Shown piece by piece: positions 1-47,159 of a DNA stretch of 47,159 nt. The stretch spans positions 20,891-68,049 of the forward strand of contig MNDM01000065.1 of assembly GCA_001914955.1 (NCBI GenBank), read 5' to 3'. Positions within the stretch are counted from its first letter, which is position 1. Every line of letters starts with the position of its first letter. The position numbers and the translations under genes were made by a program. Below the pieces are notes generated by a model. That model was not told the DNA's origin. It searched no databases and worked only from the letters and a program-made list of their open reading frames with translations. This DNA comes from Nitrospirae bacterium 13_2_20CM_2_62_8. Its GTDB lineage: Bacteria > Nitrospirota > Nitrospiria > Nitrospirales > Nitrospiraceae.

Positions 1-2
1 GC

Positions 3-311
3 CTCATTCCTGGCGTCCTCGGCGACCCGGAATCGGCCCGCGTGGAATCGTTCGCCGATCTCCTGCTGGATTTTCCCCAGTACACGCGCCCGCCGGACGT
101 GCGGGGATTGGCGGTTCCCGAGGTGCTGCTGTCCGGCGATCACGAGGCCATCAGAATCTGGCGTCGGAAGGAGGCGCTGCGCAGCACCTATCTGAAGCGT
201 CCCGATCTCTTGCGGGACCGGTTGCTCAATGAGGAAGATCGACGGTTGTTGGATGAAATCGTGCGAGAGGGAGCACGAGGAACGTCCGTGAAGTGCGGGG
301 AGGAGGGGTAG
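3..311 (+). CDS. trmD: tRNA (guanine-N1)-methyltransferase, C-terminal part
   Basis: The reading frame is already open at the window edge, so only about the last 102 residues are seen. TrmD methylates G37 of tRNAs in the cytoplasm, using S-adenosylmethionine. The visible part matches the family's C-terminal helical domain: a PGVLGDPES-type stretch, then [19 protein letters not shown] and the [13 protein letters not shown] helix. The Tyr-Thr-Arg-Pro and 'VLLSGDH' motifs are family hallmarks. The next gene, rplS, starts 5 bp after the stop, which is the common trmD-rplS order. The identification is firm; the N-terminal knot domain lies outside the window. Confidence 0.93.
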
Positions 312-315
312 TCAC

Positions 316-759
316 ATGAATCGGTTGGAGCGTCTCCAACGATCGTTGAGCAAGAAGACGCTGCCGTCGTTCGAGATCGGGGACACCGTGAGAGTCCACG
401 CCAAGGTGGTCGAGGGCGAGAAGGAGCGCATCCAGATTTTCGAGGGCGCGGTGATCGCTCGCAAGGGCGGCCGCAACAGCGAAACCTTCACCGTCCGCAA
501 GGTGTCGTTCGGGGTCGGGGTCGAGCGGATCTTTCCGATCCATTCGCCGATCGTGTCTCGAATCGAGGTGGTCCGTCAGGGGAAAGTGCGCAGGGCCAAG
601 CTCTACTATCTCAGGGAGAAGACGGGCAAAATGGGAAGAGTCGGGGATCGGGAGTTCTCTCAGGACACCAAGGCTCCAGCCGCCGCCGCTCGCCCGACGG
701 CCGATCCTGTCGAAGCCGTGGCCCTATCGAAGAAAGCGGTTCCTGCCGGCAAGGCCTAA
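316..759 (+). CDS. rplS: 50S ribosomal protein L19
   Basis: L19 lies at the 30S-50S interface of the ribosome. The protein is 147 residues. Residues 1-115 hold the conserved L19 fold, with [33 protein letters not shown] and the [15 protein letters not shown] end. About 30 Ala/Pro-rich residues follow; these extend beyond the roughly 115 residues usual for the family and look unstructured. The ATG has the GGGGAGGAGGGG stretch at the end of trmD as its ribosome binding site. It is cotranscribed with trmD. Confidence 0.97.
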
Positions 760-850
760 CTTGGCGCGACAGAAGCCGTCAGATTATCAACCAACGGGCA
801 ATGGCGCGCCAGTTGTACCCGCAGGCAATTAGGTTGTGTGCCGAAATAAG

Positions 851-869
851 GTGTCGCGTCGCGCGACAC
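851..869. repeat. short GC-rich hairpin in the rplS-rnhB gap
   Basis: The 144-bp gap between rplS and rnhB holds a perfect 8-bp inverted repeat, GTGTCGCG/CGCGACAC, around a 3-nt loop. No T-tract follows on either strand, so it is a weak terminator candidate at best. A processing site or attenuating hairpin between the two genes is equally possible. Nothing else is recognisable in the gap. Confidence 0.5.
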
Positions 870-903
870 AGCTTTACGGGGTACGTCGCCACTGCCGGAA
901 GGT

Positions 904-1593
904 ATGTCTGGCGCGTCCACTGCCCAAAGATTGAGAACCGATTTTTCTCGCGCCAAGAAGCACTTGGGACGAGTGGAGCTCACCGAGTTCTTTGAGACCG
1001 AGGCAAGACGCTGCGGGTACCGTTTCGTGGCTGGCCTCGACGAAGCCGGGCGCGGTCCGCTTGCCGGTCCGGTTGTCGCGGCGGCGGTGATTCTGCCTCG
1101 ACGCTGTCCGCTGACCGGCCTGCAGGATTCTAAACAGGTGGCCGAACCCGAGCGAGAACGGCTCTATGGCGAAATCGCGCGACGCGCGCTCGGCGTGGGG
1201 ATCGGGGTTGCAACCGCGCGCGAGATCGACGCCATGAATATCCTGGAAGCGACTCGGCTCGCGATGGGCCGCGCGATCCAGGCTCTTGCGCCGTCTCCGA
1301 ACTTTTTGCTCATCGACGCCGTGACGCTTCCGTCCGTGCGCGTGCCGCAGCGGGCCATCATCAAAGGGGATGGCCTCTCGGTCTGCATCGCGGCTGCCTC
1401 CATCATGGCCAAGGTCAGCCGGGATCGGCTCATGCGGGACTACCACCGGCGCTACCCCCAATACAATTTTCAGGCCCATAAAGGGTACCCCACGTCGGAA
1501 CATCTTCGCTTGCTCGCCACCCATGGGCCTTGCGCGATCCACCGACGGACGTTTCACCCCGTGCTGCTGAAGACGGGAAGAGGAGGCGGGTGA
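904..1593 (+). CDS. rnhB: ribonuclease HII
   Basis: RNase HII cleaves RNA in RNA:DNA hybrids and removes single ribonucleotides from DNA. The protein is 229 residues. The catalytic GLDEAGRG motif is at residues 44-51 (Asp46, Glu47), an Asp-containing LLIDAV strand follows in mid-protein, and the KGD...AAASIMAKVSRD and HKGYPTSEH motifs come after it. All carboxylates expected in the family appear present. The first about 38 residues are a poorly conserved extension. The ATG at 904 has GGAAGG almost touching it, so a GTG near 973 is an alternative start. yraN begins directly after the stop. Confidence 0.95.
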   Translation: MSGASTAQRLRTDFSRAKKHLGRVELTEFFETEARRCGYRFVAGLDEAGRGPLAGPVVAAAVILPRRCPLTGLQDSKQVAEPERERLYGEIARRALGVGIGVATAREIDAMNILEATRLAMGRAIQALAPSPNFLLIDAVTLPSVRVPQRAIIKGDGLSVCIAAASIMAKVSRDRLMRDYHRRYPQYNFQAHKGYPTSEHLRLLATHGPCAIHRRTFHPVLLKTGRGGG

Positions 1594-1980
1594 GTGAGCG
1601 GCGAGCGACACACGTTCGGGCAGGTCGCCGAGTCGGAAGCGGAACGCTATTTACGCCACAAAGGCTACCGCATTTTGGCTCGCAACGTCAGGTCCCCTCG
1701 TGGGGAGGTGGATCTGATCGCCCAAGTGGCAGATGTGTTGGTGTTCGTCGAAGTGAAAGCACGGCGAACGTCCGCATACGGGGGAGCCCCCTACGCCGTG
1801 GACGGACGCAAACAGGCCCGCCTCATTCGACTCGCCGGGCACTATCTCTCCCGTCATCGTCTTCAAAATCGGGCTTGCCGCTTCGATGTGGTACTATTCA
1901 AGGGTGGAGCGGCCAAGCCGACCGAGATCGAGCACATCGAAAACGCGTTTGAAGTCCCGGGAGAGGATCTACGGTGGTGA
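1594..1980 (+). CDS. yraN: UPF0102 family protein, YraN-like endonuclease fold
   Basis: A 128-residue protein with the complete UPF0102 signature: AESEAERYLRHKGYRILARN, then SPRGEVDLIAQ and VFVEVKARR. The Glu-Asp-Glu-x-Lys arrangement is that of a restriction-endonuclease-like (Holliday junction resolvase-type) fold. The cellular role of the family is not settled. The start is a GTG placed immediately after the rnhB TGA, so the two are translationally coupled. The rnhB-yraN pairing is common in bacteria. Confidence 0.9.
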   Translation: MSGERHTFGQVAESEAERYLRHKGYRILARNVRSPRGEVDLIAQVADVLVFVEVKARRTSAYGGAPYAVDGRKQARLIRLAGHYLSRHRLQNRACRFDVVLFKGGAAKPTEIEHIENAFEVPGEDLRW

Positions 1981-1996
1981 GGAGGAAGGTTGCCTC

Positions 1997-2112
1997 GGCT
2001 GGCGAAGTGCGGACGGGGTGGGACGGCCAGGCTAATCCCCCGTGCTCGCTGGACTCGCGCACTAGGGGATCAGCCAGGCCACCCCTTTAGGGAAGTCCCG
2101 CTATGGCGAGCC
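1997..2112. other. extended imperfect hairpin before ftsE, possible structured RNA or leader
   Basis: The 214-bp gap between yraN and ftsE folds on itself. The inner arm 2015-2045 pairs with 2059-2085 in blocks (GGGGT/ACCCC, GGCC/GGCC, GGCT/AGCC, ATCCCC/GGGGAT, GTGC/GCAC). An outer arm pairs GGCT 1997-2000 with AGCC 2109-2112 and GGAC 2011-2014 with GTCC 2095-2098. It is not built from tandem units like the other hairpins in this window. No T-tract follows, and I do not recognise it as 6S, SRP, RNase P or tmRNA. Confidence 0.5.
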
Positions 2113-2168
2113 TGCCCATGCCCATCCCTTCCATCCGAAGCACAAGGTTCGGTGAGCAGGGAGGTGTG

Positions 2169-2198
2169 ATGAAGTCGGTGAGCCAGCAGGATACATGA
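2169..2198 (+). CDS. possible 9-codon leader peptide coupled to ftsE
   Basis: A strong Shine-Dalgarno-like AGGGAGGT (2158-2165) precedes an ATG at 2169 that opens nine codons (MKSVSQQDT) and stops at a TGA overlapping the ftsE ATG as ATGA. ftsE itself has no good ribosome binding site, so ribosomes finishing the leader could restart on ftsE. This is inferred from sequence layout only; the SD-to-ATG spacing is short. Confidence 0.35.
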   Translation: MKSVSQQDT

Positions 2199-2863
2199 TC
2201 CAGTTATTTCATGTCTCCAAATATTATGATCGGCGTCCGGCTCTCTCCGATGTCAATTTACAGATCGCGAAGGGCGAGTTTGTTCTGCTCATGGGACCCA
2301 GCGGGGCCGGGAAGACCACCCTGCTGAAGTTGCTCTTCTGCGCCGAGTCGCCCGATCAGGGGCAGATTCTGGTCCAGAACCGCAACGTGGCGCGACTCCG
2401 GCGATCCGATGTGCCCTATCTCAGAAGGTCGATGGGGATGGTCTTCCAAGATTTCAGACTATTGCCGAAGAAAAACGTGTTTGAAAATGTCGCGCTGCCG
2501 CTGGTGGTGCAGGGCGCCTCGGCGTTCGAGACGAAGCGGAAGGTGACGGAAGCGTTGAAGGCCGTCGGAGTGGAGCATAGAAAGGACAGTCGGCCCACGA
2601 CGCTCTCGGCGGGCGAGCAACAGCGCGTCAGTATCGCGCGGGCCATCGTGAACGGCCCGATCATCCTCCTCGCGGATGAGCCTACGGGCAATCTGGATCC
2701 CGAACTGGCCGGTGAGATCATCGAGCTGTTCAAAGCGATCAACGCGCGCGGCACGACGGTGATGGTCGCCACGCACAACCGCCAGGTGGCGGACCAGGTC
2801 AGCCGGCGGGTGGTGACGCTCAACCAGGGCAAGCTGGTGTCGGATGAAGGGGTGGGGCAGTGA
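2195..2863 (+). CDS. ftsE: cell division ATP-binding protein FtsE
   Basis: FtsE is the cytoplasmic ATPase of the FtsEX complex. It drives a conformational change in FtsX that switches on periplasmic peptidoglycan hydrolysis at the septum. The protein is 222 residues: Walker A GPSGAGKTT at 34-42 (Lys40), a Q-loop in VFQDFRLL, signature LSAGEQQR, Walker B ILLADEPTGNLD and the H-loop THN. Length and motifs are normal. Translation probably depends on coupling to the short upstream reading frame, because the region just before the ATG has no clear ribosome binding site. ftsX overlaps by 4 nt. Confidence 0.95.
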   Translation: MIQLFHVSKYYDRRPALSDVNLQIAKGEFVLLMGPSGAGKTTLLKLLFCAESPDQGQILVQNRNVARLRRSDVPYLRRSMGMVFQDFRLLPKKNVFENVALPLVVQGASAFETKRKVTEALKAVGVEHRKDSRPTTLSAGEQQRVSIARAIVNGPIILLADEPTGNLDPELAGEIIELFKAINARGTTVMVATHNRQVADQVSRRVVTLNQGKLVSDEGVGQ

Positions 2864-3759
2864 GGGTGGTCGCGTACCTGGTACGGGAGGCCTTCAGCAA
2901 CATTCGTATCAATCGGACCACCACGCTCATCGCGGTGGCGACCACGGCCTTCACGCTCGCCTGCTTCGGAGTGTTCTTGCTGCTGTATCTCAACCTCAGG
3001 GGGGTCATCAGCTCGCTCCAGGATGACATTCAAGTGGTCCTCTATCTGGACGACGGCCTGCCTGCGCAACAGGTCTCGGACCTCCAGCAACGGCTCAAAA
3101 CCGAACCGGGCATCGCCTCGTTGGCGTATGTCTCCAAAGACCAGGCCGTAGCGGATTTTCGGGCGCAATTCCCGTCCGAGGCGCATCTGCTGCAAGGGTT
3201 GGGCGAAAACCCGCTGCCGGCCTCGTTCGTGGTGACCCTGGGGCCACGGTTCAGATCCTCCGAGTCGATCAAACGCCTGGCAGACCGAATGAAGGACATT
3301 CCCGGCGTGGCCCAGATTCAATACAGTCGGGAGTGGGTTGAGAATTTGGCGACGGTGATCGGCTACGTCGAACTGGCCGCGATCGCGGTGGGCGCCATCT
3401 TGTCGGCCGCCTCAGTGACGATCATCGCCAGCATTATCCGGCTCACGCTCTACGCGCGGCGGGACGAGATCGAGATCATGCACCTGATCGGAGCCACCGG
3501 AGCTTTTATCAGGATCCCGTACCTCCTGGAAGGGGCGGTCCTGGGCGCGCTCGGGGGCCTGCTGTCCCTGGCGTTGCTGAGGGGCGGCTTTGAGTTTTTC
3601 AAGCTCCAACTCGGGGCACCCGGTCGATTGCTCGGGATCAGCTCGGGGTTTAGTTTCTTCCCCGACCATATCTCGCTCCTGATGGTGCTGGTGGGGCTCC
3701 TCCTGGGCTTCACCGGCAGTGGTGTCTCGCTGCTTCGGTTCGGGAGGGCCAAGGCGTGA
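2860..3759 (+). CDS. ftsX: cell division protein FtsX
   Basis: The membrane half of FtsEX, 299 residues. One N-terminal membrane helix (about residues 25-45) is followed by a periplasmic domain of about 110 residues (IQVVLYLDDGL...) that should bind the EnvC-type activator. Three C-terminal helices belong to the FtsX/MacB permease fold, with the conserved EIEIMHLIGAT cytoplasmic loop. The GTG start overlaps the ftsE stop (GTGA), and the stop overlaps the next gene in the same way. The three adjacent genes form a complete FtsE-FtsX-EnvC module. Confidence 0.94.
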   Translation: MRVVAYLVREAFSNIRINRTTTLIAVATTAFTLACFGVFLLLYLNLRGVISSLQDDIQVVLYLDDGLPAQQVSDLQQRLKTEPGIASLAYVSKDQAVADFRAQFPSEAHLLQGLGENPLPASFVVTLGPRFRSSESIKRLADRMKDIPGVAQIQYSREWVENLATVIGYVELAAIAVGAILSAASVTIIASIIRLTLYARRDEIEIMHLIGATGAFIRIPYLLEGAVLGALGGLLSLALLRGGFEFFKLQLGAPGRLLGISSGFSFFPDHISLLMVLVGLLLGFTGSGVSLLRFGRAKA

Positions 3760-4955
3760 TCGTGAGGGTCGTCGCCACGGCGGTGCTCGGGCTCATGCTG
3801 GATACCGTGACCGTGTCGACCGTTCTGGCCAACAAGGATCGGAGCGACCCGATCTCGCAGAAAATCGAGCAGGAGCGACGGACCCTGGAAAAACTCAAGG
3901 ATGAGATCCAGGAGAAAAAGAAACAGGCCGATGACGCGACGAAACAAAAGGAGTCCGTCCTCCAGGCCATACAGGAGTTGGACGGCCGCCAGGTGAGCAG
4001 CCGGCAGGAGCGTCAGGAGATCAACGGGAAGCTCAAGCAGAAGGACCGCGAACTCGAGCAGATCAACGCTCAGCTCGCGGCGCTCCGGACGCGTGTCCTC
4101 GAGCGACGGGACTCGATTTCGGCGCGCTTGAGGGTACAATACATGGAAGGCCGGTTTGGCTACCTCAAGGCCCTCTTGGGCACCGATACGTATGCGGACT
4201 TTCAGCGCCGCTTTGAGTATCTTTCTGCGGTCTCCAATCGGGAGTATGATTTGATCGAGGCCCACCGTGGCGACGTGGAGCGACTGGTCACGGTCGAGCG
4301 GCAGCGTGTCGCGGCGCGTGGCGAGATGCTGGCCTTCAAGGAACACACCGAGAAGAAGTTAGCAGAGATCCAGGGCCTGAAACGACACAAACATGTCCTC
4401 TTGGCCAGGATTCTTGAGGAAAAGGAATCGTACGATCGCGCGGTCGAAGAATTGGAGCGATCCGCCGCCCGAGTTGATACCCTCCTGAAGGAATTAGAGC
4501 AGCGGAGGAAGGCGGCCGCACTGCGGCCTAAGAAAGGGAGCGTGGGGTCTATTCTGTTCCAGGGGAGCCTTCAATGGCCGGCTGACGGCGATGTGGTATC
4601 GTTCTTTGGACGGCAGAAGCATCCGAGTTTCGAGACCTATATCGAGCGGAAAGGGATTGAGATCCGGACCGACGAGGGGAGTCCGATCCGGGCGGTGATG
4701 GCCGGGACGGTCGAGTACGCGGACTGGCTGAGGGGCTACGGGCTGGTACTGATCCTTGATCACACGAACGGTTTTTTCTCGCTCTACGCGCATGCCTCGA
4801 GGTTGTCGTGCAAAGTGGGCGAGCACGTCCAGGCAGGTCAGGTGATCGGAGAGACCGGGGACACTGGGATGACCGGCGAGAGTACGCTATACTTTGAATT
4901 GCGGGAGGGGGCGGAACCGGTCGATCCGCTGGCCTGGCTAGCCAGACGGCGGTGA
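3756..4955 (+). CDS. envC: EnvC-type murein hydrolase activator with degenerate LytM domain
   Basis: A 399-residue periplasmic protein: an N-terminal hydrophobic signal, a long coiled coil (about residues 30-260, rich in K, E, Q and R) and a C-terminal M23/LytM domain. EnvC proteins do not cut peptidoglycan; they activate septal amidases under FtsEX control. The LytM site is degenerate: the usual H-x-G-x-D appears as RKGIE, and the usual HLHFE as TLYFE. Only the YAH histidine remains, so three of four zinc ligands are lost, which fits a non-catalytic activator. GTG start overlapping the ftsX stop. Confidence 0.9.
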   Translation: MIVRVVATAVLGLMLDTVTVSTVLANKDRSDPISQKIEQERRTLEKLKDEIQEKKKQADDATKQKESVLQAIQELDGRQVSSRQERQEINGKLKQKDRELEQINAQLAALRTRVLERRDSISARLRVQYMEGRFGYLKALLGTDTYADFQRRFEYLSAVSNREYDLIEAHRGDVERLVTVERQRVAARGEMLAFKEHTEKKLAEIQGLKRHKHVLLARILEEKESYDRAVEELERSAARVDTLLKELEQRRKAAALRPKKGSVGSILFQGSLQWPADGDVVSFFGRQKHPSFETYIERKGIEIRTDEGSPIRAVMAGTVEYADWLRGYGLVLILDHTNGFFSLYAHASRLSCKVGEHVQAGQVIGETGDTGMTGESTLYFELREGAEPVDPLAWLARRR

Positions 4956-4981
4956 GGTCACAGGGAAAGGAACGAATCGCT

Positions 4982-6310
4982 ATGGAACAGGAACGGCAAC
5001 GCAGGGGATGGTATCTGGGGCCGGTCGTTGTGGTGGCTCTGCTCCTCGGAGTCCTGATCGGAAAAGGCTGGGAGCGAACCGGCCATGCGACCGAGACATA
5101 CGAGGAACTGAAAACGTTCTCGGAGGTCCTGACCCAGATCCAGAAACATTACGTCGAGGATGTCAAACCCAAGGATCTGGTCCAAGGCGCGATCCGTGGA
5201 ATGCTGGCCACGCTGGATCCCCACTCAGCCTACATGACCCCGGAGATGTTCAAAGAGATTCAGGTGGAGACCAAGGGAGAGTTCGGCGGGGTTGGGATTC
5301 AGATCGGGATCAAAGATAACCGCTTGGCGGTGATCGCTCCGATCGAGGGGACCCCTGCGCAGCGGGCCGGAGTCCGGGCCGGTGACTTTATTATTAAGGT
5401 CAACGACGAAACCACGAAGGATCTCACGCTCATGGATGCGGTCCAGCGGATGCGCGGGCCGAAAGGCACCAAGGTGAACCTCACGATCCAACGAGACGGT
5501 ACCCCGGATCCGCTCGTGTTTACCCTGACCCGGGACATCATCAAGATCGAAAGCGTCAAATCCAAGGTACTTGACAACAACATCGCGTACGTCCGGCTGA
5601 CGCAGTTTCAGGAATCGACGGCGAGGGACCTGAGCCGCGCGCTGAAACAGTTTCGTGAACAGAAACTGTCCTCCACGATCCTGGACCTTCGGAACAATCC
5701 AGGCGGCCTGCTGACGTCGTCGGTGGAGGTGTCGGAGCAGTTCGTGGGGCCCGGCAAACTGATCGTCTATATCAAAGGACGGGAAGGGCGGAAGGACGAG
5801 TACGTCTCTCGGGCAAAGGATCAACTCGAGGAGTATCCGATGATCGTCCTGGTCAACGAGGGGTCCGCGAGCGCGTCCGAGATCGTGGCGGGGGCGCTCC
5901 AGGATTGGGGGAGGGCGGTGGTCATCGGCTCGACAACCTTCGGGAAGGGCTCCGTTCAGACGATCTTGCCGTTAGCGGACGGGTCCGGGCTGCGCTTGAC
6001 CACGGCGCTGTATTACACACCCAAAGGACGTTCGATCCAGGCGACCGGCATTACACCCGACATCGTGGTGAAGGCCCAGCCCGTCACGCTCGCCAAGACA
6101 GGAGAGAAAGAGGCCAACGGGAAGTCACAAAAGCCGAAAGAGACGGCGCAATCTTCATCGTTACGGATAGGGGACGAGGCCACGCCCAGAAGCAACTCGG
6201 GACCGGTCGAGATCAGCGGGGACACGCCCCCGGAAGAGGACGTTCAACTTCAGAAAGCGGTTGAACTGCTCAAGACCTGGAAGATATTCAAAGAACTACA
6301 CCCGCTCTGA
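4982..6310 (+). CDS. ctp: carboxy-terminal processing protease, S41 family
   Basis: A 442-residue periplasmic or membrane-anchored serine protease of the CtpA/Prc family. It starts with a single hydrophobic segment (GPVVVVALLLGVLIG), followed by a PDZ domain (GGVGIQIG...GTPAQRAGVRAGD) and an S41 core. The catalytic Ser lies in NEGSASASEIVAGALQD and the Lys in TTFGKGSVQT. After about residue 360 comes a low-complexity stretch and a short C-terminal helix. I prefer the ATG at 4982, behind GGAAAGGA, although a GTG at 4952 overlaps the envC stop as at the preceding junctions. Members of this family trim tails of envelope proteins. Confidence 0.93.
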   Translation: MEQERQRRGWYLGPVVVVALLLGVLIGKGWERTGHATETYEELKTFSEVLTQIQKHYVEDVKPKDLVQGAIRGMLATLDPHSAYMTPEMFKEIQVETKGEFGGVGIQIGIKDNRLAVIAPIEGTPAQRAGVRAGDFIIKVNDETTKDLTLMDAVQRMRGPKGTKVNLTIQRDGTPDPLVFTLTRDIIKIESVKSKVLDNNIAYVRLTQFQESTARDLSRALKQFREQKLSSTILDLRNNPGGLLTSSVEVSEQFVGPGKLIVYIKGREGRKDEYVSRAKDQLEEYPMIVLVNEGSASASEIVAGALQDWGRAVVIGSTTFGKGSVQTILPLADGSGLRLTTALYYTPKGRSIQATGITPDIVVKAQPVTLAKTGEKEANGKSQKPKETAQSSSLRIGDEATPRSNSGPVEISGDTPPEEDVQLQKAVELLKTWKIFKELHPL

Positions 6311-6344
6311 CGCCACACGGCCACGCCGCGAGAGAGCCTTCCCT

Positions 6345-6368
6345 GATCCCCCGGGCTGCTGGGGGGTC
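6345..6368. terminator. candidate bidirectional stem-loop between convergent genes
   Basis: GATCCCCC pairs with the following GGGGGGTCTC across an 8-nt loop between ctp (+) and the convergent HhH gene (-). Position suits a shared terminator. There is no T-tract after the stem on either strand, so it is not a textbook intrinsic terminator. Confidence 0.4.
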
Positions 6369-6392
6369 TCGATTGCAAGCGTAACGCCCACA

Positions 6393-6866
6393 TTACGGTG
6401 AGAGCCCTGACCGCCGGCGCGCCTGGATTGCCGCCAGCAGGTCTTCGTCCGAGGCAGTCACACCGGGTAGTGTCCGCAGCAGGCGCGAGCGGACCAAAGT
6501 CTCCAGGTCAGTCAGCGTTCGGATTCCCAGGCGGAAGTACAGGTGCTGGACGACGGTGTCCGAGAGTCCGGGCAGAGCGGTCCATGCGGCGATCTCCGGC
6601 GGCAAGGATATCTTCAGTTCCTCGTAGGACTCGATCGTGCCGGTCTTCAGAAATTCCTGGATCTTGCTGGAGAGATCGCGGCCGATCCCTGGAATGCGCT
6701 GGAGTTCTCCCCGCGCGGCCACGGCCGCCACGTCCTCCTGAAGACCGGTGACGGACTCGGCGGCGCGTCGGTACGCCCGGATCCGGTGAGGATTCGCCCG
6801 ACGGATGGCCAGGAGTTCGGCCATTGCCTGAAACAGCTCTGCGAGAGTTCTGTTTGTGTCAGTCAT
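6393..6866 (-). CDS. stand-alone helix-hairpin-helix protein like the PolX N-terminal domain
   Basis: A 157-residue protein starting MTDTNRTLAELF. It has the repeated helix-hairpin-helix pattern of the DNA polymerase beta/X N-terminal domain: LLAIRRANPHRIRAYRRAAESV, then LQRIPGIGRDLSSKIQEFL, and a later LPGLSDTVVQHLYFRLGIRT. These bind DNA backbones without sequence specificity in polymerase X proteins. No nucleotidyltransferase or PHP domain follows, so it is either a free DNA-binding module or a reduced relative. The ATG at 6866 is the natural domain start; the open frame continues upstream without resemblance to any protein. Confidence 0.75.
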   Translation of the reverse strand: MTDTNRTLAELFQAMAELLAIRRANPHRIRAYRRAAESVTGLQEDVAAVAARGELQRIPGIGRDLSSKIQEFLKTGTIESYEELKISLPPEIAAWTALPGLSDTVVQHLYFRLGIRTLTDLETLVRSRLLRTLPGVTASDEDLLAAIQARRRSGLSP

Positions 6867-6869
6867 CAG

Positions 6870-6935
6870 GTGGCGCTCCGGGCGACCGGTCACGCATCCT
6901 CTACCATGGTATAAGGAAAGAAGGCGGAGCGCCAC
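6870..6935. promoter_or_regulatory. perfect 10-bp inverted repeat flanking a TACCATGGTA palindrome
   Basis: GTGGCGCTCC (6870-6879) is exactly repeated in reverse complement at 6926-6935, just upstream of the divergent HhH gene. The 46-nt interval contains the palindrome TACCATGGTA (6902-6911). It could be an operator or mRNA leader hairpin of the HhH gene. The regulator is not visible. Confidence 0.35.
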
Positions 6936-6954
6936 GTTCGGTCCATGGCCTTGA

Positions 6955-6984
6955 TTGACAAGGGGTTTGATCGTCCCGTAGTAT
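6955..6984 (+). promoter_or_regulatory. sigma-70-like promoter for the thiSGE genes
   Basis: TTGACA at 6955-6960 and TAGTAT at 6979-6984 with an 18-nt spacer. Transcription would start near 6991, about 57 nt before thiS. I looked for a THI-box (TPP riboswitch) in the leader and saw none; a small GC-rich hairpin (CCGGC...GCCGG) precedes thiS. Confidence 0.6.
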
Positions 6985-7047
6985 GAGGCGTGGTTCCTCC
7001 CGTGCCGGCTCTCAGGTCGAGAGGGCCGGGCGGAGCAGGCCTGACGC

Positions 7048-7284
7048 ATGAAGATACAGGTCAATGGGGAAGGTCGGACCGCGAACGCCGGCGTGACGGT
7101 CGCCGAGTTGCTCCGTGAGCTGGATATCCGACCGGACCGGGTTGCGGTGGAGGTGAATACCGAGGTCCTCAACCGTCAGGAATTTGAGCGGCGCGGCCTG
7201 CACGAGGGGGACCACGTTGAGATTATCAGCTTTATCGGAGGGGGCGCAGGAGAATGTGGCGATCTGTCGATCGGGCGATTGTGA
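7048..7284 (+). CDS. thiS: sulfur carrier protein ThiS with a C-terminal tail after Gly-Gly
   Basis: ThiS is a ubiquitin-fold carrier. Its C-terminal Gly is adenylated and thiocarboxylated, then delivers sulfur to ThiG for the thiazole of thiamine. Residues 1-66 are a normal ThiS (MKIQVNGE..., TVAELLREL, RVAVEVNTEVL, HVEIISFIGGG). The protein should end at this Gly-Gly(-Gly), but 12 more residues (AGECGDLSIGRL) follow before TGA. They are encoded by a foldback tandem-repeat array (7258-7332). As written, the carrier cannot be adenylated unless the tail is removed or ThiF tolerates it. Sequencing error is possible but no simple indel is evident. Confidence 0.88.
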   Translation: MKIQVNGEGRTANAGVTVAELLRELDIRPDRVAVEVNTEVLNRQEFERRGLHEGDHVEIISFIGGGAGECGDLSIGRL

Positions 7285-7332
7285 GATTGTTCCCCTGACG
7301 CAATCACTACATCAATAAATCGACAAATCGTG
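7258..7332. repeat. foldback tandem array, 8-nt unit, thiS end to thiG
   Basis: Four tandem octamers at 7258-7289 (examples GGCGATCT, GGCGATTG; a degenerate fifth at 7250) are followed after an 11-nt loop by four octamers at 7301-7332 that are their degenerate reverse complement (examples CAATCACT, AAATCGAC). Consensus of the left arm is about GKCGATYG. The left arm lies in the end of thiS and supplies its stop codon. The right arm ends 15 nt before the thiG ATG. Confidence 0.85.
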
Positions 7333-7347
7333 ACTACGGAGTGTTCG

Positions 7348-8121
7348 ATGTCTGATGATCGGCTCATCATAGCAGGACGTGAATTCAAGTCCCGCCTGTG
7401 GGTCGGGACCGGCAAGTATAAGGATTTTGTCGAAACCAAGAAGGCCATCGACACCGCCGGAGCGGATGTCGTCACCGTGGCCGTTCGCCGGGTCAACATC
7501 ACCGACCGTTCAAAGGAGAACCTGCTCGACTATCTCGATCCGAAAAAGTACACGATTCTCCCGAACACCGCGGGCTGTTACACGGTCGAGGACGCCCTGC
7601 GGTATGCACGGCTGGCCCGTGCCGCGGGCATTTCCGATCTGGTCAAGCTGGAGGTGATCGGCGATGAGCGGACGCTGTTCCCGGACACGGCTGGGCTGAT
7701 CGAGGCGGCCAAGATTCTGGTGAAGGAAGGATTCATCGTGCTGCCCTATACGAACGATGACCCGGTGGTGGCCAAGAAGCTCGTCGACATCGGATGTCCG
7801 GCCGTGATGCCGTTGGCCGCCCCAATCGGTTCGGGTCTGGGCATCCGGAATCCGTATAATCTAAAAATCATTCTCGAAATGGTCAAGGTTCCGGTCATCG
7901 TGGATGCCGGGGTGGGCACGGCCTCGGACGCGACGCTGGCGATGGAGTACGGAGCGGATGCGGTCCTGATGAACACCGCCATTGCCGGGGCGCGGGACCC
8001 GATTGCGATGGCCGAGGCGATGAAGTATGCCGTGGAGGCCGGTCGATTAGCGTACAAGGCGGGGCGGATACCCAGGAAGCTCTATGCGACCGCCAGCAGT
8101 CCAATCGAGGGAATGCTCTAG
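7348..8121 (+). CDS. thiG: thiazole synthase ThiG
   Basis: ThiG condenses 1-deoxy-xylulose 5-phosphate, dehydroglycine and the ThiS thiocarboxylate into thiazole phosphate. The protein is 257 residues with a (beta/alpha)8 barrel: [15 protein letters not shown] at the start, the Schiff-base lysine in [11 protein letters not shown], and phosphate-binding [14 protein letters not shown] and [14 protein letters not shown] chose the ATG at 7348 because GGAG lies 6 nt upstream; an in-frame GTG at 7330 sits in the repeat array. Length and motifs are normal. Confidence 0.96.
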
Positions 8122-8129
8122 CGCTTCGC

Positions 8130-8220
8130 GAGGTTGAGGTCGAGGCTGAGGTAGAGGACGGAGTCTGAGATAAACCAGTTCCCCTTGTCTCATGCTCAAC
8201 CTCGACCTTAACCTCAACCT
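8130..8220. repeat. foldback tandem array, 6-nt unit, thiG-thiE gap
   Basis: Left arm 8130-8159 is five tandem hexamers of GAGGYY type (GAGGTT, GAGGTC, GAGGCT). Right arm 8195-8220 is four CTCAAC-type hexamers in reverse complement. 21 of 26 positions pair exactly. The loop is about 35 nt. The same hexamer recurs in the array after waaC at 41.86 kb, the only close motif match between distant loci apart from the 9-nt and AGTAATTG families. The right arm ends 8 nt before the thiE ATG. Confidence 0.88.
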
Positions 8221-8228
8221 TTCTCCCC

Positions 8229-8861
8229 ATGCCCCGCGTTGATTTTCCTCTGTACCTCGTCACCGACCGGAATCGAACTGGAGGGCGGCCGCTGGGTCCG
8301 CTTATTCGTCAGGCGTTGGGAGTGGGTCTGCGCGCGGTCCAGCTCAGGGAAAAAGACCTCGAGGCGCGTCGCTTACTCGGTCTTGCCGAGGAAGTTCTCC
8401 GTCTCACGCGCCAGCAAGGCGCGTCGTTGTTCATCAATGATCGCGTGGATCTGGCGATGGCCCTCGGCCTGGACGGAGTCCATCTGCGTGCCAACAGCCT
8501 TCCCGTGGCGGTCACGCGCCGGATGCTTGGTCCCGATCGGATGATCGGAGTCTCCGCGCATTCGACGGACGAGGTCATGCGGGCCGAGTCGGACGGAGCG
8601 GACTTCGCGGTCCTTGGGCCGGTGTACGAGACCGCTTCAAAACTGATGTTCGGGCCACCGATCGGGCTCCGTCCGCTCGAAGAGGCAAGCGGCCGGTGCC
8701 GGATGCCGGTGTTCGCGATCGGGGGCATCACGGCGTCGCGCGTGGGTGAGGTGAGGCGGGCCGGGGCGTTCGGCGTGGCCGTGGTCTCCTCGATCCTCTC
8801 CGCCGGAAGCGTCGAGTCCGCCACGCGCCAACTTCTCGACGCCCTCGCCGTGCCGCTGTAA
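8229..8861 (+). CDS. thiE: thiamine-phosphate synthase ThiE
   Basis: ThiE joins thiazole phosphate and hydroxymethylpyrimidine diphosphate to make thiamine phosphate. The protein is 210 residues: YLVTDRN at the start, RAVQLREKDLEAR (pyrophosphate-binding Arg and Lys), LFINDRVDLAMALGLDGVHLR, IGVSAHSTDE, FAVLGPVYETASK and the PVFAIGGIT phosphate loop. Complete by length and motifs. It sits downstream of thiG behind a repeat array. The GTTGACA promoter of the proteasome operon begins 20 nt after its stop. Confidence 0.95.
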   Translation: MPRVDFPLYLVTDRNRTGGRPLGPLIRQALGVGLRAVQLREKDLEARRLLGLAEEVLRLTRQQGASLFINDRVDLAMALGLDGVHLRANSLPVAVTRRMLGPDRMIGVSAHSTDEVMRAESDGADFAVLGPVYETASKLMFGPPIGLRPLEEASGRCRMPVFAIGGITASRVGEVRRAGAFGVAVVSSILSAGSVESATRQLLDALAVPL

Positions 8862-8880
8862 CCGGTTTGGTCGGCAACTG

Positions 8881-8911
8881 TTGACACCTAGTGGGAGGTC
8901 GGTGATAGAAT
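8881..8911 (+). promoter_or_regulatory. candidate promoter of the proteasome operon
   Basis: TTGACA at 8881-8886 and TAGAAT at 8906-8911, spacer 19 nt (slightly long), in the 110-bp gap before the ring ATPase gene. It would allow the proteasome genes to be expressed separately from thiSGE. No other feature is visible in this gap. Confidence 0.5.
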
Positions 8912-8971
8912 TCCGGCAGGCTGAGGCTCGGGTGTCCGCTCACGTTTCCGGGCGATCGGGGGAATCACGCG

Positions 8972-10741
8972 ATGGCCGAGTCGAAGAGGAGTCCGAGCCG
9001 ACTCAGCTCCTTCCGTGATTCGGTCAAGAAATTCACCGAACGGTTGTCAGACGGAGATTCGGGTCCCGTGAGAAAGAACGACGAGAATATGCGCGAGGCG
9101 GAGAAACTTCGTATCCAGATTCAGTCCATGGAAGAGGAACTCCGGCAGCTGCATCAGTCACGGTATCAACTGGAGCAGGCGTACAAGCAGAATGAAAAAC
9201 TGACCTCCACGCTGCAGGACGCCAAGGCACAGATTGAGGCGCTCCGTGCGGAAGTGGACAAGCTGACCGCTCCCCCGTCCACCTACGCGATTTTTTCCAG
9301 CTTGAACTCCGATGCGACGGCGAACGTGTATGTGTCTGGCCGCAAGATGAAGGTCAACATGCACCCCTCGATCAGGTCGAAAGAACTGAGAAAAGGACAA
9401 GAGGTGATCCTCAACGAGGCGTTCAACGTCATCGAGGCCCGCGGGTTCGACGGACAGGGTGAAGTGGTCCGCTTGAAAGACCTTCTCGAGGGGCGCCGCG
9501 CGCTCGTGACGCTTCATTTCGACGAGGAGAAGGTCGCGGAGCTGGGCGAGCCGTTGCTCGAAGAGCGGCTCAGCGTCGGGGATCATCTCCTCTACGACCC
9601 GCGGTCGGGATATGTCATCGAGAAGCTCCCGAAATCCGAGGCGGAGGAGCTGGTGCTGGAAGAAGTGCCCGACATCAGCTATGACCACATCGGAGGGCTT
9701 GAGAAGGAGATCGAGCAGGTCCGGGATGCGGTCGAGTTGCCGTTCCTTCACCCGCAGCTTTTCGCGGAACACAGGCTGAGCCCGCCGAAGGGGGTCCTGC
9801 TGTATGGGCCGCCCGGTTGCGGGAAGACATTGATCGCCAAGGCGGTGGCCAACTCGATCGCGAAGAAGCTGGGCCACCTCAGCGGCAAGGAAGTTCGCAG
9901 TTTTTTCCTGCATGTCAAGGGCCCCGAGTTGTTGAACAAATACGTGGGCGAGTCGGAGCGACAGGTGCGGGAAGTGTTCAAGAAAGCCAAGGAACGGGCG
10001 GCGGACGGCAACCCGGTCATCGTGTTCTTCGATGAGATGGACGCCCTGTTCCGAACTCGCGGCACCGGTATTTCCTCGGATGTCGAATCCACGATCGTCC
10101 CGCAATTCCTCTCGGAGATTGACGGGATGGAGAGCCTTCGCAACGTGATCGTCATCGGCGCCAGCAACCGGCAGGATCTCATCGATCCGGCCGTGCTCAG
10201 GGCCGGTCGGCTGGACGTGAAGATTAAGATCTCGCGGCCTGACGCGACGGCCGCACGGGACATCTTCTCCAAGTACGTCGTCCCGGACCTTCCGTTCGCG
10301 CCGGAGGAAGTGGAGCGTCATGCGGGGGACCGGAATACGCTGGTCGACCGTTTGATCGGGATGACCGTCGAGGCCATGTATGCGGCGAGTGACGAGAACA
10401 AATTCCTTGAAGTGACTTATGCGAACGGAGAAAAGGAGCTTCTCTATTTCAAGGATTTCGCCAGCGGCGCATTGATCGAGGGGATTGTCTCTCGGGCGAA
10501 GAAATACGCCATTAAACGGGTCATCGCGACCCAGGCGAAAGGCATCAAAGCCGATGATCTGCTCCGGGCGATCCGGGAAGAATTCAAGGAGCACGAGGAT
10601 TTGCCAAACACCACGAACCCGGACGACTGGGCAAAGATCGCGGGGAAAAAAGGCGAAAAGATCATTCATGTCCGGACCATTACGGCGGGTTCCACCGAGT
10701 CGAGGCGGATCGAGACGATCAGCACCGGCCATTATTTCTGA
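8972..10741 (+). CDS. mpa: proteasome-associated AAA ATPase (Mpa/ARC)
   Basis: This hexameric unfoldase recognises pupylated substrates and feeds them into the 20S core. The protein is 589 residues: a positively charged N-terminus, a coiled coil (about 35-95) that in homologs captures Pup, OB domains, and one AAA module with Walker A GPPGCGKT at 279-286, Walker B VIVFFDEMDAL and the sensor VIVIGASNRQDL. The C-terminus is GHYF, a hydrophobic-Tyr-X-like tail comparable to GQYL of mycobacterial Mpa, which docks into the alpha-ring pockets. First gene of the proteasome operon; dop follows after 56 bp. Confidence 0.95.
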   Translation: MAESKRSPSRLSSFRDSVKKFTERLSDGDSGPVRKNDENMREAEKLRIQIQSMEEELRQLHQSRYQLEQAYKQNEKLTSTLQDAKAQIEALRAEVDKLTAPPSTYAIFSSLNSDATANVYVSGRKMKVNMHPSIRSKELRKGQEVILNEAFNVIEARGFDGQGEVVRLKDLLEGRRALVTLHFDEEKVAELGEPLLEERLSVGDHLLYDPRSGYVIEKLPKSEAEELVLEEVPDISYDHIGGLEKEIEQVRDAVELPFLHPQLFAEHRLSPPKGVLLYGPPGCGKTLIAKAVANSIAKKLGHLSGKEVRSFFLHVKGPELLNKYVGESERQVREVFKKAKERAADGNPVIVFFDEMDALFRTRGTGISSDVESTIVPQFLSEIDGMESLRNVIVIGASNRQDLIDPAVLRAGRLDVKIKISRPDATAARDIFSKYVVPDLPFAPEEVERHAGDRNTLVDRLIGMTVEAMYAASDENKFLEVTYANGEKELLYFKDFASGALIEGIVSRAKKYAIKRVIATQAKGIKADDLLRAIREEFKEHEDLPNTTNPDDWAKIAGKKGEKIIHVRTITAGSTESRRIETISTGHYF

Positions 10742-10797
10742 GTTCAAGCCTTGGCCCCTTGCCATGTGAGCGCCGCGAGCATGATGGAGAGATCATT

Positions 10798-12273
10798 GTG
10801 CAACGCGTGATGGGAACAGAAACCGAGTTCGGCATTGCCGCTCGTGAAGCGGAGGCGCTCGATCCGGTCTCCAATTCGCTCCAGTTGATCGGCCACTATC
10901 CCGCGCTCCCATCCCCTCAGGCGATCTGGGACTATGAAAACGAGAATCCGCTGCTCGATATCCGGGGGTTTGAGGTGGAAGGCGAGCGGGAACGGCCGGG
11001 TCCCGAATACAACCGGCTGCTGAACAAGCTGCTCCCCAACGGCGGGCGGTTGTACGTCGACGGCGCGCATCCGGAATATGCCACGCCGGAATGCACCAAC
11101 CCGCGCGAGCTCATGGCCTTTGAGCGGGCCGGCGAACGCGTGCTGGCTGACTGCCTGCGGGCCCTGGCCCAAGCACGCGGCGGAGAAAAATTTCTTCTGT
11201 ATAAGAACAATACGGACGGGAAGGGAAACAGCTACGGATACCATGAGAATTATCTCCTTGCCCGCTCCGTTCCCTTTGACCAGATTGCCCGGATGCTGCT
11301 GCCGTTCCTGGTGACCCGGCAGATTTATGCAGGAGCCGGCAAGGTTGGCGCGGAAAACCAGACCGGGCCGACGGACTATCAGATTTCCCAGCGTGCCGAC
11401 TTCTTCGAGTGTCTAATTGATCTGAATACCATGGTGAAGCGGCCGATCATCAACACCCGAGATGAACCCCATGCCGACCCCGCCAAGTACCGACGACTCC
11501 ACGTCATCGTGGGCGATGCGAACATGGCCGAGTTGTCCACCTACCTGAAGCTCGGCACGACCGCCATCGTGCTGGAAATGCTCGAGGCCAGCGCCGAATT
11601 TCCGAACCTGGACCTGGAAGACCCGATTCGCGCCATCAAGGAGGTGTCGCGAGACCTGGATATGAAAGGGACGTTGAAGCTGGCCGACGGCCGTGTCACG
11701 TCCGCCATCGGGATTCAGCGTGCCTACCTCAAGACCGCGATGGACTTCTATGCCTGTCATGAGCTGACCCAGATCACCAAAGACGTCCTGGTGCGCTGGG
11801 AGGAGGCGCTGGACAAGCTTGAGCGGGACCCGATGTTGTTGGTGCGGGAGCTTGACTGGGTGGCCAAGCGGCAGATGATCCGCTCCTACATGGAGCGGAG
11901 AGGATGCGGCTGGAATGATCCTCGGGTGTTGCTGCTCGATCTCCAATACCACGACGTCCGTCCCGAGCGGGGCTTGTACTACACGCTGGAGCGCAGCAAC
12001 TTGGTCGACCGGCTGCTCCAGGACAGTGAGATTGCGGAAGCGGAGCACAAGGCTCCGGCGAATACGCGGGCCTATTTCCGTGGAAACTGTCTCAAGAAAT
12101 TTCCACGCGAAGTGTACGCCGCGAGCTGGACGTCGGTCCTGTTCGACGTGGGGAATACCACGATCAAGAAGATCCCGTTGATGGAGCCACTGCGCGGGAC
12201 TGAGTCTCTCACACGCGAGCTTCTGGAGGGATCCGACTCGGCGGAATCGTTGCTTGCCAAGCTGACTGCCTGA
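10798..12273 (+). CDS. dop: Pup deamidase/depupylase Dop
   Basis: Dop belongs to the carboxylate-amine ligase fold. It deamidates Pup ending in Gln and cleaves Pup from substrates. I chose the GTG at 10798 behind GGAGAG, giving MQRVMGTETEFGIA, which matches the usual Dop N-terminus. Motifs: the WDYENENPLLDIRGF Dop loop region, the catalytic Asp in LYVDGAHPEYATPEC, YKNNTDGKGNSYGYHENYL, and IINTRDEPHADP...RLHVIVGDAN. 491 residues, normal for the family. It is paralogous to PafA in the same operon; the Dop-specific loop separates the two. Confidence 0.93.
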   Translation: MQRVMGTETEFGIAAREAEALDPVSNSLQLIGHYPALPSPQAIWDYENENPLLDIRGFEVEGERERPGPEYNRLLNKLLPNGGRLYVDGAHPEYATPECTNPRELMAFERAGERVLADCLRALAQARGGEKFLLYKNNTDGKGNSYGYHENYLLARSVPFDQIARMLLPFLVTRQIYAGAGKVGAENQTGPTDYQISQRADFFECLIDLNTMVKRPIINTRDEPHADPAKYRRLHVIVGDANMAELSTYLKLGTTAIVLEMLEASAEFPNLDLEDPIRAIKEVSRDLDMKGTLKLADGRVTSAIGIQRAYLKTAMDFYACHELTQITKDVLVRWEEALDKLERDPMLLVRELDWVAKRQMIRSYMERRGCGWNDPRVLLLDLQYHDVRPERGLYYTLERSNLVDRLLQDSEIAEAEHKAPANTRAYFRGNCLKKFPREVYAASWTSVLFDVGNTTIKKIPLMEPLRGTESLTRELLEGSDSAESLLAKLTA

Positions 12274-12350
12274 CGCCTTCCACCCGAGCCGGCACACCCC
12301 TGCACGAGCTGGGACCTGACTACGAGCCGAATCGAGAGGAGACGAGAGAC

Positions 12351-13172
12351 GTGCCGCTGTTCCCGGACGACTACGGCTCAAGTTTTTTTGACTATCTCGC
12401 TCAGCAGCGCCCGGATCTGGTTCCGGGTGGTCATGGACTGATCCATCCGCCATCCCAGCCTGCCCTTGAAGAGAGCCGCGGGCTCTCCCTCCCTCCGATT
12501 ACGCACGGCACGACGGTGTTGGCGCTCAAGTATCAGGGGGGAGTCGTGGTCGCCGGCGACCGGCGGGCGACCGAAGGGTTTCAGATCGCGGGCCGGCGCC
12601 TCGATAAGGTATTCACCATCGATGATCATTCGGCGATCGCGATCGCAGGCGCCGCCGGGCCCTGCATCGAGATGGCCAAGCTGTTTCAGACCGAACTCGA
12701 GCACTATGAGAAGCTGGAAGGAGTGCAGCTCTCTTGTGAAGGCAAAGCGAACAAGCTCGGCCAGATGGTGAAGGCCAATCTCCCGATGGTCTTCCAGGGA
12801 CTGGTCGTGGTCCCGATCTACGTGGGGTATGATCTCAAACGTGCCGAGGGACGGATCTTCAAGTATGACATCACGGGTGGACGGTACGAGGAATCGGACT
12901 ATCATTCCATCGGTTCCGGTGGGAAGGACGCGCGGAATACGATGCGGGAACATTTCCGGAAGCATCTGCCGGAGGATGAGGCGCTCAGGGTCGGCTTGCT
13001 GGCGCTGTATAACGCCGCCGAGGAGGATATCGGGACCGGAGGACCGGATATGGTGCGCGGGATCTATCCGACCGCCAAACTGGTCACCGCCGGGGGCATC
13101 ACGGACGTGGAGGACCAGCGCATCGGGATGGTCTACGCGGCGCTGATCGAGGGACGCAAGAGAGAGGTCTAG
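12351..13172 (+). CDS. prcB: proteasome beta subunit PrcB
   Basis: The catalytic subunit of the 20S proteasome, an N-terminal nucleophile hydrolase. The protein is 273 residues, with a 53-residue propeptide that should be removed autocatalytically at HG|TTVLAL to expose Thr54. The mature part has GGVVVAGDRRATEG, the active-site Lys in RRLDKVFTID, and SIGSGG. GTG start behind GAGGAG. The 77-bp gap before it holds no reading frame long enough for Pup. prcA begins 2 bp after the stop. Confidence 0.95.
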   Translation: MPLFPDDYGSSFFDYLAQQRPDLVPGGHGLIHPPSQPALEESRGLSLPPITHGTTVLALKYQGGVVVAGDRRATEGFQIAGRRLDKVFTIDDHSAIAIAGAAGPCIEMAKLFQTELEHYEKLEGVQLSCEGKANKLGQMVKANLPMVFQGLVVVPIYVGYDLKRAEGRIFKYDITGGRYEESDYHSIGSGGKDARNTMREHFRKHLPEDEALRVGLLALYNAAEEDIGTGGPDMVRGIYPTAKLVTAGGITDVEDQRIGMVYAALIEGRKREV

Positions 13173-13174
13173 GC

Positions 13175-13858
13175 ATGCCGTTACCCTACTATGTCTCGCC
13201 TGAGCAGATGATGCAGGACAAGGCGGAGTATGCCAAGAAGGGCATCGCGAAGGGACGGTCCATCATCGCCATGGAATACGAGGACGGAGTCTTGCTGGTC
13301 GCCGATAACCCCAGCGCCTCCCTGTACAAGATTTCCGAGATTTACGACAGCATCGCCTTCTCCGGCGCCGGCAAGTACAGCGAGTTCGAGAACCTGCGCA
13401 AGGCGGGCATCCGCCATGCGGACTTGAAAGGGTTCATGTACAGCCGCGAAGACGTCACGGCCAGGTCCCTCGCCAACGGCTACTCGCAGAGCGTCGGGAC
13501 GATCTTCAGCCAGGAGCTCAAGCCGCTGGAGGTGGAGATTCTGGTCGCGCAGGTCGGAGACCAAGGACACCCGAACGAGATGTATCGCATCTCATTCGAT
13601 GGAAGCATTTTTGATGAGCGGGGCTTCACCGCGATCGGGGGTCGCGCGGAAGCCTTGCTCGTCTTTCTCAAGGAGCGGTATAAGGGCGCGCCCCCGACCT
13701 TGAAGGCGGCGCTCACGCTCTGCGTGGCGGCGTTGGAGAGCGTGACGAACCAGAAGCTCCCGATCGAGGGACTCGAGGTCGCCGCATTGGATCGAACTCG
13801 CCCGGGCCGCAAGTTCCGTCGAATCCCGCCTGCCGAATCTCGCCAGATCCTTGCCTGA
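13175..13858 (+). CDS. prcA: proteasome alpha subunit PrcA
   Basis: Non-catalytic outer-ring subunit of the 20S core; its N-termini gate the chamber and its pockets accept the ATPase C-terminal tail. The protein is 227 residues: YYVSPEQMMQDKAEYAKKGIAKGRSIIAMEYEDGVLLVADN matches the alpha-type N-terminal helix and first strands, with no exposed N-terminal Thr. The middle has GKYSEFENLRKAG and a typical alpha-subunit core. It overlaps nothing but is tightly spaced to prcB, as expected for stoichiometric production. Confidence 0.95.
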   Translation: MPLPYYVSPEQMMQDKAEYAKKGIAKGRSIIAMEYEDGVLLVADNPSASLYKISEIYDSIAFSGAGKYSEFENLRKAGIRHADLKGFMYSREDVTARSLANGYSQSVGTIFSQELKPLEVEILVAQVGDQGHPNEMYRISFDGSIFDERGFTAIGGRAEALLVFLKERYKGAPPTLKAALTLCVAALESVTNQKLPIEGLEVAALDRTRPGRKFRRIPPAESRQILA

Positions 13859-13860
13859 TA

Positions 13861-13889
13861 TTGAAGAACCCCGCTCTGGAGTGTATGCT
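13861..13889 (+). promoter_or_regulatory. candidate internal promoter before pafA
   Basis: TTGAAG at 13861-13866 and TATGCT at 13884-13889, spacer 17 nt, directly after the prcA stop. It could give pafA and the downstream M23 and Slp genes their own transcript. Moderate support from sequence only. Confidence 0.45.
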
Positions 13890-13924
13890 GAGGGTGTGGT
13901 CCGAGCCGCATCCGTGGCTGCCGT

Positions 13925-15301
13925 ATGAAACAGCGAATCTTCGGTCTAGAGAATGAGTATGGCCTGATCTTCTCGCCCAACGGGCGCATCTATCTCCCGA
14001 TGGAGAAGGTCCTCGGGTACATCTTCGAGGGCCTCATCCCCAACAGCTGGCCCTCGAACGCCTTCCTGATCAACGGTGCCCGGTTTTACCAGGACACGGG
14101 CTGCCACCCGGAGTATTCGACGCCCGAGTGCGACAACATTCTGGATCTCGTCGTTCATGACAAAGCCGGGGAGCGCTTGCTGGAGGCCTGTCTTCCCGCC
14201 GCGGAGGAGCGTCTCAGGGAAGAGGGACTCTCGGGAGAGATCTACATCTTCAAGAACAACACCGACTCGCTCGGCAATACCTACGGCTGCCACGAAAATT
14301 ACTTGATGCGCCGGGATGTAGATTTCTGGAAGGTGACCGAGCAGCTCATTCCGTTCTTCGTGACGCGCCAGATCTACTCCGGATCAGGTAAGGTCCTGAA
14401 GGTCTCGGGCAAGCCGCAGTATTTCATTTCCCAACGGGCCCAACACATCCACGAAAAGACCTCCTCGTCGACCACGTCCTCTCGAAGCATCATCAACACG
14501 AGGGATGAGCCTCACGCCGACGCCGAGAAGTACCGCCGGCTCCACATCATCGTCGGCGATTCGAACATGTCCGAATACGCCACCTACCTCAAGGTGGGAA
14601 TCGCCGCGCTGGTCCTCTCCATGATTGAGGACGGGTACACGGTCGTCGGCATCGAGCTGGAGGACCCGGTGAAAGCGATCCGGGAAATCTCTCGCGATCC
14701 GACGTTGAAAAAAAAGGTGAAGCTGGACGACGGCAGGCAGATGAGCGCCATCGAGATTCAGCGGACGTATCTGGATCGGGCACAGGAGTACCTCAGCGAG
14801 CAGCCGCACGACCCGATCCTGGAGGATGTGCTGGTCAGATGGGGCAGCATGCTGGACCGTCTCGAAGAGGACCCGATGCAGTTGTTCCGCGAGATCGATT
14901 GGGTGGGCAAGAAGCTGCTGATCCAGTCGTTCGTGGACAAGAAGGGGTGCGGGTGGGACGATCCGAGAGTCTTTCTGATGGATCTCCAGTATCATGACGT
15001 CAAACGGACGCGGGGCCTGTATTATTTGATGGAGTCGCGCGAGATGACCGAGAGGATCGTGGATGAGGAGGCCGTGCAGCGCGCGATGTCGGTGCCGCCG
15101 CAGACGACCCGGGCCAAAGTGCGCGGAGACTTTATCCGGTTCGCCAGGGCGAAGAACCGGTCGTACACAGTGGACTGGACCTACCTGAAGCTGAACGGGT
15201 ACTGGGAAGAGACGATCCTGTGCATGGATCCATTCAGCGCGATCAACCGGCGAGTGGAAGAGTTGGTCTCGCAAGTGGCCGGCCTGCGGTTCTACCGATG
15301 A
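13925..15301 (+). CDS. pafA: Pup-protein ligase PafA
   Basis: PafA attaches the C-terminal Glu of Pup to substrate lysines with ATP. The protein is 458 residues: MKQRIFGLENEYGLIF start, catalytic Asp in ARFYQDTGCHPEYSTPEC, FKNNTDSLGNTYGCHENYL, SQRAQHI and SIINTRDEPHADAEKYRRLH. It lacks the Dop loop, which distinguishes it from the gene at 10.8 kb. Complete length. Its TGA overlaps the ATG of an M23 peptidase gene (ATGA), so the two are probably translated together. No pup gene is adjacent. Confidence 0.94.
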   Translation: MKQRIFGLENEYGLIFSPNGRIYLPMEKVLGYIFEGLIPNSWPSNAFLINGARFYQDTGCHPEYSTPECDNILDLVVHDKAGERLLEACLPAAEERLREEGLSGEIYIFKNNTDSLGNTYGCHENYLMRRDVDFWKVTEQLIPFFVTRQIYSGSGKVLKVSGKPQYFISQRAQHIHEKTSSSTTSSRSIINTRDEPHADAEKYRRLHIIVGDSNMSEYATYLKVGIAALVLSMIEDGYTVVGIELEDPVKAIREISRDPTLKKKVKLDDGRQMSAIEIQRTYLDRAQEYLSEQPHDPILEDVLVRWGSMLDRLEEDPMQLFREIDWVGKKLLIQSFVDKKGCGWDDPRVFLMDLQYHDVKRTRGLYYLMESREMTERIVDEEAVQRAMSVPPQTTRAKVRGDFIRFARAKNRSYTVDWTYLKLNGYWEETILCMDPFSAINRRVEELVSQVAGLRFYR

Positions 15302-16236
15302 GGATCCACCCCGTCGACCGAGCAAGAGCGACGAAGAATCGACCCGATCTGGTGGCGATTATGGCGGTCGTGCTCTTCGCCAGCGTCTTTCCGGTCAATC
15401 TCCTGCCCAGCGCTCCCAATGAGCACCGAGGGACCGACGGGCAGTTGAGCGGCAAGCAGGGTCAGGTGTTGCTGGTGACGGTTCCAGCCGACGGACGCGC
15501 GACCGAGGTGGTCGGGCAGTTTCTCGGCCGGCGAGTTCTGTTCTTTGGCGGTACCGTGTCAGGCTATGTGGGGCTGCTGGGCATCGACATGCAGGATGCG
15601 CCCGGCACACATGAGCTCGCGGTCGAGGTGAGACATCCTGAGGGGCCACGCCGGTTGAGCTACAACGTGCTGGTGATGAAAGAAAAGTACCCGCTTCAGC
15701 ACCTCACCCTGCCGAAGGGGATGGTGGATCTGAATGAAGACAATCTGGTCCGAGTCAAGGCCGAACAGGAACAGGTGCGAACCATGTTGGACGCAGTGTC
15801 CCGGGATCGATTCTGGAACGGACGATTTATCGAGCCGGTGAGCGGGCAGGTGGCGGGCGCATTCGGCCGGGTACGGATCATCAACGGCCAGTCACGAAGC
15901 CCTCACAACGGAGAGGATATCACCGCCCCCATCGGGACCGCGGTCGTGGCGGCGAACGACGGGATCGCCCGGTTGACGGTGGAGCATTTTTTTTCCGGCA
16001 AAGCGGTGTACGTGGATCATGGCCTCGGCCTCTACTCCATGTATTTCCACCTGTCTGAGGCGACGGTGCAGGACGGGGAGGCGGTCAAGCGCGGTCAGGT
16101 GATCGGCAGGGTGGGCGAGTCCGGTCGGGCCACCGGCCCCCACCTCCATTGGGGCGTTCGTCTCAACGGGGCGCGCGTGGACCCCTATTCCCTCGTCAAG
16201 CTGCCGCTGGACAGTCTCACGACCGCCACACGGTAG
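15298..16236 (+). CDS. M23 family peptidoglycan endopeptidase, catalytically intact
   Basis: A 312-residue envelope protein: N-terminal signal or anchor (AIMAVVLFASVFPVNLLPSA), a beta-rich domain (about 50-150) typical of the M23 N-terminal region, then a LytM domain. The zinc ligands are present: H and D in PHNGEDITAP and the HLHWG motif, with YFHLS between. It should cut peptide cross-links of peptidoglycan. The ATG overlaps the pafA stop (ATGA), an unusual partnership. A putative lipoprotein gene follows. Contrast with the EnvC protein at 3.8 kb, whose site is degenerate. Confidence 0.88.
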   Translation: MRIHPVDRARATKNRPDLVAIMAVVLFASVFPVNLLPSAPNEHRGTDGQLSGKQGQVLLVTVPADGRATEVVGQFLGRRVLFFGGTVSGYVGLLGIDMQDAPGTHELAVEVRHPEGPRRLSYNVLVMKEKYPLQHLTLPKGMVDLNEDNLVRVKAEQEQVRTMLDAVSRDRFWNGRFIEPVSGQVAGAFGRVRIINGQSRSPHNGEDITAPIGTAVVAANDGIARLTVEHFFSGKAVYVDHGLGLYSMYFHLSEATVQDGEAVKRGQVIGRVGESGRATGPHLHWGVRLNGARVDPYSLVKLPLDSLTTATR

Positions 16237-16304
16237 CAGGAGCGGGCGCGGGAAGCACGCTCGTCCTCTGCGAAGTCGTCCAGCGAGACAAGGAGCATAC
16301 CCAC

Positions 16305-16898
16305 ATGGTCAGAAGCCGGAGTCCTTCCCGCCAGCCGGTGGTCGGGTCCGTGTGCGCACGGTGGGTTCCCGGGATCGTTGGGTTCGTCGTGCTCTCGGGG
16401 TCCGGGGCCTGCGCAACGATTCCCGGCAAGTTCGTCCGCCAAGCGGAACCGGGCGTCACGCTCACGATGCTCGCGAGTCACCCCGACGCCTATCGTGGGA
16501 AAGTCGTCATTTTAGGCGGAACGGTCGTGACGCGGAAAGAAGAGAGCGGGCGCATATGGCTCCTCGTGGAGAACCGCCCGCTGGACGCCGATTATGTCCC
16601 TCACCTCCCGACCTCGCCTGACGATCCCGAGGCTGGCGAATACTGGATCATGCTCGCTCCGGAGGGTCTGCCTAAAACGTACCGAAATTGGGCGCGGGTC
16701 ACCGTGGTCGGTCGGGTCTCCGACGAAGAGCCGGCTCCACAGGCGCCAGGAACCGGACGGGAGCCTGTTCTCGCTGCCCTCTATCTGCACGGATGGGGGA
16801 GCGGGATGGGAGGCTACGGGTTGCATGAGGAATCCTGGCAGGACACGCATGCTGCCAGAGTTATCCCTTCAACTCCTCTGAGGGTCAAACCCCAGTAA
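16305..16898 (+). CDS. slp: Slp-family outer membrane lipoprotein
   Basis: A 197-residue protein. The signal sequence ends in a lipobox-like SGAC with Cys36, so it should be lipidated. The mature part matches the Slp family: the LASHPDAYRGKVVILGGTVV block, WLLVENRPLDADYVP, and RVTVVGRVS. The molecular role of Slp proteins is unknown; in enterobacteria they are starvation or acid induced. ATG at 16305 with AAGGAG 9 nt upstream; a longer frame open from 16149 overlaps the M23 gene and is not needed. Last gene before a convergent pair. Confidence 0.85.
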   Translation: MVRSRSPSRQPVVGSVCARWVPGIVGFVVLSGSGACATIPGKFVRQAEPGVTLTMLASHPDAYRGKVVILGGTVVTRKEESGRIWLLVENRPLDADYVPHLPTSPDDPEAGEYWIMLAPEGLPKTYRNWARVTVVGRVSDEEPAPQAPGTGREPVLAALYLHGWGSGMGGYGLHEESWQDTHAARVIPSTPLRVKPQ

Positions 16899-16930
16899 GT
16901 GGAGCGAGCCCTCTCCTCGGACCCTCTCAG

Positions 16931-16955
16931 GCAACGACCCCTAGCCGATCGTTGC
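16931..16955. terminator. candidate stem-loop between convergent slp and HD genes
   Basis: GCAACGA (16931-16937) pairs with TCGTTGC (16949-16955) across an 11-nt loop in the 75-bp gap between the two convergent stops. No T-tract; it may still act as a shared 3' end. Confidence 0.35.
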
Positions 16956-16973
16956 AAGAGAAAGGGCAACAGG

Positions 16974-18395
16974 CTACACGTTCGTCTCGATGCCGGACGG
17001 GGTTTTATTCAGCACCGTGGCCGCGGCGCGCGAGAGGTCCGCGTCGGTGTCATGGTTCAGGGCGTAGATGCGAAATTGGATCAGTCGAGTCGGCAACAGA
17101 TCGAGGAACTCTTCCAGCGGCTCCGTCGAGACGGTGTGCGTGCCCGGGTCGTAGACAAAGAGGGCGACGCCGCGCGAGTCCTTGGGGTCCGGTCGAGGGT
17201 CCAAGGGAGCCATGTCCACCCTGAACGGGATGGTGTGCAGCGTGGCCGGTAACTCCTTCTGGAGCTGTTTCTCGAACTGGTCACGACTCGGAAAATCCAT
17301 CCCGCGTTCTCGACCCTTCTCTTTCAGGACCGTGCTGTAGGCCATCTTCCACTTCACGTCTCGGCCCAGGATGCGTTCCCACTCCTCGCCGAGGGCTCGC
17401 CTCGTCGCGTGCCGGGACTTGCTCCATCCACGGACCTCTTCCATCAGGGACCAGTCGGTGAGGGTCAGGTATCCTTCCATCCTCGTTCGCGGGTCGTGAG
17501 GGAAGATCAGGCGCATGGTGTCGCCGAAGATCTCCCGCAAATGGATGTCGATGGCGCGCGTCGTCCGGTGGAAATACACGTTGGAATAGAGGTACATCCG
17601 GGTGTTCAAGAACATCTGCAACGCCGGCAGACCGGTCTTGTGGATCGTGAAGCCTTTCTTGGTGATCAGCGTGTAGTGGATGAGTCTGGTCAGGTCCACC
17701 GGGCCGACCGCGACGCCGCACATGTATGAATCGCGAAGCACATAGTCCAGGTTATCCCCGGTATAGCTTCCTGAAATGACCGGCTGCAGCCAATTGAGCC
17801 ACTGCGGCATCCGCGAGTTGTCTTTCCCCTTATCTTTCAGGATGAGATGGGCGATCTGATCGGGATCCAACTCTTCCCCCGGGGCGAACGGGCCGGATGG
17901 ACTCCGCCTGATCTTCCGGATCATCGAGCCCAGGTGCTCGCGGATGATGAGCTGCCCGAGCTTCTCATGGGTCAGATGGAACGACGTGAGGAAGTTGTCG
18001 TCGAAGAAGTGGCAGAACGGGCCATGGCCGATGTCGTGCACGAGCGCGGTGACTCGAAGGAGTGACTCGACGTAATTCGCTGACGGGACGTCCTTGGCGG
18101 CTTGCTCCAGAAACGGGTGGAGATGTCGGGCGAATTGACCCGCCACGTGCATCGTGCCCAGCGAGTGGACGAACCGGCTGTGTTCTGCCGAGGGATAGAC
18201 CCAGCGGGCGCTTTGCAGTTGGTAGATGGAGCGCAGCCGCTGCACCCACGGTGAATCGATGAGGTCCTTTTCCGTGCGTTCCGAGTGGTCGGGTGTCGAA
18301 TAGGGGACCGTAAAAGAGATGTACTGATGAATCGGGTCGGCGATCAGCGCCGATCCGTCATAGGGGGCGCTGAGAGCGGGAGCCTGGGGCGTCAT
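16974..18395 (-). CDS. HD-domain phosphohydrolase of the dNTPase/SAMHD1-like type
   Basis: A 473-residue cytoplasmic protein. The HD metal site is visible: His72 in EHSRFVHSLG, His120-Asp121 in LVHDIGHGPFCHFFD, and a later Asp in SGSYTGDNLDYVLRD. This matches the COG1078 group, related to dGTP triphosphohydrolases and SAMHD1. Substrate cannot be decided here; dNTP hydrolysis is the family expectation. The C-terminal 200 residues hold further conserved family regions. It is the last gene of the minus-strand block, separated from the DUF2062 gene by a repeat array. Confidence 0.85.
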   Translation of the reverse strand: MTPQAPALSAPYDGSALIADPIHQYISFTVPYSTPDHSERTEKDLIDSPWVQRLRSIYQLQSARWVYPSAEHSRFVHSLGTMHVAGQFARHLHPFLEQAAKDVPSANYVESLLRVTALVHDIGHGPFCHFFDDNFLTSFHLTHEKLGQLIIREHLGSMIRKIRRSPSGPFAPGEELDPDQIAHLILKDKGKDNSRMPQWLNWLQPVISGSYTGDNLDYVLRDSYMCGVAVGPVDLTRLIHYTLITKKGFTIHKTGLPALQMFLNTRMYLYSNVYFHRTTRAIDIHLREIFGDTMRLIFPHDPRTRMEGYLTLTDWSLMEEVRGWSKSRHATRRALGEEWERILGRDVKWKMAYSTVLKEKGRERGMDFPSRDQFEKQLQKELPATLHTIPFRVDMAPLDPRPDPKDSRGVALFVYDPGTHTVSTEPLEEFLDLLPTRLIQFRIYALNHDTDADLSRAAATVLNKTPSGIETNV

Positions 18396-18403
18396 GAATT
18401 CTT

Positions 18404-18466
18404 AGCGAAAAGCATGCAGCTAGCAGCTCAAAGCTCTGAGCTATTTGCTGTGAGCTATTCGCTTTT
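18404..18466. repeat. foldback tandem array, 7-nt unit, DUF2062-HD gap
   Basis: Nine consecutive heptamers, almost all beginning AGC (examples AGCGAAA, AGCTCAA, AGCTATT), fill the gap. Because the second half reads as the reverse complement of the first (the arm AGCGAAW is mirrored by ATTCGCT), the block folds into a hairpin with almost no loop. Period is exactly seven throughout. Confidence 0.82.
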
Positions 18467-18476
18467 TCCTTGGCGC

Positions 18477-18857
18477 CTATCTTAGCTCAAGCCGGTTCGT
18501 GGTGGCAAACGGGACGGCGTAGGGCCAGATCTGTTGGTACAGGGCCACGGGGCTGAGATCGGTCCAGTTGAATGGGGCCACCTCCGGGAAGCCCAGCAGT
18601 TGGCACCCGGTCCAAAACGTCGCGCCTACGATCGGCAGGACGGTCCACGGATTGTTGATGAGCGACCCAGCCAGCAGCGCCACACAGTTCAGCCGGAAGG
18701 CCCAGGTACAGAACGCCACGCTGAGCGTATGCAGGCCGTAGGTCGGCGAAAATGCAATGAAGGCGCCGACGGCGAAGGCCAAGGCGGTCCGATGGGGAGA
18801 TTCGTGCAGGTGAAGGATCTGACTGAGCTGCGAGCCGATGCGCGCTAGCGAGACCAC
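18477..18857 (-). CDS. DUF2062 membrane protein
   Basis: A 126-residue protein with the DUF2062 pattern: an amphipathic LHLHESPHRTALAFAVGAFIAFSPTYGLHT segment, followed by two hydrophobic stretches and the conserved LINNPWTV motif. Probably an inner-membrane protein; function unknown. I chose the GTG at 18857, which has GAGG just upstream and leaves a 13-nt overlap with the end of thiL. The frame is open further upstream, but that region is thiL and does not resemble DUF2062. Confidence 0.78.
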   Translation of the reverse strand: MVSLARIGSQLSQILHLHESPHRTALAFAVGAFIAFSPTYGLHTLSVAFCTWAFRLNCVALLAGSLINNPWTVLPIVGATFWTGCQLLGFPEVAPFNWTDLSPVALYQQIWPYAVPFATTNRLELR

Positions 18858-19942
18858 GCTGCCTCGTGAGGGATCGTGCGAGGGTCCTGAAAATGCTGGT
18901 AGCCCGCGATCGCCAGTCTTTTCGACGAGCCGTTCACTCTCCTGAGGCGCAGCCCCGCCCTCTTCGGCCGGACCGTGCCGATGCGGGAAAAGTGGCATCC
19001 GGTGCGTCGGGCCAACCGCTCCAGCTTCGCACGGCTGCCGGAGGAGATGCTGAACAGGAGCTCGTAGTCCTCCCCACCGGTCAAGGCCAGACGGACGGGA
19101 TCCAGACGACTGGCCGCCGCGTAGGCCCGGCAGGCTGGTGAGAGGGGAAGCGCGGACGTCTCGATCTCGGCCCCGACGCCGCTCTGTTCACAGATGTGCA
19201 CCAGATCGCCGGAGAGTCCATCCGACAGGTCGATCGCGGCCGTCGCCAGGCGGTGGGCCGCGAGCAGTTGTCCCTCCTTGATCCGCGGCGTCGGGTGCAG
19301 GTGTCTGTCAATGAGGTAGCTCTGGTAGCGGCGACGCCGCTGGTTCAACCGGCCGCTGGCGGCAGCGCGCCTGTCGCGTCCGCTCTCAAGCAGGGTCAGC
19401 CCCGCCAGGGAATCGCCCAGGGTGCCGGTGACATAGAGCAGGTCTCCGACACGGGCACCGTCCCGCGTGAGGACCCGGCCGGCCTGAACGAAGCCCGTCA
19501 GGGTGATGCTGAGGAACAGTCCGTGCCGGGACGCTGAGGTATCCCCTCCCACCAGTTCCACCTTGTGCAGGCGGCAGGCGCGCATCATCCCGCGATACAG
19601 GCGGTCAACGTCGGACGAGGTCCGCGAGGCGGGAATGGCCACCGCCACCAGCATATACTGCGGTCTGCCGCCCATGGCCGCGATGTCGCTGAGATTGGCG
19701 ACCGCCGCCTTGTAGCCGATGTCCTCGAAGGTGGCGGTTCGGAGGTCGAAATGGATGCCTTCGGCCAGGAGATCGGTGGTCAGCAGCAGCGCGTGCCCGG
19801 ACGATGGTCTGATCACCGCGGCATCGTCACCGATCCCGCGCAGCACTGCTCGTCCGGTCTGCCCGAAGCGGCGGCGAAGATGTCGGATCAGCCGGAACTC
19901 GCCAAGTTGGGAAACGGAAGGGCGTGCGGCTCGGGACGACAT
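18845..19942 (-). CDS. thiL: thiamine-monophosphate kinase ThiL
   Basis: ThiL phosphorylates thiamine monophosphate to the active diphosphate, completing the pathway begun by thiSGE at 7-9 kb. The protein is 365 residues: GEFRLIRHLRRRF, the ATP/metal motif GIGDDAAVI, LLTTDLLAEGIHFD, VANLSDIAAMGG, VGGDTSAS, AIDLSDGLSGDL and TGGEDYELLF. All AIR-synthase-like kinase motifs are present. The ATG is one base after the lon TGA, so translation is coupled. The cluster pairing lon-thiL is unusual but has no evident functional link. Confidence 0.94.
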   Translation of the reverse strand: MSSRAARPSVSQLGEFRLIRHLRRRFGQTGRAVLRGIGDDAAVIRPSSGHALLLTTDLLAEGIHFDLRTATFEDIGYKAAVANLSDIAAMGGRPQYMLVAVAIPASRTSSDVDRLYRGMMRACRLHKVELVGGDTSASRHGLFLSITLTGFVQAGRVLTRDGARVGDLLYVTGTLGDSLAGLTLLESGRDRRAAASGRLNQRRRRYQSYLIDRHLHPTPRIKEGQLLAAHRLATAAIDLSDGLSGDLVHICEQSGVGAEIETSALPLSPACRAYAAASRLDPVRLALTGGEDYELLFSISSGSRAKLERLARRTGCHFSRIGTVRPKRAGLRLRRVNGSSKRLAIAGYQHFQDPRTIPHEAAWSR

Positions 19943-19943
19943 C

Positions 19944-22457
19944 TCAGGGGGCCGGTGGAGACGGTGGCGAGACTGAAACGGCCGGCTGCAAGGGCCGAGA
20001 ACGAGGGGCGCGTGAAGGCTTTTCGTTCCGGCCGGTCTTGGTGCGGCTTGGTCCGCGCCGATCATCCACTGGCTTGGATTTGACCCCCTGCACCGTCATT
20101 GGGCGCAGACTGGCTTTGATCACGTCGTCCATCGTCTCGGCAAAGACGAACTGAATGCCGCGCAACAGGTGCTTGGGGATCTCCTCGAGGTCTTTTTCGT
20201 TGCGCTTGGGCAGGATCACAGTGGAGAGCTTCGCCCGTTTGGCCGCGAGGATCTTCTCTTTGAGTCCGCCGATGGCCAGCACGCGTCCGCGAAGGGTGAC
20301 CTCTCCCGTCATCGCCACGTCACGGCGGACCGGGATGTTTGCGAGAAGGGACGCCAATGCCGTTGCCATGGTGATGCCGGCCGATGGGCCGTCCTTGGGG
20401 ATCGCGCCGGCTGGCACATGAATATGGATATCGGTTTTCGAGAAGATGTCCGGGCTGATGCCCAGCAGTGTTTCCCGCGAGCGCACATAGCTCAACGCGG
20501 CGTGGGCCGACTCTTTCATCACGTCGCCCAGGTGGCCGGTGAGCGTGAGCTGCCCTTTCCCTTTCATCACGGTCGCCTCGATGTACAGGACATCTCCGCC
20601 GGTCTCGGTCCAGGCGAGGCCGGTTGCCACGCCGACCTCGTCTTTTTCCTGCTCGGCCTCGGGCAGAAACTTGGGGACGCCGAGAGACTTATGCAGGTTG
20701 GCTGGCGTGATCGTTTGGCACTCCGACTTCCCTTCAGCCACCTTTTTGGCCACTTTCCTCATCACGTTGGCGATCTCGCGTTCCAGGTTCCGGACCCCCG
20801 CCTCCCTCGTATACTGAGACACGATCTGGCCCAGGGCCGCCTCGGTGATGCGGATGTGCTCCTCCGTGATGCCGTGTTCCTTGAGTTGCTTCGGGATGAG
20901 ATACCGTTGGGCGATGCCCAGCTTCTCTTCTTCCGTGTATCCGGGGATTTCGATGACTTCCATCCTGTCCTTGAGGGCCGGGAGGATCGGATCGATGAGG
21001 TTCGCGGTGGTGATGAACATCACCTCGGTCAAGTCAAACGGCACCCCCAGATAGTGATCGCTGAAGGCATGGTTCTGCTCAGGGTCCAGGACCTCGAGAA
21101 GGGCGGCCGACGGATCCCCACGAAAGTCCATGCCTACCTTGTCCACTTCGTCCATCATGAAGACCGGGTTGTTGGTGCCGGCCTGTTTGATCCCCTGGAG
21201 GATGCGTCCGGGCAATGCGCCGACATAGGTGCGACGGTGGCCTCGGATTTCGGCCTCATCGCGGACTCCACCCAAGCTGATGCGTACGAATTCGCGCCCC
21301 AGCGCTCGGGCAATCGACTTACCGAGCGAGGTTTTCCCCACGCCCGGGGGGCCGACGAAACAGAGGATCGGCCCCTTCATTTTGTCCTTCAATTTGCGAA
21401 CGGCCAGGTACTCAAGGATGCGTTCCTTGACCTTTTCCAGGTCGTAATGGTCCTCGTCGAGCACTTTCGCCGCCGTCTTGATGTCCAGATTGTCCTTTGA
21501 TTTCTTGCTCCACGGCAGCTCGACCATCCATTCCATGTAGGTCCGGACCGTCGCTGACTCCGCCGTGTCCGGGTGCATCTTTTCCAGGCGCTTGAGCTGC
21601 TTCTCGCATTCCTTCAAGACCTTCTCAGGCATCTTGGTGTCTTTGAGGCGCTTGCGGAACTCCGCGATTTCCTCGCCGCGTTCATCCAGCTCCCCCAGTT
21701 CCTTCTGAATGGCCTTCAACTGCTCCCGGAGGAAATATTCGCGCTGGGTCTTGTCCATCTCCCCTTTCGCCTGGGCCTGAATCTTCTGCTGCATGGAGAG
21801 CACTTCGACTTCTTTGGACAGAATCTCGCTGACCCGCCTGAGCCGCGCGACAGGGTCCTCCACCTCCAGGACCTCCTGCGTCACTTCCACTTTTAGGCCA
21901 AGGTTGGACACCACCATGTCAGCCAAGCGGCCTGTGTCTTCCAGGTTCTCGATGACCACCATCACATCCGGCATGAGCACCTTGCCCAAGCTGATGATCC
22001 GTTCGAGCTGTTCCTTGACGGTCCGCATCACCGCTTCGGCTTCAAGGGATGGTGTGGGCGGTTTGGCTTCCACGATCTTGGTGATCCGGACCGAGTAATA
22101 GGGCTCGGTTTGGATGTATTCCTGCACCTTGGCCTTCGCCAGCCCCTGGACGAGGATCTTGATGCGCTCGTCCGGGAGCTTGAGCATGCGCATGATAATC
22201 CCGACCGTGCCGACGGTGTGGATATCCTCCGGCTTCGGGTTCTCGACGTCGAGCGCTTTCTGGGTGGCCAGGAAGATCATGCGGTTGCCGGCCAGGGCCG
22301 CCTCGATCGCCTTGATGGACATGTCGCGCCCAACGAACAGGGGCAACACCATGTACGGGAAGACGACGATGTCCCTGACCGGAAGTAGAGGGAGTTGCTC
22401 CGGTGTCTCGAGCGGTTGAGTGTCGCGTTCGTTCGATTCCGCTGGCATCAGGGTCAT
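19944..22457 (-). CDS. lon: ATP-dependent protease Lon
   Basis: Lon degrades misfolded and regulatory proteins in the cytoplasm. The protein is 837 residues: N-terminal LON substrate domain ([23 protein letters not shown]), coiled coil, AAA module with Walker A GPPGVGKT near 368, and a Lon-type serine protease domain. The catalytic dyad is Ser692 (DGPSAG) and Lys733 (GGLKEK). The last about 45 residues are a basic Arg/Pro/Ser tail not usual in Lon. Two in-frame ATGs lie at the start (22457 and 22448). Its presence beside a Pup-proteasome shows two parallel degradation systems. Confidence 0.97.
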
Positions 22458-22556
22458 GTCCCTCTTGAAGCTGAACCGCTGAGGTAGGTCGGAGCGATGA
22501 GAGAACCCCTTGTGTCAGACACGGGGCACGTGGTTCGCCCTGAACCTGCTACTGCG

Positions 22557-23426
22557 TCAGCGCATTGCTTTCAGGTAGCGAGCAAATTCTGGACCGAGTA
22601 CGGGGTCCTTGAGCGCGAACGCGACGGTGGCTTTCAGAAACCCCAGCTTATCCCCTGCGTCATGGCGCTGTCCTCGAATCTCCTGCGCATAGATCGGGGC
22701 CTTCTGGCCGAGGAGGCGCAGCGCGTCGGTGAGCTGAATTTCATGATTCTTGCCGGGGGCGGTGTGCTCGAGCGCCGCAAAGATGTCGGGCGAGAGCACG
22801 TATCGACCGATCACCGCAAACCGGGAAGGCGCGGCTGCGGGGGACGGTTTCTCTACGAGGTCAAGGACTCGATGCAGACCCGCGGCCACGCGCTGAGTGG
22901 CGACGATCCCGTACTGGCTCACCGTGCTCGGGTGCACCTTCTGCACGCCGAGCACCGCCCCGTTGCCGGCGTCGTACACCTGAATGAGTTGGGCCAATGC
23001 CGGGATGGGCGCATCGATCACCTCATCGCCCAAAATGACGGCAAAGGGTTCGTTTCCCATGAGGTGCTGGGCGCATAACACGGCGTGCCCGAGCCCGAGC
23101 GCCTGGGACTGTCGGACGTAGCAAAAGTTCGCGAGTTCGGAGATTCGCCGGATGTCTTTCAGGAGCTGAGCTTTCCCGTTTCCCTTCAGGTTCTCTTCGA
23201 GTTCGAACGAGCGGTCGAAATGGTCCTCGATCGCGCGCTTTCCGCGTCCAGTCACGATGATGATGTCCTCGATCCCAGAGGCGACCGCCTCCTCCACCGC
23301 ATATTGGATCAACGGTTTGTCCACCAGAGGAAGCATTTCCTTGGGGGAGGCCTTGGTTGCCGGGAGGAAGCGGGTGCCGAGACCGGCGGCCGGGATGATG
23401 GCTTTCCTGATCGTGGCCGATGGCAT
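22557..23426 (-). CDS. galU: UTP-glucose-1-phosphate uridylyltransferase GalU
   Basis: GalU makes UDP-glucose for LPS and polysaccharide precursors. The protein is 289 residues: the nucleotide-binding AIIPAAGLGTRFLPATKASPKEMLPLVDKP signature, AVILGDEVID, YGIV and GRYVLSPDIF. Full length. I chose the ATG at 23426 because it begins the conserved signature and lies almost exactly at the predicted transcription start; no Shine-Dalgarno sequence precedes it, so the mRNA may be leaderless. The 99-bp gap to lon contains a CCCC-GTGTC/GACAC-GGGG hairpin (about 22512-22532). Confidence 0.95.
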   Translation of the reverse strand: MPSATIRKAIIPAAGLGTRFLPATKASPKEMLPLVDKPLIQYAVEEAVASGIEDIIIVTGRGKRAIEDHFDRSFELEENLKGNGKAQLLKDIRRISELANFCYVRQSQALGLGHAVLCAQHLMGNEPFAVILGDEVIDAPIPALAQLIQVYDAGNGAVLGVQKVHPSTVSQYGIVATQRVAAGLHRVLDLVEKPSPAAAPSRFAVIGRYVLSPDIFAALEHTAPGKNHEIQLTDALRLLGQKAPIYAQEIRGQRHDAGDKLGFLKATVAFALKDPVLGPEFARYLKAMR

Positions 23427-23433
23427 GATTTCG

Positions 23434-23462
23434 ATACTATGTGATGGGTAGGCGGAAGTCAA
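23434..23462 (-). promoter_or_regulatory. galU promoter
   Basis: On the minus strand TTGACT (23462-23457) and TAGTAT (23439-23434) are 17 nt apart. The expected start is about 23427, adjoining the galU ATG at 23426. It shares the 360-bp divergent gap with the bamA promoter. Confidence 0.65.
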
Positions 23463-23518
23463 GGATTCGAGGCGGGCCAGACGACCCGTTCGGGGAACCC
23501 AAGACAGGAGAAATTTCC

Positions 23519-23547
23519 TTTACATTGCCGGAGAGGGCCCCTATAAT
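23519..23547 (+). promoter_or_regulatory. strong sigma-70-type promoter for the bamA/envelope cluster
   Basis: TTTACA at 23519-23524 and a perfect TATAAT at 23542-23547 with the ideal 17-nt spacer, in the gap between galU and bamA. Transcription should start near 23554, leaving a leader of about 230 nt before bamA. It is the best promoter match in the window and heads more than 20 kb of same-strand envelope genes. Confidence 0.75.
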
Positions 23548-23669
23548 TCCTTAGTTTTTTCAAGATTTTTCATCAGGTCTCGGGCGACCAGGCTGTACGG
23601 AGTGTTCACGTCTGCCTGGAGGAAGTGGCCGCCCTGCGCGTCGCCGGTCCATGTGATCTGCCAAACGCC

Positions 23670-23789
23670 ATGAGTTCATACTTCGATGATTCGGGCGTCA
23701 TCCGGTATATTCCTCTCGCGGATTGCCAAACCTCGGGATCGGTCACCATGCGTATTGGTCAGCGGGTCCGGGCAGAAGGGCCGCGGTGA
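23670..23789 (+). CDS. possible 39-residue leader reading frame overlapping bamA
   Basis: An ATG at 23670 opens 39 codons (starting MSSYFDDSG) whose TGA overlaps the bamA GTG as GTGA, the same junction type as between ftsE, ftsX and envC. No ribosome binding site precedes the ATG and the peptide matches nothing I know. It may be a coupled leader for bamA or chance. The rest of the 360-bp galU-bamA gap holds the two promoters and no other feature that I can see. Confidence 0.25.
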   Translation: MSSYFDDSGVIRYIPLADCQTSGSVTMRIGQRVRAEGPR

Positions 23790-26089
23790 CCAATCGGAGC
23801 GTGAGTCGATCAATTTTTCTCGTCGTCGCGATGGCCGTCTCGCTGCTGGTTTCGTCCATGGGCAGTCTGCATGCCCAAACTGGCGTCCAGAAGGTCAAGT
23901 CCATCGAAGTGCGGGGAAACAAGCGCATCGAGGAGTCGGCCATCCGCGGCCGCCTCACGCTCAAGGTGGATGATCCCTACACGGGGGAGGCCATCCGGAC
24001 TCAGATCAGACTGATCTACGAGATGGGCTTCTTTGAGGACGTGCGGATCGAGACTGATCCGGTCGTCGGGGGGGTGGCCGTGGTGTTCGTGGTTCGGGAG
24101 AAGCCGTTCATCACCGAGATTGTGTTTGACGGGAACGAGAACCTCGGCGAGGATAAGTTGAAGGAGAAGATCACCATCCGGAGTCAGTCCTTTTTGGACC
24201 AGCAACAGGCCAAGGAAAGCGCCGAGCGGATTCGGCTGGCCTATCAGGAGGACGGGTACTACAACGCGGAGGTGATCCCGATCATTCTGACGTTGGAGGA
24301 GGATCGAAAGCGGCTCACCTTCTTCATCAAGGAAGGGGAGCGGGCCAGGATCAAGACCGTCACTTTTGATGGCATGCAGGTCGTGAAGAAGAAAGACGTG
24401 TTCAAGCTGATCGCCACCCGCGAATGGGTCCCGCTTTACGGCATCCTCTTGGGCCGCCTCCCCTCGATTTTTACGGATGCGGGCATTCTCAAGCGCGAGG
24501 AGCTGGGCAACGATGTGGAGCGCATCAAGGAAGTGTACTTGAACAAAGGCTACCTCAACGTCCAGGTGGGTCTGCCGGTCGTCGAGCTGACTGAAGACAA
24601 GAAATGGTTCACGGTCACCTTCGTGATCGTGGAAGGGGACCCGTACACCGTCGGAGAGGTCGGGTTCCGGGGAAACACGATTTACGAGGAGGCGGAGCTG
24701 AAAGCGGGGATGAAGATCAAACCTGGGGAAATCTTCCAGCGCGCCAAGATTCGCGAGGAGATGACCCGACTGACTGAGCTGTATGGGATAAGGGGGTATG
24801 CCTTTACGGATGTCAGCCCCTCGGTCGCCCCGGACCCTCAGACGAAGACCGCCGCGATCACCTTCCACATCAAGGAAGGGGACCTCATTCGGATCCGGCA
24901 GATCCAGATAACCGGCAACGACAAGACCCGGGACAACGTCATCCGCCGTGAGCTCAGGGTCAACGAACAGGAAGTCACCGACACGGTGGCGATGAAACGG
25001 AGCTACCAGCGACTGACCAACCTCAACTATTTTGAAACGGTCGAGCTCCTGCCCAAACAAGTGGAGCCCGACAAGGTGGACCTCGAGGTCAAGGTGAAGG
25101 AAAAACCCACCGGGTCCTTCAGTATCGGCGGCGGGTACAGCACGCTGGACCAATTCGTGGCGGTTGCCGACGTCACCGAAGGCAACCTGGGAGGGCGCGG
25201 GCAAGTGGTGCGGGTCCGAGGCCAATTAGGTCAGCGCCGTTCTCTCGGACTTCTCTCCTTTCGGGATCCCTATCTCTATGATTCGTTGACGTCCGTGCAG
25301 GGAGATCTTTACAGGACGATTACGAACTACACGACGTACCATGAGGACAAATCGGGGGCGAGCGTGTCGTTTGGCCGGTGGTTTTCCGAATACACCTCGG
25401 GGAACTTAAGTTTGGTGGCGGAGACTCTTGAACTCAAAGACCCGACGTCCGTCGCTCCCTCGTTCGTTCTCCAACAAATCGGATTCCAGTCCACAACCGG
25501 ATTTCGTTCGTCGCTGTCCCGGGACACGAGAGACTATTACCTGGACCCCAGGACGGGCATACGCAGCGCCGTCAACCTGGATCTCGGGACGCCGGCGTTG
25601 GGGGGAACGAATAATTTTTACAAGTTCATGGTTGATGCCATCAAGTATACCCCGCTGTTCTGGGACACCCGCCATTCGATTCGTGGACGGTTCGGCATTA
25701 CCGAGGGCTTGGGGGGCAAAGCGATTCCCCTCACGGAACGGTTCTACGTAGGCGGCATCAACACCATGCGGGGGTTCGTGTTCGGCCGCGCCGGCCCGGT
25801 GACCTCGGACGGGTCACTGTTGGGCGCGGATCAGCAGATCATCATCAATAACGACTTCATCTTTCCAATTTCCGCGGAAGCGAAACTCAATGGGGTGCTG
25901 TTCTTCGACTATGGCAAAGGCCACTCCGACGTTGCGGGGGTGAGCACGAAGTTCCGATCGTCGGCCGGGGTCGAGGCCCGCTGGATCTCGCCGTTCGGGC
26001 CCCTTCGTGCCGCCTACGGAATCAACCTCGACCCGAACCCGTTGGAACGGAAGGGCGTCTTTGAGTTCTCGGTCGGATCGCTGTTCTAG
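23786..26089 (+). CDS. bamA: outer membrane protein assembly factor BamA
   Basis: BamA inserts beta-barrel proteins into the outer membrane. The protein is 767 residues. A signal peptide (SIFLVVAMAVSLLVSSMGSLHA) is followed by five POTRA domains (first IEVRGNKRIEESAIRG, last QITGNDKTRDNVIRREL), then the Omp85 barrel from about residue 430. The barrel has the family's FYVGGINTMRGF motif (VRGF-type loop) and a C-terminal Phe. GTG at 23786 with GAAGGG 5 nt upstream gives a clean signal peptide; the frame is open further upstream from 23723. It is followed by two Skp-like chaperone genes. Confidence 0.95.
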   Translation: MTNRSVSRSIFLVVAMAVSLLVSSMGSLHAQTGVQKVKSIEVRGNKRIEESAIRGRLTLKVDDPYTGEAIRTQIRLIYEMGFFEDVRIETDPVVGGVAVVFVVREKPFITEIVFDGNENLGEDKLKEKITIRSQSFLDQQQAKESAERIRLAYQEDGYYNAEVIPIILTLEEDRKRLTFFIKEGERARIKTVTFDGMQVVKKKDVFKLIATREWVPLYGILLGRLPSIFTDAGILKREELGNDVERIKEVYLNKGYLNVQVGLPVVELTEDKKWFTVTFVIVEGDPYTVGEVGFRGNTIYEEAELKAGMKIKPGEIFQRAKIREEMTRLTELYGIRGYAFTDVSPSVAPDPQTKTAAITFHIKEGDLIRIRQIQITGNDKTRDNVIRRELRVNEQEVTDTVAMKRSYQRLTNLNYFETVELLPKQVEPDKVDLEVKVKEKPTGSFSIGGGYSTLDQFVAVADVTEGNLGGRGQVVRVRGQLGQRRSLGLLSFRDPYLYDSLTSVQGDLYRTITNYTTYHEDKSGASVSFGRWFSEYTSGNLSLVAETLELKDPTSVAPSFVLQQIGFQSTTGFRSSLSRDTRDYYLDPRTGIRSAVNLDLGTPALGGTNNFYKFMVDAIKYTPLFWDTRHSIRGRFGITEGLGGKAIPLTERFYVGGINTMRGFVFGRAGPVTSDGSLLGADQQIIINNDFIFPISAEAKLNGVLFFDYGKGHSDVAGVSTKFRSSAGVEARWISPFGPLRAAYGINLDPNPLERKGVFEFSVGSLF

Positions 26090-26095
26090 GAGGAT

Positions 26096-26190
26096 GTTAA
26101 TCGGGAAACGTTAACCGTTAAACGATTCCGAACAGGAAATTCTCCTCTCACAATTCACGAATAACGTGTAACGAATAACGATGAACGGCA
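26096..26190. repeat. foldback tandem array, 7-nt unit, bamA-skp gap
   Basis: Left arm 26096-26130 is five heptamers of GTTAAYC type (GTTAACC, GTTAAAC). Right arm 26156-26190 is five heptamers of AACGNNT type (AACGTGT, AACGAAT), their reverse complement. The loop of about 25 nt contains AGGAAATTCTCCT, itself a small inverted repeat. The left arm starts 6 nt after the bamA stop. Confidence 0.82.
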
Positions 26191-26247
26191 TCGAGCATGC
26201 GTTGCGATGAAGGGTGTGGAGCGAACAACAGGGGGGCACACGGATCT

Positions 26248-26826
26248 ATGGAGCTGGAAGTAGGAAACCGGTCGGGTCGTGTGAAGCAGGCGGACGTTCT
26301 GGTCTCTCGGGTGGCGGCGATGGCTCTGCTCTTTCTTGTGGGGGGATGCGCCACCACGTCATCCACCCAGGGCTCGGTCCGGCTGGGGGTGGTCGACAGC
26401 CAGAAAGTGCTCAATGAGACGGACGCCGGCAAGAAAGCGATGGGGTCGCTCAATTCGTTCATGAAGAATCGCCAGGCGCTCATCGAGCTGGAGGAAAAGG
26501 AGCTGAAGCGGATGGAAGATGATCTCATCAAGCAGGCCAGCGTGCTCAGCGCCAACGCGAAAAAAGATCGGGAGGAGCAACTGCGCCGTCGAGCGATGGA
26601 GTTCCAGCAGAAGGTGAGCGATCTGAACCGGGAAGTCCAGGAGAAACAGAAAGAGGTGCTCGAGGCGTTCAGGGAGAAGGTGGAGAAGGTGGTGGCGAAA
26701 GTGGCCCAGCAGATGGGACTCCTGGTCGTCATCGAAAGAGGTCGGGCCGGCTCCACCGTGTACAATGACTCCTCGCTGGACCTTTCCGCCAGGGTGATCG
26801 AGGAGTTCGGGAAGGAGGCCCACTAA
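26248..26826 (+). CDS. OmpH/Skp-like chaperone, lipoprotein form
   Basis: A 192-residue periplasmic chaperone of the OmpH family that would hold unfolded outer-membrane proteins for BamA. The signal ends in LVGGC (Cys34), a good lipobox, so this copy is probably membrane-anchored. After VRLGVVDSQKVLNETDAGKKA a long charged coiled coil follows (about 75-160), then the conserved VIERG...VYND end. Start at ATG 26248. A second, soluble-type copy follows. Skp duplication in the place where lpxD is often found is notable. Confidence 0.85.
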   Translation: MELEVGNRSGRVKQADVLVSRVAAMALLFLVGGCATTSSTQGSVRLGVVDSQKVLNETDAGKKAMGSLNSFMKNRQALIELEEKELKRMEDDLIKQASVLSANAKKDREEQLRRRAMEFQQKVSDLNREVQEKQKEVLEAFREKVEKVVAKVAQQMGLLVVIERGRAGSTVYNDSSLDLSARVIEEFGKEAH

Positions 26827-26936
26827 TGCCTCGAGGCGAGAGGGAGAGCTCGGACACGATGAAGGCGGACCACGGCTCGCATGATATGCTGATGACCTGT
26901 TCTGTTGGGTGCGGAAGAGAAAGGAGCTTGAAAAGG

Positions 26937-27479
26937 ATGACGCGTGGAAAATGGGTTGGGACGGCCGGGGCGGTGTTGCTGACGCTCAGCCTGGAGGGGC
27001 CAGCCCTGTCGGCGGAGACCTTCAAGGTCGCGGTGATCGATCAGCAGGCGGTGATGGAAAAGTCGAAATCCGGCAAGCGTGCGCTGGAAGCGCTCAAGGA
27101 GTTCTCCGCCAGCCGTCAACGGATCGTCGCTGCCGATGACGAGGAATTGAAGAAGCTCGAGAAAGAGCTGAAGGCTCAGGAGGGGGGGCTGAGCGAGGCG
27201 GCCAGACGGGAAAAGCAGGAGCTGTTCCGGACCAAGCTCGAAAACTACCAACGCCGCCTTCAGGACTTCAACCGCGAGATTCAGGCTAAGCAGAAGGAGC
27301 TGGTGGAAGAGTATCAGAACAAAATAGGCAAAGCAGCCGCGGCCGTGGCGGAGAAAGCCGGGTACTCGGTCGTGCTGGATAAGGGAAATGACGCGACGCT
27401 CCGGATCGTCCTGTATCACCAGAAGGCGATTGATCTGACTGACCAGGTGGCGAAGGAATTTGATCGACGGTATCCGTAG
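26937..27479 (+). CDS. skp: OmpH/Skp-like periplasmic chaperone
   Basis: A 180-residue protein with a cleavable signal (TAGAVLLTLSLEGPALSA), the FKVAVIDQQAVMEKSKSGKRALEAL first strand and helix, a long KE-rich coiled coil forming the chaperone tentacles, and the closing SVVLDKGND...DLTDQVAKEFDRRYP. The ATG at 26937 has AAGGAG 10 nt upstream. A frame open from 26826 adds residues with no signal peptide character. It ends 7 bp before fabZ. Confidence 0.88.
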   Translation: MTRGKWVGTAGAVLLTLSLEGPALSAETFKVAVIDQQAVMEKSKSGKRALEALKEFSASRQRIVAADDEELKKLEKELKAQEGGLSEAARREKQELFRTKLENYQRRLQDFNREIQAKQKELVEEYQNKIGKAAAAVAEKAGYSVVLDKGNDATLRIVLYHQKAIDLTDQVAKEFDRRYP

Positions 27480-27486
27480 GACTGCC

Positions 27487-27972
27487 ATGGAGCGAGCCGG
27501 AGAGAAGGCGGGACTGAAGTCGGTGATGGATATCGCGGCCATCCGTGCGATCCTGCCCCACCGGTACCCGTTTCTGCTTGTCGACCGCATCACCGAACTC
27601 GAGGCCGGCCGGCGTATCGCGGGGATCAAGAACGTGACCGCCAATGAACCGTTCTTTCAGGGGCATTTTCCGGATCGCCCGATCATGCCGGGAGTGTTGA
27701 TCATCGAGGCGATGGCTCAAGTGGGGGGAGTGCTGGCGTTCAAGTCGGTCCCTCCGACCGGCCGTCCTGTGGTGTATCTCACGGGGGTGGACAAAGCCAG
27801 GTTCCGAAAGCCGGTCGTACCGGGCGACCAGTTGCGTTTCGAGGTGGAGGTGCTCAACCGGCGCCCCCCATTCTGGAAGATGCAGGGCAAGGCGTATGTG
27901 GAAACCGACCTGGTCTGTGAGGCCGAGCTGACGGCCATGGTGACAGAGGAGAAAGCGGACAATAGCCGTTAG
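27487..27972 (+). CDS. fabZ: 3-hydroxyacyl-ACP dehydratase FabZ
   Basis: FabZ dehydrates 3-hydroxyacyl-ACP in fatty acid synthesis and competes with LpxA for the same substrate, hence its usual place in lpx operons. The protein is 161 residues: IRAILPHRYPFLLVDRI, the catalytic His in FFQGHFPDRPIMPGVLIIEAMAQ (His and downstream Glu), and a hot-dog fold core. ATG at 27487 behind AGGA. The lpxD gene that usually accompanies fabZ-lpxA is absent here. Confidence 0.96.
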   Translation: MERAGEKAGLKSVMDIAAIRAILPHRYPFLLVDRITELEAGRRIAGIKNVTANEPFFQGHFPDRPIMPGVLIIEAMAQVGGVLAFKSVPPTGRPVVYLTGVDKARFRKPVVPGDQLRFEVEVLNRRPPFWKMQGKAYVETDLVCEAELTAMVTEEKADNSR

Positions 27973-27981
27973 ATCAGTGAG

Positions 27982-28053
27982 GTCCGTTCGTTCCGTTATG
28001 TCCGTTAACGGACTCAACCGACCTAACCGACTCAACGGATCTAACGGACGCAA
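27982..28053. repeat. foldback tandem array, 9-nt unit, fabZ-lpxA gap
   Basis: Eight contiguous 9-mers with no loop: three of GTCCGTTNN type (27982-28008) then five of CGGACTCAA type (28009-28053), the second set being the reverse complement of the first. All units are exactly nine. The frame through the array towards lpxA is open, so an N-terminally extended LpxA could in principle be read from 27977. The same 9-nt motif family recurs at 34.6, 34.7 and 34.85 kb. Confidence 0.88.
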
Positions 28054-28069
28054 CGCGGAGGCAGCACGA

Positions 28070-28876
28070 GTGCAGATCCATCCGACGGCGGTGGTGCATC
28101 CCCACGCCAAGCTCGACGAGGACGTGGTGATCGGGCCGTTCTCCGTGGTCGGCGAGCATGTGAAGATCGGCCGCGGGACCCGTCTCTTGTCCCATGTCTA
28201 CGTGGAGGGGTGGACCGAGATTGGCGAGCGCTGTCAGGTCTATCCCTATGCCTCCATCGGCACGCCGCCGCAGCATCTTCAGTACCAAGGCGAACCGACC
28301 CGCGTGGTCATCGGGAACGACAATATCCTGCGCGAGTATGTGACGGTGAACCGTGCCACGGTGTCCGGTGGTGGCGTCACCACGATCGGACATCATAATT
28401 TTCTCATGGCCTATGTCCATGTGGCGCACGACTGTCACTTGGGCAGCCACCTCATCATGGCCAACGCGGCGACCCTGGCAGGGCACATTACGATCGGCGA
28501 TCACGCGATCATCGGAGGACTCGTCGGGATCCATCAGCACGTGCGGGTGGGCGCCTATGCGATGATCGGAGGTTGCTCGGGGGTGGGCAAAGATGTTCCC
28601 CCGTTCATGCGCGCGGCGGGCGGATACCGTGCGCGGCTCTACGGGCTGAACTCAATTGGGCTCAAGCGTCACGGATTCTCCAGCGAGCGTATCGGGGTGC
28701 TCAAGCAGGCCTATGAGGTGTTGTTCCGGTCCGGACACCGGATGGCCGAGGCCGTGAAGCGAGCGCGAGAGCAGTTTCGGGAGAGCGCGGACGTGCTGGA
28801 GGTGATCGCCTTTCTGGAAGGCTCCAGACGGGGCGTATGCCGATCCGTGGGGAAGGACCTGGAGAGCGAGGAATAG
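28070..28876 (+). CDS. lpxA: acyl-ACP--UDP-N-acetylglucosamine O-acyltransferase LpxA
   Basis: First step of lipid A synthesis: transfer of a 3-hydroxyacyl chain to UDP-GlcNAc. The protein is 268 residues. A left-handed beta-helix of hexapeptide repeats starts at IHPTAVVHPHAKLDEDVVIGPFSVV; the catalytic His is in the NFLMAYVHVAHDCHLG region; GLVGIHQHVRVG and the ARLYGLNSIGLKRHGF C-terminal helical part are typical. GTG at 28070 with GGAGG 8 nt upstream; I reject the longer repeat-derived N-terminus. lpxI follows after 5 bp. Confidence 0.94.
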   Translation: MQIHPTAVVHPHAKLDEDVVIGPFSVVGEHVKIGRGTRLLSHVYVEGWTEIGERCQVYPYASIGTPPQHLQYQGEPTRVVIGNDNILREYVTVNRATVSGGGVTTIGHHNFLMAYVHVAHDCHLGSHLIMANAATLAGHITIGDHAIIGGLVGIHQHVRVGAYAMIGGCSGVGKDVPPFMRAAGGYRARLYGLNSIGLKRHGFSSERIGVLKQAYEVLFRSGHRMAEAVKRAREQFRESADVLEVIAFLEGSRRGVCRSVGKDLESEE

Positions 28877-28881
28877 CGCGG

Positions 28882-29739
28882 ATGCGCGGGGATCGTAACG
28901 GAACGGCACCGGCTCCCGCCGGAGAGCGCATCGGGCTCATCGCCGGGAATGGACGGTTTCCGATCATCTTCGCGGAGAATGCGACGCGATTGGGGTATCA
29001 CGTGTCAGCGGTCGCCCATATCGGAGAGACTGCGCCCGAGCTTGAACGGTACGTCGATCGCATCCACTGGGTCAAGGTCGGGCAGCTCAATAAACTGATC
29101 AAGGCACTGAAAGAAGACGGGGTGCGCCAGGCGGTGATGCTCGGGGGGATCAAGAAGACGCACGTGTTCACCACCGTCAGACCGGACTTGCGGGCGCTGG
29201 CTGTGGCAAGCCGTCTCAAACGGTTGAAGGACGATTCGATCTTGCGCGAGGTGGCGGCCGAGCTGGAGAAGGAAGGGATTACGATCCGCGAGTCGACCTT
29301 CGGACTCCAGGGCATCCTGGTCGAGGACGGCCCGCTCACGAGGCGGGTTCCCGGCAAGAAAGAGTGGGAGGACATCCGGTACGGGTGGGAGGTGGCCGGC
29401 GAGGTCGGGCGGCTCGACATCGGCCAGTGCGTCGTGATCAAGGAGCGAGTGGTCGTGGCGGTAGAGGCTGCAGAGGGGACGGACGAGACGATCCGCCGTG
29501 GCGGGGCTCTCGCCCGCGAGGGGGCCGTGGTGATCAAGCGAAGCAAACCTCAGCAAGATCTCCGGTTCGATCTTCCGGCGGTGGGACCGGCTACGGTCGA
29601 GACGATGGCGTCGGTGAAAGCATCGGTCCTGGCGGTGGAGGCCGGGCGAAGCGTGCTCCTAGATCGGGAGATGACGCTCCGCAAGGCCGATCAGGCGGGA
29701 ATTGCGATCGTCGGCGTCAGCAGTAGTGATGAGTGGTGA
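28882..29739 (+). CDS. lpxI: UDP-2,3-diacylglucosamine pyrophosphatase LpxI
   Basis: LpxI hydrolyses UDP-2,3-diacylglucosamine to lipid X and is the non-homologous replacement of LpxH. The protein is 285 residues: RIGLIAGNGRFPIIFAENA, GQLNKLIKALKEDGVRQAVMLGGIKK, then the catalytic region KVGQ..., GWEVAGEVGRLDIGQCVVIKERVVVAVEAAEGTD with its Asp and Glu, and KPQQDLRFDLPAVGPATVE. ATG at 28882. The last few residues (SSSDEW) overlap the first units of the 7-nt array after the gene. Confidence 0.93.
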   Translation: MRGDRNGTAPAPAGERIGLIAGNGRFPIIFAENATRLGYHVSAVAHIGETAPELERYVDRIHWVKVGQLNKLIKALKEDGVRQAVMLGGIKKTHVFTTVRPDLRALAVASRLKRLKDDSILREVAAELEKEGITIRESTFGLQGILVEDGPLTRRVPGKKEWEDIRYGWEVAGEVGRLDIGQCVVIKERVVVAVEAAEGTDETIRRGGALAREGAVVIKRSKPQQDLRFDLPAVGPATVETMASVKASVLAVEAGRSVLLDREMTLRKADQAGIAIVGVSSSDEW

Positions 29740-29820
29740 GCAACGAGCGATGAGCAATGAACACAAGAGCAGGGCGGTCGCGACTCGGGCCTCGTCACTC
29801 AGTGCTCATTACTCGTCACT
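29725..29820. repeat. foldback tandem array, 7-nt unit, lpxI end to oxidoreductase
   Basis: Left arm 29725-29759 is five exact-phase heptamers of consensus AGYRRYG (AGTGATG, AGCAACG). Right arm 29793-29820 is four heptamers of CRKYRCT type (CGTCACT twice), their reverse complement. Loop 33 nt. The first two units encode the end and stop of LpxI. The right arm ends 6 nt before the next ATG. Confidence 0.9.
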
Positions 29821-29826
29821 GAAGGC

Positions 29827-30783
29827 ATGAAACGGATCCGGGTCGGCGTCATCGGTGTCGGGCACCTGGGACAGCACCACGCCCGCTTGTATGCCAGCCT
29901 GGCTGGCGCGGTCCTGGCAGGCGTGGTGGACGCCGATCCGGATCGCGCTCGGCTCGTGGCGGAGCGGCATGGTGCATCGGTCTTCGGCGACCCGGCTACG
30001 TTGCTGGAAAAGGTGGACGCCGTCAGCGTGGCGGTGCCGACCTCGTCGCACTACGCGGTGGCCAAGGCCTGCCTGGCGGCGGGTGTCCACGTCCTGGTAG
30101 AAAAACCGATTGCCATCACGCCGGGTGAGGCCCGCGAACTCGTGGAGCTGGCGCGAGCGCGCGGGCGCGTGCTCCAGGTGGGGCACATCGAGCGGTTCAA
30201 CCCGGGGATTCGGTCGGTACGTCCACATATCGGGAAACCGGGCTTCGTCGAATGCCACCGCCTGAGTCCGTTCGGGGAGCGGGGCACCGACGTGGACGTG
30301 GTGCTGGACTTGATGATCCACGACCTGGACATGGTCCTGTCGTTTCACCCGGGGCCGGTCGAAGAAGTCCGCGCCGCGGGGGTTCCGGTGTTGTCCTCAA
30401 ACATCGACATCGCCAACGCCCGCATCGTGTTCGGCAGCGGGTGCGTCGCCAATCTGACCGCCAGCCGCGTGTCGACGACTCGCATGCGGAGGCTCCGCCT
30501 GTTTCAGCGCGACGCCTACGTGTCGGTTGACTATCAGACTCGTCAAGGAATGATCTGCCGACGGGTGACCGGGCGCCATGGTCGCCCCGAGATCGAGGTC
30601 GAGCACGTGAAAGGGGGAGATGAGGAGCCGCTCAAACTGCAGATCGAGGCGTTCCTGCACGCCATCGCGACTGGAAGCCCTCCCCCCGTCCCCGGTGAAG
30701 ACGGCGTCGCGGCGCTGGAGCTGGCGCACCAGGTATTGGAGGCGATCGGCGCATTCGTCAGGCGCCACACGGAGAAGGGGTAA
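29827..30783 (+). CDS. Gfo/Idh/MocA oxidoreductase in the lpx operon, GnnA-like
   Basis: A 318-residue NAD(P)-dependent sugar oxidoreductase: Rossmann motif RVGVIGVGHLGQHHARLY, VEKPIAI (catalytic Lys), GHIERFNPG, and DLMIHDLDMVLSF with the conserved His. Its position between lpxI and lpxB recalls GnnA of Acidithiobacillus ferrooxidans, where gnnA and gnnB lie between lpxA and lpxB. There they convert UDP-GlcNAc to the 3-amino sugar used for amide-linked lipid A. The aminotransferase partner GnnB is not in this window, so the role is inferred. Confidence 0.85.
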   Translation: MKRIRVGVIGVGHLGQHHARLYASLAGAVLAGVVDADPDRARLVAERHGASVFGDPATLLEKVDAVSVAVPTSSHYAVAKACLAAGVHVLVEKPIAITPGEARELVELARARGRVLQVGHIERFNPGIRSVRPHIGKPGFVECHRLSPFGERGTDVDVVLDLMIHDLDMVLSFHPGPVEEVRAAGVPVLSSNIDIANARIVFGSGCVANLTASRVSTTRMRRLRLFQRDAYVSVDYQTRQGMICRRVTGRHGRPEIEVEHVKGGDEEPLKLQIEAFLHAIATGSPPPVPGEDGVAALELAHQVLEAIGAFVRRHTEKG

Positions 30784-30862
30784 CGGTGTATCGTTGTAGA
30801 GGGGTAGCGGAAGAACGGAGTACTGATCGCGTTACCCCCTTACCCCGTTATTCCGGTACCCC
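30777..30862. repeat. foldback tandem array, 8-nt unit, oxidoreductase-lpxB gap
   Basis: Left arm 30777-30808 is four octamers of GGGGTANC type (GGGGTAAC, GGTGTATC, GGGGTAGC). Right arm 30831-30862 is four octamers of GTTACCCC type (GTTACCCC, GTTATTCC), their reverse complement. Loop 22 nt. The first unit contains the stop codon of the upstream gene; the right arm ends 12 nt before the lpxB ATG. Confidence 0.9.
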
Positions 30863-30874
30863 GAGGTTGAAGAG

Positions 30875-32053
30875 ATGCCGCGGATTCTTATCGTGACCGG
30901 TGAAGCGTCCGGCGATCTGCATGGCGCCAATCTGGCGAATGCCATCCGGGCGCTCCGACCTGACACGGAGGTCCTGGGTGTCGGCGGCTCCAAAATGAAA
31001 GCCGCCGGCGTGACATTGATCCATGGAATCGAACGGCTCGATGTGGTGGGGGTCCTCGGTCTGGCGAATCTTCGCGCGGCCATGCGTACCTACTTCGCCC
31101 TGGCCCGCTTCCTTCGCAAGGAGTCCCTCGATGTCGTGGTGTTCATTGACCATCCCGGGATGAACCTGCGTCTGGCCCGCGTCGCGTCGCGAGCCGGTCA
31201 CCGCGTGGTGTATTACATCGCGCCGCAGATCTGGGCGTGGGGTGCCAGCCGCATCCGTCTGATCTCGCGTGTGGTGGACCGGGTGATCGTGATCCTACCG
31301 TTCGAGGAGGCGCTGTACCGGCGTGCGGGAATTCCCTGCGAGTTCGTCGGTCATCCGCTGCTGGACGCGGTAGCGCCGTCGTACGATCGGGATGAGCTGC
31401 GCAAGCGATTCGGGTTTGAGGCGGCGGCGCCGGTGCTCGGCTTGTTGCCGGGGAGTCGCGAACGGGAGGTCCGTATCCTGCTCCCGATCATGCTTCAGGC
31501 CGCGGTGCGGTTGGCCAGGGTGCATCCGGGGCTCCAGCTCGCGGCGGCGCAGGCATCCACGATCCCGAATGGCCTCATCGAAGAGGTCTCGGCCGGCTTC
31601 GGTGTGGAGGTCCGTACCGTCAGAGACCAGCCTAACGAAGTCATGGCGGCCGCGGATCTCCTGCTGGTCGCATCCGGGACCGCGACCCTGCAAGCGGCCG
31701 TGATCGGAACTCCGATGGTGATCATCTACGGCGCTCCGTGGCTCACCTATTTGCTGGCTCGGTGGCTGGTGCAACTGGATTACATCGGCTTGGTGAACAT
31801 TGTCGCCGGGCACCGGATCGTACCTGAACTCATCCAACACCAGGCCACGCCCGAGCGGCTGAGCGAGGAAGCGGGCCGGCTGCTTCGTGACAAGGTGGCC
31901 TCCAACGCGATGCGCGTCGCGTTGCGGGCGGTGCGAGAATCGCTGGGCGCTCCGGGGGCGTCCCGACGGGCGGCAGCGGCGGTCCTCGCGGAAATTGGGA
32001 AGCAAACCGGGGACAGGCACCCCTCGGCTAGGCTCGGGGCGGGCCTGCCCTGA
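30875..32053 (+). CDS. lpxB: lipid-A-disaccharide synthase LpxB
   Basis: LpxB (GT19) joins UDP-diacylglucosamine and lipid X into the lipid A disaccharide. The protein is 392 residues: ILIVTGEASGDLHGANLANAI, the IERLDVVGVLGL region, FIDHPGMNLRLA, YYIAPQIWAWG, FEEALYRRAGIPCEFVGHPLLD and LPGSREREV...ASGTATLQAAVIGTPMVIIY. All family motifs are present. The last residues (SARLGAGLP) are encoded by a separate GC-rich hairpin repeat at 32036-32076, so the tail is not original. Confidence 0.95.
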   Translation: MPRILIVTGEASGDLHGANLANAIRALRPDTEVLGVGGSKMKAAGVTLIHGIERLDVVGVLGLANLRAAMRTYFALARFLRKESLDVVVFIDHPGMNLRLARVASRAGHRVVYYIAPQIWAWGASRIRLISRVVDRVIVILPFEEALYRRAGIPCEFVGHPLLDAVAPSYDRDELRKRFGFEAAAPVLGLLPGSREREVRILLPIMLQAAVRLARVHPGLQLAAAQASTIPNGLIEEVSAGFGVEVRTVRDQPNEVMAAADLLLVASGTATLQAAVIGTPMVIIYGAPWLTYLLARWLVQLDYIGLVNIVAGHRIVPELIQHQATPERLSEEAGRLLRDKVASNAMRVALRAVRESLGAPGASRRAAAAVLAEIGKQTGDRHPSARLGAGLP

Positions 32054-32076
32054 GTTCATCGAAGGGAGCCAGCCCC
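32036..32076. repeat. GC-rich hairpin of the 'CTGAGttcatCGAAGG' dispersed-repeat type
   Basis: GGGGCGGGC pairs with GCCAGCCCC with an inner CCCT/AGGG stem and a loop containing GAGTTCATCGA. The core resembles the CCTGAGNNNNTCGAAGG repeats found scattered in many bacterial genomes (the family that translates as PFDKLR or PFDELR). It overlaps the lpxB stop and ends 14 nt before the msbA ATG. It has no tandem units, so it is a different class from the arrays. Confidence 0.6.
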
Positions 32077-32090
32077 TTGGAGTGCCAGGC

Positions 32091-33830
32091 ATGACGCTGT
32101 TTCTCCGGCTCCTTCGCTATCTGTGGCAGTATCGGCTGCGACTGGCCGCTGCCTTCGTCTGTTCCGCCCTCGTGGCTGGCCTGACGGGGGCGTACGCCTG
32201 GATGGTCCGGCCGGTGCTGGACGGCATCTTTATCAGCAAAGATCAATATCTGCTGATGGTGCTGCCGGTGGCGATTCTGGGTGTGGCCGTGCTGAAGGGA
32301 ATCTTCAGCTACGGGCAGAATTACCTGATGAATTACGTGGGCAATCAGGTGATCACCGATGTGCGTCAGGAGCTGTTCCTGCAGCTCATGCGCCTGCCGG
32401 TCGGTTTCCACGACACCAATACCTCCGGGCGGCTGGTGTCGCGGGTGATTAACGACGTGAATTTGATGGCCGGTGCGGTCGCGGGCGTATTCAGGGACCT
32501 GTTCCAACACGGTTTGACCTTCATCGCGATGGTGGGGGTGATCTTCTATCAGAACTGGAGGCTGGCGGCGATCTCGGTCGTCGTGATCCCTCTCGCGTCC
32601 TTCACCATGGTCCGGATGGGCCAACGCCTGCGCGGATTGGCAACGCGCGGACAGGAAAAAATCGGCGATATGGCCTCGGCATTGCAGGAGGCCCTCGCCG
32701 GCATCCGGATCGTGAAGTCCTTTGGTCGCGAGGACTCCGAAGCCCTGCGGTTTCGTGAGAGCAATAGAGGCTTTCTACGCGCCACCATGAAGGCAACTCA
32801 AGTTTCCTCCCTCGCCTCCTCACACATGGAGGTGATCGGTGTCCTGGGGGTGGCCGGGATTATCTGGTACGGTGGCTACCTGGTGATCCAGGGCACGATG
32901 ACGCCGGGCGCCTTCTTCTCGTTCCTGGCGGCGATGATCATGGCCTACACCCCGCTCAAACGCCTGGCGGGAGCCAACAATACGATTCAGCAAGCGCTCG
33001 CGGCTGCCGAACGGGTGTTCCAAGTCCTGGATCTGCCGAACGAGCAGGACCGGGACCGAGGGAGCAACGACCTGCCCCCCCTGGCCCGCTCCCTGGAGTT
33101 CAGAGGAGTGAGTTTCCGCTATGAAGGGGGCGGCGTGCCGGCTCTCGTAGGCATTCATCTGTCGGTGAAGGCCGGAGAAGTCCTGGCGCTGGTCGGCAGC
33201 AGCGGGAGCGGGAAGACCACGCTGGCCAGCCTCGTGCCCCGTTTCTACGAGCCGACCGAGGGCGCGATTCTGATCGATGGCCAGGACATTCAGCATGGCA
33301 CGCTCCGGTCCCTCCGCAAGCAGATCGGCATCGTGTCACAGGACACCGTGCTGTTCGATGAAACCGTGAAGAACAACATCGCCTACGGACGGGTGGGGGC
33401 GACGGACCAGGAGGTGCTGGAGGCGGCCACACTGGCCTACGCGCATGAGTTCATCACTCGTCTGCCCGATGGATATCACACGGTCATCGGGGAAAACGGG
33501 GTCAAGCTCTCGGGGGGAGAGCGTCAGCGGTTGGCGATCGCCCGTGCCATCTTGCGGGACCCGCCGATTTTGATCCTGGACGAGGCGACTTCCTCGTTGG
33601 ATTCCGAGTCTGAGCGGATGGTCCAGCTCGCGTTCTCCAACTTGATGAGGAACCGGACCACGCTCGTGATCGCCCACCGGCTCTCCACCGTGCAGAACGC
33701 GGATCGAATCGTGGTCCTGGACCGGGGCAGTATCGTGGAATCCGGGTCGCATGAGGAGTTGCTGCAGCGAGGGGGACTGTACAAGCGGTTGCATGCGATG
33801 CAGTTCCAGGACATGGACGCACCTCGTTAA
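32091..33830 (+). CDS. msbA: lipid A flippase, ABC transporter MsbA
   Basis: A 579-residue half-transporter that flips core-lipid A across the inner membrane. Six membrane helices (about residues 10-310), with the exporter coupling region, precede an ATPase domain: Walker A GSSGSGKTT, Q-loop IGIVSQDTVLFD, signature LSGGERQR, Walker B ILILDEATSSLD and H-loop AHR. The ATG at 32091 with TGGAG upstream begins the first helix; a frame open from 31887 overlaps lpxB. It could also export other lipids, but placement after lpxB supports MsbA. Confidence 0.93.
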   Translation: MTLFLRLLRYLWQYRLRLAAAFVCSALVAGLTGAYAWMVRPVLDGIFISKDQYLLMVLPVAILGVAVLKGIFSYGQNYLMNYVGNQVITDVRQELFLQLMRLPVGFHDTNTSGRLVSRVINDVNLMAGAVAGVFRDLFQHGLTFIAMVGVIFYQNWRLAAISVVVIPLASFTMVRMGQRLRGLATRGQEKIGDMASALQEALAGIRIVKSFGREDSEALRFRESNRGFLRATMKATQVSSLASSHMEVIGVLGVAGIIWYGGYLVIQGTMTPGAFFSFLAAMIMAYTPLKRLAGANNTIQQALAAAERVFQVLDLPNEQDRDRGSNDLPPLARSLEFRGVSFRYEGGGVPALVGIHLSVKAGEVLALVGSSGSGKTTLASLVPRFYEPTEGAILIDGQDIQHGTLRSLRKQIGIVSQDTVLFDETVKNNIAYGRVGATDQEVLEAATLAYAHEFITRLPDGYHTVIGENGVKLSGGERQRLAIARAILRDPPILILDEATSSLDSESERMVQLAFSNLMRNRTTLVIAHRLSTVQNADRIVVLDRGSIVESGSHEELLQRGGLYKRLHAMQFQDMDAPR

Positions 33831-33868
33831 ACGGCATTCGTCAGTCGTGAACCGTGAACGATCGAATG
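33825..33868. repeat. degenerate 7-nt tandem array after msbA
   Basis: Five heptamers in phase (33825-33859) beginning CGT or CGG, two of them identical CGTGAAC. The return arm is short: CGAATG (33863-33868) pairs with CATTCG (33835-33840). It begins within the last two codons of msbA. It is the weakest member of the family and might be an eroded array. The following 55 bp to the next gene hold nothing recognisable. Confidence 0.6.
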
Positions 33869-33923
33869 AGGCGACAGACTTCACAACAAGTCAGGATGTG
33901 ACGTACACTGGGGTGAACGATCC

Positions 33924-34585
33924 ATGTTCAACGACATGTTCACGTGGCTGAAGCAGACGCTGGTCCCGCCCATCGGGGCATGGCTGATCCGATTCTTAGG
34001 GAAGGCCGTCCGCATCCGGACAGAAGGAGCCGAGACCGTGGACGAGCTGTACCGTCAAGGCCGGCGCCTGATCATCACGTTCTGGCACGGGCGGCAGCTC
34101 ATGATGCCCCTCGCCTACCGTGGAGCAGAGGCGCATATCCTCATCAGTCAGCACCGGGATGGAGAGTTAATCCACCGGATCGTAACCCGCTTCGGGGGCC
34201 GTTCGGTGAGGGGATCCACGACCCGCGGCGGTGCGGCGGCCCTCAGACAGCTCATCGAACTCGGGCGGTCAGGCGTGGACCTGGCGGTCACACCGGACGG
34301 GCCCAAGGGCCCGCGGCAGGTGGTCCAGATCGGCGTGATCCACCTGGCGAAGGCCACCGGCCTCCCGATTGTTCCGCTCACGTTCAGCTGCTCAAAAAAA
34401 AAGTCTTTGTGAGCTGGGACCGGTTCCTGCTGCCGTATCCGTTCGGCCGAGGACTGTTCCTGTGGGGGAAGCCGATCTGGGTCTCGTCTGCGGCGACGGC
34501 GGCCGACCTGGAATCCAAACGGATCGAGCTTGAGGAGGCTCTGAACCGGATCACGGCGGAAGCCGACGATGCGATGGAGTGTTGA
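33924..34585 (+). CDS. DUF374 acyltransferase-like protein, frameshifted at an A9 run
   Basis: The family resembles lysophospholipid/lipid A acyltransferases and sits in lipid A clusters near msbA and waaA. The first frame (from ATG 33924) gives 162 residues: IRTEGAETVDEL, ITFWHGRQLMMPLAYRG, SQHRDGELIHRI, DGPKGPRQVVQIGVIHLAKATGLPIVPLTFSC, then stops. The second frame continues the family fold (VFVSWDRFLLPYPFGRGLF...) to 34585. The two join by a -1 shift at nine A residues, 34394-34402, which in zero frame contain A-AAA-AAG, the dnaX slippery heptamer. A full product would be about 220 residues. Programmed or transcriptional slippage, phase variation and sequencing error are all possible. Confidence 0.8.
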
Positions 34586-34743
34586 GTCAGTTGTGTCAGT
34601 TGGGTCCGTTGTGTCCGTTTAACGGATTAAACCGACGAAACTGACTCACGGACTAAACAGACAAAACTGACTCAACGAGAATCGGTGTGTTCTTATGACG
34701 GACTAAACGGACATAACAGACTAAACGGACCAAACGAACAGAA
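34586..34743. repeat. two 9-nt tandem arrays filling the DUF374-waaA gap
   Basis: The first array has four 9-mers of GTCNGTTGT type (34586-34621) followed by about six of the reverse complement type (CGGACTAAA, CTGACTCAA; 34623-34675, one unit short by a base). A second array at 34699-34743 has five more units (CGGACTAAA, CGGACCAAA and variants) without its own left arm. Its last unit touches the waaA ATG at 34744, leaving no room for a normal ribosome binding site. The whole 158-bp gap is made of these units plus about 23 nt. Confidence 0.88.
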
Positions 34744-36153
34744 ATGTGGTACTTGCTGTACAACGTCCTTCTGATCCTGGCTTCACCGTTCATCCTCTTG
34801 ATCCTCCTGGCCAAGAAGCGATGCCGGCCCGGTCTTGCTGAGCGACTCGGTCTGTTTGGTCTGTCTGGTCTATTTCGTCTCTTCGGTCAGAACAGACCGA
34901 ACAGACCAAACAGACTAAACAGACCGGACGAACCCGTCATTTGGATCCACGCCGTATCGCTGGGCGAGGTGGTGGCGGCTGTGCCGCTGGTGCGCCTGCT
35001 CCACGGTCGCTACCCGGAGTATCGACTGGTGGTCTCGACGGTCACCGACACCGGACGCGAGGCGGTGGAGCAACGGCTCGCCGGCGTGGCCGAACACTGG
35101 TATGCCCCGTTAGATTTTCCGTGGGTCGTCTCGCGCGTTGTGGCGAGGCTGAACCCGACCGCCTTTCTCTTCGTCGAGACGGAGCTGTGGCCGAACCTTC
35201 TTCGAGCGCTCTCGCGACGTGGCGTGCCGTCCATCCTGGTCAACGGCCGATTGTCGTCCCAGTCGTTCAAAGGGTACGGGCTCGTACGGCCCTTCATCCG
35301 TCGGGTGCTCGAGACCGTCACGTTCTGCTTGATGCAGTCTGAACGGGATGCCGAACGCATCGTCGCACTGGGCGCCGCGCCGACTCGCGTGCTGCGCACC
35401 GGGAACATCAAATTCGATCAGCCCGTGCCCGGGCGTACAGGCCAGCAGGATGGTCTCTCGCGTGGAGAGATCAATCTGGCCGAACATGAAGAATTGATCG
35501 TGGCCGGAAGCACCCACCCCGGGGAAGAGGAACAACTCTTGGCCTGTTACCAGACCCTGCTCCGGGAATTCCCTGAGCTGGTGCTTCTGCTCGCCCCCCG
35601 TCACATTGAACGAGCGGCTGCGGTCGAAGCCGTCGTGAGATCGAAAGGGTTGGTGGCGCTTCGCCGGAGCGCATTCCGTGGACTCGGCGCGACTTCGTCT
35701 CAACGCGGGGCTCCTCGAGTGGTGATCCTGGATTCGCGAGGGGAGCTGGCGGCTGTCTACCAGCATGCGGTCCTCGCATTCGTGGGCGGGACGCTGATAC
35801 CGGTAGGGGGTCATAATCTTCTGGAGCCGGCGCTCTGGGGCAAGCCCGTGTTCTTCGGACCCCACACCGACCATTGCGCGGAGGTGGCCGAACTTCTGAT
35901 CCGGGCCGGCGGCGCGGTGCGGGTCGGCGACGGGGTCGAACTGGCTGCCAAGATGGCCGGGCTCCTTCGGGACCGAGCAGGTCTGCACCGCGTGGCTGCG
36001 GCGGCCCGGGGGGTGGTCATCGAAAACCAGGGGGCGGTCGAGCGAAGCCTCGAGCTGATCGGACGGGTGCTAGGGAGCCGTGAGCGCTCTGATGGGAAAC
36101 GGCTGATCGGCCAATCCTCCCATGCCGCGGGCATGGCGAAGGTTGAGCGGTGA
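34744..36153 (+). CDS. waaA: Kdo transferase WaaA (KdtA) with an in-frame repeat insertion
   Basis: WaaA adds Kdo to the lipid A precursor at the inner membrane. The protein is 469 residues: N-terminal anchor helix (NVLLILASPFILLILLA), GT-B N-domain with WIHAVSLGEV (Glu75 as likely catalytic base), NGRLSSQSFKGY, LRTGNIKFD, then HPGEEE, LAPRHIERA, FVGGTLIPVGGHNLLEPALWGKPVFFGPH. Residues 36-62 are a tandem-repeat insert, (GLF/GLS/RLF) then (RPN/RLN/RPD) tripeptides, encoded by nine 9-mers at 34849-34929. It sits between the anchor and the catalytic domain, where enterobacterial WaaA has an ordinary basic linker. Confidence 0.93.
   Translation: MWYLLYNVLLILASPFILLILLAKKRCRPGLAERLGLFGLSGLFRLFGQNRPNRPNRLNRPDEPVIWIHAVSLGEVVAAVPLVRLLHGRYPEYRLVVSTVTDTGREAVEQRLAGVAEHWYAPLDFPWVVSRVVARLNPTAFLFVETELWPNLLRALSRRGVPSILVNGRLSSQSFKGYGLVRPFIRRVLETVTFCLMQSERDAERIVALGAAPTRVLRTGNIKFDQPVPGRTGQQDGLSRGEINLAEHEELIVAGSTHPGEEEQLLACYQTLLREFPELVLLLAPRHIERAAAVEAVVRSKGLVALRRSAFRGLGATSSQRGAPRVVILDSRGELAAVYQHAVLAFVGGTLIPVGGHNLLEPALWGKPVFFGPHTDHCAEVAELLIRAGGAVRVGDGVELAAKMAGLLRDRAGLHRVAAAARGVVIENQGAVERSLELIGRVLGSRERSDGKRLIGQSSHAAGMAKVER
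34849..34929. repeat. foldback 9-nt array inside the waaA coding sequence
   Basis: Nine contiguous 9-mers in the waaA frame: four of GGTCTGTTT type (34849-34884), one turn unit, and four of AGACCAAAC type (34894-34929), which is the reverse complement. Each unit is three codons, so the array is translated as tripeptide repeats without disturbing the frame. Motif resembles the arrays just upstream of the gene. Confidence 0.92.
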
Positions 36154-36160
36154 AGCGCGC

Positions 36161-37318
36161 ATGTTGAACCTCAGCGAGCGCGAGGCTCTGGGCGGCTATC
36201 AAGAGAGGTCCCACGCATTGCCTGGTACCGGTCTCACAGCACCCGGAAGCAGCGATCAGCGTTCCTCATTCCTCAGGTGGCCGCTACGGGCGCTGGCCTG
36301 GCCCTATGGGCTCGCGGTCCGGGCGCGCACCGCGCTCTACGAGCGGGGCTGGCTGCCTCGTCGAAGGCTGCCCTGTCGAGTCGTGAGCGTCGGCAATCTG
36401 ACGGTCGGGGGAACCGGAAAGACTCCGGTCGTGATCTCGATCGCGGAATGGCTGCTCGCCCGCGGCAAACGGGTCGGAGTGCTGAGCAGGGGCTATCGCC
36501 GGCGAAGCCGGGCGCCGCAGTTGCTGGTCTCGGACGGCCGGAGGATCCTGGAGGGGCCCGCCGAGGCGGGAGATGAGCCGCATCTGATCGCGTGGCGATG
36601 CCCAGGCGCGGTCGTCGCGGTCGGCACAGATCGGTACCGCCTTGGCCGATGGGTTCTGGAGCGGTTTCCGATCGATTGTTTCGTGCTGGACGACGGCTTC
36701 CAGCACCTCGCGTTGCATCGCGACGTGGATCTCCTGCTGATCGACGCCTCCGATCCGGGAGGGCTGGAGGCGCTGCTGCCGGCCGGCCGTCTCCGGGAGC
36801 CACTGACAGCAGCGGCCCGCGCGACCGCGCTACTGCTGACGCGAGCCGATGTGGTTGCCGGTCCGAATACGCTCTTGGCTTCGATCCGAGCGGCGACCGG
36901 AAGAGACAGTCGGCCGATCCTCATCCGGTTCATACCTGAGGCCTTGGTGAACATGGTCACGGGGATGCTCGAGGAGGTGGCGTCTGCGGCGGGGCGCACG
37001 GCGGTGGCCTTCAGCGGGATCGGTAATGCCGTGTCGTTCCGGACATTGCTGGCCGACCAGGGACTGAAGGTCCTCGACGACCTGGTGTTTCCGGATCATC
37101 ACGGCTATACCGCTGAAGACCTGAGCCTGATCAGAGATCGGGCCGGGCGCTGCGGCGCGGACATGATCGTGACGACCGAAAAGGATGCGGTGAAGGTGGC
37201 GACGCTGGTCTCCCGGACGGACCGGCTCTGGGCGCTACGGCTCCGCACCGAGATCATGGAAGGACAAGCGCGGTTGGAGGGGCTGCTCCTGGGGAACGAA
37301 CAGTACAGACAATTTTGA
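36161..37318 (+). CDS. lpxK: tetraacyldisaccharide 4'-kinase LpxK
   Basis: LpxK phosphorylates the 4' position of the lipid A disaccharide. The protein is 385 residues: the P-loop-containing SVGNLTVGGTGKTPVVISIAEWL, LSRGYRRRSR, GDEPHLIAWRCPGAVVAVGTDR, CFVLDDGFQHLALHRDVDLLLIDA, PAGRLREP, and the later FPDHHGYTAEDL and TTEKDAVKV. The family motifs are complete. The N-terminal about 40 residues are variable; ATG 36161 is the first after the waaA stop. The last codons and stop overlap the first unit of the following array. Confidence 0.93.
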   Translation: MLNLSEREALGGYQERSHALPGTGLTAPGSSDQRSSFLRWPLRALAWPYGLAVRARTALYERGWLPRRRLPCRVVSVGNLTVGGTGKTPVVISIAEWLLARGKRVGVLSRGYRRRSRAPQLLVSDGRRILEGPAEAGDEPHLIAWRCPGAVVAVGTDRYRLGRWVLERFPIDCFVLDDGFQHLALHRDVDLLLIDASDPGGLEALLPAGRLREPLTAAARATALLLTRADVVAGPNTLLASIRAATGRDSRPILIRFIPEALVNMVTGMLEEVASAAGRTAVAFSGIGNAVSFRTLLADQGLKVLDDLVFPDHHGYTAEDLSLIRDRAGRCGADMIVTTEKDAVKVATLVSRTDRLWALRLRTEIMEGQARLEGLLLGNEQYRQF

Positions 37319-37399
37319 ATTGTGAATGGTGAATTTTGAATGATGGTCTTGCCAAAGAGTGGCCCCAGCGATTCACAATTCAACGATCAAGATTTACAA
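37313..37399. repeat. foldback tandem array, 7-nt unit, lpxK-waaF/gmhB gap
   Basis: Left arm 37313-37340 is four heptamers of TTKTGAA type (TTTTGAA twice, TTGTGAA, TGGTGAA). Right arm 37372-37399 is four heptamers of reverse complement type (TTCACAA, TTTACAA). A 13-nt block TTGAATTGTGAAT pairs exactly between the arms. The first unit contains the lpxK stop codon; the right arm ends 7 nt before the next ATG, so no Shine-Dalgarno sequence is present. Confidence 0.88.
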
Positions 37400-37406
37400 T
37401 GCATCG

Positions 37407-39128
37407 ATGCGAATTGAGTCAGTAAAGCGGCTGCTCGTGCGGGGACCCAACTGGGTCGGCGATGCCATAATGGGCGAGCCTGCGCTGAGTGCGCTGCGCG
37501 GGCTGTTTCCGACCGCCGAGATCACGTTGCTGGTCAAGCCGACGATCGCGGAGTTGCTGGGAAACCATCCGGGGCTGGACCGGATGCTGGTCTATGACAG
37601 CCGCCGCCAGCATGCCGGACTCACCGGCAAATGGGCGCTGGCACGTGCATTACACCGTCTGCGGTTCGACCTGGCGATTCTGTTTCAGAATGCGTTCGAA
37701 GCGGCCTTGCTGGCCTTCCTGGCCAGGATTCCGCGCCGTTACGGCTATGCGACCGACGGCAGGAGCCTGCTGCTGACCGATCCGATCGCGCTGCCGGAAC
37801 GGGCAAGGGGTATCCATCAAGTCGAGTATTACCTGCAACTCATTCGGCCGCTGGGCGCGGACGGACCGTCCGGCTCCCCCCGACTGTTTCTCTCGGATGG
37901 CGAGGTGGACGCGATGCGCCGCCGGCTCGTCCAGGCCGGCATCGGCGAGACCGACCTCGTCGTGGGACTCAATCCCGGCTCCACTTACGGAACGGCCAAG
38001 CGGTGGCTGCCAGAACGGTTTGCCGAGACGGCGGACCGGCTGGTGCGGGAGCATGGGGGGAAGGGCTTGCGGGTGGTGATCGTGGGGGCGCGGGGTGAGG
38101 AAGCTCTGGGCCGGGCCATCGCGGAGAGGATGCAGGCCAAGCCGGTCCTGCTTTCGGGCCAGACCTCCATCCGCGAACTGATGGCGGTGATCAGGCGCTG
38201 CGGACTGTTCGTCACCAATGACACCGGACCGATGCATATCGCGGCCGCGTTCGGCATCCCGGTCGTGGCCGTGTTCGGCCCGACCGATTCACGAACGACC
38301 GCGCCGACGGGGGACGGGCACACCATTGTGCGTCATCCGGTTGAGTGCTCCCCCTGCCTGTTGCGCGAGTGCCCGATCGACCACCGGTGCATGACGCGGA
38401 TCTCGGTGGACGAGGTCTTTGCCGCCGCGAACAAACAGTTGTCAGGTATATCTGGTTTGTCCGCTCTATCTGGTTCGCCGGATTTGGAGCAGACGAACCA
38501 AACACACGAGACAAACCAACCGACCCGCCTGGACGGGGTGACCGTCTTTCTGGATCGAGATGGCACGCTGAACCGGGACACGGGCTATGTGAAGACTCCG
38601 GAGGAGCTTGAGCTGTTTCCCGGCGTGATCGAGGCTGTCGCTCGGTTGAATCAGGCCGGCGCGCGCGTCGTGCTGACTACGAATCAGTCCGGGGTCGCCC
38701 GCGGACTGATCACGACTGCCGCGCTGGACGCCATTCACGCGCGACTGCGCGCCCTCCTGGAGGCGGGTGGCGCGTCGCTCGACGCGATCTACTATTGTCC
38801 GCACCATCCCGATGATGCCTGCTCCTGCCGGAAGCCCCGGACCGGTCTGGTGGACCGGGCGGTTGGTGACCTCGGCCTCGACCCGTCACGGGCCTATGTG
38901 GTGGGGGATCAGAACCGAGACATGGAGTTGGCCCGCAAAATTGGCGCGCGAAGCGTCCTGGTGACGACCGGTCCGACGAGCCAGGAGGCGCTTACACTCT
39001 CGAAGTCGAATGGACTGCGGCCGGATCGCGTGGCGACCGGACTGGGGGAGGCGGTGGATTGGATCCTGGAGGACGCGGGGAGGGTGGAAGACCGACAGTT
39101 GTCGTTACCCGAGAGTCGGCAATGGTAA
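37407..39128 (+). CDS. waaF: fusion of heptosyltransferase II and heptose-bisphosphate phosphatase (WaaF-GmhB)
   Basis: Residues 1-344 are a GT9 heptosyltransferase ([57 protein letters not shown]) adding the second core heptose. Residues from about 374 are GmhB, a HAD phosphatase making heptose 1-phosphate: Asp383 and Asp385 in [20 protein letters not shown], the zinc-binding [14 protein letters not shown], and [11 protein letters not shown]. The 29-residue linker (345-373) is encoded by a foldback 9-nt repeat array. One polypeptide therefore holds heptose precursor synthesis and transfer. The start, ATG 37407, lacks a ribosome binding site. Confidence 0.92.
38439..38525. repeat. foldback 9-nt array forming the WaaF-GmhB linker
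   Basis: Four 9-mers of TTGTCAGGT/CTATCTGGT type (38439-38474), two divergent turn units, then three of ACGAACCAA type (38493-38519), the reverse complement. In frame they encode [12 protein letters not shown] and TNQ-THE-TNQ. The array lies exactly at the domain boundary of the fusion. Confidence 0.88.
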
Positions 39129-40720
39129 GAGTCGCCTGCATCGGAGGAGGGGCCTGGGGAGCGAACTTGATCCGGAACTTTTCGACTCTCGGCGCCCTGC
39201 ACGCGATCTGTGACAGCGACCCCGAAACCCTGAAGCGGCATGCGAAGACCTACCCGCAGGTGGCGGTGAACGAGTCTTTCACCATGCTCTTGAAGCATCC
39301 GGCGCTCGATGCGGTCGTGATTGCGACCCCTGCGGGGCAGCACGCCTCCATGGTCAAGCAGGCACTGGAGGCCGGGAAAGACGTGTTCGTGGAGAAGCCT
39401 CTGGCGCTCACCCTGCCGGAAGGGCGTGAGGTGGTCGAGATGGCTGCGCGTGCCTCCCGGATTCTGATGGTCGGCCACGTCCTGCAGTACCATCCGGCCG
39501 TGCGCGCTCTGAACGGGCTGATTGCTCGGGGGGAGCTCGGCAAGGTCCAATACGTGTATTCCACCAGACTGAATATCGGGAAGTTTCGTCGCGAAGAGAA
39601 CATCCTCTGGAGCTTTGCGCCCCATGACATTTCCACCATCCTCCTGCTGGTGGGCCAGATGCCTTCGACGGTTCAGGCCAGCGGAGGAACCTATCTCCAG
39701 CAGGGGATCCCTGACGTGACGATCACGTCACTGGCCTTTCCCAGCGGGGTGAAGGGACACGTGTTCGTGAGCTGGCTGCACCCCTTCAAGGAGCAGAAGC
39801 TGGTCGTGGTCGGGGACAAAAAAATGGCGGTGCTGGACGATCTCTCGAAGGAGAAACTCGTCCTGTACCCGCATCATGTGGACTGGATTGACCGCGCACC
39901 GGTCGCGCGGAAAGCGGACGCCGAGGTAGTGCCGGTCCCGGCCGAAGAGCCGCTGGCGAACGAATGTCGCCATTTTCTGGACTGCGTGGAACGCCGCATC
40001 CAGCCGCACACGGACGGACGGGAGGCGCTTCGAGTGCTGGAAGTGCTGCATGCCGGCCAGCTCTCGCTCGACCGCGAAGGGGCGGCGGTGCGGCTGGGGA
40101 CTGCGAGCGAGCCCACCAACCAAGGGGTTCAGGTTCATCCCACGGCGATCGTGGACCAGCCCTGCGAGATCCTGCCGGGCACCAGGATCTGGCACTTCTC
40201 GCACGTGCATGCCGGCTGCCGGATTGGCGCGGACTGCAACATCGGGCAGAACGTGGTGATCGGACCCCACGTGACGATCGGAACGCGTGTCAAGATCCAG
40301 AACAACGTGTCGGTCTACGAAGGAGTCACGCTGGAAGACTTCGTCTTTTGCGGCCCTTCGATGGTGTTCACCAACGTCATCAACCCCAGAAGTGCCATCC
40401 CAAGGAAAACAGAGATCAAGAAGACGTTGATCAGGCATGACGCGACACTGGGCGCGAACTGCACGATTGTGTGCGGCGTGACGGTGGGCCGGTACGCCTT
40501 CGTGGGAGCAGGAACGGTCGTCATCAGAGACGTCGCGGATCATGCGCTGGTGGTCGGCAATCCGGCCCGCCAGGTGGGATGGATGTGCGAATGCGGGATC
40601 ACGCTCAATGTTCTGAAGGGTCGGGCGAAGTGCGAGGCGTGCGGCGCCCGGTATGCCGTAGACCGGAAACGTGGCTGCCGCCGCGTCGATAAAGCGTCGC
40701 TCGTGGAGGGCACCTCGTGA
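39122..40720 (+). CDS. fusion: Gfo/Idh/MocA dehydrogenase, hexapeptide N-acetyltransferase and zinc ribbon (WbpB-WbpD type)
   Basis: The protein is 532 residues. Residues 1-330 are a Gfo/Idh/MocA oxidoreductase ([42 protein letters not shown]). Residues 335-490 are a left-handed beta-helix acetyltransferase ([28 protein letters not shown]..., [15 protein letters not shown]). About 490-520 hold a CECG...CEACG zinc-ribbon-like end. This pairing corresponds to WbpB (UDP-GlcNAcA 3-dehydrogenase) and WbpD (3-N-acetyltransferase) of diacetamido-uronic acid synthesis. The aminotransferase WbpE is not in the window. The ATG overlaps the end of the upstream gene by 7 nt. Confidence 0.87.
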
Positions 40721-40841
40721 AGCGTGAAGCGTATCTCGCGAGATGAAGCCAGTAACTAAGTAATTGAGTAAGTAAGTAAATTACTCAATTACCAATTACT
40801 CAATTACTTCTGCCAATGCCAGATACGAGTGACGAGATACG
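40716..40841. repeat. nested pair of foldback arrays (7-nt outside, 8-nt inside) before waaC
   Basis: Outer left arm 40716-40743 is four heptamers (CGTGAAG twice, CGTATCT, CGCGAGA). Inner array 40751-40810 has octamers of AGTAATTG type (AGTAACTA, AGTAAGTA) turning into their reverse complement (ACTCAATT twice), with an exact 14-nt pairing. Outer right arm 40821-40841 is three heptamers (AGATACG twice, AGTGACG), pairing with the outer left arm through CGTATCTCG. The last unit abuts the waaC ATG at 40842. The inner motif matches the array at 46.7 kb. Confidence 0.88.
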
Positions 40842-41903
40842 ATGACTAACTTCCGCCGTATCCTGATTATCAAGCCCAGTTCGCTGGGGGATGTCGTGCA
40901 CGCGCTGCCCACGTTGGCCGCGCTGCGGCAGACGTTTCCCCATGCGCACATCGCGTGGTTGGTGAAGCGCCAGTGGGCAGGGCTGTTGGAACGAGTGGAG
41001 GGACTCGATGCGGTGTGGCCCGTCGAGTCCGGCGTGACAGGCTGGTTGTCAGCGATTCGACGACTTCGTGCGGCCGGCTTCGACCTGGCAGTTGACCTGC
41101 AGGGCCTGCTGCGCAGCGGGGCCATGGCGCGGCTGGCCGGCTGCCCGACGAGGATCGGCTTCGCCAACGCCCGGGAGGGCAGTCCGTTTTGTTACACCCA
41201 TCGGGTGTCGGTCGCGACCACGGAGATGCATGCGGTGGATCGCTACCTGCTCGTCGCGGCCGCGTGTGGAGCGTCGGTAAGGGGAGCGCCCGAGTTCCGA
41301 CTCCGTCCCTTGCCAGCGGACCGGCAGGAGGTCGCCGTCCTCCTGGGCCGGCATGGCCTGCCTGCGCGCGAGCCGTGGATCGGGGTGAGTGTCGCTGCCC
41401 GGTGGCCGACCAAGCGGTGGCCGCCGGAGTTCTTCGCGACCACGATGGATCATCTTCAGGAGAAAGGGTTGGGGCGCGTGGTGTTGATCGGCGGACCGGA
41501 TGATCGGGCTGCGGCACAGGCTGTCAAGGGTCTGATGCGGACCGTGCCGATGGATTTGACCGGAGCAACCGCGCCCGGCCTGCTGCCGGCCTTGCTGGAA
41601 TCGGCCGCGCTCCTGTTGACCAACGATTCCGGGCCCATGCACGTGGCAGCGGCCATGGGGACCCCGGTGGTCGCGCTCTTCGGTCCGACCAGTCCGACCC
41701 GCACCGGCCCCTATGGAAACGGGCATCGCGTACTGAGGAGCGGGGTCCCCTGCAGCCCCTGCTTCAGCCGAACCTGTCGCAACACGGTGTACCTTGAGTG
41801 TCTGAAGACTATTTCTCCCGACAAGGTGATTGAGGCGGTGCGCGATCTATTGAAGAAGGTCGAGGTTAAGGCTGAGGTTGAGGCTCAGGCCCGATCCAGC
41901 TGA
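40842..41903 (+). CDS. waaC: heptosyltransferase I-like GT9 glycosyltransferase
   Basis: A 353-residue GT-B enzyme: RILIIKPSSLGDVVHALPTLAALR is the WaaC-type N-terminus, with FDLAVDLQGLLRSG, VSVAARWPTKRWPPEFF, and LLTNDSGPMHVAAAMGTPVVALFGPTSPTRTGPYG in the donor domain. It probably adds the first heptose to Kdo. The C-terminal about 14 residues (KVEVKAEVEAQARSS) are encoded by the left arm of the 6-nt array at 41856. The gene starts directly after another array and has no visible ribosome binding site. Confidence 0.88.
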   Translation: MTNFRRILIIKPSSLGDVVHALPTLAALRQTFPHAHIAWLVKRQWAGLLERVEGLDAVWPVESGVTGWLSAIRRLRAAGFDLAVDLQGLLRSGAMARLAGCPTRIGFANAREGSPFCYTHRVSVATTEMHAVDRYLLVAAACGASVRGAPEFRLRPLPADRQEVAVLLGRHGLPAREPWIGVSVAARWPTKRWPPEFFATTMDHLQEKGLGRVVLIGGPDDRAAAQAVKGLMRTVPMDLTGATAPGLLPALLESAALLLTNDSGPMHVAAAMGTPVVALFGPTSPTRTGPYGNGHRVLRSGVPCSPCFSRTCRNTVYLECLKTISPDKVIEAVRDLLKKVEVKAEVEAQARSS

Positions 41904-41940
41904 AAATCCTCACTCAACCTTAACCTCAGCCTCAACCTAG
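41856..41940. repeat. foldback tandem array, 6-nt unit, waaC C-terminus and gap
   Basis: Left arm 41856-41890 is five to six hexamers of RAGGYY type (GAGGTT, AAGGCT). Right arm 41913-41936 is four hexamers of CTCAAC type (CTTAAC, CTCAGC). 21 of 26 positions pair exactly. The left arm is translated as the last residues of WaaC; the right arm ends 9 nt before the next ATG. The unit is the same as in the thiG-thiE array. Confidence 0.9.
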
Positions 41941-41945
41941 GGTTT

Positions 41946-42965
41946 ATGAAGATTCTCCTCGTCAGGCCGGATGGGATCGGCGACGAGATCCTGTGTCTGC
42001 CCGTGGCATCGGCTCTCCGGCGGCTGAGGCCCGCGGCGCGGATCGCCTTTCTCTCCAGCGAGGCGTCGGCGCCCGTTCTGGAACACCACCCCCACGTGGA
42101 TGAGGTGCTGACGGTCAGCGGCCGGGAACGCCTCGGAGAGCTGGTCGCGCTGTTTCGCCAAGGGTTCGACGCGGCTCTGTTTCTGAAGCCGTTCCGCCGC
42201 TTGATGCTCGCGGCGTTCGTGGCCCGCGTACCGCTTCGCGTGGCGACCGGCTATCGTTGGTACAGTCTGCTGGCGAACCGCCGCGTCTATCAGCACCGGC
42301 GTGAGTTCTCCAAGCACGAGAGTGAGTACAACCTGGGGCTGCTCGCGGGCCTTGGGTTGGATCCAGGCCCTCCAGCGGTGCCCAGGCTGGTGCTGACTCA
42401 TGGAGAGCGTGAGTGGGCGCGGCTCCGGCTCCGGGGCCTGCCGCCGCAGCGGGTGGTGGTGCACCCGGGCGGGTTCTCGACTCGCCGGTGGCGAAGTCAG
42501 CACTACCTGGAACTGGCACAGCGATTGGCGAGAGAGGGCTGCGGGGTGATCCTGACGGGGAGTATGGCTGATGAAAAGCGCGTTCGCGACGAGGTACCGG
42601 AGGCAACCAGCATGGGGAGCCAGGTACTGGATCTCATGGGTCAGTTGACCCTCCGGGAGCTCATGTCCGTGATCGGGGCCAGCCAGGCGGTGGTCTCTGG
42701 ATCCACGGGGCCGGCGCATGTGGCCGCCGCGTTAGGCATTCCCACCGTGAGCTTGTTTGATCCCCGTCGCAACCAGTCTCCCGTTCGGTGGCGACCGCTC
42801 GGCAGCGGTGTCGTCTTGAGACCGGATGTGCCGACCTGCGAGATGTGCGTCTACGAAGCCTGTCCCTACTGGGATTGTCTGAACCGCATTTCGGTGGACC
42901 AGGTGGCCTCTCACGTGTACGCGGTCCAAGCCCACGGGCAACCCCTGACGATTCTGCATGTCTAA
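41946..42965 (+). CDS. GT9 family heptosyltransferase-like glycosyltransferase
   Basis: A 339-residue GT-B enzyme, third GT9 of the cluster: MKILLVRPDGIGDEILCLPVASALRRL, FDAALFLKPFRR, VVHPGGFSTRRWRSQHY, and VVSGSTGPAHVAAALGIPTVSLFDPRRNQSPVRW, followed by a Cys-rich CEMCVYEACPYWDC segment. It is likely to add a further core sugar, perhaps a heptose; acceptor unknown. The ATG follows directly on a repeat array. It overlaps the start of the next gene by 8 nt. Confidence 0.85.
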   Translation: MKILLVRPDGIGDEILCLPVASALRRLRPAARIAFLSSEASAPVLEHHPHVDEVLTVSGRERLGELVALFRQGFDAALFLKPFRRLMLAAFVARVPLRVATGYRWYSLLANRRVYQHRREFSKHESEYNLGLLAGLGLDPGPPAVPRLVLTHGEREWARLRLRGLPPQRVVVHPGGFSTRRWRSQHYLELAQRLAREGCGVILTGSMADEKRVRDEVPEATSMGSQVLDLMGQLTLRELMSVIGASQAVVSGSTGPAHVAAALGIPTVSLFDPRRNQSPVRWRPLGSGVVLRPDVPTCEMCVYEACPYWDCLNRISVDQVASHVYAVQAHGQPLTILHV

Positions 42966-45114
42966 AGGTGCCACTGTGCGTTCGACCTCCGTCTGGTCAT
43001 TCCGGCAAACGCTCCTCTTCTGGTGGATTCTGTTCGTCGTGATCCAACAAGCCGAACGGCTCTTCTTGCTTCCGGAGGCCCTGTCGCGCGAAGCGCCCTC
43101 GGCCGGTCTGTTGGTCCAGACGCTGCTCATCGGTCTGCGGGGGGATTTCATCGTGGCGTCGATCGGCGTAGTCCTCGCAGCCATGCTCGCCGCGGCAGCC
43201 GTGGGGTTGCCCCGGCTGCTGTCCGGGCGGCACGGCTCCACCGGGCAAGGAGGCGACCACCACAAGCGGGGGCTGATAGTTTCGGGAAGCCTGGTCGGGT
43301 GTCTGTTCCTGGTGCTTCTGACCGCCGACATGGGCTATTACCACTACAACCAACACCACCTCGACTTCGTCTTTTTCGAATATCTCGACGACCTCCTGAC
43401 GCAAGCAACTGAGATGGGGCTCATGCAGGGCCAGGCCGCTCAGCAGACCAGCGCGGAGCTGCAGGACACGCAGCGATGGGCGCTGCGAATGCTCGGGTTC
43501 TTCCTTGTCGAAGGGCTGGCGGTCGCGGTCTGGTGGGCCTGTTTCAGGCTGTGGGTGGCTCCTGCGTTCAACCGCTGGGAGCCGCGGTCCCCGGCAGCCG
43601 CGACCGCAGCCTTGAGTCTCCTGCTCGCCGGAGGGGCGTTCGGATTTCATCCCAATGGTCCCTATGCGATACGGATCGCGAACATCAGCAGCGCGGAATA
43701 CTATACCCTCGCGCAGAATCCGGTCCTCTATGCAAGCGAGGCCTGGCGAGCCACGGTCGCCTCCAGACTGGAGAGTGAGCAGCCCTACCAGTTGTCGGCC
43801 ATGCCGCTGGCCGAGGCGGTCCGTATCACACAGGAACTGGTCGGAAACGGAGCGGAGTTTCCGGATTCCCGGTACCCGTTGGTGCGAGCCGCGCACAGCG
43901 GTGCCGGCGTCAGGCTGGCCCGACCGGCCAATATCGTGGTCATCTTCGTGGAGGCCTTGGACCGGCGCTTCCTGAACCGCGACAGTCATGGGGTCCGGGT
44001 CACGCCCTTCCTGGATCGTCTCCGGGGGGAGAGCGTCTATTTTGAGAACTTCTTCGCCAATGGGGTCCAGACGGCCCGCGGATTGTTTGCCTCCCTCTGC
44101 TCCTACTATCCCCGCCAGGGTCAGGCGGCGATGAAGACCCGCTACGCCCATGATTACCTCTGCCTCCCATCCCTGCTGCGCCGGCACGGTTACCGGACCG
44201 AGATGGTCATCAGCGAGCATCGCGATTTGAACCGACTCCAGCTCTTCGTCACGCGCAACGGGCTCCATCAGCTCTTCGACCAAAGCGATTTCCCGCCGAA
44301 CATCGAGCGGGTCGGATCGGGGCCGAGCCTCGGCAAGCCGGACGGCGCCCTGCTGGATCTGATGCGCGCGCGCATCCAGGTTCTCCAGGCCTCCGGTAAA
44401 CCCTTCTTTCTGGCGACGCTCACGTTGGGGACGCATCATCCGTTCACGGTGCCAGTGAGCACCCCGGTCATCCGTGTCCTGCAGGCGGACCCGGACGGCT
44501 ATCTGGCGGCCTTACGGTACCTGGATGGGGAGCTGGAACGATTCTTCTCGGAATTGCTGCAGGCCGGGTTACTGAAGAACACGGTCGTTCTGATCCTCGG
44601 CGACCACGGCCGGCACGAAGTCGTCGGACAGACCGAGGTCGAGAAGCAAGCCGGACATTTTCTGGCTCCCCTGTTTCTTTGGGTGGATCAGTCGCTTCGG
44701 ACGCCGAAGACGTACCGACCAAGGACCGTGGCCACGGTGGCCAGCCAGGTGGATCTCGCGCCCACGCTTCTTGGCATGAACGGTCTCACGCCGCGTGTAG
44801 CACCGTTTCTGGGACGAGACCTGAGTTGCCTGTTGGTGCGAGACTGCGAGCAGGACAGCTTCGCCTACCTCACCAGCGTGTACGATGATGTAATCGGCCT
44901 GGCTGACCGACGCGGGGTGCTCCTCTACTCGCTGAGAACCGAGAGCCTCGTCGAAATCGATCTTGAGCTGAAGCAGCCACCGGTGATGCGTTCGATGAAA
45001 GACCCGGCGGTCGCGTTGCGCTGGCGCCAGCTCCAAGCCCTCTATGTCAGCTCCAACACCCTCCTCGACCGGAATTTGATCTGGTCCTGGAAAGACCTGG
45101 GGGCGAAGTTGTGA
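42958..45114 (+). CDS. LtaS/EptA-like sulfatase-fold membrane transferase
   Basis: A 718-residue inner-membrane protein: about five N-terminal membrane helices (to about residue 240), then an extracytoplasmic alkaline-phosphatase/sulfatase domain. Motifs: NIVVIFVEALDRRFL (metal-binding Glu), nucleophile Thr372 in VQTARGLF, TLGTHHPF and LILGDHGRHE. This fits the lipoteichoic-acid synthase/phosphoglycerol or phosphoethanolamine transferase family. In an LPS cluster it probably decorates core or lipid A with a phospho-alcohol; the donor is not decided. It overlaps its upstream neighbour by 8 nt and its downstream neighbour very closely. Confidence 0.86.
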   Translation: MSKGATVRSTSVWSFRQTLLFWWILFVVIQQAERLFLLPEALSREAPSAGLLVQTLLIGLRGDFIVASIGVVLAAMLAAAAVGLPRLLSGRHGSTGQGGDHHKRGLIVSGSLVGCLFLVLLTADMGYYHYNQHHLDFVFFEYLDDLLTQATEMGLMQGQAAQQTSAELQDTQRWALRMLGFFLVEGLAVAVWWACFRLWVAPAFNRWEPRSPAAATAALSLLLAGGAFGFHPNGPYAIRIANISSAEYYTLAQNPVLYASEAWRATVASRLESEQPYQLSAMPLAEAVRITQELVGNGAEFPDSRYPLVRAAHSGAGVRLARPANIVVIFVEALDRRFLNRDSHGVRVTPFLDRLRGESVYFENFFANGVQTARGLFASLCSYYPRQGQAAMKTRYAHDYLCLPSLLRRHGYRTEMVISEHRDLNRLQLFVTRNGLHQLFDQSDFPPNIERVGSGPSLGKPDGALLDLMRARIQVLQASGKPFFLATLTLGTHHPFTVPVSTPVIRVLQADPDGYLAALRYLDGELERFFSELLQAGLLKNTVVLILGDHGRHEVVGQTEVEKQAGHFLAPLFLWVDQSLRTPKTYRPRTVATVASQVDLAPTLLGMNGLTPRVAPFLGRDLSCLLVRDCEQDSFAYLTSVYDDVIGLADRRGVLLYSLRTESLVEIDLELKQPPVMRSMKDPAVALRWRQLQALYVSSNTLLDRNLIWSWKDLGAKL

Positions 45115-45116
45115 CA

Positions 45117-45905
45117 ATGGAACGGAACCGGGTGTCGGCTGTGGTCATCGCCTACAACGATGAACCCAACATCCGCGCTTGCCTCGAGACCCTGACCTGG
45201 GCTGATGAGATCATCGTCGTCGATTCCCACAGCTCGGATGCAACCGAGAAGATCAGCCGGGAGTTCACCGACAAGGTGTACCAGCACGAGTTTAAGGGGT
45301 TCGGACGCCTGAGGAACGAAGCGGTGGCCCACGCGACGCATGAGTGGGTCTTCAGCCTGGACACCGACGAGCGCATGACGCTGGAGCTCCGTGACGAGGT
45401 CCGAGGGGTGCTCGCGAGCGGACCGCGGGCTGATGCCTACTTCGTCCCACGCCGGAACTACTTTCTAGGACGATGGATCCGGCACTCTGGCTGGTATCCG
45501 GACTACCGGCAGCCTCAACTGTTCCATAAGGATCGGATGCGCTATCGTGAAGAGATCGTCCATGAGGGTTTTGATCTCGAAGGAAAGGCATCCTTCCTGA
45601 AAGAGCATGTTGTGCAGTACCCCTTTCGCGATGTCGATCACTATCTTCAGAAAGTGAACCGGTATGCAGGACTAATGGCCCATCGCATGGTCGAACAGGG
45701 GGCGCCATTCCGCACCCATCAACTCGTGACGCATCCTCTGTTTACCTTTGCGAAGATGTACGTGGCACGATTGGGAATCTTGGACGGCATGCCTGGGTTG
45801 ATACTGGCCGGGCTCTATGCCTATTACACGTTCCTGAAGTACGCGAGGCTGTGGGAGATGAGCGTTGATCGGACGTTAAGTGTTCCTGGACGAAGAGCCC
45901 TCTGA
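45117..45905 (+). CDS. WaaE/KdtX-like family 2 glycosyltransferase
   Basis: A 262-residue GT-A enzyme: VSAVVIAYNDEPNIRACLETLTWADEIIVVDSHSSDAT, FKGFGRLRNEAVAHATHEWVFSLDTDERM (DxD in LDTDER), and the HSGWYPDYRQPQLFHKDRMRYREEIVHEGF block characteristic of WaaE-type core beta-glucosyltransferases. A C-terminal hydrophobic helix (LILAGLYAYYTFLKYARL) anchors it. ATG 45117 is preferred; a GTG at 45111 overlaps the previous stop (GTGA). The next gene begins right after the stop. Confidence 0.87.
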   Translation: MERNRVSAVVIAYNDEPNIRACLETLTWADEIIVVDSHSSDATEKISREFTDKVYQHEFKGFGRLRNEAVAHATHEWVFSLDTDERMTLELRDEVRGVLASGPRADAYFVPRRNYFLGRWIRHSGWYPDYRQPQLFHKDRMRYREEIVHEGFDLEGKASFLKEHVVQYPFRDVDHYLQKVNRYAGLMAHRMVEQGAPFRTHQLVTHPLFTFAKMYVARLGILDGMPGLILAGLYAYYTFLKYARLWEMSVDRTLSVPGRRAL

Positions 45906-46676
45906 ATGAAACAATTGCCCTTCTGGCAAAGACCGTATTTCGCTCGGCGTGTTCTTGACATCGGATCGGGACACAATCCATTCAAGGGTGCCACCTATGT
46001 GGTGGATTTCGACCTGAATGAGGGTCGGGATCGACATGGCAATCCGCTGGTCGTGCCCGAGCCGGCTCGACTGTTTGCCGCAGATGTGCAGGCGCTGCCA
46101 TTCCAGGCGAGGTCCTTCGATTATGTCTATGCGTCTCATGTGCTGGAACACGTGGATTGGCCGGGCGACGCGTGCCGGGAGATCATGCGAGTCGGTTCCG
46201 CCGGGTACGTTGAGACGCCGAGCCCCTTGCTCGAGCAGGGACTTGCCTACAAGGACAAGGACCTCCCGGAGTATTGGATGCACAAATGGTTCGTGTGTTC
46301 CCCCGCTCCGGCTGTCTTGGTCTTCGAGCCAAAGACTCGGACCACCATCTCGGAGTTTTGCACCTGTTCGGATGGCCAGTTCATGAAAGAGTTTTATGAC
46401 AGCCTCGATTTTCGCGTGGCGCAGCATTGCATCCGACGCAAGGCAAAAACGACCATCTTTTTCTGGAAATCCTCGTTTGTCGTGGAGGTCGGGGATCGCA
46501 CACTCAACTGCGGTGACGGGTCAAAGGTCTGTCGATTTCGCGGAATGAGGCGGGCGCTGGTGGCGAGCTGTAATGATCTGTGGCGTGCCCACCGTCTCCT
46601 CCGGTTGAAGCGGACGTTTCCAAACAGCCGGATCGTCTTTCGGAAGTACGGAGAGCGAACGTTGTTCATCCACTGA
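45906..46676 (+). CDS. class I SAM-dependent methyltransferase
   Basis: A 256-residue protein with the methyltransferase-11-type core: RRVLDIGSGHNPFKGATYVVDFDLNEG (SAM-binding glycine motif), ADVQALPFQARSFDYVYASHVLEHVDWPGDACREIMRVG, then a variable C-terminal half. In this context it may methylate a sugar or process a glycan, but the substrate is unknown. It starts immediately after the GT2 gene and ends the tightly packed part of the cluster. Confidence 0.8.
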   Translation: MKQLPFWQRPYFARRVLDIGSGHNPFKGATYVVDFDLNEGRDRHGNPLVVPEPARLFAADVQALPFQARSFDYVYASHVLEHVDWPGDACREIMRVGSAGYVETPSPLLEQGLAYKDKDLPEYWMHKWFVCSPAPAVLVFEPKTRTTISEFCTCSDGQFMKEFYDSLDFRVAQHCIRRKAKTTIFFWKSSFVVEVGDRTLNCGDGSKVCRFRGMRRALVASCNDLWRAHRLLRLKRTFPNSRIVFRKYGERTLFIH

Positions 46677-46682
46677 GAGGAC

Positions 46683-46780
46683 ATCCGTCGCTGCGACGGA
46701 GAGTAATTGAGTGAATAAGTAAATGAGTAATTGGCGGCAAAGCACACGGAAGACTGTCTCGCTCACTTCCTTAATTACTC
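46683..46780. repeat. perfect small palindrome and foldback 8-nt array at a gene breakpoint
   Basis: The stretch starts with an 8-bp inverted repeat TCCGTCGC/GCGACGGA (about 46684-46700). Four tandem octamers follow at 46701-46732 (GAGTAATT twice, GAGTGAAT, AAGTAAAT). After a 28-nt loop comes a degenerate reverse-complement arm (46761-46780, ending AATTACTC). The unit is the same as the inner array before waaC. The right arm runs into the truncated glycosyltransferase that follows. Confidence 0.8.
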
Positions 46781-47159
46781 AGGAACGCTGGAGCTCGTTC
46801 AGTCCATCGGTGATCCCAAGATCAGGATCATTGAATCCGTGTGGGATGGGACGTTACAAACAGGGGGACTGATTTATTCCCAGCAAACGAACATCGCCCT
46901 TGCCGCCTGCACGGGGGATTGGGCGTTCTATCTTCAGGCTGACGAGGTCATCCATGAAGACGATCTGCCGAACATTCTGCAAGCGATGCGGGACAATCTC
47001 GGTAACACAGAGGTCCTGGGTTTACTCTTCCGCTATCTTCATTTCGTGGGAGATTACTGGTCCGTCAATCCGTGGCACTATCATCGAGCGGTGCGCGTGA
47101 TCCGTAACAACGGCGAGGTTGAGTCCTGCGGTGATGCGGTGGGGTTCTCTCGAAAGGCT
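46731..47159 (+). pseudogene. family 2 glycosyltransferase lacking its N-terminus, also cut by window end
   Basis: From 46785 the frame reads GTLELVQSIGDPKIRIIES, WDGTLQTGG, QTNIALAACTGDWAFYLQADEVIHEDDLP. This matches the middle of a GT2 family whose members begin about 45-50 residues earlier with the nucleotide-binding strand ending SDDGTLE. Those first residues are missing: upstream in frame lie only array sequence and a stop at 46728-46730. The only possible starts are a TTG at 46731 or internal codons. It looks like a deletion with the repeat array at the breakpoint; misassembly is an alternative. The gene continues past the window. Confidence 0.7.

Follow-up and report, generated by a model that had tools for sequence, protein, structure and literature searches.

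Convergent arrays of short degenerate repeats at gene junctions of a Nitrospiraceae genome and its relatives

Introduction

The 47,159-nucleotide stretch of Nitrospiraceae DNA analyzed here (the window) and related genomes carry foldback arrays that comprise about nine classes of short degenerate repeats, arranged as two convergent arms around an arbitrary loop. We tentatively regard them as minimal non-autonomous mobile elements, with unit arrays that would be read in trans.

Repeats of this kind are already partly known from Xanthomonas, the Nostoc trnL intron, and Geobacter. The GGGNATC repeats of Xanthomonas and the GGGGA(C/T)T repeats of Nostoc consist of short, degenerate units in which some positions are constant and others vary (Rehm et al., 2015; PMC4692102). 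Those of Xanthomonas lie mostly between aligned ORFs and rarely between divergent ones, prefer four units (range 2-26), and form convergent paired sites (70 and 75 cases in two genomes); few pairs were found in Nostoc (PMC4692102). That paper also describes prominent repeats at different genes in two related species, and higher genomic stability nearby with, in general, no link to mobile elements (PMC4692102). Like the Xanthomonas repeats, the present arrays show degenerate units, convergence, and approximately four units, but they comprise about nine motifs with periods 6, 7, 8, and 9 instead of one period-7 motif, most of their classes are without the G-tracts required by the G-quadruplex explanation of the GGGNATC repeats (PMC4692102), and they add class swaps at orthologous sites and copies within genes.

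In cyanobacteria, the P6b stem of the trnL intron consists of degenerate 7-nt units (TDNGATT or NNTGAGT), one heptamer class repeatedly replacing the other at one site in Nostoc (PMC4476775), and STRR sequences form hairpins between genes (PMC2670836). As in these accounts, degenerate tandem units form a stem here and classes are replaced at one site; however, the cyanobacterial reports concern particular loci, with two classes in one intron, as compared with about nine classes in our material. Geobacter metallireducens possesses class 1-4 'global regulator binding sites' composed of tandem 7-9 nt units (five in class 4), of which classes 1 and 2 occur as opposite-strand pairs at variable distance, as well as another heptamer family found between and within genes, and these repeats were read as possible IHF/HU sites (PMC2700814). 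The resemblance lies in several classes per genome and in opposite-strand pairs, while the motifs differ. The TAACTGA repeats of Beggiatoaceae are also 7-nt tandem units, mostly intergenic and in some cases split by related heptamers, but they are reported as one motif, repeated directly and mainly ahead of start codons, with one inverted case (PMC4679880). An earlier sequence-only reading of the window had held that no described element class has this architecture, a view that is contradicted by the convergent paired degenerate heptamers published for Xanthomonas (PMC4692102) and the related arrays in Nostoc (PMC4476775) and G. metallireducens (PMC2700814).

Such single-organism reports have attributed the repeats variously to quadruplexes, regulator sites, or slippage. 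The rules derived in this study (polarity, unit number, arm independence, junction swaps) hold over many classes, which argues against quadruplexes as the general reason for the repeats and against foldback copying as their source.

Samples and detection

The genome of the window (G000) is 73% complete, and G001 represents a sister species. The array detector accepted periods of 6-9 nt, at least three units per arm, and loops of at most 120 nt. The family group comprised 14 loci with a waaA identity of at least 53%, including L102, from a record titled Acidimicrobiia; a 20-locus panel was reduced to 17 by dropping L185, L187, and L201 (same genomes as L100, L101, and L103). Pfam tests covered ten ORFs of the window, and gene contexts (divergent-gene gaps and junction turnover) were based on a crude ORF caller. 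Most junction gene names (fabZ, lpxI, msbA, skp, lptX) are working labels that we assume.

Arrays in the window

Foldback arrays of period 6-9, as noticed in the sequence-only reading, are real features of the window: 14 were found at a score of at least 2.5 and 10 at a score of at least 3, compared with 0.1 and 0.03, respectively, per dinucleotide-shuffled window (30 shuffles), and a second test, combining inverted repeat and periodicity, gave eight in the window and none in 10 shuffles. Shuffled sequence, the control proposed in that reading, is thus almost free of arrays. The features are listed below with start and end positions and strand, (.) being the entry for arrays.

7258..7330 (.), foldback array, period 8 (CGAT type), gene junction
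8130..8220 (.), foldback array, period 6 (GAGGTT class), gene junction
18404..18463 (.), foldback array, period 7 (AGC class), gene junction, score 2.43
26096..26186 (.), foldback array, period 7 (CGTTA class), gap between a BamA-like ORF and the next ORF
27966..28047 (.), foldback array, period 9 (GTCNGTTNN), 41-nt arms, loop absent
29725..29820 (.), foldback array, period 7 (GTNNTGA class), gene junction
30777..30862 (.), foldback array, period 8 (GGGGTAAC class), gene junction
34581..34676 (.), foldback array, period 9, upstream of waaA
34698..34736 (.), lone extra period-9 right arm (AACNGACNN), pairing back to 34590-34621 (34586 array)
34744..36153 (+), waaA-like Kdo transferase ORF (PF04413), host of the in-frame array
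34848..34926 (.), foldback array, period 9, in frame within waaA
37311..37391 (.), foldback array, period 7 (TTGTGAA), junction from lpxK to the GT9/HAD ORF
37359..39128 (+), GT9 (heptosyltransferase) and HAD ORF (PF01075, PF13242), host of a period-9 array
38453..38518 (.), foldback array, period 9, within one ORF, between its GT9 and HAD parts
40715..40850 (.), outer element, left arm GTGAAGC/GTATCTC, right arm AGATACG
40758..40809 (.), inner period-8 AGTAATTG hairpin, outer stem 14/14, in the loop of the outer element
41857..41938 (.), foldback array, period 6, gene junction
46701..46781 (.), foldback array, period 8 (AGTAA class)

Among the 16 start points named earlier, 11 scored at least 2.8 (7258, 8130, 26096, 27982, 29725, 30777, 34586, 34849, 37313, 41856, and 46701), and three scored lower (40716, 2.71 when scored in its own junction; 18404, 2.43; 38439, at least 2.4). 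Of the remaining two, 34699 is a lone arm, and 33825 gave no detection in its window junction even at a score of 1.9, its counterpart in G001 scoring 2.43. An extra detection at a score of at least 2.8, located at 29833 (period 6) within a GFO/IDH ORF and also one of the eight in the second test, looks like a coding false positive. RNA folding of eight arrays yielded z values of -2.5 to -8.1, and Rfam returned no match above the gathering score in the window. The candidate remnant of an older array at 27966, CCGTTAGATC, was rejected, since folding places CCGTTAGATC within that same period-9 arm, where it pairs as the outer unit.

Unit classes and their distribution

Instead of one unrelated motif per locus, as the first description of the window had it, about nine classes of period 6-9 recur, most of them common to G001 and other genera. 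Within the window, the period-9 motif is repeated at 27982, 34586, 34849, and 38439, the period-6 motif at 8130 and 41856, and the period-8 AGTAA motif at 40716 and 46701. The class clustering ratio of 132:5 omits 10 of 147 arrays, which fall in clusters of fewer than three. Consensi without GGG form the majority (GGTCTGTTT, ATAGCNA, GTTGAG, CGTGANG, ANCGTTA, GTGNTGA, TGAGTAAN, and TTTGAAT), and the GGGGTAA class contains a G-tract. Models trained on G000 and G001 alone recognize arms, as well as pairs, in other genera. In the proposed comparison with unrelated genomes, 58 loci (1.02 Mb) of other phyla yielded 12 arms and no pairs of these classes; a few of these loci do contain similarly built arrays of different motifs, which counts against a status special to this lineage.

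Polarity, unit number, and independence of the arms

Convergent pairs (T..T') outnumber the opposite arrangement (T'..T) by 103 to 2 among non-overlapping arms of G000, G001, and the 14 family loci, and by 54 to 0 among non-overlapping arms of 17 further genomes scanned with models from G000 and G001 only. The class-model scan, in which overlapping period-7 classes cause some arms to be counted repeatedly, gave a pair sum of 86:2, one row being omitted (its model converged on the AGC class), and left many class arms partnerless (in two period-7 classes, for instance, 26 of 42 and 27 of 37). Median arm lengths of 27, 33, 33, and 39 nt for periods 6, 7, 8, and 9, corresponding to 4.50, 4.71, 4.12, and 4.33 units, were obtained from 247 paired arms in a census blind to arms below about two units. 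The two arms are independent and not mirror copies, the identity of their variable positions being 0.639 in register and 0.640 with unit order permuted (146 pairs, some arms again counted repeatedly). Selection for RNA wobble pairing was rejected, as a sense-strand G.U bias is absent (32 G.T versus 27 A.C mismatches).

Orthologous junctions

Inspection by eye shows a different class in G001 at 6 of 15 sites, and the 150-nt flanks at swapped sites are 78-98% identical between the window and G001. The 8130 site is occupied in G001 by a period-7 ACGCGTG array, the 27966 site by a period-7 array, the 34581 site by a period-7 GTGAAGC/GAGATAC element, and the 41857 site by a GGGGTAAC array. Units differ at 7258 and at 30777, where the adjoining lpxB is 75% identical between the two genomes, and the 37311 and 38453 arrays are rewritten. 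The 26096 segment is inverted, the 18404 and 29725 arrays are retained except for one unit-sized indel and one 7-nt unit, respectively, and at 46701 the same class is found in the corresponding, poorly alignable segment. The junction from lpxK to the GT9/HAD ORF measures 4-23 nt in seven relatives; its array has period 7 in the window and G001, and period 9 in L100 and L101.

Two cases of nesting were identified by eye. The hairpin at 40758-40809 occupies the loop of its outer element and is missing from the G001 copy of that element. In L100 (11473-11678) an array is likewise nested in a loop, and L101 has the host element without the array.

Among ten close pairs, each counted in both directions, junctions with an array were kept in 17 of 40 cases versus 43 of 66 for junctions without a reference array (p 0.027), the control becoming 43 of 55 without the 11 whose changed counterpart carries an array. 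At changed junctions the counterpart has an array in 14 of 23 cases with a reference array versus 11 of 23 without, that is, no clear excess of slot reoccupation above chance.

Arrays within reading frames

In addition to gene junctions, where most of them are located, arrays occur in open reading frames, mainly with periods 6 and 9: at a score of at least 3.2, an open frame runs through 23 of 78 arrays of periods 6 and 9 versus 6 of 76 of periods 7 and 8. In the window, the 34849 and 38439 arrays lie inside protein-coding frames, the former in WaaA, where it separates the N-terminal segment from the glycosyltransferase domain. This site was readable in only 13 of 30 loci (further loci had the opposite strand, and a part of them was read separately); it is empty in some family members and occupied in many by an in-frame period-9 array, so that the arrays reach into proteins.

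Copies, donors, and enzymes

What the arrays share is an architecture instead of a single consensus, and most whole arrays are not copies of one element, as the sequence-only reading had correctly stated. Of 41 loops of at least 30 nt, 30 were unmatched elsewhere in the 784-kb sample, and the four searched arrays had no near-identical second copy of full length: near-identical full-length copies were not found for the 27982, 8130, and 41856 arrays in their own genome (73% complete), for 41856 in G001, or for the G001 array of the 8130 slot in G000 or G001, whole-genome matches of all four being class-level only. Among the 104 arrays of G000 and G001, the only same-genome pairs of at least 88% over 100 nt are two in G000 that include the loop (L016 3563 and 17544, 91% over 163 nt; L019 459 and L021 7796, 88% over 103 nt); nine further same-genome pairs show 85-88% over 40-68 nt. 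A target-site duplication was not definable, the compared junction pairs being too divergent. RAYT-type transposase (PF01797) was matched in 11 of 18 genomes and absent in 7, including G000 (73% complete), and a RAYT link was rejected on this basis.

REP/REPIN and BIME sequences are small, inverted, intergenic, and non-autonomous, with a conserved sequence and a RAYT transposase. In contrast, the present copies share class grammar only, with common class cores, few close copies, and no conserved palindrome, and RAYT was not found in G000. The arrays also differ from MITEs, since many near-identical copies with terminal inverted repeats were not seen (two and nine pairs among 104 arrays), and from quasi-palindromes and foldback-synthesis products, since their variable positions are without mirror complementarity.

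Discussion

If the arrays are mobile elements, as we tentatively suggest, the arms would be putative recognition arrays read unit-wise by trans-acting multimeric proteins, and the whole would represent a MITE/REPIN-like, non-autonomous hairpin with unit arrays as its ends. Such an element would enter permissive junctions, including the loops of older elements, and would later be lost or overwritten, mRNA hairpins between operon genes being a by-product or secondary use. With a trans-acting reader, it would be understandable that several genera share the class grammar while single arrays are transient, and that polarity and unit number are fixed while loops are free. This reading is favored by polarity, arm length, cross-genus class models, nested arrays, lower array-junction retention, lpxK junction lengths, whole-element copies, the 26096 inversion, and the frame bias. 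Against it stand few close copies, mostly unmatched loops, the lack of donors for the four searched arrays and of RAYT in G000, the undefinable target-site duplication, no reoccupation excess, and many partnerless arms; the stability and the general lack of mobile-element links described for similar Xanthomonas repeats (PMC4692102) may also speak against it by analogy. The measured rules predict a trans-acting reader or writer, which can be sought.

It is rather unlikely, although well worth considering, that the arrays are old selected regulatory or structural sites, whose opposite-strand tandem units serve as binding sites for a nucleoid or RNA-binding factor or fold into an operon mRNA hairpin; any class would then serve, and class differences between species would result from recombination with relatives. 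Fixed unit count and polarity and the strong hairpins (folding z) agree with such sites, as does a mild depletion of arrays between divergent genes (8 of 91 versus 60 of 351 gaps, with crude gene calls). Global regulator sites were also proposed for the Geobacter arrays by the authors of PMC2700814, and the regions adjoining 30777 and 41856, 75-82% identical between the sisters, fit import by recombination. However, the classes at 7258, 8130, and 27982 were swapped despite 150-nt flanks 88-98% identical, and variable positions pair no better than chance, with no G.U bias. Constraint on unit cores seemed present in a second alignment test (7 of 157 core versus 51 of 281 non-core positions substituted; 2 of 70 versus 12 of 148 in arrays of at least 0.89 identity), the earliest core-versus-free comparison having been biased by cores defined from the same sequence. 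In contrast, a stricter gapless retest with outside models gave, in small numbers, 7 of 84 core versus 8 of 84 non-core positions, and for period 9, also in small numbers, 5 of 24 versus 5 of 30; therefore, selection on the core is not claimed.

We consider it improbable that the arrays were written as DNA by telomerase-like addition of four to five degenerate G-strand repeats to the 3' ends of a break, followed by joining, although repeats on both joined 3' ends would give T..T' by geometry. Such writing predicts convergence, set unit number, class-wide sequence, and unique or absent loops, and G exceeds C in the first arm of 128 of 147 arrays. However, about nine templates would be required, and the candidate pair of PF00078 reverse transcriptase and Ku end joining was rejected as missing from most of 20 genomes: PF00078 is present in 3 and absent in 17, including G000, G001, and the near-complete, array-bearing G036, G062, and G084, while Ku is absent in 18 of 20. 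Little weight is likewise given to a genome-wide writing process, in which a trans-acting machine would lay four to five units of one of about nine grammars flanking a break or hairpin tip, donor-free and convergent, with junctions rewritten at the pace of speciation, and in which the Xanthomonas, cyanobacterial, and Geobacter repeats would derive from the same kind of machine.

Local making of each array through slippage during replication, together with foldback synthesis or template switching, the mechanism put forward in the sequence-only reading, is very unlikely. Arrays do differ by locus, with mostly unmatched loops and no donors for the four searched arrays, and two arrays (18404 and 29725) show unit-sized indels. 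Adjacent units are more alike than those of other loci in the CGTGAGG class (0.845 versus 0.700; a small class of five loci) and the period-9 class (0.775 versus 0.704), but barely so in the AGC class (0.704 versus 0.674) and are less alike in the period-6 class (0.762 versus 0.804), in a comparison where the detector favors self-similar arrays; the excess expected from slippage is therefore modest and not clear-cut. In addition, the same class grammar is seen at numerous loci, including those of other genera. Foldback synthesis or template switching predicts mirrored arms, which the 146 pairs lack, and does not predict a fixed polarity. Since the arms face each other, center on 4.1-4.7 units, and are not mirrored, slippage and foldback are contradicted as the main source, and this candidate was rejected on polarity, arm length, and arm independence.

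Selection of units because four G-tracts fold into a quadruplex, as proposed for the GGGNATC repeats, has hardly any likelihood as a general account: approximately four units and convergent pairs are as described in PMC4692102, and the mild depletion between divergent ORFs, seen with crude gene calls, may agree with it as well, but most consensi here are without GGG and yet show equal polarity and a similar unit number. For the GGGGTAA class alone, a quadruplex is possible.

Foldback arrays in the window and in other genomes

The window (G000:C76:20891-68049) comes from a 2.0-Mb assembly of 86 contigs (G000) that is 73% complete, and a comparison of its WaaA found the nearest named loci in metagenome assemblies that bear the titles Nitrospirae bacterium and Nitrospira sp. 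Its right half holds a lipopolysaccharide gene cluster (Pfam: LpxA-type acyltransferase, LpxB, WaaA, LpxK, GT9, BamA-like), in which 8 of the 11 non-overlap junctions carry a foldback array, that is, tandem units in one arm, a loop, and an inverted second arm. With a detector requiring a period of 6-9, three units per arm and inverted pairing, 14 arrays were found in the window at a score of at least 2.5 and 10 at a score of at least 3, compared with 0.1 and 0.03 per shuffled window (30 shuffles), which confirms the foldback architecture described in the sequence-only reading. Among the 16 start points proposed there, 11 scored at least 2.8 and three were weaker, whereas one was undetected and one proved to be a lone right arm.

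At a score of at least 2.8, G000 contains 67 arrays per 508,196 nt (13.2 per 100 kb; shuffles 0.13) and the sister species G001 37 per 275,747 nt (13.4 per 100 kb; shuffles 0). Around waaA, 43 arrays were found in 209,924 nt of 14 named loci (WaaA identity at least 53%), 4 in 128,521 nt of eight other Nitrospirota loci, and 46 in 1,024,870 nt of 58 loci of other phyla, where one shuffle gave 10 and many matches look like period-6 matches in GC-rich genes; a waaA panel of 20 loci gave 106 arrays in 358,968 nt. Unit models trained on G000 and G001 detected 163 arms and 54 pairs in 17 further genomes of the family (shuffles: 2 arms, 0 pairs), 3 arms and 1 pair in the eight other Nitrospirota loci, and 12 arms and 0 pairs in the 58 loci of other phyla. 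Similarly built arrays with different motifs do occur in a deltaproteobacterial locus (L113, 8 matches), two Omnitrophota loci, and one Lysobacteraceae locus. L113 belongs to a groundwater MAG, and its eight period-7 foldback arrays fall within 21 kb. A gammaproteobacterial locus (L169) carries three near-perfect TCATCCTGAGCG.. hairpins (at 3096, 11680, and 14877), apparently another type of dispersed repeat.

Polarity, unit number, and unit classes

Read 5' to 3', the same unit strand comes first in 132 arrays and the opposite one in 5, the remaining 10 of 147 falling in small clusters that were left out. A model scan blind to pairing found 103 convergent and 2 divergent arrangements, an independent panel gave 54 and 0, and G exceeds C in the first arm of 128 of the 147 arrays. 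Median arm length for periods 6, 7, 8, and 9 is 27, 33, 33, and 39 nt, or 4.50, 4.71, 4.12, and 4.33 units (247 paired arms; single arms range from about 2 to 11 units), a count that very short arms escape, as the arm seed requires two units. Arm length thus tracks the period (7 and 8 tie), which suggests that arms are measured in units and not in nucleotides.

The units group into recurring classes, in which the core positions hardly vary and the others are freer; two small period-6 clusters, probably coding, were left out of the class count.

Unit classes of the foldback arrays
ATAGCNA
GTTGAG
GGTCTGTTT (on finer clustering, GTCNGTTNN in G000 and GGTTTGTCT in G001)
CGTGANG
ANCGTTA
GTGNTGA
GGGGTAA
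TGAGTAAN
TTTGAAT

Several genera share most classes, and an AGTAA class was found in G000 and G001 only.

Turnover at orthologous junctions

G001 is syntenic with the window over about 40 kb at about 90% identity, and 15 junctions or in-gene sites were compared by eye.

Arrays of the window at orthologous sites of G001 (window positions)
7258, 8130, 27982, 30777, 34586, 41856: other units in G001
34849, 37313, 38439: same period in G001, rewritten
18404, 26096, 29725, 33825, 40716, 46701: same class in G001

The 150-nt flanks are 88-98% identical at the swapped sites 7258, 8130, 27982, and 41856, 95/82% at 34586, and 90/78% at 30777. Since lpxB beside 30777 (30875-31986; 75.1%) and a stretch of two GT9 genes (40825-42965; 81.5%) diverge more than most of their neighbours (about 90%), import by recombination is possible at 30777 and 41856. 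The segment at 26096 is inverted in G001. At 40716, the window carries a period-8 hairpin inside the loop of an element; G001 has the element but not the hairpin, and the loops are not alignable.

Similar changes were seen in relatives. Comparison of L100 and L101 (88.5% identical) by eye showed that the class is exchanged near L100 14528 and that a AGGCTGAAGG foldback (L100 11473-11678) encloses a period-9 array, a nesting that resembles window 40716; in the panel the period differs between L183 and L184 at 13205 (9 and 7) and 16878 (9 and 6). L200 has no array at a score of at least 2.8 (one at 2.67) in 20 kb, whereas 12 kb of L201, a relative with 91% identity over 10.5 kb, contain six. Over ten close pairs compared in both directions, 17 of 40 array-bearing junctions were kept, compared with 43 of 66 that were array-free in the reference (Fisher p 0.027); no above-chance reoccupation of changed junctions was demonstrated in these pairs. 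Window 42875-45242, which includes a sulfatase-domain ORF, spans 2368 nt; its G001 counterpart is only 307 nt long and contains a period-9 array (g1 39512).

Unit similarity and array copies

Unit similarity within arms compared with other loci, from a detector that favours self-similar arrays, was 0.775/0.704 for period 9, 0.704/0.674 for AGC, 0.762/0.804 for period 6, and 0.845/0.700 for CGTGAGG (five loci). Three classes therefore show at most a modest excess, whereas it is clear in CGTGAGG, the smallest, in which some local duplication is possible. Two-unit words common to loci are few and near expectation, and only the period-6 class has more shared single-unit words than expected (141 vs. 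95.0).

Whole genomes were searched with the 27982, 8130, and 41856 arrays (own genome; for 41856 also G001) and with the array in the 8130 slot of G001 (both G000 and G001). None of these searches returned a near-identical full-length second copy; all matches were partial or restricted to the class level, one example being 85% over 67 nt. Two same-genome array pairs, loops included, are 88-91% identical over at least 100 nt, and nine more, eight of them period 9, are 85-88% identical over 40-68 nt. Some copying of arrays thus occurs, but without a family of close copies. The clearest whole-element duplication, in locus L016 of G000, involves AGC-class copies at 3563-3668 and 17544-17690, opposite in orientation and 14 kb apart (91% over 163 nt, loops about 96% identical). 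The 75-nt loop of a detector match at L062 9243-9373 has counterparts in L021 and L015 that are 98-99% identical, and represents a separate dispersed repeat family of G000.

Known repeats and possible origin of the arrays

Foldback arrays of this kind are already known in part. Accessible portions of Rehm et al. describe Xanthomonas GGGNATC repeats in convergent pairs with a four-unit preference and few repeats between divergent ORFs, and favour quadruplexes as explanation (PMC4692102). Accessible parts of other reports describe repeated replacement of one heptamer class by another in a Nostoc trnL intron stem (Kaasalainen et al., PMC4476775) and, in the Geobacter metallireducens genome, several tandem-unit classes, of which two form opposite-strand pairs with variable spacing (PMC2700814); further repeats are reported in PMC4679880, PMC2670836, and PMC9879509. 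Our searches of the open-licence literature listed no report joining Nitrospira with such repeats. As far as our searches show, general rules over many classes and junction-by-junction class swapping are new.

The class grammar is common to genera while single arrays turn over, which suggests something trans-acting. We tentatively favour the reading that the arrays may be minimal non-autonomous elements read in trans, over both selected sites and a writing process. The Xanthomonas repeats, whose surroundings are described in the same partial source as stable and in general not linked to mobile elements, argue against a mobile reading here (PMC4692102). As for candidate proteins, 11 of 18 genomes searched have a RAYT, and of 20 genomes three have a PF00078 reverse transcriptase and two have Ku; G000 has none of the three, weak evidence given its incompleteness, and G001 has neither of the latter two, which are also missing from the near-complete array-bearing genomes G036, G062, and G084.

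That the arrays are instead selected sites appears rather unlikely. They are predicted to fold well as RNA but match no Rfam family, and they show no sense-strand wobble bias. Of the tests for purifying selection on the unit cores one was positive and a stricter one negative, so that no selection is claimed. It is improbable that a writing process produced the arrays. The slippage with foldback synthesis or template switching proposed in the sequence-only reading is not supported. An arm copied from its partner should agree with it at variable positions in mirrored register, but agreement was 0.639 compared with 0.640 after permuting unit order (146 arm pairs; Wilcoxon p 0.66), an independence of arms also obtained in an earlier version with a simulated control.

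Arrays within coding frames

Of the window arrays, one is located within the open frame of waaA and another within that of a GT9/HAD ORF. Many relatives have period-9 repeats at the waaA site, and others have none there. At a score of at least 3.2, an open frame runs through 23 of 78 arrays of periods 6 and 9 and through 6 of 76 of periods 7 and 8; in G000 alone, it does so in only 1 of 15 period-9 arrays.
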